DNA from: Heterotrichella gracilis
Taxonomy: Eukaryota > Sar > Xanthophyceae > Tribonematales > Xanthonemataceae
Assembly (NCBI GenBank): GCA_032358255.1
Contig: JAULBX010024405.1
Coordinates: forward strand, 124,001-188,000
Length of the DNA: 64,000 nucleotides
Direction: 5' to 3'
The translations under genes and the position numbers were made by a program. Position 1 is the stretch's first letter. The number at the start of each line of letters is the position of its first letter. Under the pieces are notes generated by a model. That model did no database searches. It was not told the DNA's origin and saw only the letters and a list, made by a program, of their open reading frames with translations. Shown here piece by piece: positions 1 to 64,000 of this stretch.

Positions 1-1070
1 CGCAACAGCCGGGTTTAGGGTTCAGGGTTATGTGTAACTCAGATGTTGACAATCGAGCATTTTGGTGCCACCATTGGTTTGAAATCACCATCAGGACCTG
101 GTGCTAGGTGGTGCATTGCCAACTGACTACTGAAGTTTACTTCACTCTCGATGCCCAAAGAGGTCACTGGGGTTAACGGTGCCTACAGTTACAGGGGCTG
201 CGTGGCATGCTTAGCCTAGTTCCTACCATAGGAACAATTGGGTTGGACCAACCATTTAGGGTTACAGGTCGGCAGTGGCATTGCCATGCAAGAAGTGCGG
301 CATGCACGTGATGAGACATTGCCTGCTGAAAGACCAGGCTCGTGTATGTGCCAAACGCTGTCGGCTCACCCAATGCTTTTGAAACTCCCTTATCACGACA
401 GTGACTCACTGGACTATTTGTGCCACGCACTATCTCCCTTCGTGAAACGAGAAACACCAGGGGAAATGTTTGTACAACAATGGATTTATCATTATAATGA
501 AGCATTGATGCCTACAGCACTGATGTCTTCTGCAGGTGGCGCTGCAGCATGAGCGACATACTGCGCAGTGCTGGAGTGCGGTCATTCAGCAGGTACAGAT
601 GCTGCACCAGAAAGCTGTTGGGTGGCCTCATGGAAAAGCTATGAAAATACTGGAACAGGGGGATGAGAACACTCTTTCTAGCTTTCCTCAACAGACAGGG
701 ATCAGAATATCCACGATTTTGCCCCTGAACAGGGATCAGAAGTCCATATCAGGACAGTGGCTGTCCTCGCGAGCAAGGAAAAAAGAGCACAACACCGGCC
801 TGTTGGAGCTTCTGAGTTCGGAAGTTGGGGGTCTCACTTAAACGAGGAGACAGGCCACCCAGGTGGCTGTCCTCGCAGGCAGGATAAAGAACACGTCGCC
901 CCATGGAACAGGGGAGAGGTCTCTCTAGTGGCTTTCCTCGTGGGGCTTTTTTGGGCTTTTGGGTCCAGTCCAAAATAAATGGAGTAGGAAACCCACTCAG
1001 GCCACCATTTGGTTTGGACTCCAATCCAGCTTTGGTGTCCCTTGCCCCATGGAACAGGAGACAGGCCACC
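1..1070. other. 3' flank of the NDUFB2-like gene with decayed repeats
   Basis: No gene recognised. The stretch from about 650 to 1070 is built of diverged copies of a short unit (GGAACAGG ... AGTGGCTTTCCTC), seen near 651-700, 750-775, 850-885 and 900-940. The unit matches the 3' end of the last NDUFB2-like exon, including its stop codon, so these are copies of a coding end lying downstream of it. Positions 1-650 hold only short open frames that look random. Confidence 0.5.
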
Positions 1071-2195
1071 CTAGTGGCTTTCCTCCTCCTCCCCATGCTC
1101 CTTCTCATGTGCCAGCTCATGCTCCCAGTGCTCAGCATGGCCATACTGCAGGACGGAACAGAACCAAGGTTCAGCATTAATAGCAAAGGAACGGGCAAGG
1201 GATGGAACCAAAGCTTAGCCTTGAAGCACAGCACAGCAGAAGACAAGGGATGACTTGGCTCCCAAATCGACACCACCCAAACGCACAGGAAAAAAACCAC
1301 AACCCAGCCAAGAACCACAGCAGCAGCACGCAAGCGAGGAGGAAAAATAGACTAGTAGCTGTATCACTGGTACTTCACCAACAGAGAAGAGTGTGTGCTT
1401 GCTGCACCCAAAGTGACACCACCCAAAACTCACCAACAGTGTTCTGCCATCATGGTACGCCCGGTAAAAGATCCAGAACCTGCAACACAGGTTGTGTCAG
1501 TAACTCCGTGCAGATGACTGTTAAGGATTGCAATACCGGCTTTGTCGATGACTCTGTGCAGCTCGTTTGTTTGATATGCCACCTATTCAACATGGCGTAG
1601 ATGGGTGTAGTGGATGGCACGCTGTGTAGTTCACCATTAATGTGGACATATGGGCAACCGTGCATTCTGTGTAGGTTGAGAAGTCACCTGAGAGGTCAGG
1701 GGTTTGGTTTACTAGGAGGTGTGGACAATATCCTACTAGCATATAGTGAATTCATGGTGTAGGTGGGGCACTCACCACATGGTCGCAGCCAGTCCCTCTC
1801 CCACGTACACGTGCCATTTGGCGGGTTTGTGCAGCGTCACCCCAGCGTACGTGACAGAGTCGCCGTGGTGCCCACCTGCTTCAGGTAAAGACTCAGGAAA
1901 GAGGACAGGGGAGCTAGGTGTCATGGGCGATGTGCAGCAACCCTTCGTTATGAAAGTGCAGTGCAGATAGAGGTTGTGCCAGCAGCTCCACGGTATCCTC
2001 TCCACTGCAGTACACCAAGAGGGAGGCTTTTCCGTCCCACCCACCTCCTGCGGCGAAGCCCCGTGATTGTTGGCCCTCTTTGAGCAGGGATTTGAGCCCC
2101 TGCGAACCAGAGCTACTGCTGGAGGATGCTGCGTGGCGAGTGGCAAGGCCCGAGAGCTGCTTCAGCTGCCTCGCAGCCCTGAAAAGCTGAGCCAT
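1071..2195 (-). CDS. NDUFB2: NADH dehydrogenase 1 beta subcomplex subunit 2-like protein (complex I)
   Basis: Small accessory subunit of mitochondrial complex I, in the membrane arm of the inner membrane. Four exons read on the minus strand: 2195-2045, 1875-1776, 1479-1434 and 1145-1071. All have GT-AG junctions, the phases agree, and the product is 123 residues. The N-terminus (MAQLFRAARQ ... SRGFAAGG) is Arg/Ser-rich and without acidic residues for about 40 positions, as expected of a mitochondrial presequence. The core GDSVTYAGVTLHKPAKWHV followed by GLAATMWFWIFYRA fits the plant NDUFB2 pattern (ITYKG-THPPKRWH-CAVMWFWILYRAK). The tail is His/Glu-rich (YGHAEHWEHE), also typical. The 46-bp exon 3 encodes the predicted membrane segment. 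The gene is divergent from the M23 peptidase gene. Family call is from remembered conservation; exon calls are by eye. Confidence 0.85.
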
Positions 2196-2929
2196 CGAAG
2201 GGCTACGAGCAGCTGTGCTGCACAGGGCTGGGCTGGCTGGCAAAGGTATTAGATACGTTGGGTGATGTGGGCACTGGAACACTGAGAGTGCCCAAGCTAC
2301 TGGTGTAGGGTGAGCAAAGACGAGTAGGGCTACTTCAGTATCAACCAATTGCCTCAACTGCAACCCTACCCCTTCTTTCTACGCAAAGCTTGGTTCAGAA
2401 TAACAGAATAACAGAATAATAAGCTTGGTTCCCGAAAGCTTGGTTCCTGGACCATGGCAGCCTCCCCGCACAACGTTACTCCCCTGTTGATTATTGGTAA
2501 ATTTGATCAAAAAATGATTAGACCTCGGGTTTGCCAGTTGTCTCTCTCCCAAGCTGCAGCAGCCCAACCCTCACCCGCCCGCGCAGCATCACATCGACAC
2601 GAAGTTGGGGCCCAACTTGGAGGCTCACGTTTACCCCTTGGGCGACTAGTGACGGAAGGTCTTGCTTTGCGAGCAAGGCATACATAAAGCGAACTCTAAA
2701 CACCCTCGCTGAAAATTCTCCACCAGCAGGTCACTGAATCCAGCACAACAGTCTCCCGCACTGCACCAGCACTGCGTAGTCCAACACACCGCTTCTATTG
2801 CCTGCAGACACTAGCACAAAACACGCTAGGCGCGTTACCACTCTGATTACCACCGTCTAGCTCTGGCAGTAACGGTCACAAGAACCCACAGCTGAAGAGC
2901 GTTTTTGGCGAGCTTTGTTGGTGTACACC
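2196..2929. promoter_or_regulatory. Divergent intergenic region
   Basis: 734 bp between two oppositely transcribed genes (NDUFB2-like and M23 peptidase), so it should hold both promoters. There is an AATAACAGAATAACAGAATAATAAG direct repeat at about 2400-2422 and a duplicated GCTTGGTTC near 2390, 2423 and 2440. No clear TATA box or other named element was seen. Confidence 0.35.
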
Positions 2930-5900
2930 ATGGCTACCTGTACAGCCACCCTGTTGACACTATGCACGCTGCTGCTAGCAGCCATCCCAGCCAAAGCAGG
3001 CAGGTTGCTCCTTCAAGCCTCACCCCCACCCCCACGTCCACCGCCACGCCCTCCGCGCCCCCCGCCACGCCCCCCACCATCCCCCCCACCACCATCGTGG
3101 AATACGGTAGGGCCTCCCACAAGCTCGTTGACCCCACACTCTTGCCCGCACCCTTGCACAGGGCTGGAGAGACAACCCATTGATTTGCATAACGGTGCAT
3201 TTTCGGCTCTACAGGAATGCAGTTAGAATGATGGTTCTGCGGGGGTAGGTGTAGGGTTAGGGTTTTTAAAGTTTGACCCGCTGTGGTATTGCGGCAGCAC
3301 TGTTCTAATAAGTTGTCACCCTCTCCTACCTCTTCCTCACCCACGCAACACTTTGCAGGCTGACGGTATGTATGACGCCAACATGCTGTGGCCTCTGTGC
3401 GGACGCATCGGTGATGGTTACGCAGGAGATACCTGCCCACCGGTACGGACCCGCTTGAAGCCATAGCATGTTCACAAGTACGCTAAATCGTAAACAGATT
3501 ATTCACAGGCTTGTAGTCTCCTGTCACCTCACAACCTGAGCGTTGAGCTTGTAGTACAGAATGCCCATTGTGCGCCTTTCACGTACTCGTAGGAAACTCA
3601 CATGCCTGCTCATCTTTTTTCAAGGGTACATTTGGGCACCTGCATACTTCCTGTGCTGAAACCTCAGCAAACAGACCTGACCACGCCGCATCCATTTCCC
3701 TTGCAGGAGCGCTGGGGCAGTGAGTCCTTCAGCGACTTCCCCCTCAATGACATAGTAGGGCCTAGGAAGAAGAGATCCGAGAACGACCGCTGCGACTGGC
3801 ACCGGGGCATTGACATCCACGCCAACATCAGCCACCCAGTGTTTGCCATCACAGATGGGGAGCTGTACGCTGTCACGCTGGACGCCACTGGCTATGATAA
3901 CAGCATCACCATCCGCCACAGGAGGTACATCAGTGTTAGGGCGGATACGATGTGAAACCGTTACTGAATGTATGCTACATCAATTCAAGTACTTTCCACA
4001 CAACCCTTCCTGCCAGGCCGTGCCATTAAGTCCCTTTGCTGGACCCTTGGCAAAACCCTTGGGCCCGCTCTTCTCTTTCCTCACTCCTGTACTTTAACCT
4101 ACGCGCCTCTTCAAGGACAGGTTGCGCACAGTTTACAAATATATCTCTGGCCATTCATCAACCCTGTCCCCCCTTGCAGGCCGGGTATCCCCCGCGACGC
4201 CACCGCCACTTCCTGCACCGCCATCGGCGGCGGGTGCTACTTTTCTGTCTACAACCACGTCAAGGATGTGCTCCTCCCGGGGATCACCTCCGGCTGCAGC
4301 CAAGGAGGAGCCAATAAATGCAACCTGCTCATTGCAAAGGGCCAGAAAATTGCCACAGTGGGCACCACAAACTACGGCGAGCCCAATGCCTTTGCCCACC
4401 TACATTTCGAGGTAGGTATATGGATCCATTGGTTAGTTACATGCATTCCAGCAAAACAGCCAGATTAGCAGTCAGTCTTGCACATGCGGCGCCACGCAGC
4501 TCTTGCCTGGCACTGTTTGAACCATCTATTGATCCCACGCGACTTGAGGCCCTGCTGGAGTAGGTCAGCCCACGTGGCCCTAGGCTTACCTACCCCCTTT
4601 GCCCCCTCTACCCTACCAAACATCATACATTTAGGAAGCCGATCATCTGATAAACGTCGTAAATGTCCCAACCAGCTTAGCCTAATGTCCCTTCATCCAT
4701 CCATTTGTTATTTAGCTATAATGGCGATTGTTCCTGTATTGAAGTGTTTGCTTGGTCATGCAGTTATCTCTGTACTGGTGTTCTTGTGCATAAGCATTGA
4801 CTCGTATTGCTTGTCTTAAAACTTATGAAACTTTCGCTACTTAATGTGGTTTGCGTACTTATTTACCTTCCTAACGTGATTAAAATTTATTTGCTTCCAG
4901 GTTCGAGATGCCGACCAGCGGCTCGACAAGTTTGAGCGGCTGGGCATGTGGCAGGCAGACATCATCACACCCCTCAGCGTCCCTGGCCTCAAATGGGCAA
5001 AGCCCGTGGCACCAACCCACTCCATCACCCTGCTTGCCCTCGACAACAGCAACGTGACAAACCCTAGAGTCTCGCTCAACGTCACCATTGACAAGCGTTG
5101 GGACTTCAACAGGTGAGGGTGTGCGCGGCTTTGCTGTTCCCTGTTCAAGAGCAGGCTGCGTAGCTACTTCTTTGTCTTTCTAAATGAAATATCGGGCATT
5201 AACTTAATGCATGGCATAGTTGATTAGTCTATGTCATTAATGCCATGCGCGCACTGCATTTTGCGCACCAGTGGTTGGCGCCACATGGTCTGCGGCAGCG
5301 CCCCCAACACATTATCCATTAGGCCAGGGGCCCTTTTCTCCCCGTGTTGGTCCCCATGACCGGCAGGATTTGCCTTTAGTTACATAGGGACCACTTGCAA
5401 GCTCATATGAGGGCACAGCATCCATTTACTTCCTTGATGGAAAGTCAGCCCATCCCCTTTCCTCCCCTCAAACCCTGCATTTTTAATCCCCTTTTCCTCC
5501 CCTTTGCAGGCTAGAAATCCGGCTCAAGGACGCATCTGGCGCCGAGATCGTGCAGGCCGGCGCCCTCAAAACCCTCAACGGGGTTTCCAACACCACCTAC
5601 GGCTACAACGCCTACCCCCCATTCATAGATGTGCGGGAATGGGGCCTGCAATACACCCACAGGTCAGAAATGTTTTGATTTCACCGCCCTGAGAATTGCT
5701 GTGGATTTTGCAGATTGACATGTATCCCCCTTGACATTTATCCCCTTGCATAGAGGGTGTGTGATACGCTGTGTTGCTGTGCCTTCAACTCCCCCGGGCC
5801 GGGAACCGCTCAGCCCGGAGAATTGCGTATGGCTTGCAAGCACTGTGGCGGGCTTGCCATCATTATATGTATATATCTCTAGTGTCATGGTAGATACGCA

Positions 5901-6368
5901 AATAACACCTTCAACAGCCCAATTGGCTCCCACGTGACTGCCTCACAAATCCTCTGAAATCCCTGTTACTGCACCCACAGGGACACCTCCTCCTCCTCCG
6001 GCTATCCCTGGGACTCCTTCGGCTGCAGCGGCCAATTCAAGTGCCCCTTTTGTGACAAACACGGCGCAGCCTACGACGCAGCCCTCCACCTGGACGCCTC
6101 CAAAGACCCTACAGACCCTATAGGGTCCACCATCTGCCAGTTCAACGGGGTGGAGTACGAGATGGCCCCCTTCGGCAGGCAATACACAACCTGGAGCTTC
6201 AGGGCTAGCTTCCAGCAGCTGGTTGCGCCTGTGGGCAGGCCTGTGGCAGCGGTGGAGGCGTGGGCTTTTGCTGCCGCGCCGCTGGTGCCTGCGGACCAGG
6301 CTTACAGCCCGCGGGGGGAGCTGCTGGTGGCGTATCCGATGGGGGCGGTGCCTCCAACCACGTATTAG
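2930..6368 (+). CDS. Secreted M23 (LytM-type) zinc metallopeptidase with Pro-rich stalk
   Basis: Predicted extracellular peptidase of the M23 family, whose bacterial and phage members cut peptidoglycan or Gly-rich peptides. Seven exons: 2930-3106, 3359-3442, 3707-3924, 4180-4411, 4901-5112, 5510-5662 and 5981-6368; phases agree and the product is 487 residues. Residues 1 to about 26 form a signal peptide (MATCTATLLTLCTLLLAAI). A PPPPRPPPR tract follows at about 36-56, like algal hydroxyproline-rich wall proteins. The zinc motif HRGID lies at about 119-123 and HLHFE at 233-237, matching the HxxxD and HxH ligands of M23. The ~250 C-terminal residues are of unknown fold and carry Cys pairs (CSGQFKCPFC). 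The start at 2930 was chosen because it begins the signal peptide. Intron 4 carries an antisense LINE fragment. The substrate is unknown; a wall or bacterial peptide target is inference. Confidence 0.8.
4434..4655 (-). mobile_element. 5'-truncated LINE fragment (copy 1)
   Basis: Lies in intron 4 of the M23 gene, antisense to it. Read on the minus strand it encodes a LINE ORF2 C-terminal tail: DDRLPK, VGKPRATWADLL, GINRWFKQCQARAAWRR, then a stop. The 3' end reads TGTAACTAAC. It is nearly identical over about 220 bp to the copy at 12480-12712, so both are fairly young. 5' truncation is usual for LINE insertions. Confidence 0.75.
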
Positions 6369-7682
6369 GTGTCAGATGTCATGATTGATAAACAACTTGC
6401 ATGGCCCTTTTTATCTTAATTTATGCCCCTTCATTTGTTTATATTAATACATTGGAATAGAACCTGCGTGATGGGCATCATGACTGCATACAGATACATT
6501 GCACACGTGTTCAGCAGATCAGCATAGCTATGAGCTGTTTATGACAGAGCCTGGCTGCGTTTCCCGCTGGCATCAACTGTTGTGCTGCCACAGTGGCGCA
6601 GTTGGGTCTGTCGGTAATCAGTCATTTGTTGCCGCCTGATATTTTGGATATCCATGTCTGTTGAACAAATAAATGCTGGGCCCCCCTGAGCCTCCACTGA
6701 GTGCACTGCCAGTATGGCATGCATGTTGAGAGACGGTCAACCTGATACTATTTGAGTAACTGTGGTGCGTAATTCTGTTGACTGGATAAATAGTATGTAT
6801 TCATGATGCCACGATGCTCGTTCACATTTGCAAAATGTATGGTAGTGTTTTTTCCAATGCAAAATGAACACTATGTGCCATTATCATGCATTGCTGTCAG
6901 CCGTTCGAACCCTATACCTATATTCAATAAGTTCCCAGTTTTGAGACCTCTTCATCACCATCAATCAGTTTCAGTGTTGCCATTCGAGGAGTGCAACAGT
7001 ACTAGCTAACTTAGAGTGTTGCGGTGTGACTCCATGGCGCAGTCTGGGGCGCCATCAGCTGCCATGAATGTAACATGCAATTTGCGCATTCATGTGCGTC
7101 CTCCCCATGATGGTTTGAGAATGCTGGATATGCAAGCAGTGCTCATACCCAGAGTCTGGCTGACTCAGTGGCGCTCCAGACTGCGCGCAGAGGCTTCTGA
7201 GCTGAAGCTCAATCAGCAACCTATGGCAACGGCTGATATGCTGTAACTAACTTATAATAAATTACATTCTCTTGACATATTGAAGCCAATGGAATTTATC
7301 GCTCGCATGCATGCTTAACTCATACTCAAGCTTTGCGCTTTGCCGGGATTCCAGCGGATGCACATGTGAAAACGCTGATCAGTGTTGACAGCAACCTAAG
7401 CAAAGGTTTCATTACTACCCCTACAAAATGCTGTATATTAGCAATAGCATACCAGCTACGCTCCCTCCGCTACAGTCTCAACCACTCAACCACACAGCGC
7501 ATGGCCTATTTCATTCTCTAACCAAATTCCCAATCCCTGGGAAATCCCAGTCAGCACTCCAGCCCCACCCCCTGCAGCAGGCCCCGCATGAAGGCACCCA
7601 TTTATGGAAGATCCCCCACAATTCTGTTGAACCAACTTCCAGGCGGAGCAATCCCCAAACCCCAATCCCGAAGAATCGATTG
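6369..7682. other. Convergent intergenic region
   Basis: Lies between the 3' ends of the M23 peptidase gene and the RAP-domain gene. No gene recognised. About 7552-7592 is a near-perfect copy of the last coding 40 bp of the RAP gene (7683-7725), including the stop codon. The rest is AT-richer sequence compatible with 3' UTRs. Confidence 0.5.
7552..7592 (-). repeat. Copy of the RAP gene's terminal coding end
   Basis: About 40 bp nearly identical to 7683-7725, encoding the same final residues (MRGLLQGVGLEC) and stop. It lies downstream of the true stop, in the 3' flank. Confidence 0.75.
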
Positions 7683-10600
7683 TCAGCACTCCAGCCCCAC
7701 CCCCTGCAGCAGGCCCCGCATGTAGGCATCCTGCGCCCCCCGGTCCTGCATCCACTCATAGAATGGCACGCTCACCAGCAGCCACCCACTCCCCCTGATC
7801 AGCCTATCCCGCAGCACCGTGCGCCCCATGGGCAGGCAGGGGAGTGAGCTAGTATAGTGCAAGGGGCCGTCGGCCTCGATGGCGATGCTGGGCTGGCCTT
7901 CCCGGAGCACTGCAAGGTCAACGGTGATATGATTCTCTGTGACGTGCTCATACAGAAATCGCACCCCAAGCCTTTTCAGGCTCGCCGCCACCTGCGCAAG
8001 GGGGACATCGGTGGTTTTTCCCCCCCGGATATTATTGTTGTTCCCTACAGCATGTTTTGAGCCGATTTGCCCAGTCACGGGGAGGTGGAATGCCATTCCC
8101 AGGGGAGGGGAAACAACAGGCAAAAACCCACAAAATAAACACAAATTATACATAATTAAAAACCAGACAAAGGTAGAACGCAAAGGCAAAGGGGTGAGTA
8201 TGTGGACATGTTACCTGTCGGTGGAACTTTGAGTCCAGTGAGGGTGTGACTAGCCAGTTGCCCAGCACCTTCTCCTCCAGCTGGGGTGGCAGCGAGGAGG
8301 TGGGGTCGCCATCCTTGATGCGCACAGACAGGTCAGCCTGGCAAGGGGGAAAAGGGGAGGGAATCAACCACTGATTTATATGCTTGTTTTTAACGATTAC
8401 TGGTTGGAATTTATTATTATGTCATAATATCCTTGATGCGCACAGACAGGTCAGCCTGGCAAGGGAGGAAAGGGGAGGAGATCAAAGCTTAGATTTTCAA
8501 TTGTTTTTGGAGATTCAAGCATAGTGTTTCTGTTTATGCCATGTAAGCAGCCTGGCAAGGGGAGGGAAGGGAAGGGAGGTCTAGAATTTAGGTTCTCATC
8601 AAGTCACCAACTTCCTTGTTGGCCAGCAAGCTTGCACCAGGCCCATGATGGTCAAGCTATCAGTTGATACTCATTTCATAATCAGACTAACTAGATTTTA
8701 TCCCGGCCCAGGGCCAGCAAGCACGCACCTGGTACAGCTGACCCAAGTTGTCGGTGACGGTGATGGCGCCGTGGGGGGTGTTTGCAGCGCAAAACCCAGC
8801 CACGCCCTGCAGAAAACAAGCAAATTGTAATTGGTTTCAGCAAAATGGTATCACATTTGATGTCACATTGACTACGCAGAACCAAGCTGCAACCTGGTCT
8901 TGATATGCGTTGAGTACATGACCATATAATTAGCAAAAACTGCATGTCCCGTACCTCTAGGAAATCCCTGTCCAGCTCGTCAAAAACTGCCAGGGACCAC
9001 AGCGTCATCCCCATGCCCTGCAAAATCAGAAATAGAGGTTGATACTTAGATAAGGTAAGAATAATGGACCTTGGTCATGACCAGTCCAGCCGCAAATCAA
9101 GAAGCCATGTGCACATTCCGAACAGGATGGATTTCGATCCCGGGGAGACAAGGTCGACATGGGCCACATATGCAAAAGGAAATGGAAGCATAAAAAATGT
9201 ATTTTGAAAACTATTATCACAACAGCAGTGATCAATACCAGAGTACGGTATTTTACTTGGTACCTGCCACTCGTTGGCGCCCAACTTCCCCTCCGGCTGT
9301 CTGGCCAGCGCCTGTAACAGCACCCCCTTGCCCGTCTCCAGGACAGACCTGGAAGCAAGGGAGGACTTGCAGATTAAGAATGTTTGAAGTTCCTCATTAA
9401 TGAGGACCCGCCACAATTCTTGCAGGGAAACGGGGCCTCACGGAGGTCATAGGGTCCAGGTTGGAGGGTTTTGTTTTCTTCTAGGACGTACCTGGGGATG
9501 GGGTAGTACACCGCCGCGCAAGACCAGAGCACCAGCGAGGCCTCCCGCAGATCGTAGGAGCGGTGGTTCCTTGCAAAGTGGGTCAGCACAGCGGCAAAGA
9601 GGCGCCGGGTGCAGGGGCCCGAGTACCTGCAAATGGCAGTGGAAACAAGGTTATTCAAGTTGGCATGGAACCACAAACTGGTGCCCTCTGATCAGCGTCT
9701 GCAGCAGCCAGGTGCACCAACAGGGCTTGTTACAACAGGTCTTGTTTATACACATGTAACTAGTTATATATGAATAAACAACTTGTATTTCTGGCCATGT
9801 GGGGGATCAGCATGGCGCCCTAGAGGACCCTAGACCCTACACCCTAAACGCTAAATCCTAAACCCTAAACCCTACCTCATGTTGGCAAACGATACCATGC
9901 AGCAAACCGTGTCAAGCTTGCTCCAGCGGTAGGCCGATAGACACTCAAACCATAACCGACAAACCCTAAACTTGCTTGCTGGAACGCGTGTAACTAGCCA
10001 ACCACCCCTACCTCATGTTGGCGAGCGACACCATGGTGTACCGCCCCTAGAGGAATTCAAACCCTACACCCTACACCCTGAATCCTAAACCCTACCTCAT
10101 GTTAGCAAACGACACCATGCAGCGGACCGTGTCCGCAAGCTTGCTCTCGAGGACCAGCGTGGTGCAGCGCAGGGCAGCCCCCTCCATGAACCGAATCTCA
10201 GGCTGATAGGGGGTGAGCGATAGGCCGTACAGCATGCCCGAGAGGGCGGGGGGCCCGCATGCAGCCAGCATGGGCTGAAGGTGGTGGGTGGCGGCTTCCA
10301 ACACAGCTACCACCTCAGGGTTGGCCTGGGCGCAAAGCAAAATTATTTAAGGATGATTTGGTTTTTAATATAAATTGTTTTCATTATTTTTGTTATCGTT
10401 GTTGCTCGTACTTCATTATTTGGCCTGGGGGAAGCAACCGAACAAAGGAAGAAGCAGATGAAACAAACGAGTTAATGGGGGAAGTACGCACATGACTAAC
10501 TGCTCAGATAAAGGCATGAAGGGATGTACAGATGATTGATTGGATCCCATGTGAATGAATGCAGGAATAACTTGGATACACGGATACAGCAATGGACAAA

Positions 10601-13600
10601 TGAATGAAGTAATCCTGAAACATGTATAAAAGTAAAGGATGAATGTAAGTATGGACAAAATGTTGATCCATATGGTATACCTATCCTGAACAGGCACGTT
10701 GTGCAAGGAACTCCCCTCTCATCCATGCATACCTGTGGTGAACAAACCATATGCCCTAAACCCTGACCTGGACACCTGTACCTGTGGCGACCACATCTTG
10801 CCGAAGCCGTAGATGAGGTTGGAGGTGTTGAGCTCCGAGCAGTAAGGGATGGCCCCCAGGGCAGCACGAGCAAGGCGCTGTACAGCCTGCGGAGGGTGAG
10901 GTTATAATTTTAGGGTTTAACAGTTGCGTAGCTGCATGCATTATAGCAATAGAGCTCGATAAGCCGCCAGGTTTGAAGTTTGCGGGTGCGGATGCATTAG
11001 CAGATGAGGTTTAGCTGATGAGGTTTGAGGTGTTGAGCTCCGAGCAGTGCGGGATGGCGGTAAGGGCAGCACGAGCAAGGCGCTGTGAAGGGGGAGGCTG
11101 TGAGGGGGGGGAGAGGTCAGGTTGTGGGGTACGTGGACGTGTTGCAAGAGCATTTCAGGTCTAGGAAGGGAGCAGCAGGGCAAGCATCACCACCACTGCC
11201 ACCGCCACCCACCCACCTCCAGTTACAATCCCGAACTCCCCAGCTTCTAGCACCTAAGGCAGCACAGCAGCACTGCCCCCACCGCCCCCGCCACCACCAC
11301 CACCGCCACCAACAACAACAACAACAACACCACCCACCCACCCACCTCCGGTTCCAGCTCCAGCCCAGCATTCCCCAGCGTCCACATGAACTGGGACAGG
11401 TTGGCGGCATCCAGCATGGGTAGACTATCCAGCACCCGAGGCAGCAGCGCAGCGCAGCACCTCTTGGAATCCACAGGCAGTTCCGTCAGTCGCCACATCA
11501 TGCCCAGCGCTTCGGCCACAGAGCAGGCGGTAGGGTCCTGCGCGATTTAAATTTTAGGGGTTTAGGGTTTCGGCTATATCGTAGGCGGTGTGGTCCTGCC
11601 GGGAGTCTTAAACCCTACCAGCAATGCAGGGTGTAGGGGTTTTAGGGTATCTTGGAATCCACCGGCAGCTCGGTGAGTCGCCACATCATGCCCAGGGGCT
11701 CAGCCACAGTGCAGGCCGCGGTGTCCTGCGGGATAGGTGGTAGGGTTTTAGGGTTTTGGCCATGAATGCAGGTGGTATAATGCAGTGGAGCAGGCGCCAA
11801 CACAACCATTCCACTACCGCCACAACCCTCCTCCACCACCACCACACACCTGCATCAGCTCCACTGCCTGCCGCTCCACCTGCTCCCACAGCCTGGGGTC
11901 CAAATACTCCACCAGGCGGCTGAATGAGGAGAGCAGGGAGTAGAAGCTGAAGCCAGAGCGGATGGACAGCAGGTTGTAGGTTCGAACCTGAAGGGGGAAG
12001 GAGGGGACATTGGTGGCTGTAGCCTGCATGAAGCCTGGGAGATTTATGTGTGTGGACTAACCGTTTGGGGCCCAACAAACCCTGAACTCAAACCCTACAC
12101 CCAAACCCTCTACAACCCTGGCCTCGCCTCATCCACCACCCAGCGCCAAACCCTGCAACCGCCAAACCCCCTTAACCCAAACCCTAGCATCGCCCCTTCC
12201 AGCCCTACCAAACCCTGTGCCTAAACCCTAGCCTCACCTCCTCCAGCACCGCCTTCAGAAAGTCCTCAAAATCCCTTCGGCACTGCTCATCCACCGGGGG
12301 CATGTTGGACAGCGCCTGCAAGCGAGTGCACAGAAAGTTGAATTTAAGCGAAGGGTTATAGGGTATTGAGGCTTTAGAGACCATTTCGACACAGCTCATC
12401 CACTGGGGGCATGTTGGAGAGCGCCTGCGGGGGAGGACTCACATGGAGAGTGGCATGAGAGTCTAGAGTTAAGTTAGTTAGTTAGTTACATGCATTCCAG
12501 CAAAATAGCCAGATTAGCAGTCAGTCTTGCACATGCTGCGCCACGCAGCTCTTTCCTGGCACTGTTTGAACCATCTATTGATCCCACGCGACTTGAGGTC
12601 CTGCTGGAGTAGGTCAGCCCACGTGGCTCTAGGCTTACCTACCCCCTTTGCCCCCTCTACCCTACCGAACACCATACATTTAGGAAGCCGATCGTCTGAT
12701 AAACATTGTACTAGGATTGTCAATTGTAATAGGGTTTTCAATGCAAGGCTACAGCAGTTAGGGTTTTAGGGTTCCCTCGCAACCGGGTTTTAGAATTTTA
12801 AGAGGATTCACCTGCAGCACCATGATTGTGGTGTCACAGTTGGGTGGGTCCACCCCTGAGGAGGCGCCTCTTGCTCCTGTAGCTTGAGCTGGCGGTATCA
12901 CCGGATTTAAGGTTTCAGGGGTTTCAGGGTTTTTGCTCTAGGGTTTCAGGGATTGGGCGACCCACTCACCTGCAGCACCATAATGGTGGTGTCGCAGCTA
13001 GGCGGGTCCACCCCTGTGGAGGCGCCAAGTGCCGCCTCTTGCTCCTGTTGCTTGAGCTGGCGGTAGCGCCTGCCCACCACCGCATACATGTCGGGTTGCT
13101 GACAGGGGAACATGCGCGCCACGCTCCATATCACGTTGCCCAGGCCTGCAAAGTGTGGAGATTTTCGTTTTTAGGGCTTGGTTTGCATGCTGGCATCATT
13201 TGTCTTACTGCTGAGAGGATTTGGGGGCACTTGGTTAGGGTTGTCGTAGGGTTTGGTGAGGGTTTGTGTGGCAAGGGAACATGCTGGCAAGGGAACATGC
13301 GCGCCACGCTCCATATAACATTGCCCAAGCCTGCAGAGTTTTGACAGGGTCTGGTCAGGGTTTTGATAGAATTTTGCTAGGGTTTCATTAGGTGTTGGTT
13401 AGTGCTTTATTTTGGGTCTGCACGGAGTAACAGAGAGATCATATAACGCCAATCCTGCAGGATTAGTAGCTGACGCCCTCTCTTCCCTCCTCCCCATCCC
13501 CACCCCTGCCACCCCCGCCCACCCCCATTATCCACTTGCAGTTATAGCTGGTCCACCCCCACCACCACCTACCCCCTCAACTCCTACAACAGCAGCCAAT

Positions 13601-15302
13601 TCCCCCTTCCCCCCTTACATACAACCCACCACGCTACCACCCACCCCACCCACCACCACCACCATCACCCCACCACCACCACCCACCTTGCAACTGCAGC
13701 TGATCGACCCGCGCCACCACCCACTCCCGCACCTCCAGGAACACAGGCTGCCACGTCACCTGGTCCCGGATGCCAGGTGGCAGCGCGGGGTGGTTGAGCA
13801 GGGCCGCGATGCGGTGCAGGATGGTGGAGGCGTTGACCACATCCAGCGACTCGGAGCAGGTGGCCCACAGGAGAGAATAGTGGTCAAGCGCTTGTTGCAA
13901 CTGCGGGCAGAAGGAAAAGGGAGTTTTTTGGGAGATCCTTTGGGGCTGAGCAATATTGTTTGGGTTTGTGAGGCAATTAGAGGGTACTGGGGAGGGTTTT
14001 GGGTAGGGTGGTGGTTGCGTTGACCACCTCCAGCAACTCGGAGCAGGTGGTCCAGGAGGAGAGAGTAGTGGTCAAGCGCTTGCTGCAGCTGTGGGGACAA
14101 AGGGATGTTTTTTTGGGATTGAGGACAGCTGGTTTGGGATTGTGAGGCAAGGGGGGCGAGGGTTTTGGGGAGGGTTTTGGGTAGGATGGTGGATGCGTCG
14201 ACCACATCCAGCATCTCCAGAGCAAGTGGCCCACGGGAAGGAGTTGCGGTTTTGGGGTGGCAGGGCTGCGCCAGGAGCCGATCTGCCACATTGGCCATGT
14301 GCACTACCGCCACAAGTGCTGGGTTCAGCACATTTGTTGACTTCTAGTCAGGATGCACCCCCATGTCCACCCCCCCACCTGCAGCTTGAAGTTCTCTGAG
14401 TTGCCCACATCGACCGCTGTGTGTGGATCTGAGAGCTGCGCCAGGAGCCGATCCGCCACGTTGGCGATGTGCACCGAGGTCTGTTTCACTGAGGAGAACC
14501 GAAACCTGAACCTCTGCTTGGCGGTCGGGGGCGCCACCGATATCGCCAGCAAATCTCTGTGGTAAAAAAAAGAAATTAGAAGGTAATTGACAGGGATTTG
14601 TCTCAGGAGTGTACTGTACTGTAGAGGGTGACCCTTCTGTTTGGTGGAAATTCCGAAGCGCGCCATTTGAATGCAACATGCTGTGTGTCACAACCAGGTG
14701 TGCCAAATATATGACGTGCATTTGAAGGCAGCCATGCTGCTTAAAAGCTGGAATGCAAAAACAAATGCATACCTGCTTGCGTATGGACAACCGCGCTAGC
14801 GCCTCTGCCACCATTGCTGCCCCTGCCCTTACCTAGGGGAGGCATTGATGCGCTTGTACAGGGGGAGGTGGATTGAGCGCCGCCGCTCAGCCCCGGTGGC
14901 TGCGGCAAGCTTCCGTCGATTCAACCTCTCCTGTTCCCTGGCAGCAGCTCGCTCTGCCTGGTGGTGGCGCCGCTGGCTGGTGGCCGCGGTTTCGAGGCGC
15001 GCGAAGGGAGGGTACTGGGTGGGTGGTGGGGGAGGCGGTGGTGGTGGTGGTGGTGCTGTCTCCGGGAGGGAGTAGTATGTGGTGATGTGCCAGGGGCGGA
15101 GGCTGTGCTTCTGCGGACAGGAGGCGGCGGTGGTGGTGTGGTGGTGGTGGTGTGGTGGTGGTGGTGGGGCGGGAATGGGTCTGGGTGAGTGTGTGTGTGT
15201 GTGTGGTAGGTTGTGTGGTTGGTGGAGATGTCTGTCACAAAAACATTGTGGGTGCTTGTTGTGCACTGGCTTGGCAGTTGTGCTGGTGTGCTGCAACACC
15301 AT
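7683..15302 (-). CDS. RAP-domain RNA-binding protein, probably organellar, with OPR-like helical repeats
   Basis: RAP proteins act in plastid or mitochondrial RNA processing and translation. Fifteen minus-strand exons were traced: 15302?-14833, 14556-14379, 13900-13687, 13145-12970, 12315-12238, 11987-11850, 11537-11346, 10886-10782, 10325-10096, 9626-9492, 9348-9264, 9017-8955, 8806-8729, 8337-8215 and 7991-7683. All phases agree, giving about 857 residues. The C-terminus has the RAP signature (IAIEADGPLHY ... RDRLIRGSGWLLVSVPFYEW). The middle has repeated motifs of the type N-LxWxL-xxx (FMWTLGNAGLEL, NVIWSVARMF, LVLWSCAAVYYPIP, MTLWSLAVF), like octotricopeptide repeats; this is inference. 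The first exon is uncertain: it is His/Pro-rich low complexity and further 5' exons may lie at about 15650-16031. At least nine introns or flanks contain exon-edge copies. Confidence 0.8.
9878..10125 (-). repeat. Triple copy of the exon 9 donor edge of the RAP gene
   Basis: The edge CCTCATGTTAGCAAACGACA (plus-strand reading) of exon 9 at about 10095 recurs, slightly diverged, at about 9878 and 10012. Each copy is joined to CCCTAAAC-type heptamers. The two outer copies lie in the intron downstream of the true exon. Confidence 0.7.
11027..11095 (-). repeat. Exon 8 echo of the RAP gene
   Basis: A diverged copy of the 5' part of exon 8 (10825-10890). It shares GTTGAGCTCCGAGCAGT and GGCAGCACGAGCAAGGCGCT and lies upstream, in the intron, in the gene's sense. 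Confidence 0.7.
11648..11735 (-). repeat. Exon 7 echo of the RAP gene
   Basis: Copy of the 5' part of exon 7 (11458-11545), still encoding GMMWRLTELPVDSK. It lies in the preceding intron and retains an acceptor-like edge. Confidence 0.75.
12391..12431 (-). repeat. Exon 5 echo of the RAP gene
   Basis: Copies the acceptor edge of exon 5 (12284-12323), encoding ALSNMPPVDE, and lies upstream in gene sense. Confidence 0.7.
12480..12712 (-). mobile_element. 5'-truncated LINE fragment (copy 2)
   Basis: Near-identical to copy 1 at 4434-4655 and in the same sense as its host, the RAP gene, in the intron between exons 4 and 5. The 3' tail, read on the minus strand, is a short TAAC tandem repeat (about 12474-12487). 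It encodes the same RT tail (DDRLPK, GKPRATWADLL, GINRWFKQCQ). Confidence 0.75.
12812..12895 (-). repeat. Exon 4 donor-edge echo of the RAP gene
   Basis: Diverged copy of the 3' half of exon 4 (12970-13055), encoding GVDPPNCDTTIMVLQ, in the downstream intron. A second echo at about 13282-13335 copies the acceptor edge of the same exon, so exon 4 is flanked by echoes on both sides. Confidence 0.75.
14011..14304 (-). repeat. Echoes of RAP exons 3 and 2
   Basis: About 14011-14097 and 14184-14238 copy the acceptor side of exon 3 (13818-13905). About 14267-14304 copies an inner part of exon 2 (14437-14474). All lie in the intron between these two exons and preserve coding-like text with frame damage. 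Confidence 0.75.
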
Positions 15303-16492
15303 CTAGTGCTGGTGGTGGCGTGGAGGGATTTGGGCAGGGCGTGGTGTGCGGTGGGTTTGCCAGGCAGCAGCCTTGCATATTCCAGCCAGGCTGTGCTGGA
15401 TGGATGCACACAGTGGGCACTGGAGTGTGCCGGGTTGCTGTCCAGTGTAGGGTTGGTGCTGGTGGGTGTTGGTGGGTGCAAAGCATGCCCAATGGGTTTG
15501 AGGTACTGGGCTCAGAAGTACTGAAGACATGTAAAAAATAGGGTACATGCTTATAGGTGGGTAGTTTGAGACTACGCGGCAAAGTACCCACTGAAGCAGC
15601 CTATTCAAGTGTACCCTGGTGGCTGTGCATATGCATGCATGCATGCACCTGGCGTTGTACCTTTGGGTCTTGCGTGCTGTCAGAAGGCTGGACCTGTTGC
15701 TTGCCACCCTGTATGTCTGACTTGTTTTCTTCAGGAGCACTGGCGGTCGCGCTGGCAGCTGTTGCCGACAAAGCCCTGCATAGGGTGTTGTGAAGCAGGC
15801 TAGAGCGACGTGTGGCGTATTCCACACCTGAGGGAACCCCACCACCACGCAGGACGATGCAAGCACATAGTGCTACTTTTAATGCTATCTAGGTTGCTCC
15901 CCTGTGGTATCCTGCCTCGCCGTTTGCGTATCACTTACCTGGAGGCGAGTCCGTGCGACCCTCCTAGCGTCGGTGCGTCGCCCACGAGCGCTTTGGCCGC
16001 ATGGCACAAGGAACGCCTCCACATCAAGCATGCATCAGACTGCCACCGCTCCTTCCACTGCCATTGCAGGCACGGTGTGCAGCGCGGTGTGGGCGAGAAT
16101 TCGCAACTATTGGCACAGCTAATGCAACTGCATGCATGTATATTTTTGGGGGATGGGACAAGGGGGGACACGGCCAGTAGGTACCTCAAATGGATGGGCC
16201 AACTGGGTGCCCACCTGGGTGATATATCTAAACTGCAGTAGCTAGACACCCTAATGAGCATGCTAGACTAGCCAATGCTTGGAAAGCTTATATTTTCAGT
16301 GTCACGGGGGAGTCAAAGCTTGAAAAAGCATATACAAATGAATGCGAGGAGGAAGCATTACCCTCCCGACGTGACTTGTGTTATGCGTCCATCGCCGCAC
16401 AAAAGAGGCTGGGGCGAAAACAATAAGAAGGGCGCTGTAAGCGTGCCCATCCCTCTTCGATTGTTGCCGCCTGACACCTGCGGTTCGTCGCC
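15303..16492. promoter_or_regulatory. Divergent region between the RAP and eL19 genes
   Basis: Probably holds both promoters and possibly 5' exons of the RAP gene. Two minus-strand candidates are 16031-15939 (starts ATG, ends at a perfect GTAAGT donor) and about 15776-15656 (basic, Arg/Lys/Gln-rich), but their phases do not join cleanly. The eL19 leader has a pyrimidine run (CCCATCCCTCTTC) at about 16446-16458, a possible TOP-like tract. Confidence 0.35.
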
Positions 16493-19390
16493 ATGGTGTC
16501 GCTGAAGCTGCAGAAGCGGCTTGCCGCTTCTGTGCTGGGATGCGGGCTGCGCAAAGTGTGGCTCGACCCCAATGAAGTGAACGAAATCTCCATGGCAAAC
16601 TCTCGTACGTACAGGGCGCCGCCCTGGTTTGGGTGGCCAGCTGGGCTCGTATGCATATGCAACGGCTGCATGTGGCAGAGCATGTGCGGTTTATGGAGCC
16701 TGGTGCCCTACGCTGGTCTGCTCTCCCTTCCCATGGAGGGTGGCGGCCAATTTGCACTCAGGCTGGGTCTAGCCCAGATGCAGCATGCTGTATGACATTT
16801 GTATTTTGCTGTGGCACTTTGCGTCCTGCTTGCATAGTAGACGCACTCCATTTCGCATCATAAGCAGCTGCCCAACGGCTGGCGTGTTTTTCTGCCCATG
16901 TGCACATCCATGGGGGGTCTGCACATCCCTTGGGGTTGTCTTGCGTGTGCTCCCGTGCAGTGCATCTCCCACCCATCCAACCTCTATCGGCCCCTCCTCG
17001 TGCTACGTCCACACACTGACCCTCGTGCTTGGGATGTCTGCCTGCAGGCCAAAACATCAGGAAGCTGGTGAAGGATGGGTTTGTTATCAAGAAGCCCCAG
17101 GTCATCCACTCCAGGGACAGGGCAAGGAGGTCACAGGAGGCAAAGGCCAAGGGTCGCCACAGTGGCTACGGTACGTATCTCGATAGCCAGGCTGCTCAGT
17201 GTACAGTTGTGGGCAATTACTTGGATGTCACATCTGGGGAAAACATGTGGCCACAGCGGCATGGTATACGGAACACAAGTGTTGTTCCCGTTGTGTGCCA
17301 AGGGGTGGTTACAGGGGCTACAGTGGGTTATGGCTGCAAAGGAAACAGTGTGGCAGGGGGTTTATTTGCCTGTGGCAGGTCATGCACACCCGCACTGCGT
17401 GTGCATAGATCACCAAACGCATTGTTTCCAGAGACAAATGGGGGCCAGCTCGTGGCAGGGGTTGGGTTGAAACTGCTTGGGTGGAATAGTTTGGGAGTAA
17501 GCTATAGTTGGTGGGCATATTAGCGGGCTGCGCAACAGCAATAAGGAAGAAGTTGTGAGGTGTAGATGGATATTTGGGTAGTTACGTGCACTCCAGCGGC
17601 GCAGTCGCACACCTTAGGGAGCAGCAGCTGAACGTGCCTGGGCTCTTGGACCGGGGCGTCGCATTCCCAGGTCTCCATACCTGGCTGCCATGCACTGCAA
17701 TTGACCCTACTTGTGTCAGGACCAAAGTGGTCGGCGCCGCATGTGCAAGGCCATCTGCTTAAACGGTTGAACTTACTGAAACGCACTGTTCATACTTTCA
17801 ACCAGTTGCTGCTTTGCTGCCTTTCTCAGTCTGTGCTGCCATGGGAGCAGTTCCAGCAAACCAAACATCTGCCATGTGATGCCGTACCCTATTCGCTTAA
17901 CCGCTGTATATGTGCCCCTCCCCAGGTAAGCGCCGCGGAACCCGCGAGGCCCGCCTGCCCACCAAGATCCTGTGGATGCGGCGCCTGCGCGTGCTGAGGA
18001 GGCTCCTGAGGAAGTACAGGGACTCCAAGAAGATCGACAAGCACCTGTACCACGAGCTGTACATGAAGGTGGGTGGGGAGGGAGTGCCAAGGGGGGGTAT
18101 CAAATCAGGGGGTGGGGAGGGGGGTTACTATGTAGCACCTGTACCAGGAGCTGTACATGGAGGTGGGTGGGGAGGGAGTGTACAGGGGAAATGTCAAAAC
18201 AGAGACCTGTGCGGTGGCAGCCCAGGCATTGTGAAAGAACTGTTGCGGCAGATGTGTAGCACACGTAGTACGAGCTGTACACGGAGGTGGTTGGGGAGGG
18301 GGGGTGAAGCGGGGGGATGTCTACACACTGCATACCCAGCAACTGCCCAGGTGTTACGGTGCGGGTAATGTGTACCAGTGGTACCACGCGAGCAATGTGC
18401 AGTTCCAAAGGTTTGTGTTCACAGACAGATGGTGTCAAGCAATACTGTGCTATGAAATGCATGTGTTGGGGTTGGGTGCGTGGACAGGCCAAGGGCTGTT
18501 TAAGGGTTACATGGTTAAATGACCCTGAAAGCGTGCGGCTTGGTTGTGCGGAAGTGCCACTCTTCAGGGTTTAGGGTTTGAGCCCGATAGGGACTGGACA
18601 CGTGATCGACCCCTTGGTTTGACCCCTTGGTAGCGGCAACACTGACGGCGTGGTTGTGTGTGTTTCAGGTGAAGGGTAACGTGTACAAGAACAAGCGTGT
18701 GCTGATGGAGGCCATCCACAAGCAGAAGGCCGAGAAGATCCGCGAGAAGGCAATCTCCGACCAGTTTGAGGCCCGCCGCGCCAAGAACAAGCAGACCCGC
18801 GAGCGCAAGCACAAGGCCCGCGAGGAGCGCTTGGCCCAGGTGCGCAAACCCTAGACCCTAATTCTTAAAACCCTAAACCCTTGGTTGCGTATACCCAATA
18901 GGGCAGCAAGGCCAAAGGGTGGGTTATTTGGTCTGTGTTGCAGCAGCACAGCAGGGTCAGCTGTTACCCTTATGAACAGGGGAGCCTTGGTCATGTTCAT
19001 GAGCAGTGGCAAAATACAGTGGGATTCTGCTTTTTGTGGAGCAGTTTGCATGCGCATTGGATCAACTGCTTCAGGGGCGGAAGGGAGCCTGCACACAGTG
19101 ATGCACCAGCACCAGAAAACCATGTAGTAAACTAGTGCTCTCTGGCTGTTGTGGTTCAATGTTTGTTGGTGGGCGTGAGCTTTTGGTAAGATTGAGGCTG
19201 CATTTAATGGCATACAGCCAGAAAGAATAAGCGCATACATTTACGTCGTGTGGGTGCTGCACATATTTTACTGGTATGGGTGCTATGGCTTGTCCTGATG
19301 CTAATCATTGGTGCACAATTACTGCAGGGCCTGCACGCCACTGAGACCAAGCCAGCGGCACCAGCAGCACCAGCACCCGCCAAGAAGTAA
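16493..19390 (+). CDS. RPL19: 60S ribosomal protein eL19
   Basis: Large-subunit cytosolic ribosomal protein. Five exons: 16493-16604, 17048-17170, 17926-18068, 18669-18839 and 19328-19390; phases agree and the product is 203 residues, the usual size. Hallmark eL19 segments are all present: [83 protein letters not shown]. The C-terminal helix is Lys/Arg/Glu-rich and ends in a short Ala/Pro tail. The start has a good context (GCCATGG). Intron 2 holds a LINE fragment and intron 3 holds three successive copies of the exon 3 donor edge. Confidence 0.97.
17715..17785 (+). mobile_element. Decayed LINE 3' fragment (copy 3)
   Basis: Shares GGCGCCGCATGTGCAAGGC and the preceding GGACCAAAGTG with the copy at 59937-60025, and is clearly related to copies 1 and 2. 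Older and shorter. It lies in intron 2 of eL19 in sense orientation. Confidence 0.5.
18040..18300 (+). repeat. Threefold exon-edge repeat in eL19 intron 3
   Basis: The last 25-30 bp of exon 3 and the start of intron 3 (GAGCTGTACATGAAGGTGGG) recur at about 18136-18180 and 18258-18298 with some changes. The spacing is about 110-120 bp. Each copy keeps a GTGGGT- or GTGGTT-type donor. Confidence 0.8.
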
Positions 19391-20264
19391 GCTCTTGTCT
19401 CGAGAGTCTGAGCGGAGTTTTGGAACAGTTGTTCGCTGTGCTGGCAAGGCTAGGCTGATGTTGTGACAAGCCCCGGTTGGCTTGGTGTCCCTTGTACTTT
19501 GCATAGAGCTCTGCTAGGCAGTCAGCCGCACGGCACGTTTGTACAACGTGGGTTCTGTAACAACGTCATCTTCACAACTGTGGCACATCTCACTGAGTCC
19601 CCGTAAGGTGTTGGTGGCAGCTTGTCGTGTGCAGCTTTGCGCGCTCGCACTGCCAATGCTGTCACTGCAAGTGGCACTGTGCCTGCGTGGGAAACGCCTG
19701 CCATGCATGCATCTGGGCAGTAGAGCGGGCGCCTCAGCATGTTGAAACCTGTGAGTCAGCTGGTCTGCCACCTGGAGTGCCCTTGGAAGTGTAGCTTGCA
19801 ACGGCGAGGGGTGGTGACGCAGTGCTTCCACACGGCATGATTTTTGGCTGGAGGTAGGCAGGGATCCCCACCAAAACGACAGAAAGTGCATTCGAATTTA
19901 AATTTATTGTCTCTGCACAAGCAGTACCCGTACTGCAAACAGAACAACAACCCGAACACTTTTCGGAAAGGATGCATGCGATTCTTCAAAGCTTTCAGAC
20001 TGTAGAGCAGGAGAGGGTTTTGAACGGCGTAACTAAATAAAACAGAAGCACTCCTGCTGGCATACGCTTCATTTATTGAAAACGTATCGTTGGTGCGGAA
20101 CAAAACAAAACGCCGTTGCAGGTTCGCTGTCGCCAATACTCAGTGGGTTTAAGCCACCATGCCTCCGACATGCCCCTTTTTGGGGTGAGCACTTCTTAAT
20201 TCACGTTGGCGGCACTTTCACCCGTTCTCAAGCAAGACTTGCAAGTTGATTCGGCAGCATAGCA
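19391..20264. other. Intergenic region, eL19 to B9D1
   Basis: About 870 bp with the eL19 3' flank and the B9D1 promoter. No gene or named element seen. Confidence 0.4.
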
Positions 20265-21375
20265 ATGGAACAAGGGCCAGACTGTTTCGTGGTGTGCGCC
20301 ACAGGACAGGTTTCACACGCAAAGGTGCGACCGCTTTGGGGCCATGGCATGCCACATTCCAGCAGATGTGGACTTTCAACCCTCACCCTTGGCATCACAC
20401 AAACCTGTTTTATTTGCCCCTTGTTGCAGCTCCCTGGAAGAAACAAAGGGTACTGCAAAATACAGTACAAGTTTGGGGAGGACTGGGAGGTTCTGGAAGG
20501 GTTTGAGGCGGGCATCACACAGATCAGCAGAGGTGAAAGTCTCCTATATTTCTAGATGTACTCCAAAGTAGTGGGTTCCTTTGCAGGTACCCCAGTGTAA
20601 CAACTATTTGTTCACATACTGAGAACTTTGTGTGCTTCCAGGAAATCCTCAAGTGGTCTGGAACTTCCCGTTGGACATCAGCTTCAGAGGAGCCAACCCG
20701 TTTGGTTGGCCGCAGGTTGTGGTGACAGTGTATACTTTTGACGCGCTTGGCAGGGATGTGGTGTACGGGTACGGGTGCGTGCACCTCCCAGTGTTCCCTG
20801 GAAGGTGCGTGCTGCACCATTGCACATGTTGCTTATCACCCACAGCCTGGGCAACAACTGCTTCCCCAAACCCCTTCCCACCCATGTCACCAGGTATGAG
20901 CTTGAAGCAGCACTGTACAGGCCAGTGTCAGTGTCAAGGTGGCAAAATTTCACTTCATGGCTGCGGGGGATGCCGCCTGAGTATGCTGACCCAAAGTTTC
21001 CTGCGTCAGCAGATGGCAGGCATGGTATGTGGCATCAGCGACGGGTTCAGAAGACCACAGTTTTGCTTGTTTGTAACCTCTGGAGGCTGCCTACTGTGGT
21101 GTACCGTAAAGCCCTGCAACACTGACTTTGGCCTTTTGTCTCTGCAGTGACCAGAGTGGTTTCCAAGGGCCAGGTGACCCTGCAGTTCAGTATCACCACA
21201 AAGGTTAGTACCGAACTAAAAGCCAACCACAGTGATGCTGTTCACAAAAGGCAACTGAGACCCTCGGGCGTGGTCCCGGGTGGATAACTGCCATCTATTG
21301 CTGCAGGACATGGACACCTTTGGGTATGAGCTGCCCAGACAGGTTGCACAGCCACTGAACAAGTTCGCGTGCTGA
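20265..21375 (+). CDS. B9D1: B9 domain-containing protein 1 (MKS transition-zone complex)
   Basis: B9D1 works with B9D2 and MKS1 at the ciliary/flagellar transition zone. Six exons: 20265-20324, 20430-20532, 20642-20804, 20894-21024, 21148-21203 and 21307-21375; phases agree and the product is 193 residues, close to the human protein. Family landmarks appear in order: VVCATGQV near the N-terminus, [88 protein letters not shown] and DTFGYELP. The B9 (C2-like) domain therefore spans almost the whole protein. Its presence implies that some life stage has a flagellum. Confidence 0.93.
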
Positions 21376-23342
21376 GTGTCACCCGCACTGCCTGTTGTGT
21401 GCAACAATGCCCAGTTGGGAAGATGGGATCAGCTTCCAAGAACTTTGGACGCCAGTTGATCAGACACTCCAACTTGAATGCCCAAATCACCAGAGGATAA
21501 AACTAAAGTGGCCCAAGTCAGGCCCAGGACAGGTACCCACTGGAATGGGATGCAAGCGTTCTCTAGCAGCGAGCACTGAGCAACTGCCTTTCTTGCCACT
21601 GACCTAGTCCCAGACACACCAGTAAAGTCACATACAGTATGCTGCAGCTCTTTGCCCAGAGGTGTGGCTGTTTATGGTGAAGCTTGCCACTGTGTAGGTG
21701 GATGCACTGGGTCCATCAGGCACTGGGTCCATGCACTGGGTCCATGGACCATCAGGCTGCATGATGGCATTACGCAGCAAATACACCTGCCTGCAAGTGA
21801 TATCAATAGCAGTCCCATCCAAAGCTTGTAACTACCAGGTACCACATAAAACCCAACATAGGGGTAGGCAGTTGGTGCCAAATGCAGCACAGTAAAAGCT
21901 TGGCTTCACAGCCATTAGAGCCACACCCACACCCATGGCATGGCAAATGCAAGATGCCATCTTTTGCGTTGGATCACACGCCAAACGCGACGTTGAGTTG
22001 AAGAAGGTTGAGCGGGCTGTCTGCCGTTTGAAATTTGAAAGGTTTGTGTGTCACGTTTTGTTGCCTTGTCCTTGTCAGCTACCACACAGTCAGCAGCAAA
22101 TGCCAGCGTGGCCCTGCCCCCAGCAGCATTTTGAAGACCCACTGCGCTGGTTGGTCCGATATGCCCGAGGGCACCGGACAGAAGCTGGCGTCCCTATCCC
22201 TTTGTTATCTCTACAAAGCAGTTTGGTCTCGCGCAAACCTCACAAGTACTTTCTGCTAGCCAAGCGCATCAAGGTCCTTCCCACCCCCGAGATCACCCAC
22301 CCAGCGCGAGCCCAAGGTAAGCATGGGTTGAGGGGTTCGCACGCCGGGACTAACCGCCGTGTCGCATCATGGTCTCGGACTAGTCCATCTCACCCCTTGT
22401 GTGTGTCATCTTTGTGCTTCTTGCGGTCGAGCAACGGCTTGCGCAACCCATAGTTGCAGAGATGTTTCGTTTGCCACCAGCCTCACTAGCTAGCGGGCAG
22501 CTGTAGCCCAGTCAGCAACCCATGACTATCCAACCTTGGTGCTGCCAAGCCACCATTCCTAGCTGCCATCACGCACCTTTTCCTTGTTTTTACGGTGGGT
22601 TTCCTCGCGCAAACGCGTTGCTTGCTGTTTTTGGCCACCCGGCACCGCATGTGCCCGGTTGATGCAGCGGCATTCCGTGCCTGGCCTTTTGTTTCCGAAA
22701 CCAACGGTCGGCACCCGACACCCTCATTACCCAAGATTACTGGTCCGTCGCTGTCTCTCGTGTCCTTTTTCGTTGTAGTGTAACTGCACATGGCTCAGTA
22801 CGGCTCTAGTTTGCACACCACGGTGGATGATGTGGGTGCGGGTGCTTCATGAGCATGTGGGAGGATGTCGGCAAGGATGGTTCAGGTTTCGGTAGCTCGG
22901 CACCACCCTTAGCTGAAAAACCATTAAGCCGTTTCTTTGGGACACCCTGCGCCACGGTCTTTTATCTTCTCGTCTCCTGTCTGGCCTGTTGATGTGGGTC
23001 ATGGGCACCTTTTGGTCCGTTGCGCGCGGAGATGAGTTTACCGGCAGCGCCCTGCCACCTCGAGTGCCCTTACGCGCTGCTCTTGTTTTGCAGTACATTT
23101 TTGCAGCTTGTGCAACATACCCACCGCGCCGGTTACTCTCGATTGTGCCTTGCGAGCTTCAAACCGCCGGAAAGGTGACACGTAAGCACTAGCGGCATGC
23201 GGGCCTCAAACTCCCTCATCTGTCGCCACACACCTTAGGCCACCACCTCAGTTTACAAGAAATATACGGGTTCATTTCCCTTACCCTGATTCCCACCCCA
23301 TGGACCACCACCTGACCTCCCCTCCTCCCTTGTCTCCTGCAG
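21376..23342. other. Long region without a recognised gene
   Basis: Nearly 2 kb. Contains a short GGGTCCATGCACT-type tandem repeat at about 21708-21746. Open frames near 21935-22453 have no recognisable domain. 5' exons of the OEP24-like gene may lie here (for example ending near 23176), but none could be joined with confidence. Confidence 0.35.
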
Positions 23343-25586
23343 CTCAACCTTCCCCGCGTCCTCCCCCAAGTCAACACCATGTTGCACACCCACCACCACG
23401 CCGGTGCCGGCGACGCGCTGCGCAGCAACGCCAACCAGGTGCACGAGGATGTGCTGGTGCAGGTCAACCCTAGGGTAACCTTCACCGCCTCCAACGTCCG
23501 CGGCAAGGTACGCCGGGCACCCTACAAACCCTACACCCTAGCTAGGACATGTCGCTGGTTGAGTCGCGCATTGTGTGACTAGTCAGCAGTAAGGCGTGTT
23601 TTGTTGTGCAGTCCTGTTCAAGTATGAGCGAGTATTGTTACGTACTGCACCCCCACCAACCCCTGCCTGTAGCGAGGCTCATGTTCAACCCTTGCTTGCA
23701 ACCCCCTCCTCACCCACCACCCCCACCTGCAGGACGGCAGCGCCTCCAGCCACCTCCACCCCACCGTGGCCCTGCGCAAGCGCATCCAGGACGTTGACCT
23801 GTCCTTCTACTTCACCGACGAGAGCGTGAGGGACGTGGAGAAGCTGCCCGACGCGCTGGTGGCGGCAGACGCAGACCTAGGCAGCCTGCTGGGTGAGCAC
23901 ACCTGACCCTGTGATACCCTTCATCCTGACCACGCTTGTGCGCCCTAAACCCTTCTGCTACCCTTCTGCACCGCCTGTGCGCACACACACACACACACCT
24001 CCTGCGGGTGGCCCCTGCAGCCTCCCTGGTGAGCACCCTTGACCATGTTTAGACTTTAGGCACTGGTGGCGGAAGACGCCAACTGAAACCCTTCTGGCAC
24101 CCCTCGCGTACCGCCTGTGCGCACACACAAAACCTCCTGTCTGCCTGCCTCTGGCACCAACGCCTTACACCCGTGCTACAACCCACACCCACCGGCGCCT
24201 CCCTCCTCATCTTAACCCCCCTCCCTTCTCCCCCCTTCTGCAGAGGGCCTGCAGGGCCAGGTGGCCTACAGCATCGGCGACCGCTCCGCCCGCGTGCGCG
24301 GCAAGTACAGGCGCTCAGTGGAGGGCCGCGATCTCGACGTGCAGGCCACCTACCTGCAGTCTGGCAACGCGCTGTTCCTGGAGGGCTCCCTCCAGCTGGA
24401 CATCAACAACCGCATCCGCGCATCGTACGTGCCCAAACCCTGTGCAAGGGTTTTTGTAGGTTCTGTGGCGTCTTTACCCACACGTGTGTTGCCAGGAGTT
24501 GCCAGTATAGTAGCACCTCACCTCTGCTACTTATCACCGCCAAACCCTATTCCGCAGCTGTACACCAAGACTGCGGCCCACCTGCTTAATAGGGTTTACC
24601 TGCCAGTGGGGCATCTGTAGGTGAACTCCCTGCCCTCTAGCGATTTACACACACGTTCTCCTCCCTCTGGACCCACTTATTTCTCCTCCCCCCCTTGTGC
24701 AGGTACAACGCTGGCGATGGCTCCCTCCAGGGCCGCTTCCTGCACAGCGTGGCTGACGGGTCATGGAGGGGCTACCCAGTGGAGCCACCCACCGACCCCC
24801 TGTCATACGCCAACGGGTACGCAACCCCTGCAAAACCCTAACCTGACCAGTGGACTTCAGGGTTTAGGGTTTGCTGGTATCGGGGCTACTCAGTGAGCCG
24901 CCCACCAACGCCTCGTCATATTGTATATTGTGTTCAGTTGCAAGGTCTTTCTTGTCCGCACTAACTGACATGCTTTTGCTCCTTTTGAGCCATGTGTGCT
25001 GTGCATGACCCTCCCTGTGCGCCCCTAGCCCCCGCCCCCCTGCAGCCCAAACCCCAGACCCTAACCCCCACCTCACCCCCCTCTCCTGCAGGTATGACTT
25101 TGCTGGCAGGTCCGGGACAGTCTCCTACGAGTGGCGCAAGGACCAGTTTGGCGTGAACCCCTTGTACGACTTCGCCCGCAACTCCCTGCGCATCACCGGG
25201 TCGTGGGCACGCGACGAGGACACCGTGCGCGCAACCTACGACGTGGCGGACGAGCAGGGCGCTGTTGAGTGGTTCAGGGCCCCCTTCAGGGTACGTTTCC
25301 CGCCGCCTAGTTGCTGCAATGGATCCTTTATCTGAGCGTTCGATGTGGGTGGGTGCGCTTGCCGTGCTGCTATGTACCTGTGGCATAGTACCCACCCCTC
25401 TAGTTTGAGTGCTTCACTGTTTTAGGGTCGTGCATGCCTGCGCAGCCTGCGCAATCTTTGAAATTGTGAAATCTTACTGACCTGCTGTGTTAATTGCTGC
25501 AGGTGGTGGCCACCGCCCGCGTGAACAACGACGGCGTGAGCAACATCAACGCGGGCGTGACCATGGAGAAGGCATGGGACTTCTAG
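23343..25586 (+). CDS. OEP24-like plastid outer-envelope pore protein
   Basis: OEP24 is a beta-barrel solute channel of the plastid outer envelope. Exons: 23343 (or start ATG 23379)-23507, 23733-23892, 24244-24424, 24703-24816, 25092-25290 and 25503-25586; phases agree and the product is about 288-300 residues. The C-terminal half resembles plant OEP24: LFLEGSLQLDINNRIRASY (compare T-LDGTLVLD-NKVSA), PLYDFARNSLRITGSW (compare CYDLAKNSWDFAVSR), DTVRATYDV, GAVEWFR, and a final WDF. The N-terminal third (LPRVLPQVNTMLHT...) is not like the plant protein. Whether ATG 23379 or an upstream exon starts the protein is open. Echo copies of exon edges occur in the introns near 24020-24150 and 24870-24915. 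Confidence 0.65.
24020..24150 (+). repeat. Echo of the OEP24 exon 2 / intron 2 boundary
   Basis: Diverged copy of about 23860-24000, with CACTGGTGGCGGAAGACGC matching exon 2 and the following ACCGCCTGTGCGCACACAC intron text repeated. A tandem duplication of an exon edge plus intron, with a CA microsatellite at about 23983-24000. Confidence 0.7.
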
Positions 25587-27067
25587 AAACCCTTGCCTAG
25601 GGTCCTGCCCCAGCGGCGCGCCCCGGACCCCTGGATGCCCGTCGTTCAAGTGGATGATGCCCACGTGTTGCGTGGCATTCCCTCGTGACCCCCACCCTAG
25701 TGCAAAACCCTAGAGAGGAGGTTTAGGGTTTTAGGGTTCAGCCCGTAGTCAGCCAGCCTACCACAGCCTGTTTGCATGTTGAGCACTTCAGCCAGCCAAA
25801 AAGTCCCAAAAAAGCAATGAACGGTATCTGTATGTTTATGGGCGTCTGCGCCGCACATGGCCAAGTGTTTCTGGTTCTGGACCCACTTTGGTTGTGTGCT
25901 GGTCAGCGCCACTGCTGTGTACTTGTGTATGATGTTTGTATTAGAGCATGTCAATCTGAATGCAATTTATTGCAGCCACGTTTGCCACGCTGAACCACCT
26001 GATGGCGCGTGTCCTGTCAACAGTTTTGTCCTGGCTAAGATCTCAACTTGCACATAGATGCACTGTCTCCCTTTCTAAGGTGCCTTTGTCTAGGTCTTGC
26101 GGTGGGTGTAATGTGCTCTTCCACGTTCATGGGCGGAGACGCCACTGCATGGCACTGATAGCACAGGATGACAAGTTGGCGTATGACTATGCATCACCAG
26201 CCTACACAGCCCTGCGTAGTAGGCTGTGCACTTGTAACCCGAGTGTGCATACAGTTTCACATCGAGAGCCCTGGAGCGAGTGCATGAATTAATGCCAAGC
26301 TCGCGCGGCCGTCTCAAACAAAGTGTTTGATGGTATCTCGGTAGTTTCAGTCCTTTGGCCTGTTCTGGAAGCATCTACCGTGGCAGTTTTGATGTGCGCT
26401 TGCCCATGCACGACTCCAGCAGGGGCCTCCAAACCCTAGGGTTGGAAAGCTAGGCAATGCCACGTCAGCCCAGCTAGGTTTTTGCAGAGTTCTTCGTTAT
26501 ACGCAAGTCAAAAGCAAAGACAATCGAAAGCCTGGAGAGAAGTATGGATAGCCGTGCGGGAGAAAGCATAGCTAATGCCATCTCATAGCCGTTGATCTTC
26601 CTGTAGTCTCGACATAACCTGCAAGGGCATGGCACATCCCCAATAGATATGCGCTGAGAGTCTGGAGTAGGTGAGGGCTATGAATACACTGCTGTCGTGA
26701 GATTTTCGTATGCGTAGGTGATTAGCTGTTAACTATGTGTGTTCGTGAACCCACTGCAGCCAGCTGGTAGGTATGCATGCATCTGGCAGGCAAGCTAGCT
26801 GTAAAAGCCTTTTGAAAGTGGCCAAAGGTGTCGGAAATCCTGTTTTATACCTGCACCTGGACACTGTTACCTGTGCAAAGTTGCACTGGTAACGTCAAGC
26901 TGTGTCGGTGGGCACTTTGCTGGGAGGATTTAAGTGGATTTCTGAGAAACCCTTCTGCCTAGAGCACACCTGCTGCCTACTCAGGCAAGGGGAAAAGTAG
27001 CTTCTTTGGTGACCATAACTACTGTCATGTTGAAGCTGTTGGTTTGTGACACAGGTTCCAACACGAT
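25587..27067. other. Intergenic region, OEP24-like to LPEAT-like
   Basis: About 1.5 kb with no recognised gene. A TTTAGGG heptamer cluster lies at about 25719-25740, just after the OEP24-like 3' end. Confidence 0.4.
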
Positions 27068-29782
27068 ATGGCCACCTTGGCTGCTGCCGTGCTGGCCCAC
27101 CCAGATGCCAGCGATGCGAGGTTTGCGCCCTTTGTGCGGGTGGACAAATACGGGGACATGGGCGCGGGGCCCCTGCCCACCTGGGAGAGGATCAGGCTGC
27201 TGCTTCTGTCCTTCACAGTGATGCCCATCAAGTCCCTGGGAGCAACACTCTGCCTGGTGACCTACTACATCATCTGTAGACTGTGCACCCTGCTGCCCGA
27301 GCCGGGCAGGTCAACTGCAATCGTCTTCCTGGGCAAGCTGGCATGCAGGGTGTGCCTCTTTGTCATGGGGTTTGTGCACATCAAGTGGGTGCGAGTGGAC
27401 CCGCCAGCAAACGGGGAGAACGGGAAGGTGGCACATGAGGACTATGCTGCAATCGTGTCCAACCACGTCAGCTGGGCAGATATCCTGGTGCACATGTCGA
27501 GGTCCTTCCCCAGCTTCGTGGCACGCGATGGCACCCAAAACCTGCCCTTCATAGGGTTGATCAGGTGAGCGCTAGGGCTGAAGTGTAGGGTTTTAGGGTT
27601 TAAGGCTTAGGGTTTTGGCACGAATTGCAGTGGCACGCGGAACCTGCTTGATAAGGTAAGCTGGTAGGGTTTAGGTTCAGGGCCCTGCAAGGACCAGCAA
27701 CAGTATTGACTCTCATTACCCATCTTACTACAGCAATTCCTAAACCCTGCATGGCACAAGGGTGGCGAGTCTTGGGCTATATGCATACACTGCCATGGTA
27801 CGCACACAGTGTGCATGTAGCGCATGTCTCTAAACGCCACATGGCACTCAACCCATTGTGTACCTGCAGTCGGCTGATGGGCTGTCTGTATGTTGAGCGG
27901 GAAAACAAGTCAGCCACCTACAAGGTTAGTCCAAGTACTGGGCATGACATTGCCTTGTACGGTAGTTGCAGTGCAACTGGTGGATGTGTCCTTGTTCGTG
28001 ACATGTATCCCGCTCGACCTGCTGACCCATTTAGGGTTTGGGTGTAAGGTGATAGCTTTGCGGTTCCAGGCATGCCCCAAGTGGAATGCATCCGCCCACC
28101 ACGCCATGCACTCTATCTTCACAAGCTGCTGCCTGGTGTCAGCCCCATACGATCAATATATGACCATGAAGGGTCACTGTTGACCATCATGATGTTGTCT
28201 TTACCAGTGCCAGCGTTTTAGTTTAAATTGAAATCGGAATACAAGTGCCAATTGTGTGCGTCTTTGTAGGGAGTCTCCACTCTGGTCAAAGAACGGATGC
28301 TTCGGCTGGCTGACGGCAAGGCTGCTTATGGCGAAAGGCCAATGCTGCTATTCCCCGAGGTAATGGCTGTAGTTATGCCCGCCATTTATCGTTGGTATTT
28401 TTTCTCAATGTTTGTGCACCGAGTAATGTGTGGAATTTTAAAGTTCTTGATAGTTATTACGACGACAATTTCTTACAGGGGACAACCAGCAACGGGCAAT
28501 TCTTGCTACCCTTCAAAACGGGGGCATTTCTTGCGGGGGTGCCGGTGAAACCAGTCATTTTCAAATATGACCAGGTAATGCTGGCAATGTGCACCTTATT
28601 CTGAGCGTTTTGTTATATTCTCGGGAATATCATGCAAGATGTATCACGGTATGGGCATGCCTGTGAAAAAAGTGGTCTGTGTTGTTTCCAGAACAATGTC
28701 TCGCCATCGTGGGAGACGTGTCCACCCAAGCGCCATTTGCAGCTCATGATGGGGAACCCATTCCACTCCCTCACAGCATACGAGGTGGGTCCATGGAATG
28801 CACTTGGTTTCAGCATTTGGCAGTGCATAATACTACGGCACAGTAGTGAGCATACGTCGTGGGCCATGGATTGCACTTGGTTTCAGTGTGTGGCAGTGCA
28901 TCATACCACGGCACTGGAGTAAATATCCAAGTTGGGTCCATGGCTTGCATTTGGTTTCAGCATCTGGCAGTGCATCGCACATCGTACCACAGCACAGTAG
29001 TAAATCTTCTGCTGTGAATGCAGTTCCCTGTGTACCACCCATCGCCGGAAGAGAAGGAGGACCCCAAGCTGTACGCGGCAAATGTCAGGGATTACATGGT
29101 GTGTACATGTGCAGCGCATACCAAAAACAAATTGCATGTGTTGCGGCATGGGGGGCTCTGTGCTGTGCTGGCACATGCGCGCACAAGCCCATTATGCATT
29201 GGATTGCATGCAGAGCCATGTGCTGATTGCCACCTCAATTGTACACCACAATTTTGAGTCTATTTTCAAAACCAAAGGCTCGTTCATTGCCTGTGGCACG
29301 TTCTCATGTTGCAATTTGCCAGAGCTACATCCACCTTTCATTATGGGTTGCAAGCCATGTCAGTGCCTGGATGCCAGGGCATCACAGGGCCTGCAAACAG
29401 GCATGCGGGCACTTTGTGCTGTGAAAGGCGTTGCACTTCCTTCTGTTGCTGGACAATGGAGTTCATTGGTCATAGTAGTTAAACTGCAATGGTCGCATGG
29501 CACTCTACCAGGATGACATTTGTGCATTCATCCGTGCAGCAGCTTGCGCACAGGGATCGGGGTTCAGGATGCAGGGTGTAGGGTGAGCATCCAGCCGTGC
29601 CCCAGCTTGCGCCAATACATTACGTTCCAAGCATTTTTGCTTATTGTAAAATGTGTGCGTTATTCTTGCAGCTGAAGATGTCAGGACTGATGGCCTCCAG
29701 CTCAACGCTGGTGGAGAAGAGGGAGTACTCCAAAGTGCTGAGGGAGAGGGCGGCGCAGGGCGCTGCCAAGAAGACGCAGTGA
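27068..29782 (+). CDS. Lysophospholipid acyltransferase, LPEAT1/LPCAT-like
   Basis: Transfers an acyl chain from acyl-CoA to a lysophospholipid (PlsC superfamily), probably in the ER membrane. Seven exons: 27068-27564, 27870-27924, 28270-28359, 28479-28574, 28692-28784, 29024-29098 and 29672-29782; 338 residues. Membrane segments lie at about 45-75 and 85-105. The catalytic HX4D box is NHVSWAD at 131-137. The acyl-acceptor motif FPEGTTSNG lies at 212-220, followed by LLPFKTGAFLAGVPVKPVI. GCLYVERENKS and PVYHPSPEEKEDPKLYAANVR also match plant LPEAT1. No EF-hands are seen, so it is the short LPEAT1 type rather than LPEAT2. Acceptor specificity cannot be read from sequence. Confidence 0.92.
27610..27660 (+). 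repeat. Echo of LPEAT-like exon 1 end
   Basis: AGTGGCACGCGGAACCTG with a GTAAGC donor resembles the exon 1 end at 27518-27570 (GTGGCACGCGATGGC ... AACCTG). It is a short decayed copy about 95 bp downstream, with TTTAGGG heptamers between the two. Confidence 0.55.
28785..29015 (+). repeat. Three tandem ~75-bp units in LPEAT-like intron 5
   Basis: Units start at about 28785, 28858 and 28932. Each contains GGGTCCATGG or similar, TTGCACTTGGTTTCAG, TGGCAGTGCAT and CACGGCAC. They fill almost the whole intron. The first unit begins at the GTGGGTCC donor of exon 5. Confidence 0.8.
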
Positions 29783-30763
29783 CCATGCCAAGCGTTGGAC
29801 CTCCCGGTATCCGATAGCAGTGCAAACAACTGGATGTTTTGCGGGGCCTCCATGGTGATGCAATGGAGTTTCATGTGGAATTTCGGCAGCATGACAGGTC
29901 TGGAGTGAGGGCTGGATTGTTCAGAAAGCGTCATGAGCTGGATGAGCGGTGTGGCTGTGTCCACACCCAATACTTGCTGTGCCAATTGTCATGTGATGGT
30001 GGTTCGTGCTGATACAGTGGTTTCAGGGTTCAAACGGATTTTTTGTTGAATTTGATGTGTATTTCGGAGTATGCTTGCAGTTTGATTCGTACCACGCTCA
30101 CTGACTTGCTTATATGATGGCCCGACCGGTGATGTTGCCTCAGTTGGGTGCAAGTGGATGTGCATTGGGTTGGCGTGCACGTCTCTTGTCCTGTTGTGCT
30201 CAGCCGATGGCGTGATGCAGTATTCTTGTACACTAGACTGTCCACAGTATTTATTGCAGTGAGACCCTTGATAGCAAGCGGTGTGGGCAATGGGTAGTTG
30301 GTAGGAAGGGGGCACCAACCAGGGCACATGGTTTGCAAGCGCCCTGCCGACTAGGATTGCATACAGTATAGGTGAACCGTGGGGGCTTCAAGGCTGTCAA
30401 GTGATGGTAACCAGCTGTGAGCAGTTCAGTTGGGTTGGTGGCTGGAGTCGCACTTCTCAGATTGCGCAATCTGATCGAAAACGCAGCGCTGAGTGACAAG
30501 GCCTGAGCCTCAGCTGAGGCAACCCTTTGGCTAGGGCTTTCCATTTCAGTAATACACTCCCGACGCAGAATTTTTGCCTTGACTTGGACGAAGCCCTTGC
30601 TACTCTGTATACCGTATATCACTGTTATATGGGTAGCACGAGTATCACAGACTCACAAAGCAAACTTTTGACGGCGCAACGTACTTTGTCCTGATATGCA
30701 TTTAACCATGTGAGGCCACGAGCCGTCGATGCTGACATTCACCTTGCACAGCAGCCGTGAAAG
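29783..30763. other. Intergenic region, LPEAT-like to bestrophin-like
   Basis: About 1 kb with 3' flank and promoter sequence. Open frames here are short and unconvincing. Confidence 0.4.
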
Positions 30764-33700
30764 ATGCAAGTTGTCGGAAGCTTCTCTCCTTGCATGCAAC
30801 CTGCCGTACGCAAGCTGCAAGCTCAGGTTGCTGTTGTGAAAGGAAGGTTGCCCTGCGCCCACAAAGCATGCACCAACCGGAACTGGACTCCAAGCATTTC
30901 CCACAGATGCCGCCGGGCACTCCCAGTTGTTCAATTGTCAAGGCTGGGGCCCTTAGGAACGTGCACAGACGAGGATGACGTTGACTTTGAGTACGACGAT
31001 GGCACAGAAAAGACGAGGAAGTACCGCAGGACGGTAGGTTCACTGGTTCACTTGGTCCTCTGCTAACACACACAATACGGCATGCAAAACCTGCTGCTGC
31101 ACGGAACTTACGACCTATGTTGTACACTACACGGTAGGACGACATCGACTTTGAGTACGAAGATGGGCCTGAAAAGGCTAGGCGGTACCGCAGGACGGTA
31201 AGTGTTGCTCGAGTTCAATTGCTGACAGCACGGCATGCATAGGAAAAATGGTGGGCGTTTTGTGCCAGCTGGGACACTCTCTGTTGCTCCTACCAGCAAA
31301 GCTTTGCATGGTGGAAACCTTTCCAATCTCTTGCTGGGCACCGTTGCAAGTATGTTTTATCCTCACCTTCCGAGTTGAAGTGGGGTCTTGGACTGTGCTA
31401 GCATGCACTGACCTCAGTGGCTGGCATGGTGTGCAGGTGTTCACTCATGAACGGTGGGCGGCGCACAGGAGCACAACCCGATACTGGAGACACATGAAAG
31501 GCGTGCTAGCGTACGTGCCGGTTGGTTCCTTTTGCTGCACATGATACATGGCTGGGGCTGGGTGACTAGGCATGCTTAGTCAGACTGCCAACTTGCCCCT
31601 GCTCCCTCAGCTTGCTCAATTCTTAAGAGCTTGGAGTGAGGCTGAGAGTTGCTGTGGTGCAAACGTAGCAATAGTTGGCAACCTAGGGCGCTTTGCAGCT
31701 CACCAGGTTGTGTGCTTGGTGCAGGTCAAGGATTGTGCGGGGGCTGTTCAAGCCCCTGGGATATGTGATGACCATCGGCCTGTTGCTGGGGTTGTATGAA
31801 ACTGCACTTCAGGTACGCACCATGCTGGTTCCCTCGTTGCGCACAGCTGTCATAGTTGAGAATTGGTGGCGGGGTAACCAAGGAAAAGGAAAGGAGGCGC
31901 CCACTGGGGACAGTCCCGGTGCAAGACACAGGTTGTGTGTCACCAAAAAGCATATAGTGGGCTATTGCACCTCCTCGCCTCCTTGCTTCCCGTGCTCGCC
32001 AGCGGGCCGGTGGTCCCTGCCACCAACACCACCCCAGCCCTTCAACTAATTGCCCTCCCCTCCTCTGTTCACCTGCCCTGCAAGCAATCACCCGTCCCTC
32101 TCCTGCTCACCTGCCACGCCCTTGCATACCCCTCCCTCCCAGGGAGACACTATACTGGTGTTGCATTGTAGCCCCAGCGAGTAAGTACCCAGGTGGAAAA
32201 AAGTAAACAACATTAATAATATTAATACCCCTGCTCCCCCCGCTTCCAGTCTGGCTTCCTCCCCGCCTCCTTTGTCTCCCTGGCCATCAACACCACCGAG
32301 CCCTTCAACCTCACCTCCTTTGCGCTGTCACTGCTGCTGGTGTTCAGGACGGACGCCAGCTACTCGCGCTGGCAGGAGGCGCGCAAGGTGTGGGAGATGG
32401 TCATCAACAGGACCAGGGACCTGGTGAGACAGGTGAGCGGCGGGGGTTTGGGGTGTATGGCGCATTCCATGGAACAAAGGTCACTGAAAAGGTCAAATTG
32501 GTGAGAAGTTGGCTGAGGGAACGCCGGCATCTGGCGCTGGCAGGAGGCGCGCAAGGTGTGGGAGATGGTGGTTCATAAGACCAGGGACTGGTGAGGTGCA
32601 AGCCCCTGCATCACATACGTGGCGGCATGCATGGCGGCATCTGTGGTGTGGGGAGAGGATGGGGCGCATCATGTGGGGAATAGTGGCAAGCATGGTGTGC
32701 GACAGATGGGCGCTAGGATGGTTTTGGTGCATGGTGTGAAAGGTGCCATGCAAAGATTTAGGGTGTAGGGTTAGGTTTAGAGTGAAAGATGGTCGTAGAG
32801 GCAAGGGCCATGGTGGGTCAGGGGGCTGCAGATAGCCCTGTGCAAAACACTGATGCAGCAGCGGGGACCTTTCAGCATGCGTGCCCTGCATGGGGTTGTT
32901 GACAGGGGATCATGGTGGAGTGGGTGCGCAAGGACAGCGCAGTCCAGGGTTTAGGGTTAAAGGGTCTAGGTGCACAAGACCAGTGCAGCCAGTTTCATGC
33001 AGTGGTACCATTTATATACTGGTTGTACCATTCAAGAACTGCTGATCACGGTATGCGAGTGCATGGTGGCAGCCCTGGTGTGGAAAGCGCACAGCAGGGG
33101 GGACATCGGTTATGGTGCCCCCTCCAGATGGCGGGAGTATGCCCATCTATAGATACTGATGCATGATTGGGCCTCCTGGCATGCATCCAGCGCACCTTGG
33201 CTGCGCCCTTACCATGCGCATGACCCGGGCCTCCATGTATTGGCATGCATGTGAATCCATTCACCCTTTCTCCCCTTGCAGGGTTTGACCTGGCTTCCCA
33301 GGAGCGGCAGCGGCGAGCGTGACGCCTTTGTGCGGTGGGCTGTGGCCTTCCCATACACCCTCAAATCGCAGCTCAAGGAGGGTGCAAATCTGCGCCAGGA
33401 CCTGACGGTGCGCTTCCATAGCTAGTTACGCACTATTTATGGTTTAGTGTTTGGGTGATACCCATGCGTGACGCAAGTCATATGGGTGCTTGGGCGCTGC
33501 CATACCCTATGGGGGCGTGGTATTGGGTGTATGCTCATGCTTGGTCACACACCCAACCGCTCGCTTTACACCCTGCGCATCCTGTCAGACCTCCTGGCAA
33601 ACAGGGGCCTCACCGACACCCAGAAGCTGGTCGTGGACGGATCCTAAAACCCAAAACCCTAATCCTTAGCTCCATGACCATACTGTGCATGTCACCCGTC

Positions 33701-35177
33701 GTTTACCCCGCAGGGGATCCTGCTCCCCCACGAGGTGGTGGCGGTGTGCAAGGCCAATAACCCCTCGCTCTACACCCTGCGCTTCCTGTCCGAGCTACTG
33801 GCCAACAGCGGACTCACCGACACCCAAAAACTGCGCGTGGACGAATCCCTGACGGTGTTTGGGGATACCATTGGGGACTGCAAGCGCCTGCTCAAGACCC
33901 CCATCCCGCTCTCCTACACCCGCCACACCTCGAGGTTTCTGGTCATCTGGCTCACCTTCCTGCCTTTCACGCTGTGGCAGGCGTGTGGGTGGGCCACCGC
34001 GCCCATGTCGGGGATCATCGCGTTCCTTCTGCTGGGGATTGAAGAAATTGGGGTGCAGATAGAGGAGCCGTTTGGTATCCTGCCGCTAGGTGCGTGCATA
34101 TGCTTTCGTGGGTATGTGGGATTGATGCTTTTGTGCTTTTGTGGGAATGGGGCATTGTTGCTTTAGGGTTTGGCCTCTTGGCGCTGGATGTTCGGTGCTG
34201 TGGAAGCGACGATTCAGGGTTTTGAGTATGGCAAGTCCCATTGATGCTAGATTGGTCAAAAGGTGATGAGCCACACGTCTGTCGCTGCTACCAGTTGGAA
34301 CCACTGTCATGGATGTCCGCATCAGATAAACCCTGCTCTAGAACCTACCAATAAACCTTATTCTGACATTCCCACAAGCATCTCTTCCACACTGCAGGGC
34401 TGCCATTGGCACTGCCAGTGTGCCCAACTGACTGCTTTGGGCACACTGGCAGTGGTTCCACCTGTCAGCAGCGAATTGCAAATGCGACGTACTGTCAGCA
34501 TATCATCGCCCAACTGACTGCGCTTCTGTTTGTTCTTGTGCAGAGTCCCTGTGCGAGATGGTGACAGGGGAGGTGCAGGCCATGCTGGATGAGGACGAGG
34601 GGGTGAAGAGGGTGCGCACACAAACCCTAAACCATAATCTGTAAACCCTACACCTGGCCTTGTGGATGAGGGCGAGGGTTGAAGTGGGTGCAAACCGAAA
34701 CCCTAAACTATAACCTGTAACCCCTACACCTGGTCTTTGTGGATGAAGGCATGTGGGTGTAGTGGATGCACACATAATGCTTCAAGCCTACACGATAAAC
34801 CGAATTCTGGTCTTGTGAATGAGGGCGAAGGGGGTCAAAAGGGTGTGCACAGTCACCATAAACCCTAGAACCCAAACCCCAGACTATCATGAATACTAAA
34901 GTACTCCACTCTGAATAATTGTCAGATTGATTATAATGGTGTGATGGCGCTGCAGGTGCTGAACCGCAGCTTGAACCAGACAGCGCCAGGTGGCGGCCTG
35001 GCAGCCACCGCCGCAGCCGTCAATTTGACCAACGGCCAGCGCGCTGTCTCGACATCTGCCATGACGACCATGCTGCCACCCACCACCACCACGCTGTGGG
35101 TGGGTGCGCCACCCATGCCTAAAGGGGGACAGGGGATCAGGTTCAAGGGGGGTGTCAACAGGCCACCGAGCTGCTAA
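30764..35177 (+). CDS. Bestrophin-family (VCCN/UPF0187) anion channel, probably plastid
   Basis: Plant VCCN proteins are thylakoid chloride channels that tune membrane potential under changing light. Nine exons: 30764-31033, 31138-31197, 31437-31510, 31725-31812, 32250-32432, 33282-33407, 33714-34089, 34544-34611 and 34956-35177; phases agree, 488 residues. The N-terminal ~65 residues are basic and Ser-rich with no acidic residue, as for a transit peptide. Family motifs: LLLVFRTDASYSRWQEARKVW, IPLSYTRHTSRFLVIW, GIEEIGVQIEEPF. Exons 1 (end) and 2 encode two versions of one acidic/basic segment (VDFEYDDGTEK and IDFEYEDGPEK), a tandem exon duplication. The ~70-residue C-terminus is Asn/Thr/Gly-rich and not conserved. 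Several introns hold copies of neighbouring exons. Confidence 0.88.
32535..32600 (+). repeat. Echo of bestrophin exon 5 donor edge
   Basis: Copies 32372-32432: GGCAGGAGGCGCGCAAGGTG, then GGGAGATGGT and AGACCAGGGAC-TGGTGAG. It lies 110 bp downstream of the true edge. A second, more decayed copy of the 5' part of exon 5 lies upstream at about 32005-32045. Confidence 0.8.
33555..33650 (+). repeat. Echo of bestrophin exon 7 in intron 6
   Basis: About 90 bp matching 33760-33850. It still reads SLYTLRILSDLLANRG and LTDTQKLVVDG before a stop. It is a clear but diverged copy upstream of the true exon, followed by CCCTAA heptamers. Confidence 0.85.
34410..34454. repeat. Perfect 16-bp inverted repeat in bestrophin intron 7
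   Basis: Arms CACTGCCAGTGTGCCC (34410-34425) and its exact reverse complement (34439-34454) are separated by a 13-nt loop. A strong hairpin in RNA or single-stranded DNA. Confidence 0.85.
34650..34855 (+). repeat. Repeated echoes of bestrophin exon 8 donor edge
   Basis: The exon 8 end (GGATGAGGACGAGGGGGTGA, about 34587-34606, plus following CCCTAAACC intron text) recurs in decayed form at about 34666-34715, 34738-34765 and 34815-34850. Confidence 0.75.
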
Positions 35178-37970
35178 CCGTGTGTCGATGGTGGGTGAGG
35201 GGGATTAGGGGAGGGAGAGCAAATGGGGGGAGGTGGGGGGGGGACGGCAGCGGCGCTGGTGTTTTGGAGGGTGCGCATCTACACAGGGGGCAAGTGGAGG
35301 GAGGCGTTTGTGCTGGAGTGCCGTGGAGAGCAGGAGAGGGAGTCAGACTGCAGCTGGGCTATGCTGTGAGGTTTTGCGCATTCTCATGTGTCAGCCGCAG
35401 TGCATGGCAGGGGAGGCATATTAGCCCAGCCTCTGTACTGGATATGATTTGGGATTTGGGGTATACGAATCCCAGTATATTCCAAATGTATCACTTTACT
35501 GGTATGCTATTGCTGGTGGGAGGGAGAGTGTATTCATCTACACATACTGCAGCGAGGCAACAGAAGCAGGCACAGGAGTGTATTTCCTGCATGATTAGAG
35601 GCACGGATTGCGTCTTTCTCTAATTCGACCAGAGGTGCCATTTGTAGAGTAGAATTGTACATTTTGCATCCAAGCCAGGGAATGCACATCTCGACACTTA
35701 GGTAGAACAGCTGGGGAGCGTTAGTTCGGGGGACGCTTTGGGAATGGTTCAGTTCTCGTTGTAGACGTTGTCAATGCGTACGCTAGTAACTTTGCAGCAA
35801 TGGATGGCCGCCTGGTCAAACTTTCTGGTTGGTAGTGAAGAATATGAGTGTTCACATGTGTGTGTGAAAGCTTACATGCATGGTATTATAATGCATTGCA
35901 TATTATACACAATCTCGATTCTTGATTTGAAGGCTCTGGCTAAGAGCTTTAATTTTCTGTCGCTAGCGTTGCATATGCATTATGATAGCCTTTTCCATCG
36001 CATGTGCATAGCCTTTTCCATCGCATTGCGGTGTTTCCAGCTGAATTTTCAGAGGCTCACATTCAATTTGTGGCACCTACGAGCATGCTGCAATGGTTGT
36101 GGGTCAGATGATGGGTGGGCAGTCCCTTTAAACAGCTGTACAACGCCCGGGCCTGACAGGTTTGAACAGTGTTTCAAACAGGCCCGGCGCAAAAAGGTAA
36201 CAACCTTTTGAGAGTCATTGATTGGCATTGCCGCATCAACGTACATTGGGCCATTGGCAAGCGGCAAACTTGGCAAGCGGCAAACCTGAAACATGTAGAA
36301 TTGGAGTCGATGCAGCCTGGGCCAATGCCAGTCATTCATGGGCACAATTCTGTCTAGCAACTGCCAGTGCCACTGAGTGTTTAGTTGAACTAAACTTTTG
36401 ACATGCCCGGTTACCACTGTGGGGTGTTGTGACAATTTGCATGGCGGTATCGCATGCGTTTTTTTTTATCGTTCTCGGAGAACTTCGAGTCCCTGCCAAG
36501 TGGTTTACCTCAACCCCATGGGGTTACCTCAACCCTTCACGTTGCGCCCACATGTCACATGGCCCCAGTGCCCGCATGCAAGTACCATGTTGACGTCACT
36601 TGACATCATCAATCCGAGGTCAACCCCAACTGCCACCTTACGTGGGAGCGTCCACATGGCAACGTCACATATGCTGGGCGCCCCACATGGTCTCCACTGC
36701 CGTACGGTATGATGGGCGGCGACCGCGCGGCAGGCGGCTGCCGGCGCTTGACTTTTGGTTTGTGTAATGTTTTATGTCTTATGACAACAACAAAAGCTCA
36801 GTATGCAGCACAGCTGCTGCATTGACTTCCTCTTCCGCCGGTGCTGTATCACACAGTGTCGCTAGGAACGGTCACGGCAACCCCAAGGGTCGACAGGCAA
36901 GACGCAAGACGCAGGGTGAGGCAGGCGATGCCGTGCGCAGCAGTGCCGAACACCGTGAGTAACGCTCGTCCTTGTTCAACAAGGACGAGCGTCAGTGACG
37001 CCTGCTGTCATGTTGATCCACCACAAGCCGTCGGCATTTAATCTTATTTAGGGATCGATTCGTGCATGAGTTCCTGGGCCGGCACCTTGCCATCCATAGT
37101 CAACACTTATAGAGGCGTCGGCCTGAGTCATTATTTGTCAATTACTCATCATCCGACGGCATGGCATAATATATTGATTGGGAGGTTGCAGTGTGCTGTC
37201 TTCCATCAGCACACTGTGAAAGCTGCAAGGGATAAGATCCCACAATATCACCTACTAGTCTAGCAGCTGAAATCGACTGATGATCACTCAGCCTATTGTA
37301 GTGGTGGTCCATGCTCCAATGCCCCATCCACAGTGACTGCCCACCCATTGCTCCGTCTATCATTGCTTCGTTGAACAATTGTTTATATGCCATTGGCCCC
37401 TATGATGCCTCCCATGTGCGTGTGTTTGTGCAGGTGCCGCCAATCCACCTCAGGGATGACATTATAAACTTGAAGTGCTGGGACAACATATTGATCAACG
37501 CTTGAGCCATCCTAACCCCGCACAACCCCTGCCAACACGCCTGCGCCAACGCTTTGATGCACACCTGGCCGGCTCACAGCAACATGCCATGAGCCTATTA
37601 TTGCAAACGGACCATCAAGAACAACCCCGGGACATCATCACCTGAGGCAGCAAATCACGAATTCTGTAAGCAATGGTTGGAACTGGGCTGCGGCATTGCA
37701 TCGGGTCAGGCGTCGCAGCATCATGCTAGTAGCAAGCCCTGCAGCAACCTTTGCAATGCGCTGGTCAACCGCTGGTGCTCAGAGGGTCAGTGACACCTGT
37801 CTCACCCAGGTGTAGCTTGCGAATACTCAGCCCTCAGGGTGCAGGCTGCGTCAGCTTCACTCCCCGCTCGCACCAGTGAAGTTCAGCATCCAGCCTGTAG
37901 GATGCTGCTGTGTAGGCAAAAGTGATTGCCACCAGCGATTTGCCAGCGGCTGTCAGCAGCTCTGGCAGTC
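35178..37970. other. Long region before the AP2 gene
   Basis: 2.8 kb with the bestrophin-like 3' flank and the AP2 upstream region. A possible 5' exon of the AP2 gene lies at 36774-36954: it starts ATGTCTTATGAC, is Ser/Gly-rich and ends at a GTGAGT donor. It could not be joined in phase. A 31-bp perfect hairpin follows at 36962-36992. Confidence 0.35.
36962..36992. repeat. Perfect 15-bp inverted repeat
   Basis: ACGCTCGTCCTTGTT, one spacer base, then its exact reverse complement. It starts about 7 bases after a GTGAGT donor-like site. The loop is too tight to be a simple stem in RNA without opening a few pairs. Confidence 0.9.
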
Positions 37971-40900
37971 ATGCTGCTGGACATCGGTGCGCCAGCGCAG
38001 GTCTTGAACCTGCAGACCGCACCACACGTCAATATTGTGGATGCGGATGGACATGAGGGCGCCACCTGGCAGTGTAGACCAATGGAGGTTGCGGATGAAA
38101 CTAGGGCACCTGACCTCGCAGCCACACCCCTTGCATACCTTCAGGCAGCCACCTGGACGCCCAGGGGCGATGCTGGCAATCAAGGGGGTACCAGCAATGG
38201 CGCACACCATGTGGCAGTGGCAGTGGCAGATCAAGCACGGGCAGGAACAGTGGCGCAGGCTGATGCGGGTGATCAGGCTGGTATGGGGAGGCATATGCAG
38301 CATGCTGAGCAAAGGAGGGTGGAGGAGCAGATGGGGGTTTCTGCACCCAGCGGTCCACCTGTGGCAGGGGCCAAGGCAGCCCCGCAGCGCAAGCGCTTTG
38401 GTCCCCGCAGCAAGACCAGTCCCTACATTGGCGTCACGCAGGTATGGCTCACATTGGTTTCAAATACTCACACACAGCCTTTGGTAACATGTGGTTCACG
38501 GCAATGTGAATTTACAAAAACCATGGCATAATATGCTTGTATTAACCACCGCACCAGTTCACGCACAAGCTGCATATTCATTCATTTATTGTTCTATTTC
38601 ATGCCTTGCAGTACAAGCGCACAGGGAGGTGGGAAGCACACATCTGGGATTCGGATGCTGGTGGCACCAAGGGGGGCCTGTCACGGGGGAAGCAAGTCCA
38701 CCTGGGGTCGTTTGGGGATCCCAACCTTGCAGCCAGGAGCGTACCGTATTTATAAGAAATATCTATCTTTCTTTGTATATATTCATTTTTATGCATACCT
38801 TCAGCTGTCCAGGGTTTTTACGGTTCTTTAGGAATGAGTACATGGAATAGGTTGAGCACATTTGCCACGGTATGTGCAACCACAGTTGCTACAGCAATCA
38901 CAGCAAGTTGAACTAAAACAAAGATGTTTTCCATTTGAGCACAATTGCCACGGTTGTGTGCACACCGTTGCAACCAGTGCGGCAATCACAGCATAAAAAG
39001 TGCGCTGGTAATGGTCCTTGTCATCCAGGTTTTACCGTGTATGATTATTGTACCACCTCTGCATTTTAAACCAACAGTGCCATTCCCCTCTAAAATGACA
39101 ATGCTATGGTGCCGTACATGCATGCAAATTGTACCAGCCAGTATATGCTTTGATACCTGAGGTCTTGACAAACACACTGCTTTAGGTGCTATGACAGAGC
39201 ATCGTTGAAGCTAAGGGGGAAGCAGTCACAGCTGAACTTCCCTGCTGAGACATATGACGAAGACGAATTCCTCAAGGTATGATCAACACCCTTGTCATGA
39301 CCCACTCACTGATATCAGGTGCTGCCAAGTACATGGAACTGTGTATTGCAGCCCCACGTCAGGGCACAGGGTATAGGTGTAGATATTGTCCTTATACTTA
39401 ATATTAACTATCTTACTCAGGATTGGTTGTTGCTTGCATTGCACGTTGCGCTGGTGAAGCAGCTCTCAGGGTCAATGTACACCTATACGCCAGTGATCAC
39501 TTGTAAACCATCTCAAACAGCCGTGGTACGTCATGACATGGGGTCGTGTACAACTCAACCTGTGGCTGTGCAGGTGCATGGGACGCTGGACAAAGGAGGT
39601 TTCCTACTGGCACTGCGCAAAGTCAGCCAACAGGAGGTAACAAATTTACATATTATTACATGAGTCATTGCAATGATGATTGATGATTGCATGCATACGA
39701 TCCAGAGCCTGCTCATTATATATATGGGGATAATATTCCTGTGAACTGAACAAGGTTGTAATTGCTATAGGCTGGCCACAACTTGGCTATGTCTTGCCCA
39801 TTGTCAACATTGTATTTGTATTGTGTAAATTAGATTGAATGGCAATTGCGTTACTCGTTCATCTTTGTGATTGCACATAAATGACCAGTAAATGCCCATC
39901 TGGAGCTTTTGCAGGTCATCATCCACGTATCACACTAATCAAGCATCTTCTTTTATCCCAACCAGGATGAGGCCAAACCCGCACCAGACCAGCCTGTCTG
40001 GCAGGGTTTTGTGCCAATCGGACAGGCACCAATGACCAGCAGGACGCATGGTACAGTAAAGCATCAGAGGGCACGGTCCTTTCCAGGCACAGTCGCTGAA
40101 ATGATGCAAGATGAATTGACTACCCCAGCAACCCCAAGCATCATACCGGCACCCCTCAACAGCCATCTGGTGCAGCTGGCACCATCAGGTGGTTCAGGGC
40201 CTGCTGAGATGGCTGGAATGATGCAAGGGAGCATGCACCAGTTTGGCAATGCGCCTCGTATGCTCCCCAGGGCCGCTTCCTTGCAAACAGCCATGTCGCT
40301 TGATACAGGGCTGGGCGCAAGGGTTGCAGCAGCGCCACTTCTTGGCGGTGGCGCCCACCACTGGGATGCTACCCACCGTGACGGGATGCAACCATTTACT
40401 CTGGCAACACAATTTGATGGCATGCTGGGCGTTACAGCACAGGACGTCATCAGCCATTTGCCATCAATCCAGTCGCCCAACGCCTCGACTGTGCCACCAC
40501 TTTTGGAGCAAATGAGGCAAGCTGAGGCCAGGCAACAACCCACTCATACACACGAGTCTGACCTTGAGGACATTCTCAACAGCTTCACACAGGAGAATAC
40601 CAGTCCTATGCAGCTGGCAGACGCTCTCAGGCTACCATCACAGCCAGTTCCCACTGGCAGGCACATCCACTCAGACTCTGGGCTGCCTCCACGAGCTCAA
40701 CAGCCAGGCAGCCAGCTCACTGTTGGTACTCTTGGCCACGGGGAAGACCACGTGCACGTGCAGAATGAGAGCAGGGTTTTGGGACCCACTCCCATGAACC
40801 AGGTGTTGCCATCAGTGGTCGCTCCAGGGATGCCCCTGAGGCATCAGATGGTGCCAGACTGGGCAGCCAATCGGATCCTCCAGGGCACAGCCATCCGGAC

Positions 40901-41375
40901 AGGGAAGCAGGTGGAGCACATGGCAACCCACGACCTCCAGCTGGCGCCACCTCAGCCAATGATCCTCAACAGCAACCTGCACATTGCCCCTTTGCACTCC
41001 TTTGAAGGGATCCCTAGCGTGCATGGCTCAGGAGGTGGGATGCAGCCCATGGCTGAACCAGAGGCAGCGCATGAGGCCTCAGCTGGCAGCCCTTTGCAGA
41101 CCCATGTGGTCCTGAACATCTACAACCCATTCCAGGGTCCTTTCAGTAGCAACCAATCCGCAGTGATCCCAGCCACTCTGGCAACTGATTTTGGTGGACC
41201 ACTGGCAGACGGGGGGCCTCAGCAGCAATACCAGTTCTTGGCGCCTAAGCCAAGCATGGGCTTTGGCCAGGCAGCTGCTTTCCATGGGGACTCACACCAA
41301 ACCTCCCAGCATGAAGAGAACTTGCCATGTCCATATCTGGAGGGAACAGTCATCAGCTTCAAAACAAACCCATAG
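37971..41375 (+). CDS. AP2/ERF-domain transcription factor with Gln-rich C-terminus
   Basis: Nuclear DNA-binding protein with one AP2 domain. Exons seen: 37971-38441, 38612-38740, 39186-39276, 39574-39636 and 39966-41375. The AP2 domain is split over three exons: SPYIGVTQ, YKRTGRWEAHIWD with GKQVHLGSFGDPNLAAR, and CYDRASLKLRGKQSQLNFP. Trp-Glu-Ala-His-Ile-Trp-Asp and Leu-Gly-Ser-Phe are family hallmarks. The last exon (469 codons) is rich in Gln, Pro, Met and His and looks like an activation region. The joins between exons 3, 4 and 5 are in phase. The join 38740/39186 is not: exon 2 ends in phase 0 but exon 3 needs two bases before it, so a tiny exon, a non-canonical site or a frame error is involved. 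The first exon is uncertain. Confidence 0.8.
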
Positions 41376-42239
41376 CTAGGGGTTCTCCAAGCTGGGCTGT
41401 GGAGAGTCCGTTCAACCATTCCAGCACGGTGCTATGCTCAGCAAGGTTGCTGATGTTGAACTTCAAGCTCTGTTGCCTCAGTGGCACTGATCTTATGTGC
41501 AGTTTGAACACCGCGTTATTCAATAAATGATTTAATGCTGACTTGCTGTTTCAATGACGCAATTTCATACCGCCTGTTTTTGGTGTTTGACATTTGCAAA
41601 TTTGACCAAAGTGAGTCAGACTGCATTCAATGGCAATTTGCAGTGACAACCTGTTGCCATTTTTACGCCTTTTTACTGCTATAACAACGAGTTGAACATG
41701 CCATGTTGTTTTCTTTGGAATGCCCCTTGTCAAGCTCAATGAGGCACATCCTTGTCGGTTTGCTTTAAACTTGCTGCAGAGGGTCTGTTTTTTACGCAGC
41801 ACTGCAATGCGCTCTCCTAATACATATTGTTGATATTCTTTGAAATTGGTTCCAAAATGTTCTCAAGTTTTCTTAATGCTCTGTACTAATGGAGCATTGC
41901 TTTCACAACGGTTGCTATGTAGGGCAGGACTTGTTACGTATTCTGCGGCATGTCAACTTCACATGTTCGTCAATGTACATTATGGCTCCACAGTACATTG
42001 GAATGCCATTGGCCATTAAATCTGACAGATCCGACTTGACGTACCATAATCAATAAAGCTAACGGTTAAAGTTATATGTTGACTACTCTTTGTGTATGAG
42101 GAAGTGGGGCAGACATTTCAAAACTTGCAAATTGGTGTCCGACCCTGAGTTGTGGTTTTTGTCAAGTTTGAATGACAACAATGCTTGGATGACGACACAC
42201 CTGTATCAGGTTCAATCTCCCATGCTTGGCACCAACCAG
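41376..42239. other. Convergent intergenic region, AP2 to M20 peptidase
   Basis: About 860 bp between two 3' ends. No gene seen. If the TGA in the M20 gene encoded selenocysteine, a SECIS element would be expected here on the minus strand; none was recognised by eye. Confidence 0.4.
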
Positions 42240-45200
42240 TCAGCCTGGTGCAGCACATGTATGCTCCCTTCCTGATGCTTGATGGCATTCCGTTTGCAGC
42301 TGATACAACAGCTTGATCCAAGCCAGGCGTCCTTTTGTGTACATGGAGAGCCTGTACCTGCATGCCACGCCAATGCATTTCAGCACGTATGTATGTATCT
42401 GCAACGTGCTCCAGAATTTCTGTAGATTATTGGCTGGCATACATTGTTGTAAGCACCACCAGTGAAGTGCACACCTTTACGGTGATGCCATAGATATAAA
42501 AACCTCAAGGCAATACTAGCAGCCTGCACGACAACAGTAGGCGGGAGGATATAAGCGACAGCTGATAGCACAGATGATGCTTGTGCATTGCTAGACGCTC
42601 AGGAACCAACACAAGCTGACCCGGTGTGTCAGCCGCTGTTCACAGAAACCACTAGCTAGTCATAAAACATGCAATGAGTGCCATTTCCCATCAAATTACC
42701 TTTCATTGGGTGCGTGGACATTGTCATCTGGCAAGCCAAATGCAAAGCCTGTTGTTCACACTCCCAGCACCTCCCTGAACATCGCGGTGGCTGGTATGGT
42801 CCCACCTCTCCTGAAGAACAGTGGCTGCACTCCAAAAACCTCCTCCAATGCCTGCTTGTCAACCAAGAAGGCAATTTTCAGTGACTGAGTAATGCGCTGC
42901 TTTGGTATGGGTTGCCTTTCTTGTGGGGGTGTTTTGATGTTTTTCAAATAGATTTTCTCTTATTGTTTCCAGCATTGGTAACAGTCATGCCAGTTCTGCT
43001 ATTTCATTTGTAAATTGTTTCTTTTCAGTATTCACTTATTTATTATCCTGTCAACCAAGAAGGGGGTCACTGTCAGCCAACAAGGGGACGCTCGAGTGTT
43101 CTGCTAGTACTAGCACTTCAGCACTGTATGGGTTGCCTTTCTTGTGGTGTGTATTCCCCCCTCTCTAGAGCTCTCTTTTTTGGCAGCATTGGCAGTCACG
43201 ACAATTGCTTACTGTATTAGACTGGCATTCATCCCATGTTTTTTGGTGTGACAATCAAAACCAAGGATGCAAGTGCTGCCAAATGGTAATGTTTTTATAA
43301 CGACGCGTTCAACGCACCTCAGCTGCAGCACGGTTTGCCGCGGACTCCCTAGGAGACGAGTAGGGGCCAGCTTCACCCCCTTCCTGGTTGAGAGTGAAGT
43401 TGCACATCGCAGGCTTGTGGTGTTCAATGTGCTGCCTGACCAGCTCCAGCATATGGAGCGGGTCTTGATTAGGGACAAGGCGCATGGACAGCTTGGCCAT
43501 GGCCTTAGCTGGCACAATGATTTGCACCCCAGGGCTTGTGTACCCTCCTTTGAGGCCTGTGATTTCCAGAGTTGGACGGAACCACCTGCGTGCGCAAATT
43601 TACAGCATTAATGTTGGCAGTAATTACTGCCGTAAAATACAGACCAGGTAAGATGCGTTCTTGCGATCATCATCAGACAATGTGATTATAGTCTACTGTA
43701 CGCGAGACGCGTCCATCACTGCCTTCAATAAAAACTAAGCATACTTTCATGGCGCTTTCAAGCTTGCAGCTGGAAACCATGTACACCAATAAATACAAGC
43801 CACGACGTCAATAAATACAACCATGTTGCTAGCTAGTGCAAAGCATGTCACTTGGATCAAGTGTGCATTACTTGCACAGTTGCACACCTGCGTCCTATCA
43901 TTGAGAAGCCAGGCTCCCCTGCAGCAACTGCCCCAATGCTCTCCATCTCTTCCTCCTCGCTTGGAGATACATTTATGAAGGCGCGCATTTCTTTTTGGTC
44001 CTCCTCAGTTGGCAAGACAACATCCCTGCATGCAGCACCAGTCCATTGCATCACCTGCCATTGAAATGCAATACATTTGCATTCCTGCAGTGTATGCACT
44101 CTCGTTGCTTATATATACACTGTCATTGCGCATTGCAGCACGTGTAGTGACCATGGCTGCTTTAATCATTAATCGCATCCAATATTTATTATGGTGATGA
44201 AAACTGAAAAAAATGCACTTTTGATTTGGAATGGCAAGAGATATGGCACCACAAATGGCCAACGCCCCTGTGAAACAGAATGTAGGCAGGAGCACTTTGA
44301 TATATGTGATATATTGGAGTCTTCCTGACGCAGGATACATCTTGGCCAACGCTGATATGAACTTTAAAGAGGTGTTGTGTTGCAAAAGCGCTGTCACACC
44401 TGTAGAAGCCATCCACTGCAATTGTTTCATTGTCAAAATGCAGGGAGGCCAAGACGTGTGACATCGCATGTACTGCATTCTGCACAGCCCCTCCTTTGTG
44501 ACCTGCGTAAGCTATCATCAACTTAGAGACCCGAAAACCCTAAGCATCCCCTTCTTTGTGACCTGCGTAAATCATTATGAGTTTAGGGACATAGCACGTC
44601 AGTTCAGAACTCGAATCCTAGCGGCAACATTGCCAATTAGTAATTAGCCTGCTGCCGACAGCTTTGATTGATCCTAAAATAGAATCATATATATTATGAA
44701 TTGTTTGGCAGCATACAAACAAACAAATAAAAGGCGTTCCAAGCCTTCATCGGCTTATTGCCCTGTGTGCCCTTGAGAGGCACACATACAGACGCTGGAG
44801 AAGTTAGCACTCTACGTGCGCCCAACTGCAAGTTGGCTCGGGCCGTCTGAGACTGCGTAACTTGTGGAGTACTGCCGTGATCGATCACCAGCGGTTGCAT
44901 GCGAGACAACATTTGAACATTACTCACTGACCAGCTCAACATTTGAACATTACTCACTGACCAGGTCAACATTTGAACATTACTCACTGACCAGCTCAAC
45001 ATTTGAACATTACTCACTGACCAGCTCAACATTGAGCATTACTCACTGACCAGCTCAACATTTGAACATTACTCACTGACCAGCTCAACATTTGAACATT
45101 ACTCACTGACCAGCTCAACATTTGATCATTACTCACTGACCAGCTCAACACTTCACCTGAGTGGGGATTGTGGTTGAGGCAGCAGCCATCCGGTTGCGCA

Positions 45201-46450
45201 GCCACCTCCCCACGCAGACCCAGCAGAATGCCTGGCTGTCCCTCGCTGATCTGGCTGCCATCTGCTGAAAATGCAAAGTCGCAGGCCAACAAGCCCTTGT
45301 GCTCAACGAGAAAGTCGTGCAGGTTTGGGCTGCCTGTCTCCTCCTCCCCTTCAAAGATAAATTTGACGTTCACTGGCAATGCTGGCGTTAAGTGCAGAGT
45401 AGCCTCCACCGCCTGGCAGGAATTACAAATCACAACTGATCAAATGATTGCCGGATCATCAGGCCATCAAGGTCATGCTCGACGGGATGACACTTGAGTC
45501 ACTTGCACATGCAACCTGGCGAGTTTATTTCTATTTTCACAACTATGGAGGATTCCATTTCATTTTTTTGAACTACAAAACCTAAGCGCACAAGGACTGG
45601 CCTAACAACCTGGCTCTAGCGCCAGCTGATGTGTCTCGAAATGCATTGTGGAGCTATCAAAAGCTTTGTTTCCACCCACCTGAACAGGCAGTAGCAGGTT
45701 TCCCTTGTCATCATGAACCCCTCTGCCGTACACAAACCCCTCCCGTAGGGTTGCCCGGCAGGGAGGGGTGCTCCACAGCTCGTGGTCCCCTTCGGGCTGC
45801 ACATCGTAATGCCCATACACCAAGATGGTGGGGTGGTTGGGGGCACCCAACCACTCCCCGTACACAAATGAGTTCCTTGAAGTGTTCAGTACTCGCGCCT
45901 GCAGCGGTGAGAAGCTGGGCTTGAAGTTGGGCGCGACATGCAGACGATGCCATGGCGATGGCGGGACCGACAGATGGCGGGGGAGAGTATGCCGACAGTA
46001 CTACACCACGGTGCAGGAATGGATTACGAAAATATACAGTACAAAATCCTGGATGCACCCCGTCGCGTTCGACACGCACTGACCGCATTCTCATATGCGT
46101 GCATCACAGGCTGTATATGCATGCATTACAGACGGAACAAGATGAGACTGCAAGGCCTCAGGGAATTTGTGCCAGAAGTAGGTTATATTTGAAAGTATAC
46201 GTACAGTTATTCCTGCATTTTCCAGTCTGTTGCAAAGCCACAGAGCCGCTGCCTTCGCTCCTGCTGGCGATCGCGGTGTGGACTGAATGGCCACCAGCTC
46301 GTCCAACTCCTCAAGATATCTCGTATGCCGTTGGGCAACGAACTCATATACACCAGGTTCCTCAACTATGCAAAGGTTGTGGGCGGCGACAAGTTGCAGA
46401 ACGACTGCTGTGCCGCACACAACCAAGGCACATCGGATGTGGGTCGTCAT
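42240..46450 (-). CDS. M20-family metallopeptidase (carnosine dipeptidase-like), secretory, with one in-frame TGA
   Basis: Di-zinc exopeptidase of the M20 dipeptidase group. Eight minus-strand exons: 46450-46205, 45898-45680, 45412-45157, 44502-44400, 44025-43888, 43585-43318, 42851-42700 and 42357-42240; phases agree, 499 codons. The N-terminus is a signal peptide. Metal and catalytic motifs are all present: YGHYDVQPEGD, GRGVHDDKG, FEGEEETGSP, FAFSADG and NVHAPNE. RWFRPTLEITGLKGGYT and RLVPNQDP match the lid domain. One codon, TGA at 42758-42756 (codon about 442, between REVLGV and TTGFAFGLPDD), is a stop inside an otherwise intact exon, so the gene is a recent pseudogene, a polymorphic or miscalled allele, or, less likely, uses selenocysteine. 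Intron 3 holds an eight-unit minisatellite. Confidence 0.85.
43050..43150 (-). repeat. Echo of the M20 exon 7 acceptor region
   Basis: GTCAACCAAGAAGG and TATGGGTTGCCTTTCTTGTG occur both at about 42858-42925 and at 43050-43147. A tandem copy of an exon edge and its branch/acceptor region, about 190-220 bp apart. Confidence 0.65.
44908..45146 (-). repeat. 30-bp minisatellite, eight units, in M20 intron 3
   Basis: Unit (plus strand) AACATTTGAACATTACTCAC followed by TGACCAGCTC. One unit is 29 bp and a few have single changes. On the coding strand each unit contains TCAGTGAGTAATG, a strong 5' splice-site match, and the array begins about 10 bp past the true exon 3 donor. The array is open in the exon's frame for several units (10-residue repeat). 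Confidence 0.95.
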
Positions 46451-47482
46451 GACTTGGTACGCAACAGGACGATGCGAGGGTCATTCCTAGACTAAGATGC
46501 TGCACTCTCCTATCCCAGCCTGTTTTAGTGGAGGTTCAAGCGAGTGCAGGGCTCTGCCTAGTGCCCTCCTCTTCTGATTTAGGAGAAGCCCTTGCTAAGG
46601 GTTTGCAAGGGTTTTGACAATGTTCAACAATGTGGTCACATGCCTCTGCAGTACTCCTAATCCTGATGGCGCACCACCACCATTTTTCGAGCGCATTCGG
46701 GACCTGTATGCCGCTTGGTGGGGCAACTGCCTTTGTGGTACTCCCATTCCTAGCCCATTTGGCGCTCAGCGCCCCCCTGATTTCAAGTGAGCATACCATT
46801 TGCTGAGAAAGTTCATTTAATGTACATTCCACGTGCAGGCAAAATGCAAATTGAAATTGCCAGGAGCATTGCTCCAAAAATATCATCAACTTGAAACGCA
46901 GTGCAATCAGGTTGCCATCACGAAATTCACAACTTCATATTGTTGCACGTATAAACTTCAAGCCTCGGAAATTGCTGGTTGTACTATTGCAATCAATCAC
47001 AGTGCAAGTGTGCTAATCTATGCTACGGGGGAAATAGTTATCGTGCATGTTCGGGCATCCCAGTCCCCCTGTCCCTAACAAAAACACGTCTACAAAACCT
47101 ATCCTACCAACTACCTGCATGCAAAGGAGAAACCCCCTGCCAGGCACAACAGATCTACCCCAGTCCAGGCCTAAATTGCTCTTGCTGGAGTCCAATGGCC
47201 CACTTCAGTGGCTATCTGATGGGAGCAAATCATCTGCAAGACCAGCAGACTGCAAAAAAACAAGCATACAACTGGCTTCAAGTTCATTCAAAATGGCGTA
47301 TGTCCTGTTCCAACAAACCAGTCACCGGGTTCACTCCTGTCTCACTATTGTACTGTTTCAAACGTCAGACGCACTGTGGCACAAGAATCAATATTTATTC
47401 TTTCCAACTGAAGGTATGCGCAACGTGATGGCAACTCCAAACCACAGCTCTCAAATGTAAATTCCTTGCCATAGCACCATTT
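46451..47482. other. Intergenic region between M20 and kinesin genes
   Basis: About 1 kb, the promoter of the M20 gene and the 3' flank of the kinesin gene. Nothing recognised. Confidence 0.4.
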
Positions 47483-50400
47483 TCATCTGTGGTGCTGCTG
47501 TGGGTGTGGTGCAGGACCCATGCCATCCAGCCCAATGACCAAGGACCTCATATCTTCCGGCTCAAATTTGGGTCGCGTGGCGCTGTGGTTGGCTGCTTGC
47601 AAATGTTGGCCAACGGTGGATCTGCTGGAGGAACTACTGCTTCTGCCCCTGCTGCCGCTGCCGCTGCTGCTGCTGCTGCTACTGGAACTGGCACTGGCCT
47701 GGCTCACCCGCCTTGACTGCAACCCCTTGTCAACAACCGCCTCCCGCACCCTCGCCAGCGCCTGCACACGAGGGTTTTGCAAGGGTCAAGGCCAAGGCAA
47801 TGTAATTGCAGTTCATGAGCATGATTCATTCCTGCAACAAATAGCACTGTTTCTTGCAGAAGTGATCATGCCGTAGCCAGTCAAGCAGCAACTTCACGTA
47901 CCAAACACCATCTGGTCCATGCTACGTTTGGGTAATGGGTCGGCAAAAAATCAGATTGCAAACAAATTTGTGAATCAAACGTACATTGACAGTGCTTTCC
48001 GGCCATCCTGGCCCAGATGGGCAACTGGCTGATCAGAACATGCCAGCACATTGTCAGGTATAGTGTTGTGGGGCTACAAGCTCGTAGCATAGCGTGGTGA
48101 CCAGTATCGCTGGGCAATGGACCTAGCAATGTAGTTGCCACAATTGCATTCAGAAGTGGTGCAGCATGAAATTGCAACGTATCTTACTTACTTGGGTCAA
48201 TAAGATGAGGCGCTCATGAAGCTCCAACCCAGATAGCTCCTCGCAACTGTTTCCATGCAGCAGGTCTCCTAGCCTCAGCTTCTCATTCTCATCGCCAAGT
48301 TGATCCACCTGCTGCCTCAGCTCCTCATTTGCATTGCCAAGCTGATCAACCTGCCTCCACAGCTCCTCATTTGCATTTGCAAGCTGGTCAACCTGCTGCC
48401 ACAGCTGTTCATTGCCATCCCCAAGTTGGCCCACCTGCTGCCTCATGATCCTATTTTCGACTTCCAAATGGTTAACCAGCCGCCCAGACTTCTTGTTTTC
48501 AGCTCCAAGCTGCTCAACCTGATGCCACAGCTTGTCATTCTCATTGCCCAGTTGGACAACCTGCTGCATCAGCTTCTCAATTTCATCCCCAAGTCGGCCG
48601 TTCTGCTGCCTAAGCTTCGCATTGTCCCCCCCAAGAAGGCCCACCTGCTGCCTCAGCTTCTCATTTCCATTGTCAAGGTGATAAATCTGCTGCCTCAGCT
48701 TCTCATTTCCATTGTCAAGCTGATCAACCTGCCCTTTAAGTGTCTCATTTTCAGCTCCAGGGTGGTCCACCTGCTGCCTCAGCTTCTCATTTCCATTGTC
48801 AAGCTGATCAACCTGCACCCAAGGTGTCTCATTTTCAGCTCCAGGCTGGTCCACCTGCTGCCTCAGCTCCTCAATGACATTGTCATCCCCAAGTCGATCA
48901 ACCTGCTGCTGTAGCGACGCTGTCTCTTGTTCCTTATTGCCTGCCTTGGCAAGCGCAAAGCCCATCAGATGCCCATTTTCGACTAACGCTGCGGTGCCTG
49001 ATGGTGACAATTCTGTTGTTATTGGATCACTGGAATTTGCTGCAATTGGATCATCCACAAGCAGTGCAGGCTGTACATCCAACTCCCCACAGGCAAACTC
49101 ACTGCCTCCAGTCCTTATACGAGGCAAATTTCCCAGGGATCCCCATCCCCATTCAGGTGGATCATAGCTGTGGCATGGATCCCCATTGCTTGAGAGCAGG
49201 GCTGCCAACGCTTGGCTTGCGACGGGATCAGCTGATGTGTTTATCAGGCCTATGACGGTGCTCAGCTGCTGCCTCAGTCGATCCACCTCCTGCTGGGAGT
49301 GGCGCAGGTGCTCATCCAGGAATCGCTGGTCAGCTTGGTGCACATGACTCTGTGAACACACAGATAATTAACGTAATCAATGCAAGCAAATAATACAAGC
49401 AAAATAACTGAATAAATGAAACGGCATGGAAAGGTACGAGATCACTACCCTCTTGCTAATGGCATACAAAACAGTAAACTGTCAAATGCACATTCACATG
49501 GTGAAATGCCATGTGGCACATCATGCTGCAGAAAGTAGTCTCTCAAAGCGGAAATGGTATGCAATCAATTAAATGTACCTGCATTTCTGGGTCGTCAAAA
49601 ACATCCTGCTGCCATTTGCAGTCTTGCAGGGCCTGCAGAGTGGTACAAGGCATATAGGTGGCACATATTAGCATACTCAAGTGTGCCGCTTGATGCATTG
49701 CTTAGAGTCATTTTAAAACGTGGCCGCGTGCACGTGCAGAGTTCCAAAGGTTGTTATGTATGGTCCGAACATACCTAGTGCAGGGTTGTACTGTGATCCT
49801 TTTTCATTGATTGTGACAACTGACGACTGATGCACGGTAGCATCTCCATTGCATACCCTCAGCATACTATTAAATACCTGGTTTTCTACAAGTTCTCCGT
49901 CCAAGAGCCCTCCGCTTGGTTGGTTGCCATATTGTTGGTGGTTGGCTATGAAGTCATCTACAGCACACACAAAAAATGGAATCAGGTGTGCTAGACCTTG
50001 CACTGTGTCAGATAATGTGTATTTGTGCCCCTGATGAGTCATGGGTACTACACAGGAGATTGCCACATGGTTTTCAATCGGCAGAAAGCCCATGTAAACT
50101 AAGCAGGGTCATAATACAAATCTGTACATGAGCGTAGTCATGCACTTGGAAAAAGGATAAAACAAACACTTTTCAAGGTAGTCACACTGCAATGAATGTA
50201 CTTGTACTTAGAGTCATATCACGGATGAGAGCGTAAAGGCGCGCAATCTCTTCCTGTTGCTGCGCTGCCAACGTCTTGAAGTCTGGCTTCACAATGTTTT
50301 GCTGTGCTGCGACTTTGACCTGGCATCATATCAAATTAAAGGTTATTGACAGCAAATTGGACCTATATTGGCGCAGCACCATCTTCGCCGGTGCAAAATC

Positions 50401-53046
50401 AAGACATTGCAGTGAAATAGCTTTGCTTTGTGCTTTCAAGGCGCAACGCTGCCATCAGGTTGATTACAAGCAAGGCGGGCAACTCAACTGAACTTGCAAC
50501 AGATTTGGCACCCACTAGTTGTTTTATTGGTTAAAATGCGAGCCCAAGCACACGAGCAGCCGTGGCAGGAATTTTCCATTGAGCACATCAGCACACCTGT
50601 TTTGCTCGTGTTGCAAACTTGAGTGTGTTGTGGGTCTCCTCTGCTTGAGAATGTGCTGGAGTTATATTGCAGATGATGGCAATACGCGCACCATTCCCTG
50701 CAGACACATCCATGGACATCCTGAGCTAGCTGAATGAACTTCAGGCCAACGAGGATCTGTTTTGAGTGACCTGGCCAGGCAGCGTCTGCCGGAAAAAAAT
50801 ATTTGATGCCAGCACAAATGTCTCCAAGATACCACGAGTGTTGTGCAACGCCAATGCTTAGTTATAACCTCATTCAATTGCTTCTTATGCATCCTGCACC
50901 AGACCCACATTACTCGCACATAGTGCCCACCCACCTGCTAATGATGCCTGCAGCAGTCGGGTGAGCTTGGAGTCCCTGAAGGGCACATGTGATGAGCTGC
51001 CGCTGCTCAGCTTGGATATCACAGTGCCGAGGGTTAAAAGGCTCTTGTTGATGAAGCTGCCCTCCCGCTGGTGGTTCTTGTTGAGCGCGGCCTGGAAACA
51101 GCAGAAAAAATGGTGGTGGGCACATATGGTGGGGAATCACAATCTACTAGGATTAAATTTTGCATATCAAGCCAATGAAACAACTGGTGGGGGCCTACAT
51201 CTGTTGCAACTTCAATTGGATTGCCTGTTGCTCGGGAGTCCTATGGCTGACAAAACAGATGCAGATGCATTACGTGCGGGCCCTCTGCGCTTCATATACA
51301 CAGCTCAAGGCCCACCATGATGGCAGTGCACCGTGGTCATACGTACGGCTTGCTGCCAAAGTCTTGGCCAGCTGAATCTGCGACAGGCCAGTGTTCAACA
51401 CAGCACTGCTGCTGGCCAGAAAGGGATGGACGGCACACCCATGTTTCAATGCACCATCCCTTACCTGGAGTATGAACGGACCAGTGTACTTACCTGGCAC
51501 AGCTCCACAATATACACATGTCTATGTGGTGCATGCATCATGAATGGATCAGTGGTCACATGTGCTTACCCTGGCGCTTTCTGAACCCGCCAGATCAATG
51601 AGGTTGAGAATTGAGAACGTCCTGATCCCGCCTGTCTCCCTGGGACTGACCTCCACCAGCACGCGCACGATGGTGTGGCTCCTGCTGCTGCCATCATTGT
51701 AGATCGTGCGGCTGACCTGATGGGAGTCACATGGCATGTGTGATGGAGGTGAAACAAGGGATATGCCCAGCTTTAATTGCACTTGCAGATAATAATTTGA
51801 GTAGCAGTCGCATGAAAATTCAAATTCAGATTCAAATGTGTTTATGGTTCTTTGTCACAACTGCATGAAAAACATGCCTGCAATCATCCTAAACCCTAAC
51901 CGCAGCTGGAGGCTGCACCGGGTACGATAAACCACCAGCATACATGCACAACCATACCTTGCGTTGAACATTCCCCTCCTGGATCGTTGCCAGCGCTTCC
52001 TCGACAGACTGCACCGCATCCTCGAAAACGTGCTCGATGCATATTCCAAGCTTTGGGTCCTCGCAAAGCCTCAAGTTGGTCCTTGATGGATCCAGCAAGT
52101 CGTTCACAACCTGCGCGGGGCTGAAAATCTGGGACTGCATGGATGGATAGGTTTCGCCTGTGCATACATATAATACCTATAATATCGCTGGTCATTGTGT
52201 GCAACAGCAAGTGAATGGGGAAGGCAAACAAGCAAAACATACTTATATCTGGCAATATGATCATAACTAACCCAGACATACCCATAGCTCGTCCAGTTTG
52301 CCACCTTGGGTATGCTACCACAAGGTTCGCAGGCGCGTATAGAGACAATACCTCATTGTAAAGTTCCAGCATCTGCAGCCTAACAGCGAAGCTCTTGTCA
52401 GGATTTTGCGCAATGTAGGTGAATACATCGTGCATAGCCAGCGCCACAATACCAGGGGTTTCTTCTTCGCCCTGCACAACACAAGGGATGTTACTTAGGG
52501 TTTAGGGTTGAAACTGCTCCAGGCGCGCTGTTTAGGGTTTGGGCTTTCAGGTACATGCTTAAAACAGCTAAATGTTGTAGCTTCAATTAGGCAGCAACTG
52601 TGCTGTTTGGTATGTGGAGAGCTTACCATCATTGTATGAGTTTTGCCGCTGCTGGTGACTCCATAGGCAAACACTGTTCCATTGAAGCCGGACAGCACAG
52701 CTAGGATGACCGGCTGTGCTGCTTCACTGTACACTTGGTTGTTGGTGCTCTCTTGGCCATACAAAAGCTCGTAGTCATACGTTGCTGGTGCTGGTAGAAC
52801 GTTTCCTACTGATACAGTGCGGTTCCCACTGGCCTTCCATGCTTCCCTCTCCCCTCGTGCTGTCTCCTTGAGTGAAAGCGGTCTCAGTCTCACAGCCACT
52901 GTGATGCCATCCGCTCCTGGCCTTGTGGTGCAGGAACCATCGCTGGAGCCTCCACTTGAGGTCCATCTACTGCTGGAGCTTTCTGTGCTGCGACTACTGC
53001 TCGCTACACTCCCTGGCCTGGGAATGGACGACTTTCTGCTGTGCAT
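47483..53046 (-). CDS. Kinesin, N-terminal motor with long coiled coil (kinesin-7/CENP-E-like)
   Basis: ATP-driven microtubule motor. Eleven minus-strand exons: 53046-52627, 52471-52352, 52110-51958, 51716-51570, 51091-50935, 50697-50597, 50319-50208, 49957-49878, 49632-49579, 49349-48192 and 47761-47483; phases agree, 926 residues. A Ser-rich leader precedes the motor (about 48-400). P-loop GVTSSGKT at 129-136, switch I SSRSH at 241-245, switch II DLAGSE at 272-277, then [14 protein letters not shown] and [30 protein letters not shown] is the neck. Exon 10 encodes about fifteen 14-residue repeats ([14 protein letters not shown] type, about 595-815), a parallel dimeric coiled coil. The tail is Ser-rich. 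The subfamily is inferred from motor order and neck sequence. Confidence 0.92.
48240..48900 (-). repeat. 42-bp coding repeats of the kinesin rod
   Basis: About fifteen diverged 42-bp units in exon 10 (plus-strand core CACCTGCTGCCTCAGCTTCT). Each encodes two heptads with Val/Leu then Asn/Leu at the a/d positions. Confidence 0.9.
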
Positions 53047-54125
53047 TGTGTCCTAGATTAAACAAGTCCGCATTGCAACCAGTGTTGCAACTCAGAAGCT
53101 AAACTGCAACAGGCTAGCCAGTTCTCAAGTTAAAATCTGGGCAGCAACAGCTTGTCTACCAGCATGAAAGGCTGTATCACATGCATGCAAAGCCTTTCTT
53201 GTCCAAACAACCGTCAAGTATGCATGCCAAAGCTTCCAACGCGCTACCACATACTCTAGTCATCCCGTGGAAACTGTTTGATACGTGCTTTTGCTCAAAC
53301 CATGCTAAGCAACTTTATCCAAGGCTTTGCCCCGATAACGGTGTTGCAGACCTAGGTGCACGCGGATAACATGCAATCCGTGCAAACCAACTACCTGACA
53401 GGCACGTTGTCAGATCTACCACATTGTCGTATTCAGTTGATGTTGCAGCTCAAGCACGGGTAATACCATTGGAGCCAGTTGCGTCCGTGTGACATGAGGT
53501 GCACGAACTGCCGCAGTGCAGCACAGGGTTTAGGGTTTAGGTAGACTTTGTAAACCCTAAACAGTATGACACCTTCAAGGTGGCACAGGCAGTGTGGTCA
53601 ATTGAGCTCAACGGGGCCAAATTTAAATCCCACCATCGCATCAGTTAAACGGTCTCAGTTCACCAGTTCAAAAGCGCACCAAATGCTCATGGGAGTACAC
53701 GATGAGCGAAAATGTTACCTTTTGCCTTCTATACACCAATGCATTGCAATGGTATGCAGCGTGGTATCCCTCCAAAATGCTGCCGTCTTAACAAGTGTCT
53801 AGAATTCCCAGGGCGCACCAACAGCTGCAACATAACGTCTTCGGGACCTCACGCACCCCAGCTGAACCAACTGGCTAGCCAATCTCGACTGCCTACACAC
53901 ATTGCTGGCTAGTGCTAAACCGCTGGTGGCGTTTGCAACAGCATATGCAACAGCATTTGCAACGGCAATTGCAACGGGAATTGCACCAAATGACCTGGCA
54001 ACAGCCCACAGCAATTGTGCCAGCTGGTCTAGCAGCAACGTCAAAAAACCCCCATTGGCTAGGTCCTGCACTCATGCCAATCCAGCTAAATTGCAACTAC
54101 TGACTTGCCCTTCTGGATTGAAGGC
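53047..54125. other. Intergenic region upstream of the kinesin gene
   Basis: About 1.1 kb. Contains TTTAGGG-type heptamers at about 53527-53558 and a GCAACAGCATTT-like 12-bp tandem repeat at about 53934-53985. No gene seen. Confidence 0.45.
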
Positions 54126-57100
54126 CTAGGGTCTAGGGTTTCCAACAGCGAGCACGGGTTGAAGGCTGGGGTCCGCCACAAAGGATCCAAATTTGGATAC
54201 CAGGGTGTGCTCCTTCATCTGGGGATCCCCAAGCAGCTGCAGGCATTCGATAAAAGCCTGCGGGAGGGGGAAGGGGTCACGTGGCGGGGCAAGTGGAAGG
54301 GTGCATTGGATCCCAATGGTAGGGCATGCAGGGAGGGGCAATTGGGGCATGTGGCAGGCCAAGAAATGTATGTATTGGTTGTCATGACGGAGGTCACATG
54401 GTAGGGTCCATATGGAAAAGGATCTATGGCAAAAGTATTCCAAAGCGGAGTTGGGTGGCGCAAGCTTGTGCAAGGCTATTTGCTAATCTGGTTTTCGTGC
54501 CGGAATGCACATAATGATAATGATAATGGAGTGTATCCGCCAAGTGGCAGGGAGTGTGGGAGGGCAGTGCACACAGGCTGCTGGTAGCAACCCTCCCCCA
54601 CCACCCATCGCCACCCCAAGAACCCCGACCCACCTGCGAGTGGTCGACCCTCCCACCCCCCACCACCGCCACAGCGTTGTCGTCCCCAGCGAGCACAGGC
54701 TGCATGAAGCACCCCGCCAGGACCTCCTCTAGGGTACTGCCAGGGTTTGCCTGCAGGCCCAGCACCCGCTTGTACTCATCAAACAGCCCCTGGCCCCCCA
54801 AGGTGGGCGATATCACCAGGGAGGAAACCTGGGAGGAAAGAAAAGGAGCGGGAGGTTACTGGGATGCACATGTGTATGTAAGCAAGGACATATGTACTGC
54901 ATCCAGCGGTTACAGAGGTACCCGCTGGAGGTACCCGCTGTTTTATGAGCAAGGCGCGGGTGCTGGGCAATAGCCAGTCCCACAGCAGGACCTTAGATCG
55001 CGCAATATGCATTATATAAGCAGTGCCAGGAGCAAGCTGCTAGGCGCCGCATGCGCAAGGCAGATTGCTCATCTGGTTGAACTGCTGGTTTTTACTTTCT
55101 TTGTTTGAACCCTAGCGGTGCATACCTGTTTCTTGAGGAGTGCAGCGCGGTGCTGGGAGCGGCGCTGGGCGATGGCTGGGTCCAAGCGGGGCCTAGGTGG
55201 CCTTGGGGGTGCCTGCTGCGGAGGCGGGGGCTGCCAGTTCTGCAAGTAACAGGTGCTGCTGTGTAAGTTTTCGAAATGTTGGCTTTGTGGTGGATGAAAG
55301 GGTAAGAATGTTATAACAGGGCAAAACGCGACTGGAAGGACGGCCATTCCCCTGCCCACACACAAATGAACGCTTAGGGTTAGGGCCAGGGCTCAAAAGG
55401 CACGAGTCATCCACCATGGGTTAAATAGCATGCCGCCCCGCCTGCGAACCGCCACCGCCACCGCCACCGCCACCACCACCACCACCATCACCACATACCT
55501 GTCTGTGAAGGTTGGGGCCCGGTCCCGGCCCCGGCCCCGGCCCCTGCCCTGGTCCCTGCCCGGGCCCCTGCCCGGGCCCTTGTCCTTGTCCTTGTCCTGG
55601 TCCTGGCCCTGGTCCGAGTCCCATGGGAGGGCCTGGCATGGGGGACCGCATGGGCGGGGGGGCGCCTCGTGGGTGCACCGACACCATGGGCACAGTTATC
55701 ACCTGGGGAGGGGTGTACCCGGCGTTCTGCGGCGGCACACGGGGGTGTTGGGGTCAGTGCAAACATGGTGGATGTGTTTCAGAAATGTTCATGCAGAAAT
55801 TTGGTCCTGGGGGTGCACCGACACCACGGGGATAGTTATCACCTGGGGAGGGGGGTAGCCGGCGTTCTGTGGGGTGCGTGGGGGAGAGGGGGTGAGGGTG
55901 CTGGCGGTGGTAGTTTGAGGTAGAAACTGTAAGAGTGTGATGATTGAGAGTGTTTCGACAAGCATGGGAGGGTGGCTCATGGAATGCTCGCTCATGACTG
56001 AAAATTTGTGTGTGCGTAAAAGATTCACCTCAGCTGGCAGGTGTAACCTCGTGTGCAAGGGGAGGAGGAGAATTCAAGGGGGAGTGTGCAGGTAGGATGT
56101 TCAAGGAATGTCCATGGGGAGGGAAGGGGGTTCCGCCTACCTATGGCCGCATGGGCCCATTCAAGTTCATCTCCTTCAAGAAGAGGGGCAGGAATTCCAC
56201 ACACAATGCTTAAGGGGGGAAGGAACAGCAAGGGAGGAAGATAACAAGGGGAAAAAGGGGAAGTGAGCATGGGGTTCCGCCTACCTGTGGCCGCATGGGT
56301 CCATTCATGTTGATCTCCTCCAGGAAGATGGGCGGGAATCCCTCCCCTCGCCCACCCCACCCGCGACCCCCCCTGCCGCCTCGGAAAGGGCCCCTGCCGC
56401 CGCGCATACCGCCACCTGCACACCCCATAGGCAGGTGTCAGAAGCAAACACAGGTAAACCCTAGACCCAGACCTTAACCCTAAAAAGACTTGAAGCACAC
56501 GAAAATGATGCACCCTAGCAGCCACAGCACCACCAGGGGTCAGGAGCCAACAACACAGGTAAACACTAAAGCCTGAAAAGGGAACGACGATGCACCGTAG
56601 CAGTCACAGCCCCAAGGGTGCCAGGAGCGTCATGCGGCATGGAGAGAGTGCCCAAGATAAGAAGACTGAATGCACGAGCGTCAGTACAGCGCTGCATGGG
56701 TTGCAGACATCCAAAGTACAGTTAGTGCCATGATCATGGTCCGTACAATGCCGCCATAATGACCCAATATGCACTGACAACAGAACAGGAAGAGCGATGA
56801 TTGCCGCCATCAACAGTGCAATATATGCTAAGCCCTTGACCCTACCCAAAACCCTGGACAAATGGAGTGTACAGCAAATGCACTGCGTAGTGACACACAC
56901 AGCCCTGCAGCACTGGTGTCAATGCCTCACCTGGGATGAACCCCCTGCCTCGCCCTCCAAACCCTTCTCCTCGCCCTCCAAACCCTTCCCCTCGCCCTCC
57001 AAACCCTTCGAACCCTCGGCCCCTGCCGCGCATGCCGGAGCCGCCAAAACCCTCCCTGCGCAAACCACATCAAGGGTGTTGTCTAGTCCCTGACAGGCCC

Positions 57101-60100
57101 ATCTCACGCTTGACGCTTGAAAACGAGGCTGGTGTTTTGGCATGGATAGAGGCACGATTGCACTTGATGGCAGTGAGCTCTCCCCCCGTGAAAAAAGTCC
57201 TTGGTTTGTTCATTTCCTTGTATAATCTGTAAAACAATTGATGTTTTCATGCAAATCATAGCCCATTGAGTCTGTGCAAGACAACACTGCCAGACCCCAC
57301 AAGTGTGCTCCTCGGGGGGGAGCAATGCCACATGCCGCCAGTGGATGTGCAAGCCGTGCAAGGGTTTAGGGTTTAGGATTGACCACTAGACAATTAGGTG
57401 CTGCATGGCAATGAAGCTGTTACATACTGCTGCAACACGTGAAACCACCTAACCGTCCCTCCTCCCCCCCACCACCCCGTCCACCACTCACCTCCTGAAG
57501 CCCTCTCCCACAGGTGGCGAGGGCGGCGGGCCCTGATGCATGTCCCCTCGAGGTGGCATGGAAGGAGAGCCAGCAAAGTCCTGCAAAAGTACAGTAATAT
57601 ACTTTGAAACATATATTGCAACAAACAAAAATATATGCCTCACACCTTAAAGAACGCAGTTACATTGATCAACATTACAAGATTACAAGATTTATCTAGG
57701 AGTGATAATCATAACATTTACAGCACTTTTTCAGATACCAGCGCGCAGCATGGTTACGAGTCATAGTGAGAGAAAGGCAGTGAATTGGACTGCCCCGCCA
57801 CAAAACCCTATGGGCGCCATAGCTGGCATTCCCCCATCATATGTGTGGCCACCTGCAACCGGTCGCCCCCCCTTGACGGCTTGGCCTCTGGCGCGTGGTC
57901 CCCGCGGGAGGCCCTCCCCTCCCCTGCCCCCCTCTCCCGCTCCCCTCTGGGAGGCTTGCCCCCATCCGCCGGCCGAGGCGGCCGGGCAGCGCGCGCAGCG
58001 TCCTCTGAATGCCGCGCCCCCCCACACTCCTTGTCCCCCCGCTCCTTATCTCCCTTCACCCCCCTGGGAGCCTCCTTCTTGTCCCCTGCAGCTGCGGCGG
58101 CGGAGGTGGTGCCGCTGCGCGCGCGCTCTCCCCCCTTGCGATCCGAACCCGAGGGCTCCTTGCGCGTGCTGGCCTCCTTGCGATCTGAGCCCTCCTTGCG
58201 GCCGGCGGCGGCATCCTTCCGATCGGCGTCCTTGCGCGCGGAGGACTCCCGGGCGCGGGGCGCCGGCTCAGCCTCTTTCGGCGCCGACGCCCCGCGGGAG
58301 GCGCCGCGGGATGAGCCGCGCTCCCGACGCGAGCTGTCGTCCTTGGCGCTGCGGGACGGGGCGTCGTCCCTGCCGGCGCGGGGTGGGACGTCCTCCTTGG
58401 GTGGCCGGGGGTCGCTCCGGCGCCGCGATTTCCTGCGGGTGAGGGGAGGCGCAGGGGTCGATCAAGCCATGTAGCAGAGTTTTCAGAATATGGAATAGCA
58501 TGGTAGAGGCAGGACGAGGCATGGTGGCTGCTATAGTTGCGCTTCCCTGGGCATGCGCAGGGCGGTAATTGATTATTGATATTACCATTAGTGCACAACC
58601 AGTGGCGTTGTAGGTGGGATGGGACATGCAGGTGACCTGTTGTTCCTACAATATAACCGGACATTATTCATTGTCCGCTGGCCCCAACAGTAGCCCCAGC
58701 ACATTGAATGTTGCTGCATCCACCGAAATTACATAGTACATAAAACACGATGGAATCACAGCTCACTGATATGCACCTGTGGTATGCACCTGTGCATTGG
58801 ATCAGTATAGATGCGTGATGAACCATATATTATCACCGATGATGCCTTTAATACCACAATGCACGCGTGGATTCCAGAGGACATAAATCCTGAATGCTTC
58901 ACGACTACCTGGCCGTGCATACCTGTCATTACTAATTTAAATGATCAATAAATGCCTACCTGTCATCAGCCTTGCCCACCACGGCCGGCGGCATGTTGCT
59001 GGAGCTGTTGTCGGGCTGCCACCTGTCACCCACCAACAGTGACCAATCATACATTGGCATGCAACAGAGTTCCAGCAAGATTGCGTGACCCTGGCATGTT
59101 GTACATGCCCATCGCATGAGCCTGACTGATGCAGCCCCAGGGAACACAATGCATGACTGCAGTCTTTCCCACCGGGCGCCGTGGCAGATTGCACACATAT
59201 CCACTGTAACCACAGAGCACCCCTGGGTTCCTGATGATCCCTGGCTCTCCCCAATGATTCCAGTCAAATCCTGCCCAACCAATGTGCACATCTAGACTGC
59301 TTATAATCCCTTCCTATTCTAATGATGCCTAACGGCTCCTGACCACCCATCAGTGCACACCTGTCGTCATCTTCACGCATCGGGGCTGATGGCGTGTGGC
59401 CGTTGTCAGGCTGCCACCTGTCGCCCGCTGGCTCAAAGGCAGCTGCAGGCACCGCCACAGACTGCAAAGACTTCCGCACACTGGAGCCTGCACAAGGGGA
59501 GCAAACTGTAACTTCATTGATATTTAATGAAATTATAAACAATTGAATTGGACCAAATTGAATCAAAATGCCTGCACAAAATGAGCACAAGCATAGCTTC
59601 AAAAGCGCAGGTAAATGCTGCTTGTGTCAATTTATGTACATAAGTGGAGTTAACTAAACTACAAAAGAATTACCATACACTCCATGCAAAGGGCTGGGTA
59701 TTGTAATTTGGGGTTATATTTACCTGCGTCTTTTGATTGCCTCAAGTGTTCGGGCCTTGGTGCCTGCCCGGCGGGTGGCGGAGGGGGCATGTGTGCTTCA
59801 GGCTTTGGGGGTTTGGGTGGGGGCTTGAAGACAATAGCTTCATGCCTCCTGTGCAGCAGCAAAGTACCCTGAGAAACACTTGAAACGCTCTTCAGGTGAA
59901 ACTTGGAAGCTACTGCGTGACAGGCCAACACACGGTGCCAGGACCAAAGTGTTGAAGCGCCGCACGTGCGAGGCGGACTGCTGATCTAGCTGTGTTGCTG
60001 GACCCCACGTAACTAACTATCTAACAACAATGCCGGCAAGGAGAGGAGGAAAAGTTATGACAGTAGCGCACCCCCACGTGGTGCAGGGGGGTTGTAACAC

Positions 60101-60865
60101 AGGCTGTGAAACGCACTTTCTTGCCCTGGCCTCCTCCTCCCTCTGCTGTTCTTGCCGCGTCGAGGATGGCGCTGAGAGCTTGTCCCCGTGACCTCCCCGG
60201 CCCTCCCTGTCCCTGCGCCCCCACTCCTTGCCAGCATCGTCCTCCCTGCCATGCCGCTTGTCGGACTGCTGGTCCCTGCACCATGCACCCACCTTTGTGG
60301 GTATGCATGCAATTGAACACGTGTGTTGTGAATTGGCACCTGTTTCTTTGCCAAGTGGGTGACTTTGCCACAGGATCGTGAAACGCACAAGGAAACGTTG
60401 GTCAAAATGTAGTCAGGGTGCCTACCTCTGGCGCCTGGGCTCCGGCTCCTTTTTGCCTGACTTTGGTTTTGCTGCACGCAAAACCAAATATATGCTTTCA
60501 GTGACTGTGTGGGCTTCAGTACAGTGCAAAAGGTTGATCAGAGTTGAGTGTGTCTCCAAGTGCTTGCCATACCATATAAGCAACGTCAGGACAGAGCTGA
60601 GAGGTACTGGTTAATAATCTGATGCACAGATCTCCTGCCACTGCTGGTTCATATTGAAAGTACCCAGCTAGGACACGCGAGGGAAAAGAGTTGATCGAGT
60701 TGTGTTGGGTCATATGCATGCAAATGCCAACGCTTTAGGCCTACCTGCCTCGGCCTTGCTTGGCTCGGCACGCCTGCGCTTCGAGTCATGGTCTGCCTCC
60801 TTTGCGCTTTGTCGCTCCTCGTAGCTCTTCCGTTTGCCAGCGGTGTCGTCACGCTCCTTACCCAT
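54126..60865 (-). CDS. Basic, Asp/Lys/Arg- and RGG/GP-rich protein, probably nuclear and RNA-associated; family not recognised
   Basis: Fourteen minus-strand exons: 60865-60745, 60471-60426, 60275-60117, 59848-59724, 59487-59361, 59022-58960, 58432-57853, 57580-57492, 57055-56931, 56415-56285, 55726-55499, 55239-55126, 54828-54634 and 54257-54126. All phases agree, 744 residues, ATG at 60865. Order of regions: charged N-terminus with SKRRRAEPSK; Pro-rich KPPPKPPKPE; two copies of RWQPDN ... DDR (exons 5 and 6); a 193-codon Arg/Lys/Asp/Ser region; RGG boxes (GFGGRGEGFGGRG, RGGRGGRGW); FLEEINMNGPMRP; a Gly-Pro-Gln tract; then ~110 ordered-looking residues (LFDEYKRVLGLQANPG, ECLQLLGDPQM). RGG and RS-like content suggests RNA work, but the C-terminal domain is unknown to me. 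Two introns carry exon echoes and two carry LINE fragments. Confidence 0.75.
55035..55083 (+). mobile_element. Decayed LINE 3' fragment (copy 4)
   Basis: GGCGCCGCATGCGCAAGGCA followed by TTGCTCATCTGG aligns with the reverse complement of copies 1 and 2. It is antisense to the host gene, in an intron. Confidence 0.5.
55805..55872 (-). repeat. Echo of exon 11 of the RGG-rich gene
   Basis: Encodes NAGYPPPQVITIPVVSVHP, copying the start of exon 11 (NAGYTPPQVITVPMVSVHP, 55670-55726). It keeps a CAG acceptor and lies upstream in gene sense. Confidence 0.85.
56118..56200 (-). repeat. Echo of exon 10 of the RGG-rich gene
   Basis: Copies the exon 10 end: FLKEMNLNGPMRP then TAG just where the true exon has CAG and its donor; a GTAGG donor-like site follows. 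About 150 bp downstream of the true exon. Confidence 0.85.
59937..60025 (+). mobile_element. LINE 3' fragment (copy 5)
   Basis: Aligns over about 85 bp with the reverse complement of the 3' ends of copies 1 and 2 and ends in GTAACTAACTATCTAAC, the same tail. It is antisense to the host gene, in intron 3. Confidence 0.65.
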
Positions 60866-61428
60866 CCCTGTCCCAGGAGGGTTCCCACCCTACACCACGC
60901 AAGTCATCAATGCAGCTGACACCTCACAGTGTGCATCAACGAGGTAAACGTTTTCGTTTCAACAGTGGCTATCGAACGAGCTCCAGACTGTGTAGGCACA
61001 GGCTGACTTGCTGAGGTGGGCATTGGAAAATAAATACACCATTAGCGTTTCCCCCTTTATTCGACCTGCACAGAGCCGCCCCATACAGCTAAACTTAAGA
61101 GTTGTGCGAGTCGGTTGGCAAGCAAACGTGAGTGCCTATCCACTAAGCCTTACAGAGGTTATTCCTGCAGTCCATGCACTTTTAGACTTGTCTCTCGCTC
61201 ACGCTGTCCATTTGTGGTTTTGCATGCATGCCAATGTCAAGAATCGCCCACCACCGATACTGAACGCTGGGACACCTTCCTTGTGACACAGAGTGACTAG
61301 CAAAAGGTTTATTAGATTCTGCTGGCCCCAGTGCCACCTGCAGCGCTGCCTACATGCACAGTGGTTTGCTCAGATGACAGTGTGACAGTGGCCACAACTG
61401 CATGCTAAGGACCTGAGACAGTAACGCC
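60866..61428. promoter_or_regulatory. Divergent intergenic region
   Basis: 563 bp between the RGG-rich gene (minus) and the acidic mitochondrial gene (plus); probably a bidirectional promoter. No named element seen. Confidence 0.4.
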
Positions 61429-64000
61429 ATGGCGCTATCACAGCTAGCGCAGACCTGCATGCGCTCCGTCAGGCTAGCAGTCTCCAGCCGCATCTCGATT
61501 CCAGCAGTTCAGTCAGCCTGCCGTCACCTGACCAGCACCACCACACCACCACCACCACCATCATCGTCAGATTCAGACTCGGACGAGGACTTGACAACAA
61601 TCCCTGAAGAAGCTTTCCAAGAAGAAGTTTTCCATGAACCAGAGGCCGCCGAGGAACAAGCAGCCGAGGAAGAACACCATGAACCAGAGCCCGACTCTGA
61701 GGAGGAGATGAACGAGGAGGAGATCGAAGCATGCATTGCAGCCGCTTTCGATGACGACGCTCCACCACAGTACACGCTCAACCTGGCGGGGCCCGGGCAG
61801 CCCGCATGGCACATCATTGACGTGGATGAGGAGGCAGGGTCTGGCTACTATGGCTACGACCTGATAGGAGGAGCGGTGCCAAACAACGAGCAGAATGCCC
61901 TGCTGTCATTGGACGCCAAGCAGCTGATCTTCAAGCTCCACCGTGAAGACCCAAAACTGTACGTTTTGGTTCCAGCCCTGTTTCAGGCTTTTGCCTTGGT
62001 GCTAGGAGTGCTTGGTTGGGGATTCCTGCACTTCACCTCACCGAGCACACAAATGCTCCACATATGCCTTATGCCCTCCAAAACACATAGTGAGATAAGC
62101 AGTCTGCCCTACATGCCTTGCGCCAGCCAACCCTGGCACTACTTATACCATACCTGCATGGGCAACAAAGCACAGCTGCGCCATGAAGGGCAAGGGCATT
62201 CTCCCAACCAACATGCAGATGCCTCACCACCAAATCGTAACGACCCACAACCCGTCATTTTTCCGGGGTACCACTGCTCGATTCCCCGCTTATCTTCCCG
62301 CAGGTGGTCCATCCCCAAGCTGGCCAAAACCTTCAAGATCCGGCAGCAGCGGGTGCTGGCCATCATCGGACTGATTGAGCTGGACAACCAGCGCATCGAG
62401 GCCGGGGAGGTTCCCAACCGGGAGCTGAACGAGCACATGCACCTTGACCTGTGGGAGTGCATACACAGCCGGGGGAGCGGGGAGCGCCACGTGCGCAACC
62501 TGCCCACACAGCCCAAGTTTGAGGTGAGACTGCCTTCCTGCGGCATGTAACTCCTGGTCAGTTAGTTGAACACGCACGTGTTGCTGGGTGGTGGTGTGCG
62601 CAACCGGGAGCTGAAGCAGCACATGCATCTGGACTTGTAAGAGTGCATACACAGCAGGGGGAGCGGGGAGCGCTACGTGCGCAACCTGCCCACACAGTTC
62701 AAGTTTGAGGTGGGTACCACTAGGGCGCATACACCACCTGGTTAGCCAAATACAAGCAGCGCATTGAGGCGGGTGATGTAGGGAACGAAAGCTGAACGAG
62801 TGCACATGCATCTTGACATGTGGGAGTGCATACACAGCAGGGGGAGCGGGGAGCGCAACGTGCGCAACCTGCCCACACAGCCCAAGTTTGAGGTGGGCAC
62901 TGCCTCCCTGGGGCATGTAACCGCTGAAACTTGGTCAGTTAGTTGAACACGCGCGTGTTGTTGGGTGGTGGTGTGCCCAACCGGGAGCTGAAGCAGCACA
63001 TACATCTGGACTTGTGGGAGTGCTTACATAGCAGGTGGAGCGGGGAGGGCACAAGCATGCAGCGCATTGAGGCGGGTGATGTACGAACTGAGAGCTGAAC
63101 GAGTGCACATGCATCTTGACATGTGGGAGTGCACACACAGCAGGACAGCGCAATGGGCGCAACCTGTCCACAGATCATAAGGTTAAAGTGGGACCGCCAG
63201 GGCGCAGCCACCTGCCATCTATCCCAGTTCACCCATCAGCACTCTATTCAGAGAAACATGAACACATGGGTGTGCACAGCTGCAAACATTATTTCTGGTG
63301 TCCTGGCGAGGATTTCACGAAACCCTAATCTAAACCCTCCCCGGCCAACAGCTGGTGGAGCCATCCACCCTTGGTGCGCAGGCCAAACCTAGCACCACAG
63401 TGATCAAGATTCCACTTCTAAACCCTAACCCTAAACCCTGCCTTGGGCGCAGCTGGTAAGCCATCCACGCTTGGCCCGATGCCAAGTATGGCACCACGGG
63501 AATGAAGATTCCACTTCTAAACCCTAATCCTACACCCTAATATGCACACAGCTGGTGGAGCCAACCATGACACCACAAATATGAAGATTTCATTTTTACA
63601 TCCTAACAATAAACCCTCCCTTGGCCGCAGCTGGTGGAGCCATCCACCCTTGGCCCGGATGCCAAGCCCGGGACTGCCGTGAGCGAGGTTGCGCACGTGG
63701 AGGACATCATTGCCAAGCAGGAGGAGGAGATGATGGTGGAGGAGTTCATGGCCAACCTGTCCTACAACATGGGATGGGTACGTGGGTGGTGCTTGCGCGG
63801 TTGTTGCAGTCCAGGTGTTTGGGAGAAAGACAGGGAACAGGCGTTCATGACGGTTGATCCGGGCCTGTTCTACGTGTACAGTTCTGTTTGAATTACCGCA
63901 ATGATCACATATCTGGTGTTCTTGTGGAATGTAAGCCATTGTGTAAGGTGTATCCACCTGCTGCCGCTGCTAGGGTTTAGGGTTAAGGTATCTTCCCTGT
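61429..64000 (+). CDS. Acidic mitochondrial protein, possible mS45/Bot1 (EMR domain) type; 3' end outside the window
   Basis: Exons 61429-61958, 62304-62523 and 63631-63777 join in phase and continue past the window. The first ~37 residues are Arg/Ser/Ala-rich and end in HLTST, as a mitochondrial presequence. A long Glu/Asp/Pro region follows, then IFKLHREDPKLWSIPKLAKTF and KIRQQRVLAIIGLIELD. This pattern, a short 'hydrophobic-x-Asp-Pro' helix followed by a helix-turn-helix-like segment, resembles the eukaryotic mitochondrial regulator (EMR1/Bot1) domain found in mitoribosomal mS45. That family call is tentative. The third exon is a Glu/Met-rich helix. Intron 2 (1.1 kb) is made almost wholly of copies of exon 2's end and exon 3's start. 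Confidence 0.6.
62590..63140 (+). repeat. Four echoes of the exon 2 end
   Basis: Copies of 62420-62523 begin near 62600, 62775, 62980 and 63085. Shared text includes AACCGGGAGCTGAA, CACATGCATCTGGACTTGT, GTGCATACACAGC-GGGGGAG and CCCACACAGCCCAAGTTTGA. Some copies retain the GAGGTGGG donor. Confidence 0.9.
63340..63600 (+). repeat. Three echoes of the exon 3 acceptor edge
   Basis: CAGCTGGTGGAGCCATCCAC (true edge 63629-63648) recurs at about 63349, 63449 (CAGCTGGTAAGCCATCCAC) and 63549. Each copy is followed by AAGATTCCACTTCTAAACCC-type text with CCCTAA heptamers, at about 100-bp spacing. Confidence 0.9.

Follow-up and report, generated by a model that had tools for sequence, protein, structure and literature searches.

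Results

Exon-edge copies in the window

The window, a 64-kb stretch of the Heterotrichella gracilis genome, was analysed together with 20 stretches sampled from the same genome. Genes were modelled by our own ab initio predictions, in which adjoining genes were merged in places, and the merged models of the window were divided by hand into 13 gene units. Several predicted exons and proteins gave matches in Pfam or the PDB, and the window contained no known RNA families at the Rfam gathering score and no tRNAs. Copies of exon ends, termed echoes below, lie in the introns and 3' flanks of these genes.

On the forward strand, a gene identified as eL19 by PDB match carries the 3' end and donor of the predicted exon 17926-18068 in a source copy at 18040-18108, followed by two donor-side echoes at 18134-18202 (86% identity) and 18258-18326 (79% identity over 61 nt). 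If the piece 18148-18162 of the first echo were read as exon, it would produce a 5-residue insert that is absent from the best-matching solved eL19.

On the reverse strand, the predicted gene end at 1044-1085 is echoed in its 3' flank (898-939), and the final codons and stop of a RAP-domain gene (7682-7731) recur at 96% identity in the 3' flank (7550-7599), where the gene finder called 7551-7571 a terminal exon. In the same RAP-domain gene, upstream echoes of acceptor edges were found for 8311-8367 (echo 8429-8485, 93%), 11462-11577 (copy 11650-11763, partly predicted as exon), 12276-12319 (copy 12385-12428, 91%, with 12404-12424 predicted as exon) and 13097-13154 (echo 13282-13339, 90%), and the exon part 10812-10881 has an upstream echo at 11017-11086 (90%). 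Donor edges at 10045-10146 and 12966-13065 are echoed downstream at 9818-9923 and 12808-12897, respectively, the first pair with telomere-type repeats in both copies. The gene also contains tandem units of about 187 bp (13818-14250, copies at 13818, 14005 and 14183) and a duplicated exon part (14262-14304 and 14432-14474).

Among the remaining forward-strand genes, an acyltransferase gene shows about three 73-74-bp units starting from the donor of the predicted exon 28692-28784 (28775-29005), and the exon end 30972-31039 has a downstream copy at 31136-31203 which is itself predicted as an exon. The bestrophin gene holds a downstream copy (32521-32595) of the exon 32250-32432, the whole feature spanning 32353-32595, an upstream echo (33555-33644, followed by degenerate telomere-like sequence) of the exon part 33759-33848, and 76-78-bp tandem units at the donor edge of the predicted exon 34544-34611 (34578-34773). 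In a mitochondrial-ribosomal-like gene, an exon edge is followed by four decayed copies at spacings of 107-671 (62384-63212). The acceptor edge of the predicted exon 63631-63777 is preceded by units (about 99 bp and about 79 bp) with CCCTAAA repeats (63320-63668). The single family of the 20-25 kb unit is an intron-only duplication (23947-24129, forward strand), and the two families of the 54-57 kb unit surround duplicated mini-exons (55671/55811 and 56127/56271, within 55671-56342, reverse strand), each copy being bounded by ag and gt.

With the minisatellite and coiled-coil repeats at 44-49 kb excluded and a threshold of E≤1e-3, the window contained 22 families distributed over 8 of the 13 units, the RAP-domain gene alone accounting for 10. 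A predicted exon edge was included in a family in 6 of the units. At this threshold the count stays below the at least nine of thirteen genes announced in the first-pass annotation. Families were labelled ignoring predicted exons shorter than 40 nt that overlap repeats. Over the whole set, from which stretch L010 (GC 0.376) was dropped for gene models and family counts, 81 families were obtained, in 16 of the 20 sequences (the window and 19 stretches); 9 lacked exon sequence and 62, in 243 kb, contained an exon edge (47 a single edge, and 15 more than one edge within a copy).

Orientation, spacing and polarity of the copies

Self-comparison of the window and the 20 stretches revealed 137 direct and 14 inverted repeat pairs closer than 1 kb and just one direct pair at 1-5 kb, and Markov-1 controls, one per sequence, gave no hit. 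The short-range repeats were spaced by 50-700 bp, with 102 of the 137 direct pairs at 75-250 bp, near the 75-200 bp of the original description. An unmasked search followed by our own complexity filter gained no family over the low-complexity-masked search, and masking was thus discarded as the cause of the scarcity of intron-only families.

The introns were then compared by BLAST with adjacent and other exons, predicted exons below 40 nt being dropped and kept inside introns. A match was found for 46 of 644 adjacent pairs as against 8 of 122,360 other pairs. Upstream copies contained the acceptor only in 17 cases, both edges in one and neither in two; downstream copies contained the donor only in 21 cases, both edges in one and neither in four. 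Single-edge matches thus fell on the near side by 38 to 0 (17:0 and 21:0 for acceptor and donor), and 44 of the 46 adjacent matches did not reach both exon ends. No frame rule was apparent in the spacing, the echoes being divided by distance modulo 3 into 21, 24 and 16. These results confirm that the exon-edge echoes are real and that they extend beyond the window; the direct orientation, the preference for the neighbouring exon and the acceptor-upstream, donor-downstream polarity proposed from the initial inspection were all recovered.

Splice sites and reading frame of the echoes

The splice dinucleotide was intact in 23 of 25 acceptor echoes and 30 of 36 donor echoes. Of these intact sites, 57% of acceptors and 70% of donors scored above the lower quartile of real sites, compared with 4.9% and 4.5% of other intronic AG and GT, in agreement with the suggestion that the introns are filled with decoy splice sites.

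In 49 exon-intron pairs, 22 of 25 exon-side gaps were not multiples of 3; these frame-breaking gaps were confined to 12 of 40 families (13 of the 49 pairs). The dN/dS ratio between exon and copy was 0.35 (0.26-0.44) for a simulated neutral echo value of 0.53-0.57, and 0.20 (0.08-0.46) in pairs of at least 90% identity. Six stops were present in 1002 compared codons. In an exon assigned by Pfam to glycosyl hydrolase family 20, the exon reads GGDEV and its copy GGNEV. In multi-echo families, 44 changes were classed as exon-derived and 218 as echo-derived; as the families overlap and some "exons" are themselves echoes, this polarisation was abandoned and only the third-position excess was kept.

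Homology between units and simulated tandem duplication

Of the 104 edge pairs, 61 (counted as pairs, not as independent families) showed intron-side homology beyond the 95% null, and 13 of the 20 edge pairs of at least 90% identity had no significant intron-side homology. Whole-unit arrays were present in stretches L017 (3225-3620) and L020 (900-1340). The homologous core covered a median of 0.41 of the spacing, with the full period covered in some arrays. Lenient anchored extension produced a weak signal (p 0.07 and 0.04), for which spacer-limited extensions are partly to blame.

Simulated random tandem duplication with point-mutation decay and few indels gave a core/spacing ratio of about 1.0. 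When each substitution was accompanied by 0.5 or 1 indel (10-69 nt in length), the ratio dropped to 0.40 and 0.37, respectively, and gaps per mismatch were 0.08 and 0.15 (observed 0.11); large intron indels can therefore explain the shortfall to about 0.4. Because units with at least two edges (294 of 2800) and exon-only units (276) were omitted from the simulations, the comparison was made with the 47 single-edge families. These account for 47 of 56 edge and no-exon families, for a simulated edge share of 0.48-0.61 (p 2.6e-8 and 1.8e-4, families treated as independent), and none of the simulated tandem models, whose share reached 0.61 at most, explains this over-representation. Only 1 of the 81 families was intergenic, against 16% under random placement. 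Random tandem duplication is not enough: a further factor gathers copies at exon edges or preserves them there.

Telomere-type repeats

Telomere-type heptamers covered 8.0% of the spacers, 2.1% of intron sequence away from families and 1.0% of intergenic DNA. Near-perfect (TTTAGGG)3 runs were intronic in 27 of 28 cases; the repeat is called telomere-type by its sequence and may not be that of the species itself. Counted per family the link was weaker, with a heptamer in 36 of 81 spans for 32% (sd 5) of random spans. The TTTAGGG repeats beside the echoes suggest a contribution of break repair.

Discussion

The copies, their spacing, polarity and divergence and the strength of their splice sites are read directly from the DNA. 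The explanation that we favour, with a probability of about 60%, is that segments straddling an exon edge, mostly of 75-250 bp, have been repeatedly duplicated in tandem and that the surplus edges have been left to decay within introns. We infer that splicing would stay with the site beside the intact exon, so that the surplus edge would end up intronic with the protein unharmed, and each duplication would lengthen the intron by one unit length. The surplus edge would then decay into a mostly non-coding relic with a strong dummy site, an acceptor upstream or a donor downstream, which is most likely ignored through exon definition because the acceptor-donor pair of the intact exon is the closest pair. 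Indels of tens of bases would probably be the main form of decay in introns, by which the recognisable homology shrinks. Duplication would act preferentially on gene bodies and exon edges rather than on intergenic DNA, and the co-located TTTAGGG repeats suggest that it may start from intronic breaks close to exon edges and the repair that follows. In favour of this explanation are the enrichment of adjacent pairs, the polarity, the excess of direct over inverted repeats, the intron-side homology and whole-unit arrays, the frame-breaking exon-side gaps and the eL19 insert, the strong splice sites of the echoes, the fit of large-indel decay and the heptamer density of the spacers. Against it are an edge share above that of every simulated tandem model, the restriction of frame-breaking exon-side gaps to 12 of 40 families, a dN/dS below the simulated neutral value, the 13 of 20 closest edge pairs that lack significant intron-side homology and the weaker telomere link by family.

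The boundary-bridging tandem duplication invoked in the first-pass annotation is partly supported. The polarity, the whole-unit arrays and the intron-side homology seen in 61 of the 104 pairs fit it; the core/spacing ratio and the 47 single-edge families for 9 without exon sequence speak against its random form with neutral decay. Random tandem duplication followed by neutral decay, in which edges would stand out only since the exon copy is conserved, agrees with the geometry and polarity and with the existence of whole-unit arrays, and large indels can account for the shortened homology. The simulations rule out its plain version with point-mutation decay, both by homology coverage (about 1.0 expected with few indels) and by edge share, and the near absence of intergenic families is also against random placement; we consider this account unlikely. 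In a spaced templated insertion, a repair polymerase would take the nearby exon edge as its template and place the copy within the intron, at a distance of 75-250 nt and without any tandem unit. Several pairs of 93-100% identity lacking significant intron-side homology are compatible with such a process; it predicts, however, acceptor-edge copies on both sides of the exon where the near side was found in 38 cases to 0, and the 61 pairs with intron-side homology also render it improbable.

The copies could also be functional alternative or mutually exclusive exons under selection. The low dN/dS, overall and in the closest pairs, the strong splice sites and the 28 of 40 families free of a frame-breaking exon-side gap are in favour of this proposal, which we nevertheless consider improbable: nearly all adjacent matches fail to span the exon from one end to the other, most exon-side gaps break the frame, stops occur, the eL19 copy would insert residues that the best-matching solved eL19 does not have, and the family-20 glycosyl hydrolase copy has GGNEV in place of the GGDEV of its exon. 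An artefact of assembly, in which contigs that overlap but stem from diverged haplotypes or strains were joined end to end, would yield pre-diverged copies with synonymous differences, and the assembly does consist of 903 contigs. Haplotype duplication was rejected as both gene regions tested match the assembly once each; moreover, three to five copies of graded divergence, the lack of Ns in the window and sampled stretches and the spread of families over most sequences make an artefact highly improbable. A wider version of the preferred edge-straddling duplication, which we regard as tentative and rather doubtful, is that duplication is aimed at exon edges: a transcription- or splicing-linked process of intron breakage and repair would repeatedly copy the exon end beside the break and leave telomere-type repeats at the seams, forming a lineage-wide engine of intron lengthening and dummy sites tolerated by exon definition.

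Animal genomes contain short local duplications, paired or tandem, that resemble the echoes in being direct, short-range and of small unit size; to our knowledge, they are not known to centre on exon edges. Introner elements are near-identical introns at many unrelated sites; the exon-intron matches described here are local (46 adjacent for 8 others).

The initial statement that no such system was known is too strong. The closest published event that we noted is in a potato gene, where a segment made up of the 3' part of an intron and the 5' part of the exon behind it has been duplicated directly in tandem (PMC4974935); there, too, the unit crosses the boundary and the copy inherits intron signals. 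That report concerns a single gene, in which duplication led to a new exon piece and a gained intron; in H. gracilis, 62 edge families were found in 243 kb, and the surplus edge is most likely left intronic, so that the intron, to judge from the geometry, would simply grow longer. Tandem exon duplications missing from annotation (PMC9013439; Exonize, PMC12343006) likewise place exon-homologous sequence in introns of the same gene; these studies, as described, target exon duplication generally, and the copies seen here are mostly one-edged fragments with strict polarity. Exonic bases matching same-gene introns amount to 4.4% in this genome; the published values for human (about 2%), fly (0.08%) and worm (0.06%) were obtained by a method different from ours (PMC9013439, PMC12343006). 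Short interstitial telomeric sequences are reported as insertions at double-strand breaks, with duplication alone at 3 of 66 loci (PMC7215372); they share with the present repeats the short telomere-type runs within chromosomes and, at some loci, a flanking direct duplication, but the repeats here are concentrated in introns. Boundary-crossing duplication is therefore of a kind already known, and its density, polarity and link to telomere-type repeats look new among the openly accessible literature.

The echoes touch two open questions, the lengthening of introns without transposons and the disregard of near-perfect false sites by the spliceosome. By extrapolation, 62 edge families in 243 kb would correspond to roughly 17,000 loci in the 68.5-Mb genome. 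Every echo locus has the true site alongside as a matched control, and splice-site choice and exon definition are therefore testable within one species. If confirmed, the focus on exon edges and the telomere-type repeats would link local DNA duplication to gene bodies.

Gene models and sample

The assembly (68.5 Mb in 903 contigs) was sampled through the window, positions 124001-188000 of one contig, and 20 further stretches of the same genome amounting to 189 kb. The window DNA is eukaryotic with many introns, and the best named matches of its bestrophin protein (51-55% identity) are in green algae, e.g. Parachlorella, Trebouxia, Coccomyxa and Monoraphidium. Gene prediction by a small self-trained program yielded 48 gene units, 460 exons and 412 introns (median intron 254 nt), all exons being predicted, with MAG/GTRNGT as donor and TGCAG/G as acceptor consensus. 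The program fuses some neighbouring genes (e.g. acyltransferase with bestrophin) and labels some echoes, i.e. partial decayed copies of an exon edge, as exons. The models include eL19, bestrophin, acyltransferase, Vps18 beta-propeller and family-20 glycosyl hydrolase; single window ORFs match the kinesin, RAP, M20 and M23 families, the M23 match and that of one M20 piece falling under the Pfam cut-off. One stretch (L010, 1-10000; GC 0.376, ORFs to 658 aa, zero local direct repeats) was left out of gene finding and is perhaps a foreign or organellar contig within the assembly.

Exon edges are echoed in adjoining introns

The first-pass annotation described exon-edge echoes as pervasive in the window, and the observation is real. 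Self-BLAST with a fixed search space, on the window and the 20 stretches, gave 137 direct pairs below 1 kb (none spaced 700-1000 bp) and 1 at 1-5 kb, against 14 inverted pairs below 1 kb; a Markov-1 control, one per sequence, gave zero pairs. At least one direct pair was present in 15 of the 20 stretches. When 382 exons of at least 40 nt were compared with 322 introns of at least 60 nt, matches were found in 46 of 644 adjacent pairs versus 8 of all 122,360 other pairs. Exonic bases matching introns of the same gene numbered 3,007 of 68,609 (4.4%) and came from 19 of the 43 gene units with more than one exon, whereas a published survey, using another method, gives about 2% for human, 0.08% for fly and 0.06% for worm (PMC9013439). 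The window holds 22 families of local direct-repeat copies in 8 of 13 gene units (split by hand), one of these 8 having an intron-only family alone and one mini-exon families alone.

Echoes are polar, as had been claimed: the 20 upstream matches carried the acceptor edge only (17), both edges (1) or neither (2), and the 26 downstream matches the donor edge only (21), both (1) or neither (4), the opposite edge alone occurring in 0 of either group. As aligned, an echo extends across the splice site, with roughly 25-110 nt from the end of the exon on one side and a piece of intron on the other. The clearest example is the eL19 gene, with exon-end copies having their donor at 18134 and 18258; the first copy, read as exon, gives a five-residue insert relative to the best-matching solved eL19. 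In the stretch L014 (3400-3990), a family-20 glycosyl hydrolase exon is accompanied by one heavily decayed copy and one 94% copy, in which GGNEV replaces the exon's GGDEV.

Echoes outside predicted exons retained the splice dinucleotide in 23/25 acceptor and 30/36 donor cases. With the lower quartile of the real-site scores as threshold, 57% (acceptor) and 70% (donor) of the intact echo sites lie above it, compared with 4.9% (AG) and 4.5% (GT) for the remaining intronic dinucleotides. Of the 53 intact sites, 22 equalled or bettered the true one, in agreement with the claim of decoy splice sites in introns. The majority of families have no frame break; nevertheless, 22 of 25 exon-side gaps break the frame (in 13 of 49 exon-intron pairs, 12/40 families) and the copy has a stop at 6 of the 1002 codon positions compared, so that many copies are clearly not coding. 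Surplus edges would be tolerated if the splice site next to the intact exon stays in use, which exon definition would secure.

Probable tandem duplication and its limits

We take most echoes to be relics of repeated tandem duplications bridging the exon-intron boundary. In 61 of 104 edge pairs, homology past the exon end, on the intron side, exceeds the 95% null (the pairs overlap one another and include two degenerate self-rows scored as negative); in some arrays the repeated unit is complete, intron portion included. Together with the polarity, this supports boundary-bridging tandem units. That part of the earlier interpretation is supported, but random duplication with ordinary decay mispredicts both core/spacing (recognisable homology relative to copy-to-copy distance) and edge share. 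Its simulation gave a median core/spacing of 0.94-1.01 across all identity levels, and 539 of the 1122 duplications detected in it were edge units; the observed core/spacing median is 0.41, and 0.32 for pairs of at least 90%. Among 81 families, 62 contain an edge, 10 exon sequence without edge, 8 intron only and 1 is intergenic, whereas size-matched random blocks contain an edge in 30% (core) or 47% (full unit) and are intergenic in 16%. Since the simulations omitted multi-edge units, the like-for-like set is 47 single-edge families versus 9 without exon sequence. Adding indels of 10-69 nt to intron decay, 0.5 or 1 for each substitution, restored core/spacing to 0.40 and 0.37 and roughly reproduced the gap rate, with an edge share still at 0.55 and 0.61 (0.49-0.58 in another simulation set). 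The preference for exon edges is thus unexplained by every model run. It would be strengthened by a correction of the intron-only class, in which 2 of the 8 are mini-exon families that relabelling had counted as intron and two others may be unrecognised edges.

Substitutions lean against the relic reading. Exon-to-copy dN/dS is 0.35 (0.26-0.44; 60 pairs, 47 families), or, by divergence class starting with the closest, 0.20, 0.38, 0.34 and 0.46, versus 0.53-0.57 for a simulated neutral echo beside a constrained exon. Either synonymous sites of the exon outpace the echo in change, or constraint acts on echoes temporarily, or copies were pre-diverged. Identity drops sharply where exon meets intron: pairs of at least 90% (12 acceptor, 8 donor) show ~0.9-1.0 over the first 25 exon bases and ~0.4-0.6 in intron bases immediately beyond the splice consensus (null ~0.2-0.4), with indels depressing the intron-side value because the profile is ungapped.

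Telomere-type and other repeats

Rotations of TTTAGGG/CCCTAAA are the top enriched intronic 8-mers (e.g. AACCCTAA, 38 versus 0.2 expected in first halves); window sites of this plant-type repeat include intronic ones at 9827-9874, 34600-34740 and 63380-63600. Heptamers cover 0.8% of exons, 1.0% of intergenic DNA and 2.1% of introns away from families. Coverage is higher in and around families, at 4.1% for their flanks, 6.2% for intronic copies and 8.0% for spacers, and 27 of the 28 near-perfect triple runs lie in introns. Per family the contrast is smaller (36/81 spans versus 32%, sd 5, of random spans); per intron, the heptamer occurs in 44/74 with and 101/243 without a family (p 0.008). It lies within 30 nt of the echo inner end in 18/60 families, against a background of 10% for intron windows drawn at random (p 1.5e-5) and 8% for windows matched by position, and is found in 17/60 at the outer side and 6/60 at 60-90 nt. 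Part of this link can come from repeats being copied along with the units, and CCCTAAA close to acceptors may also serve as a branch-site motif. Mammalian runs of this type are described as insertions at double-strand breaks, with a flanking duplication in some cases (PMC7215372), on which basis break repair near exon edges would be a reasonable but unproven cause.

Other window repeats include a 233-bp dispersed element inside two predicted introns (4429-4661 and 12478-12710, 95% identical). It is probably a small mobile element, and 824 candidate sites were counted genome-wide, of which the 40 scored show 92-100%. A minisatellite of 30-bp units (44907-45150; 8.2 copies, 96%) lies in the M20-peptidase-like gene region, and about 14 units of 42 bp (48272-48873) fall within a long predicted exon of coiled-coil-like character, close to those of the kinesin motor.

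Relation to known events

The nearest published event found is a potato gene in which the same kind of duplication gave rise to a new intron (PMC4974935). The kind of duplication is already known; the density and polarity that it has in H. gracilis, its preference for exon edges and its association with repeats appear new within the literature searched.
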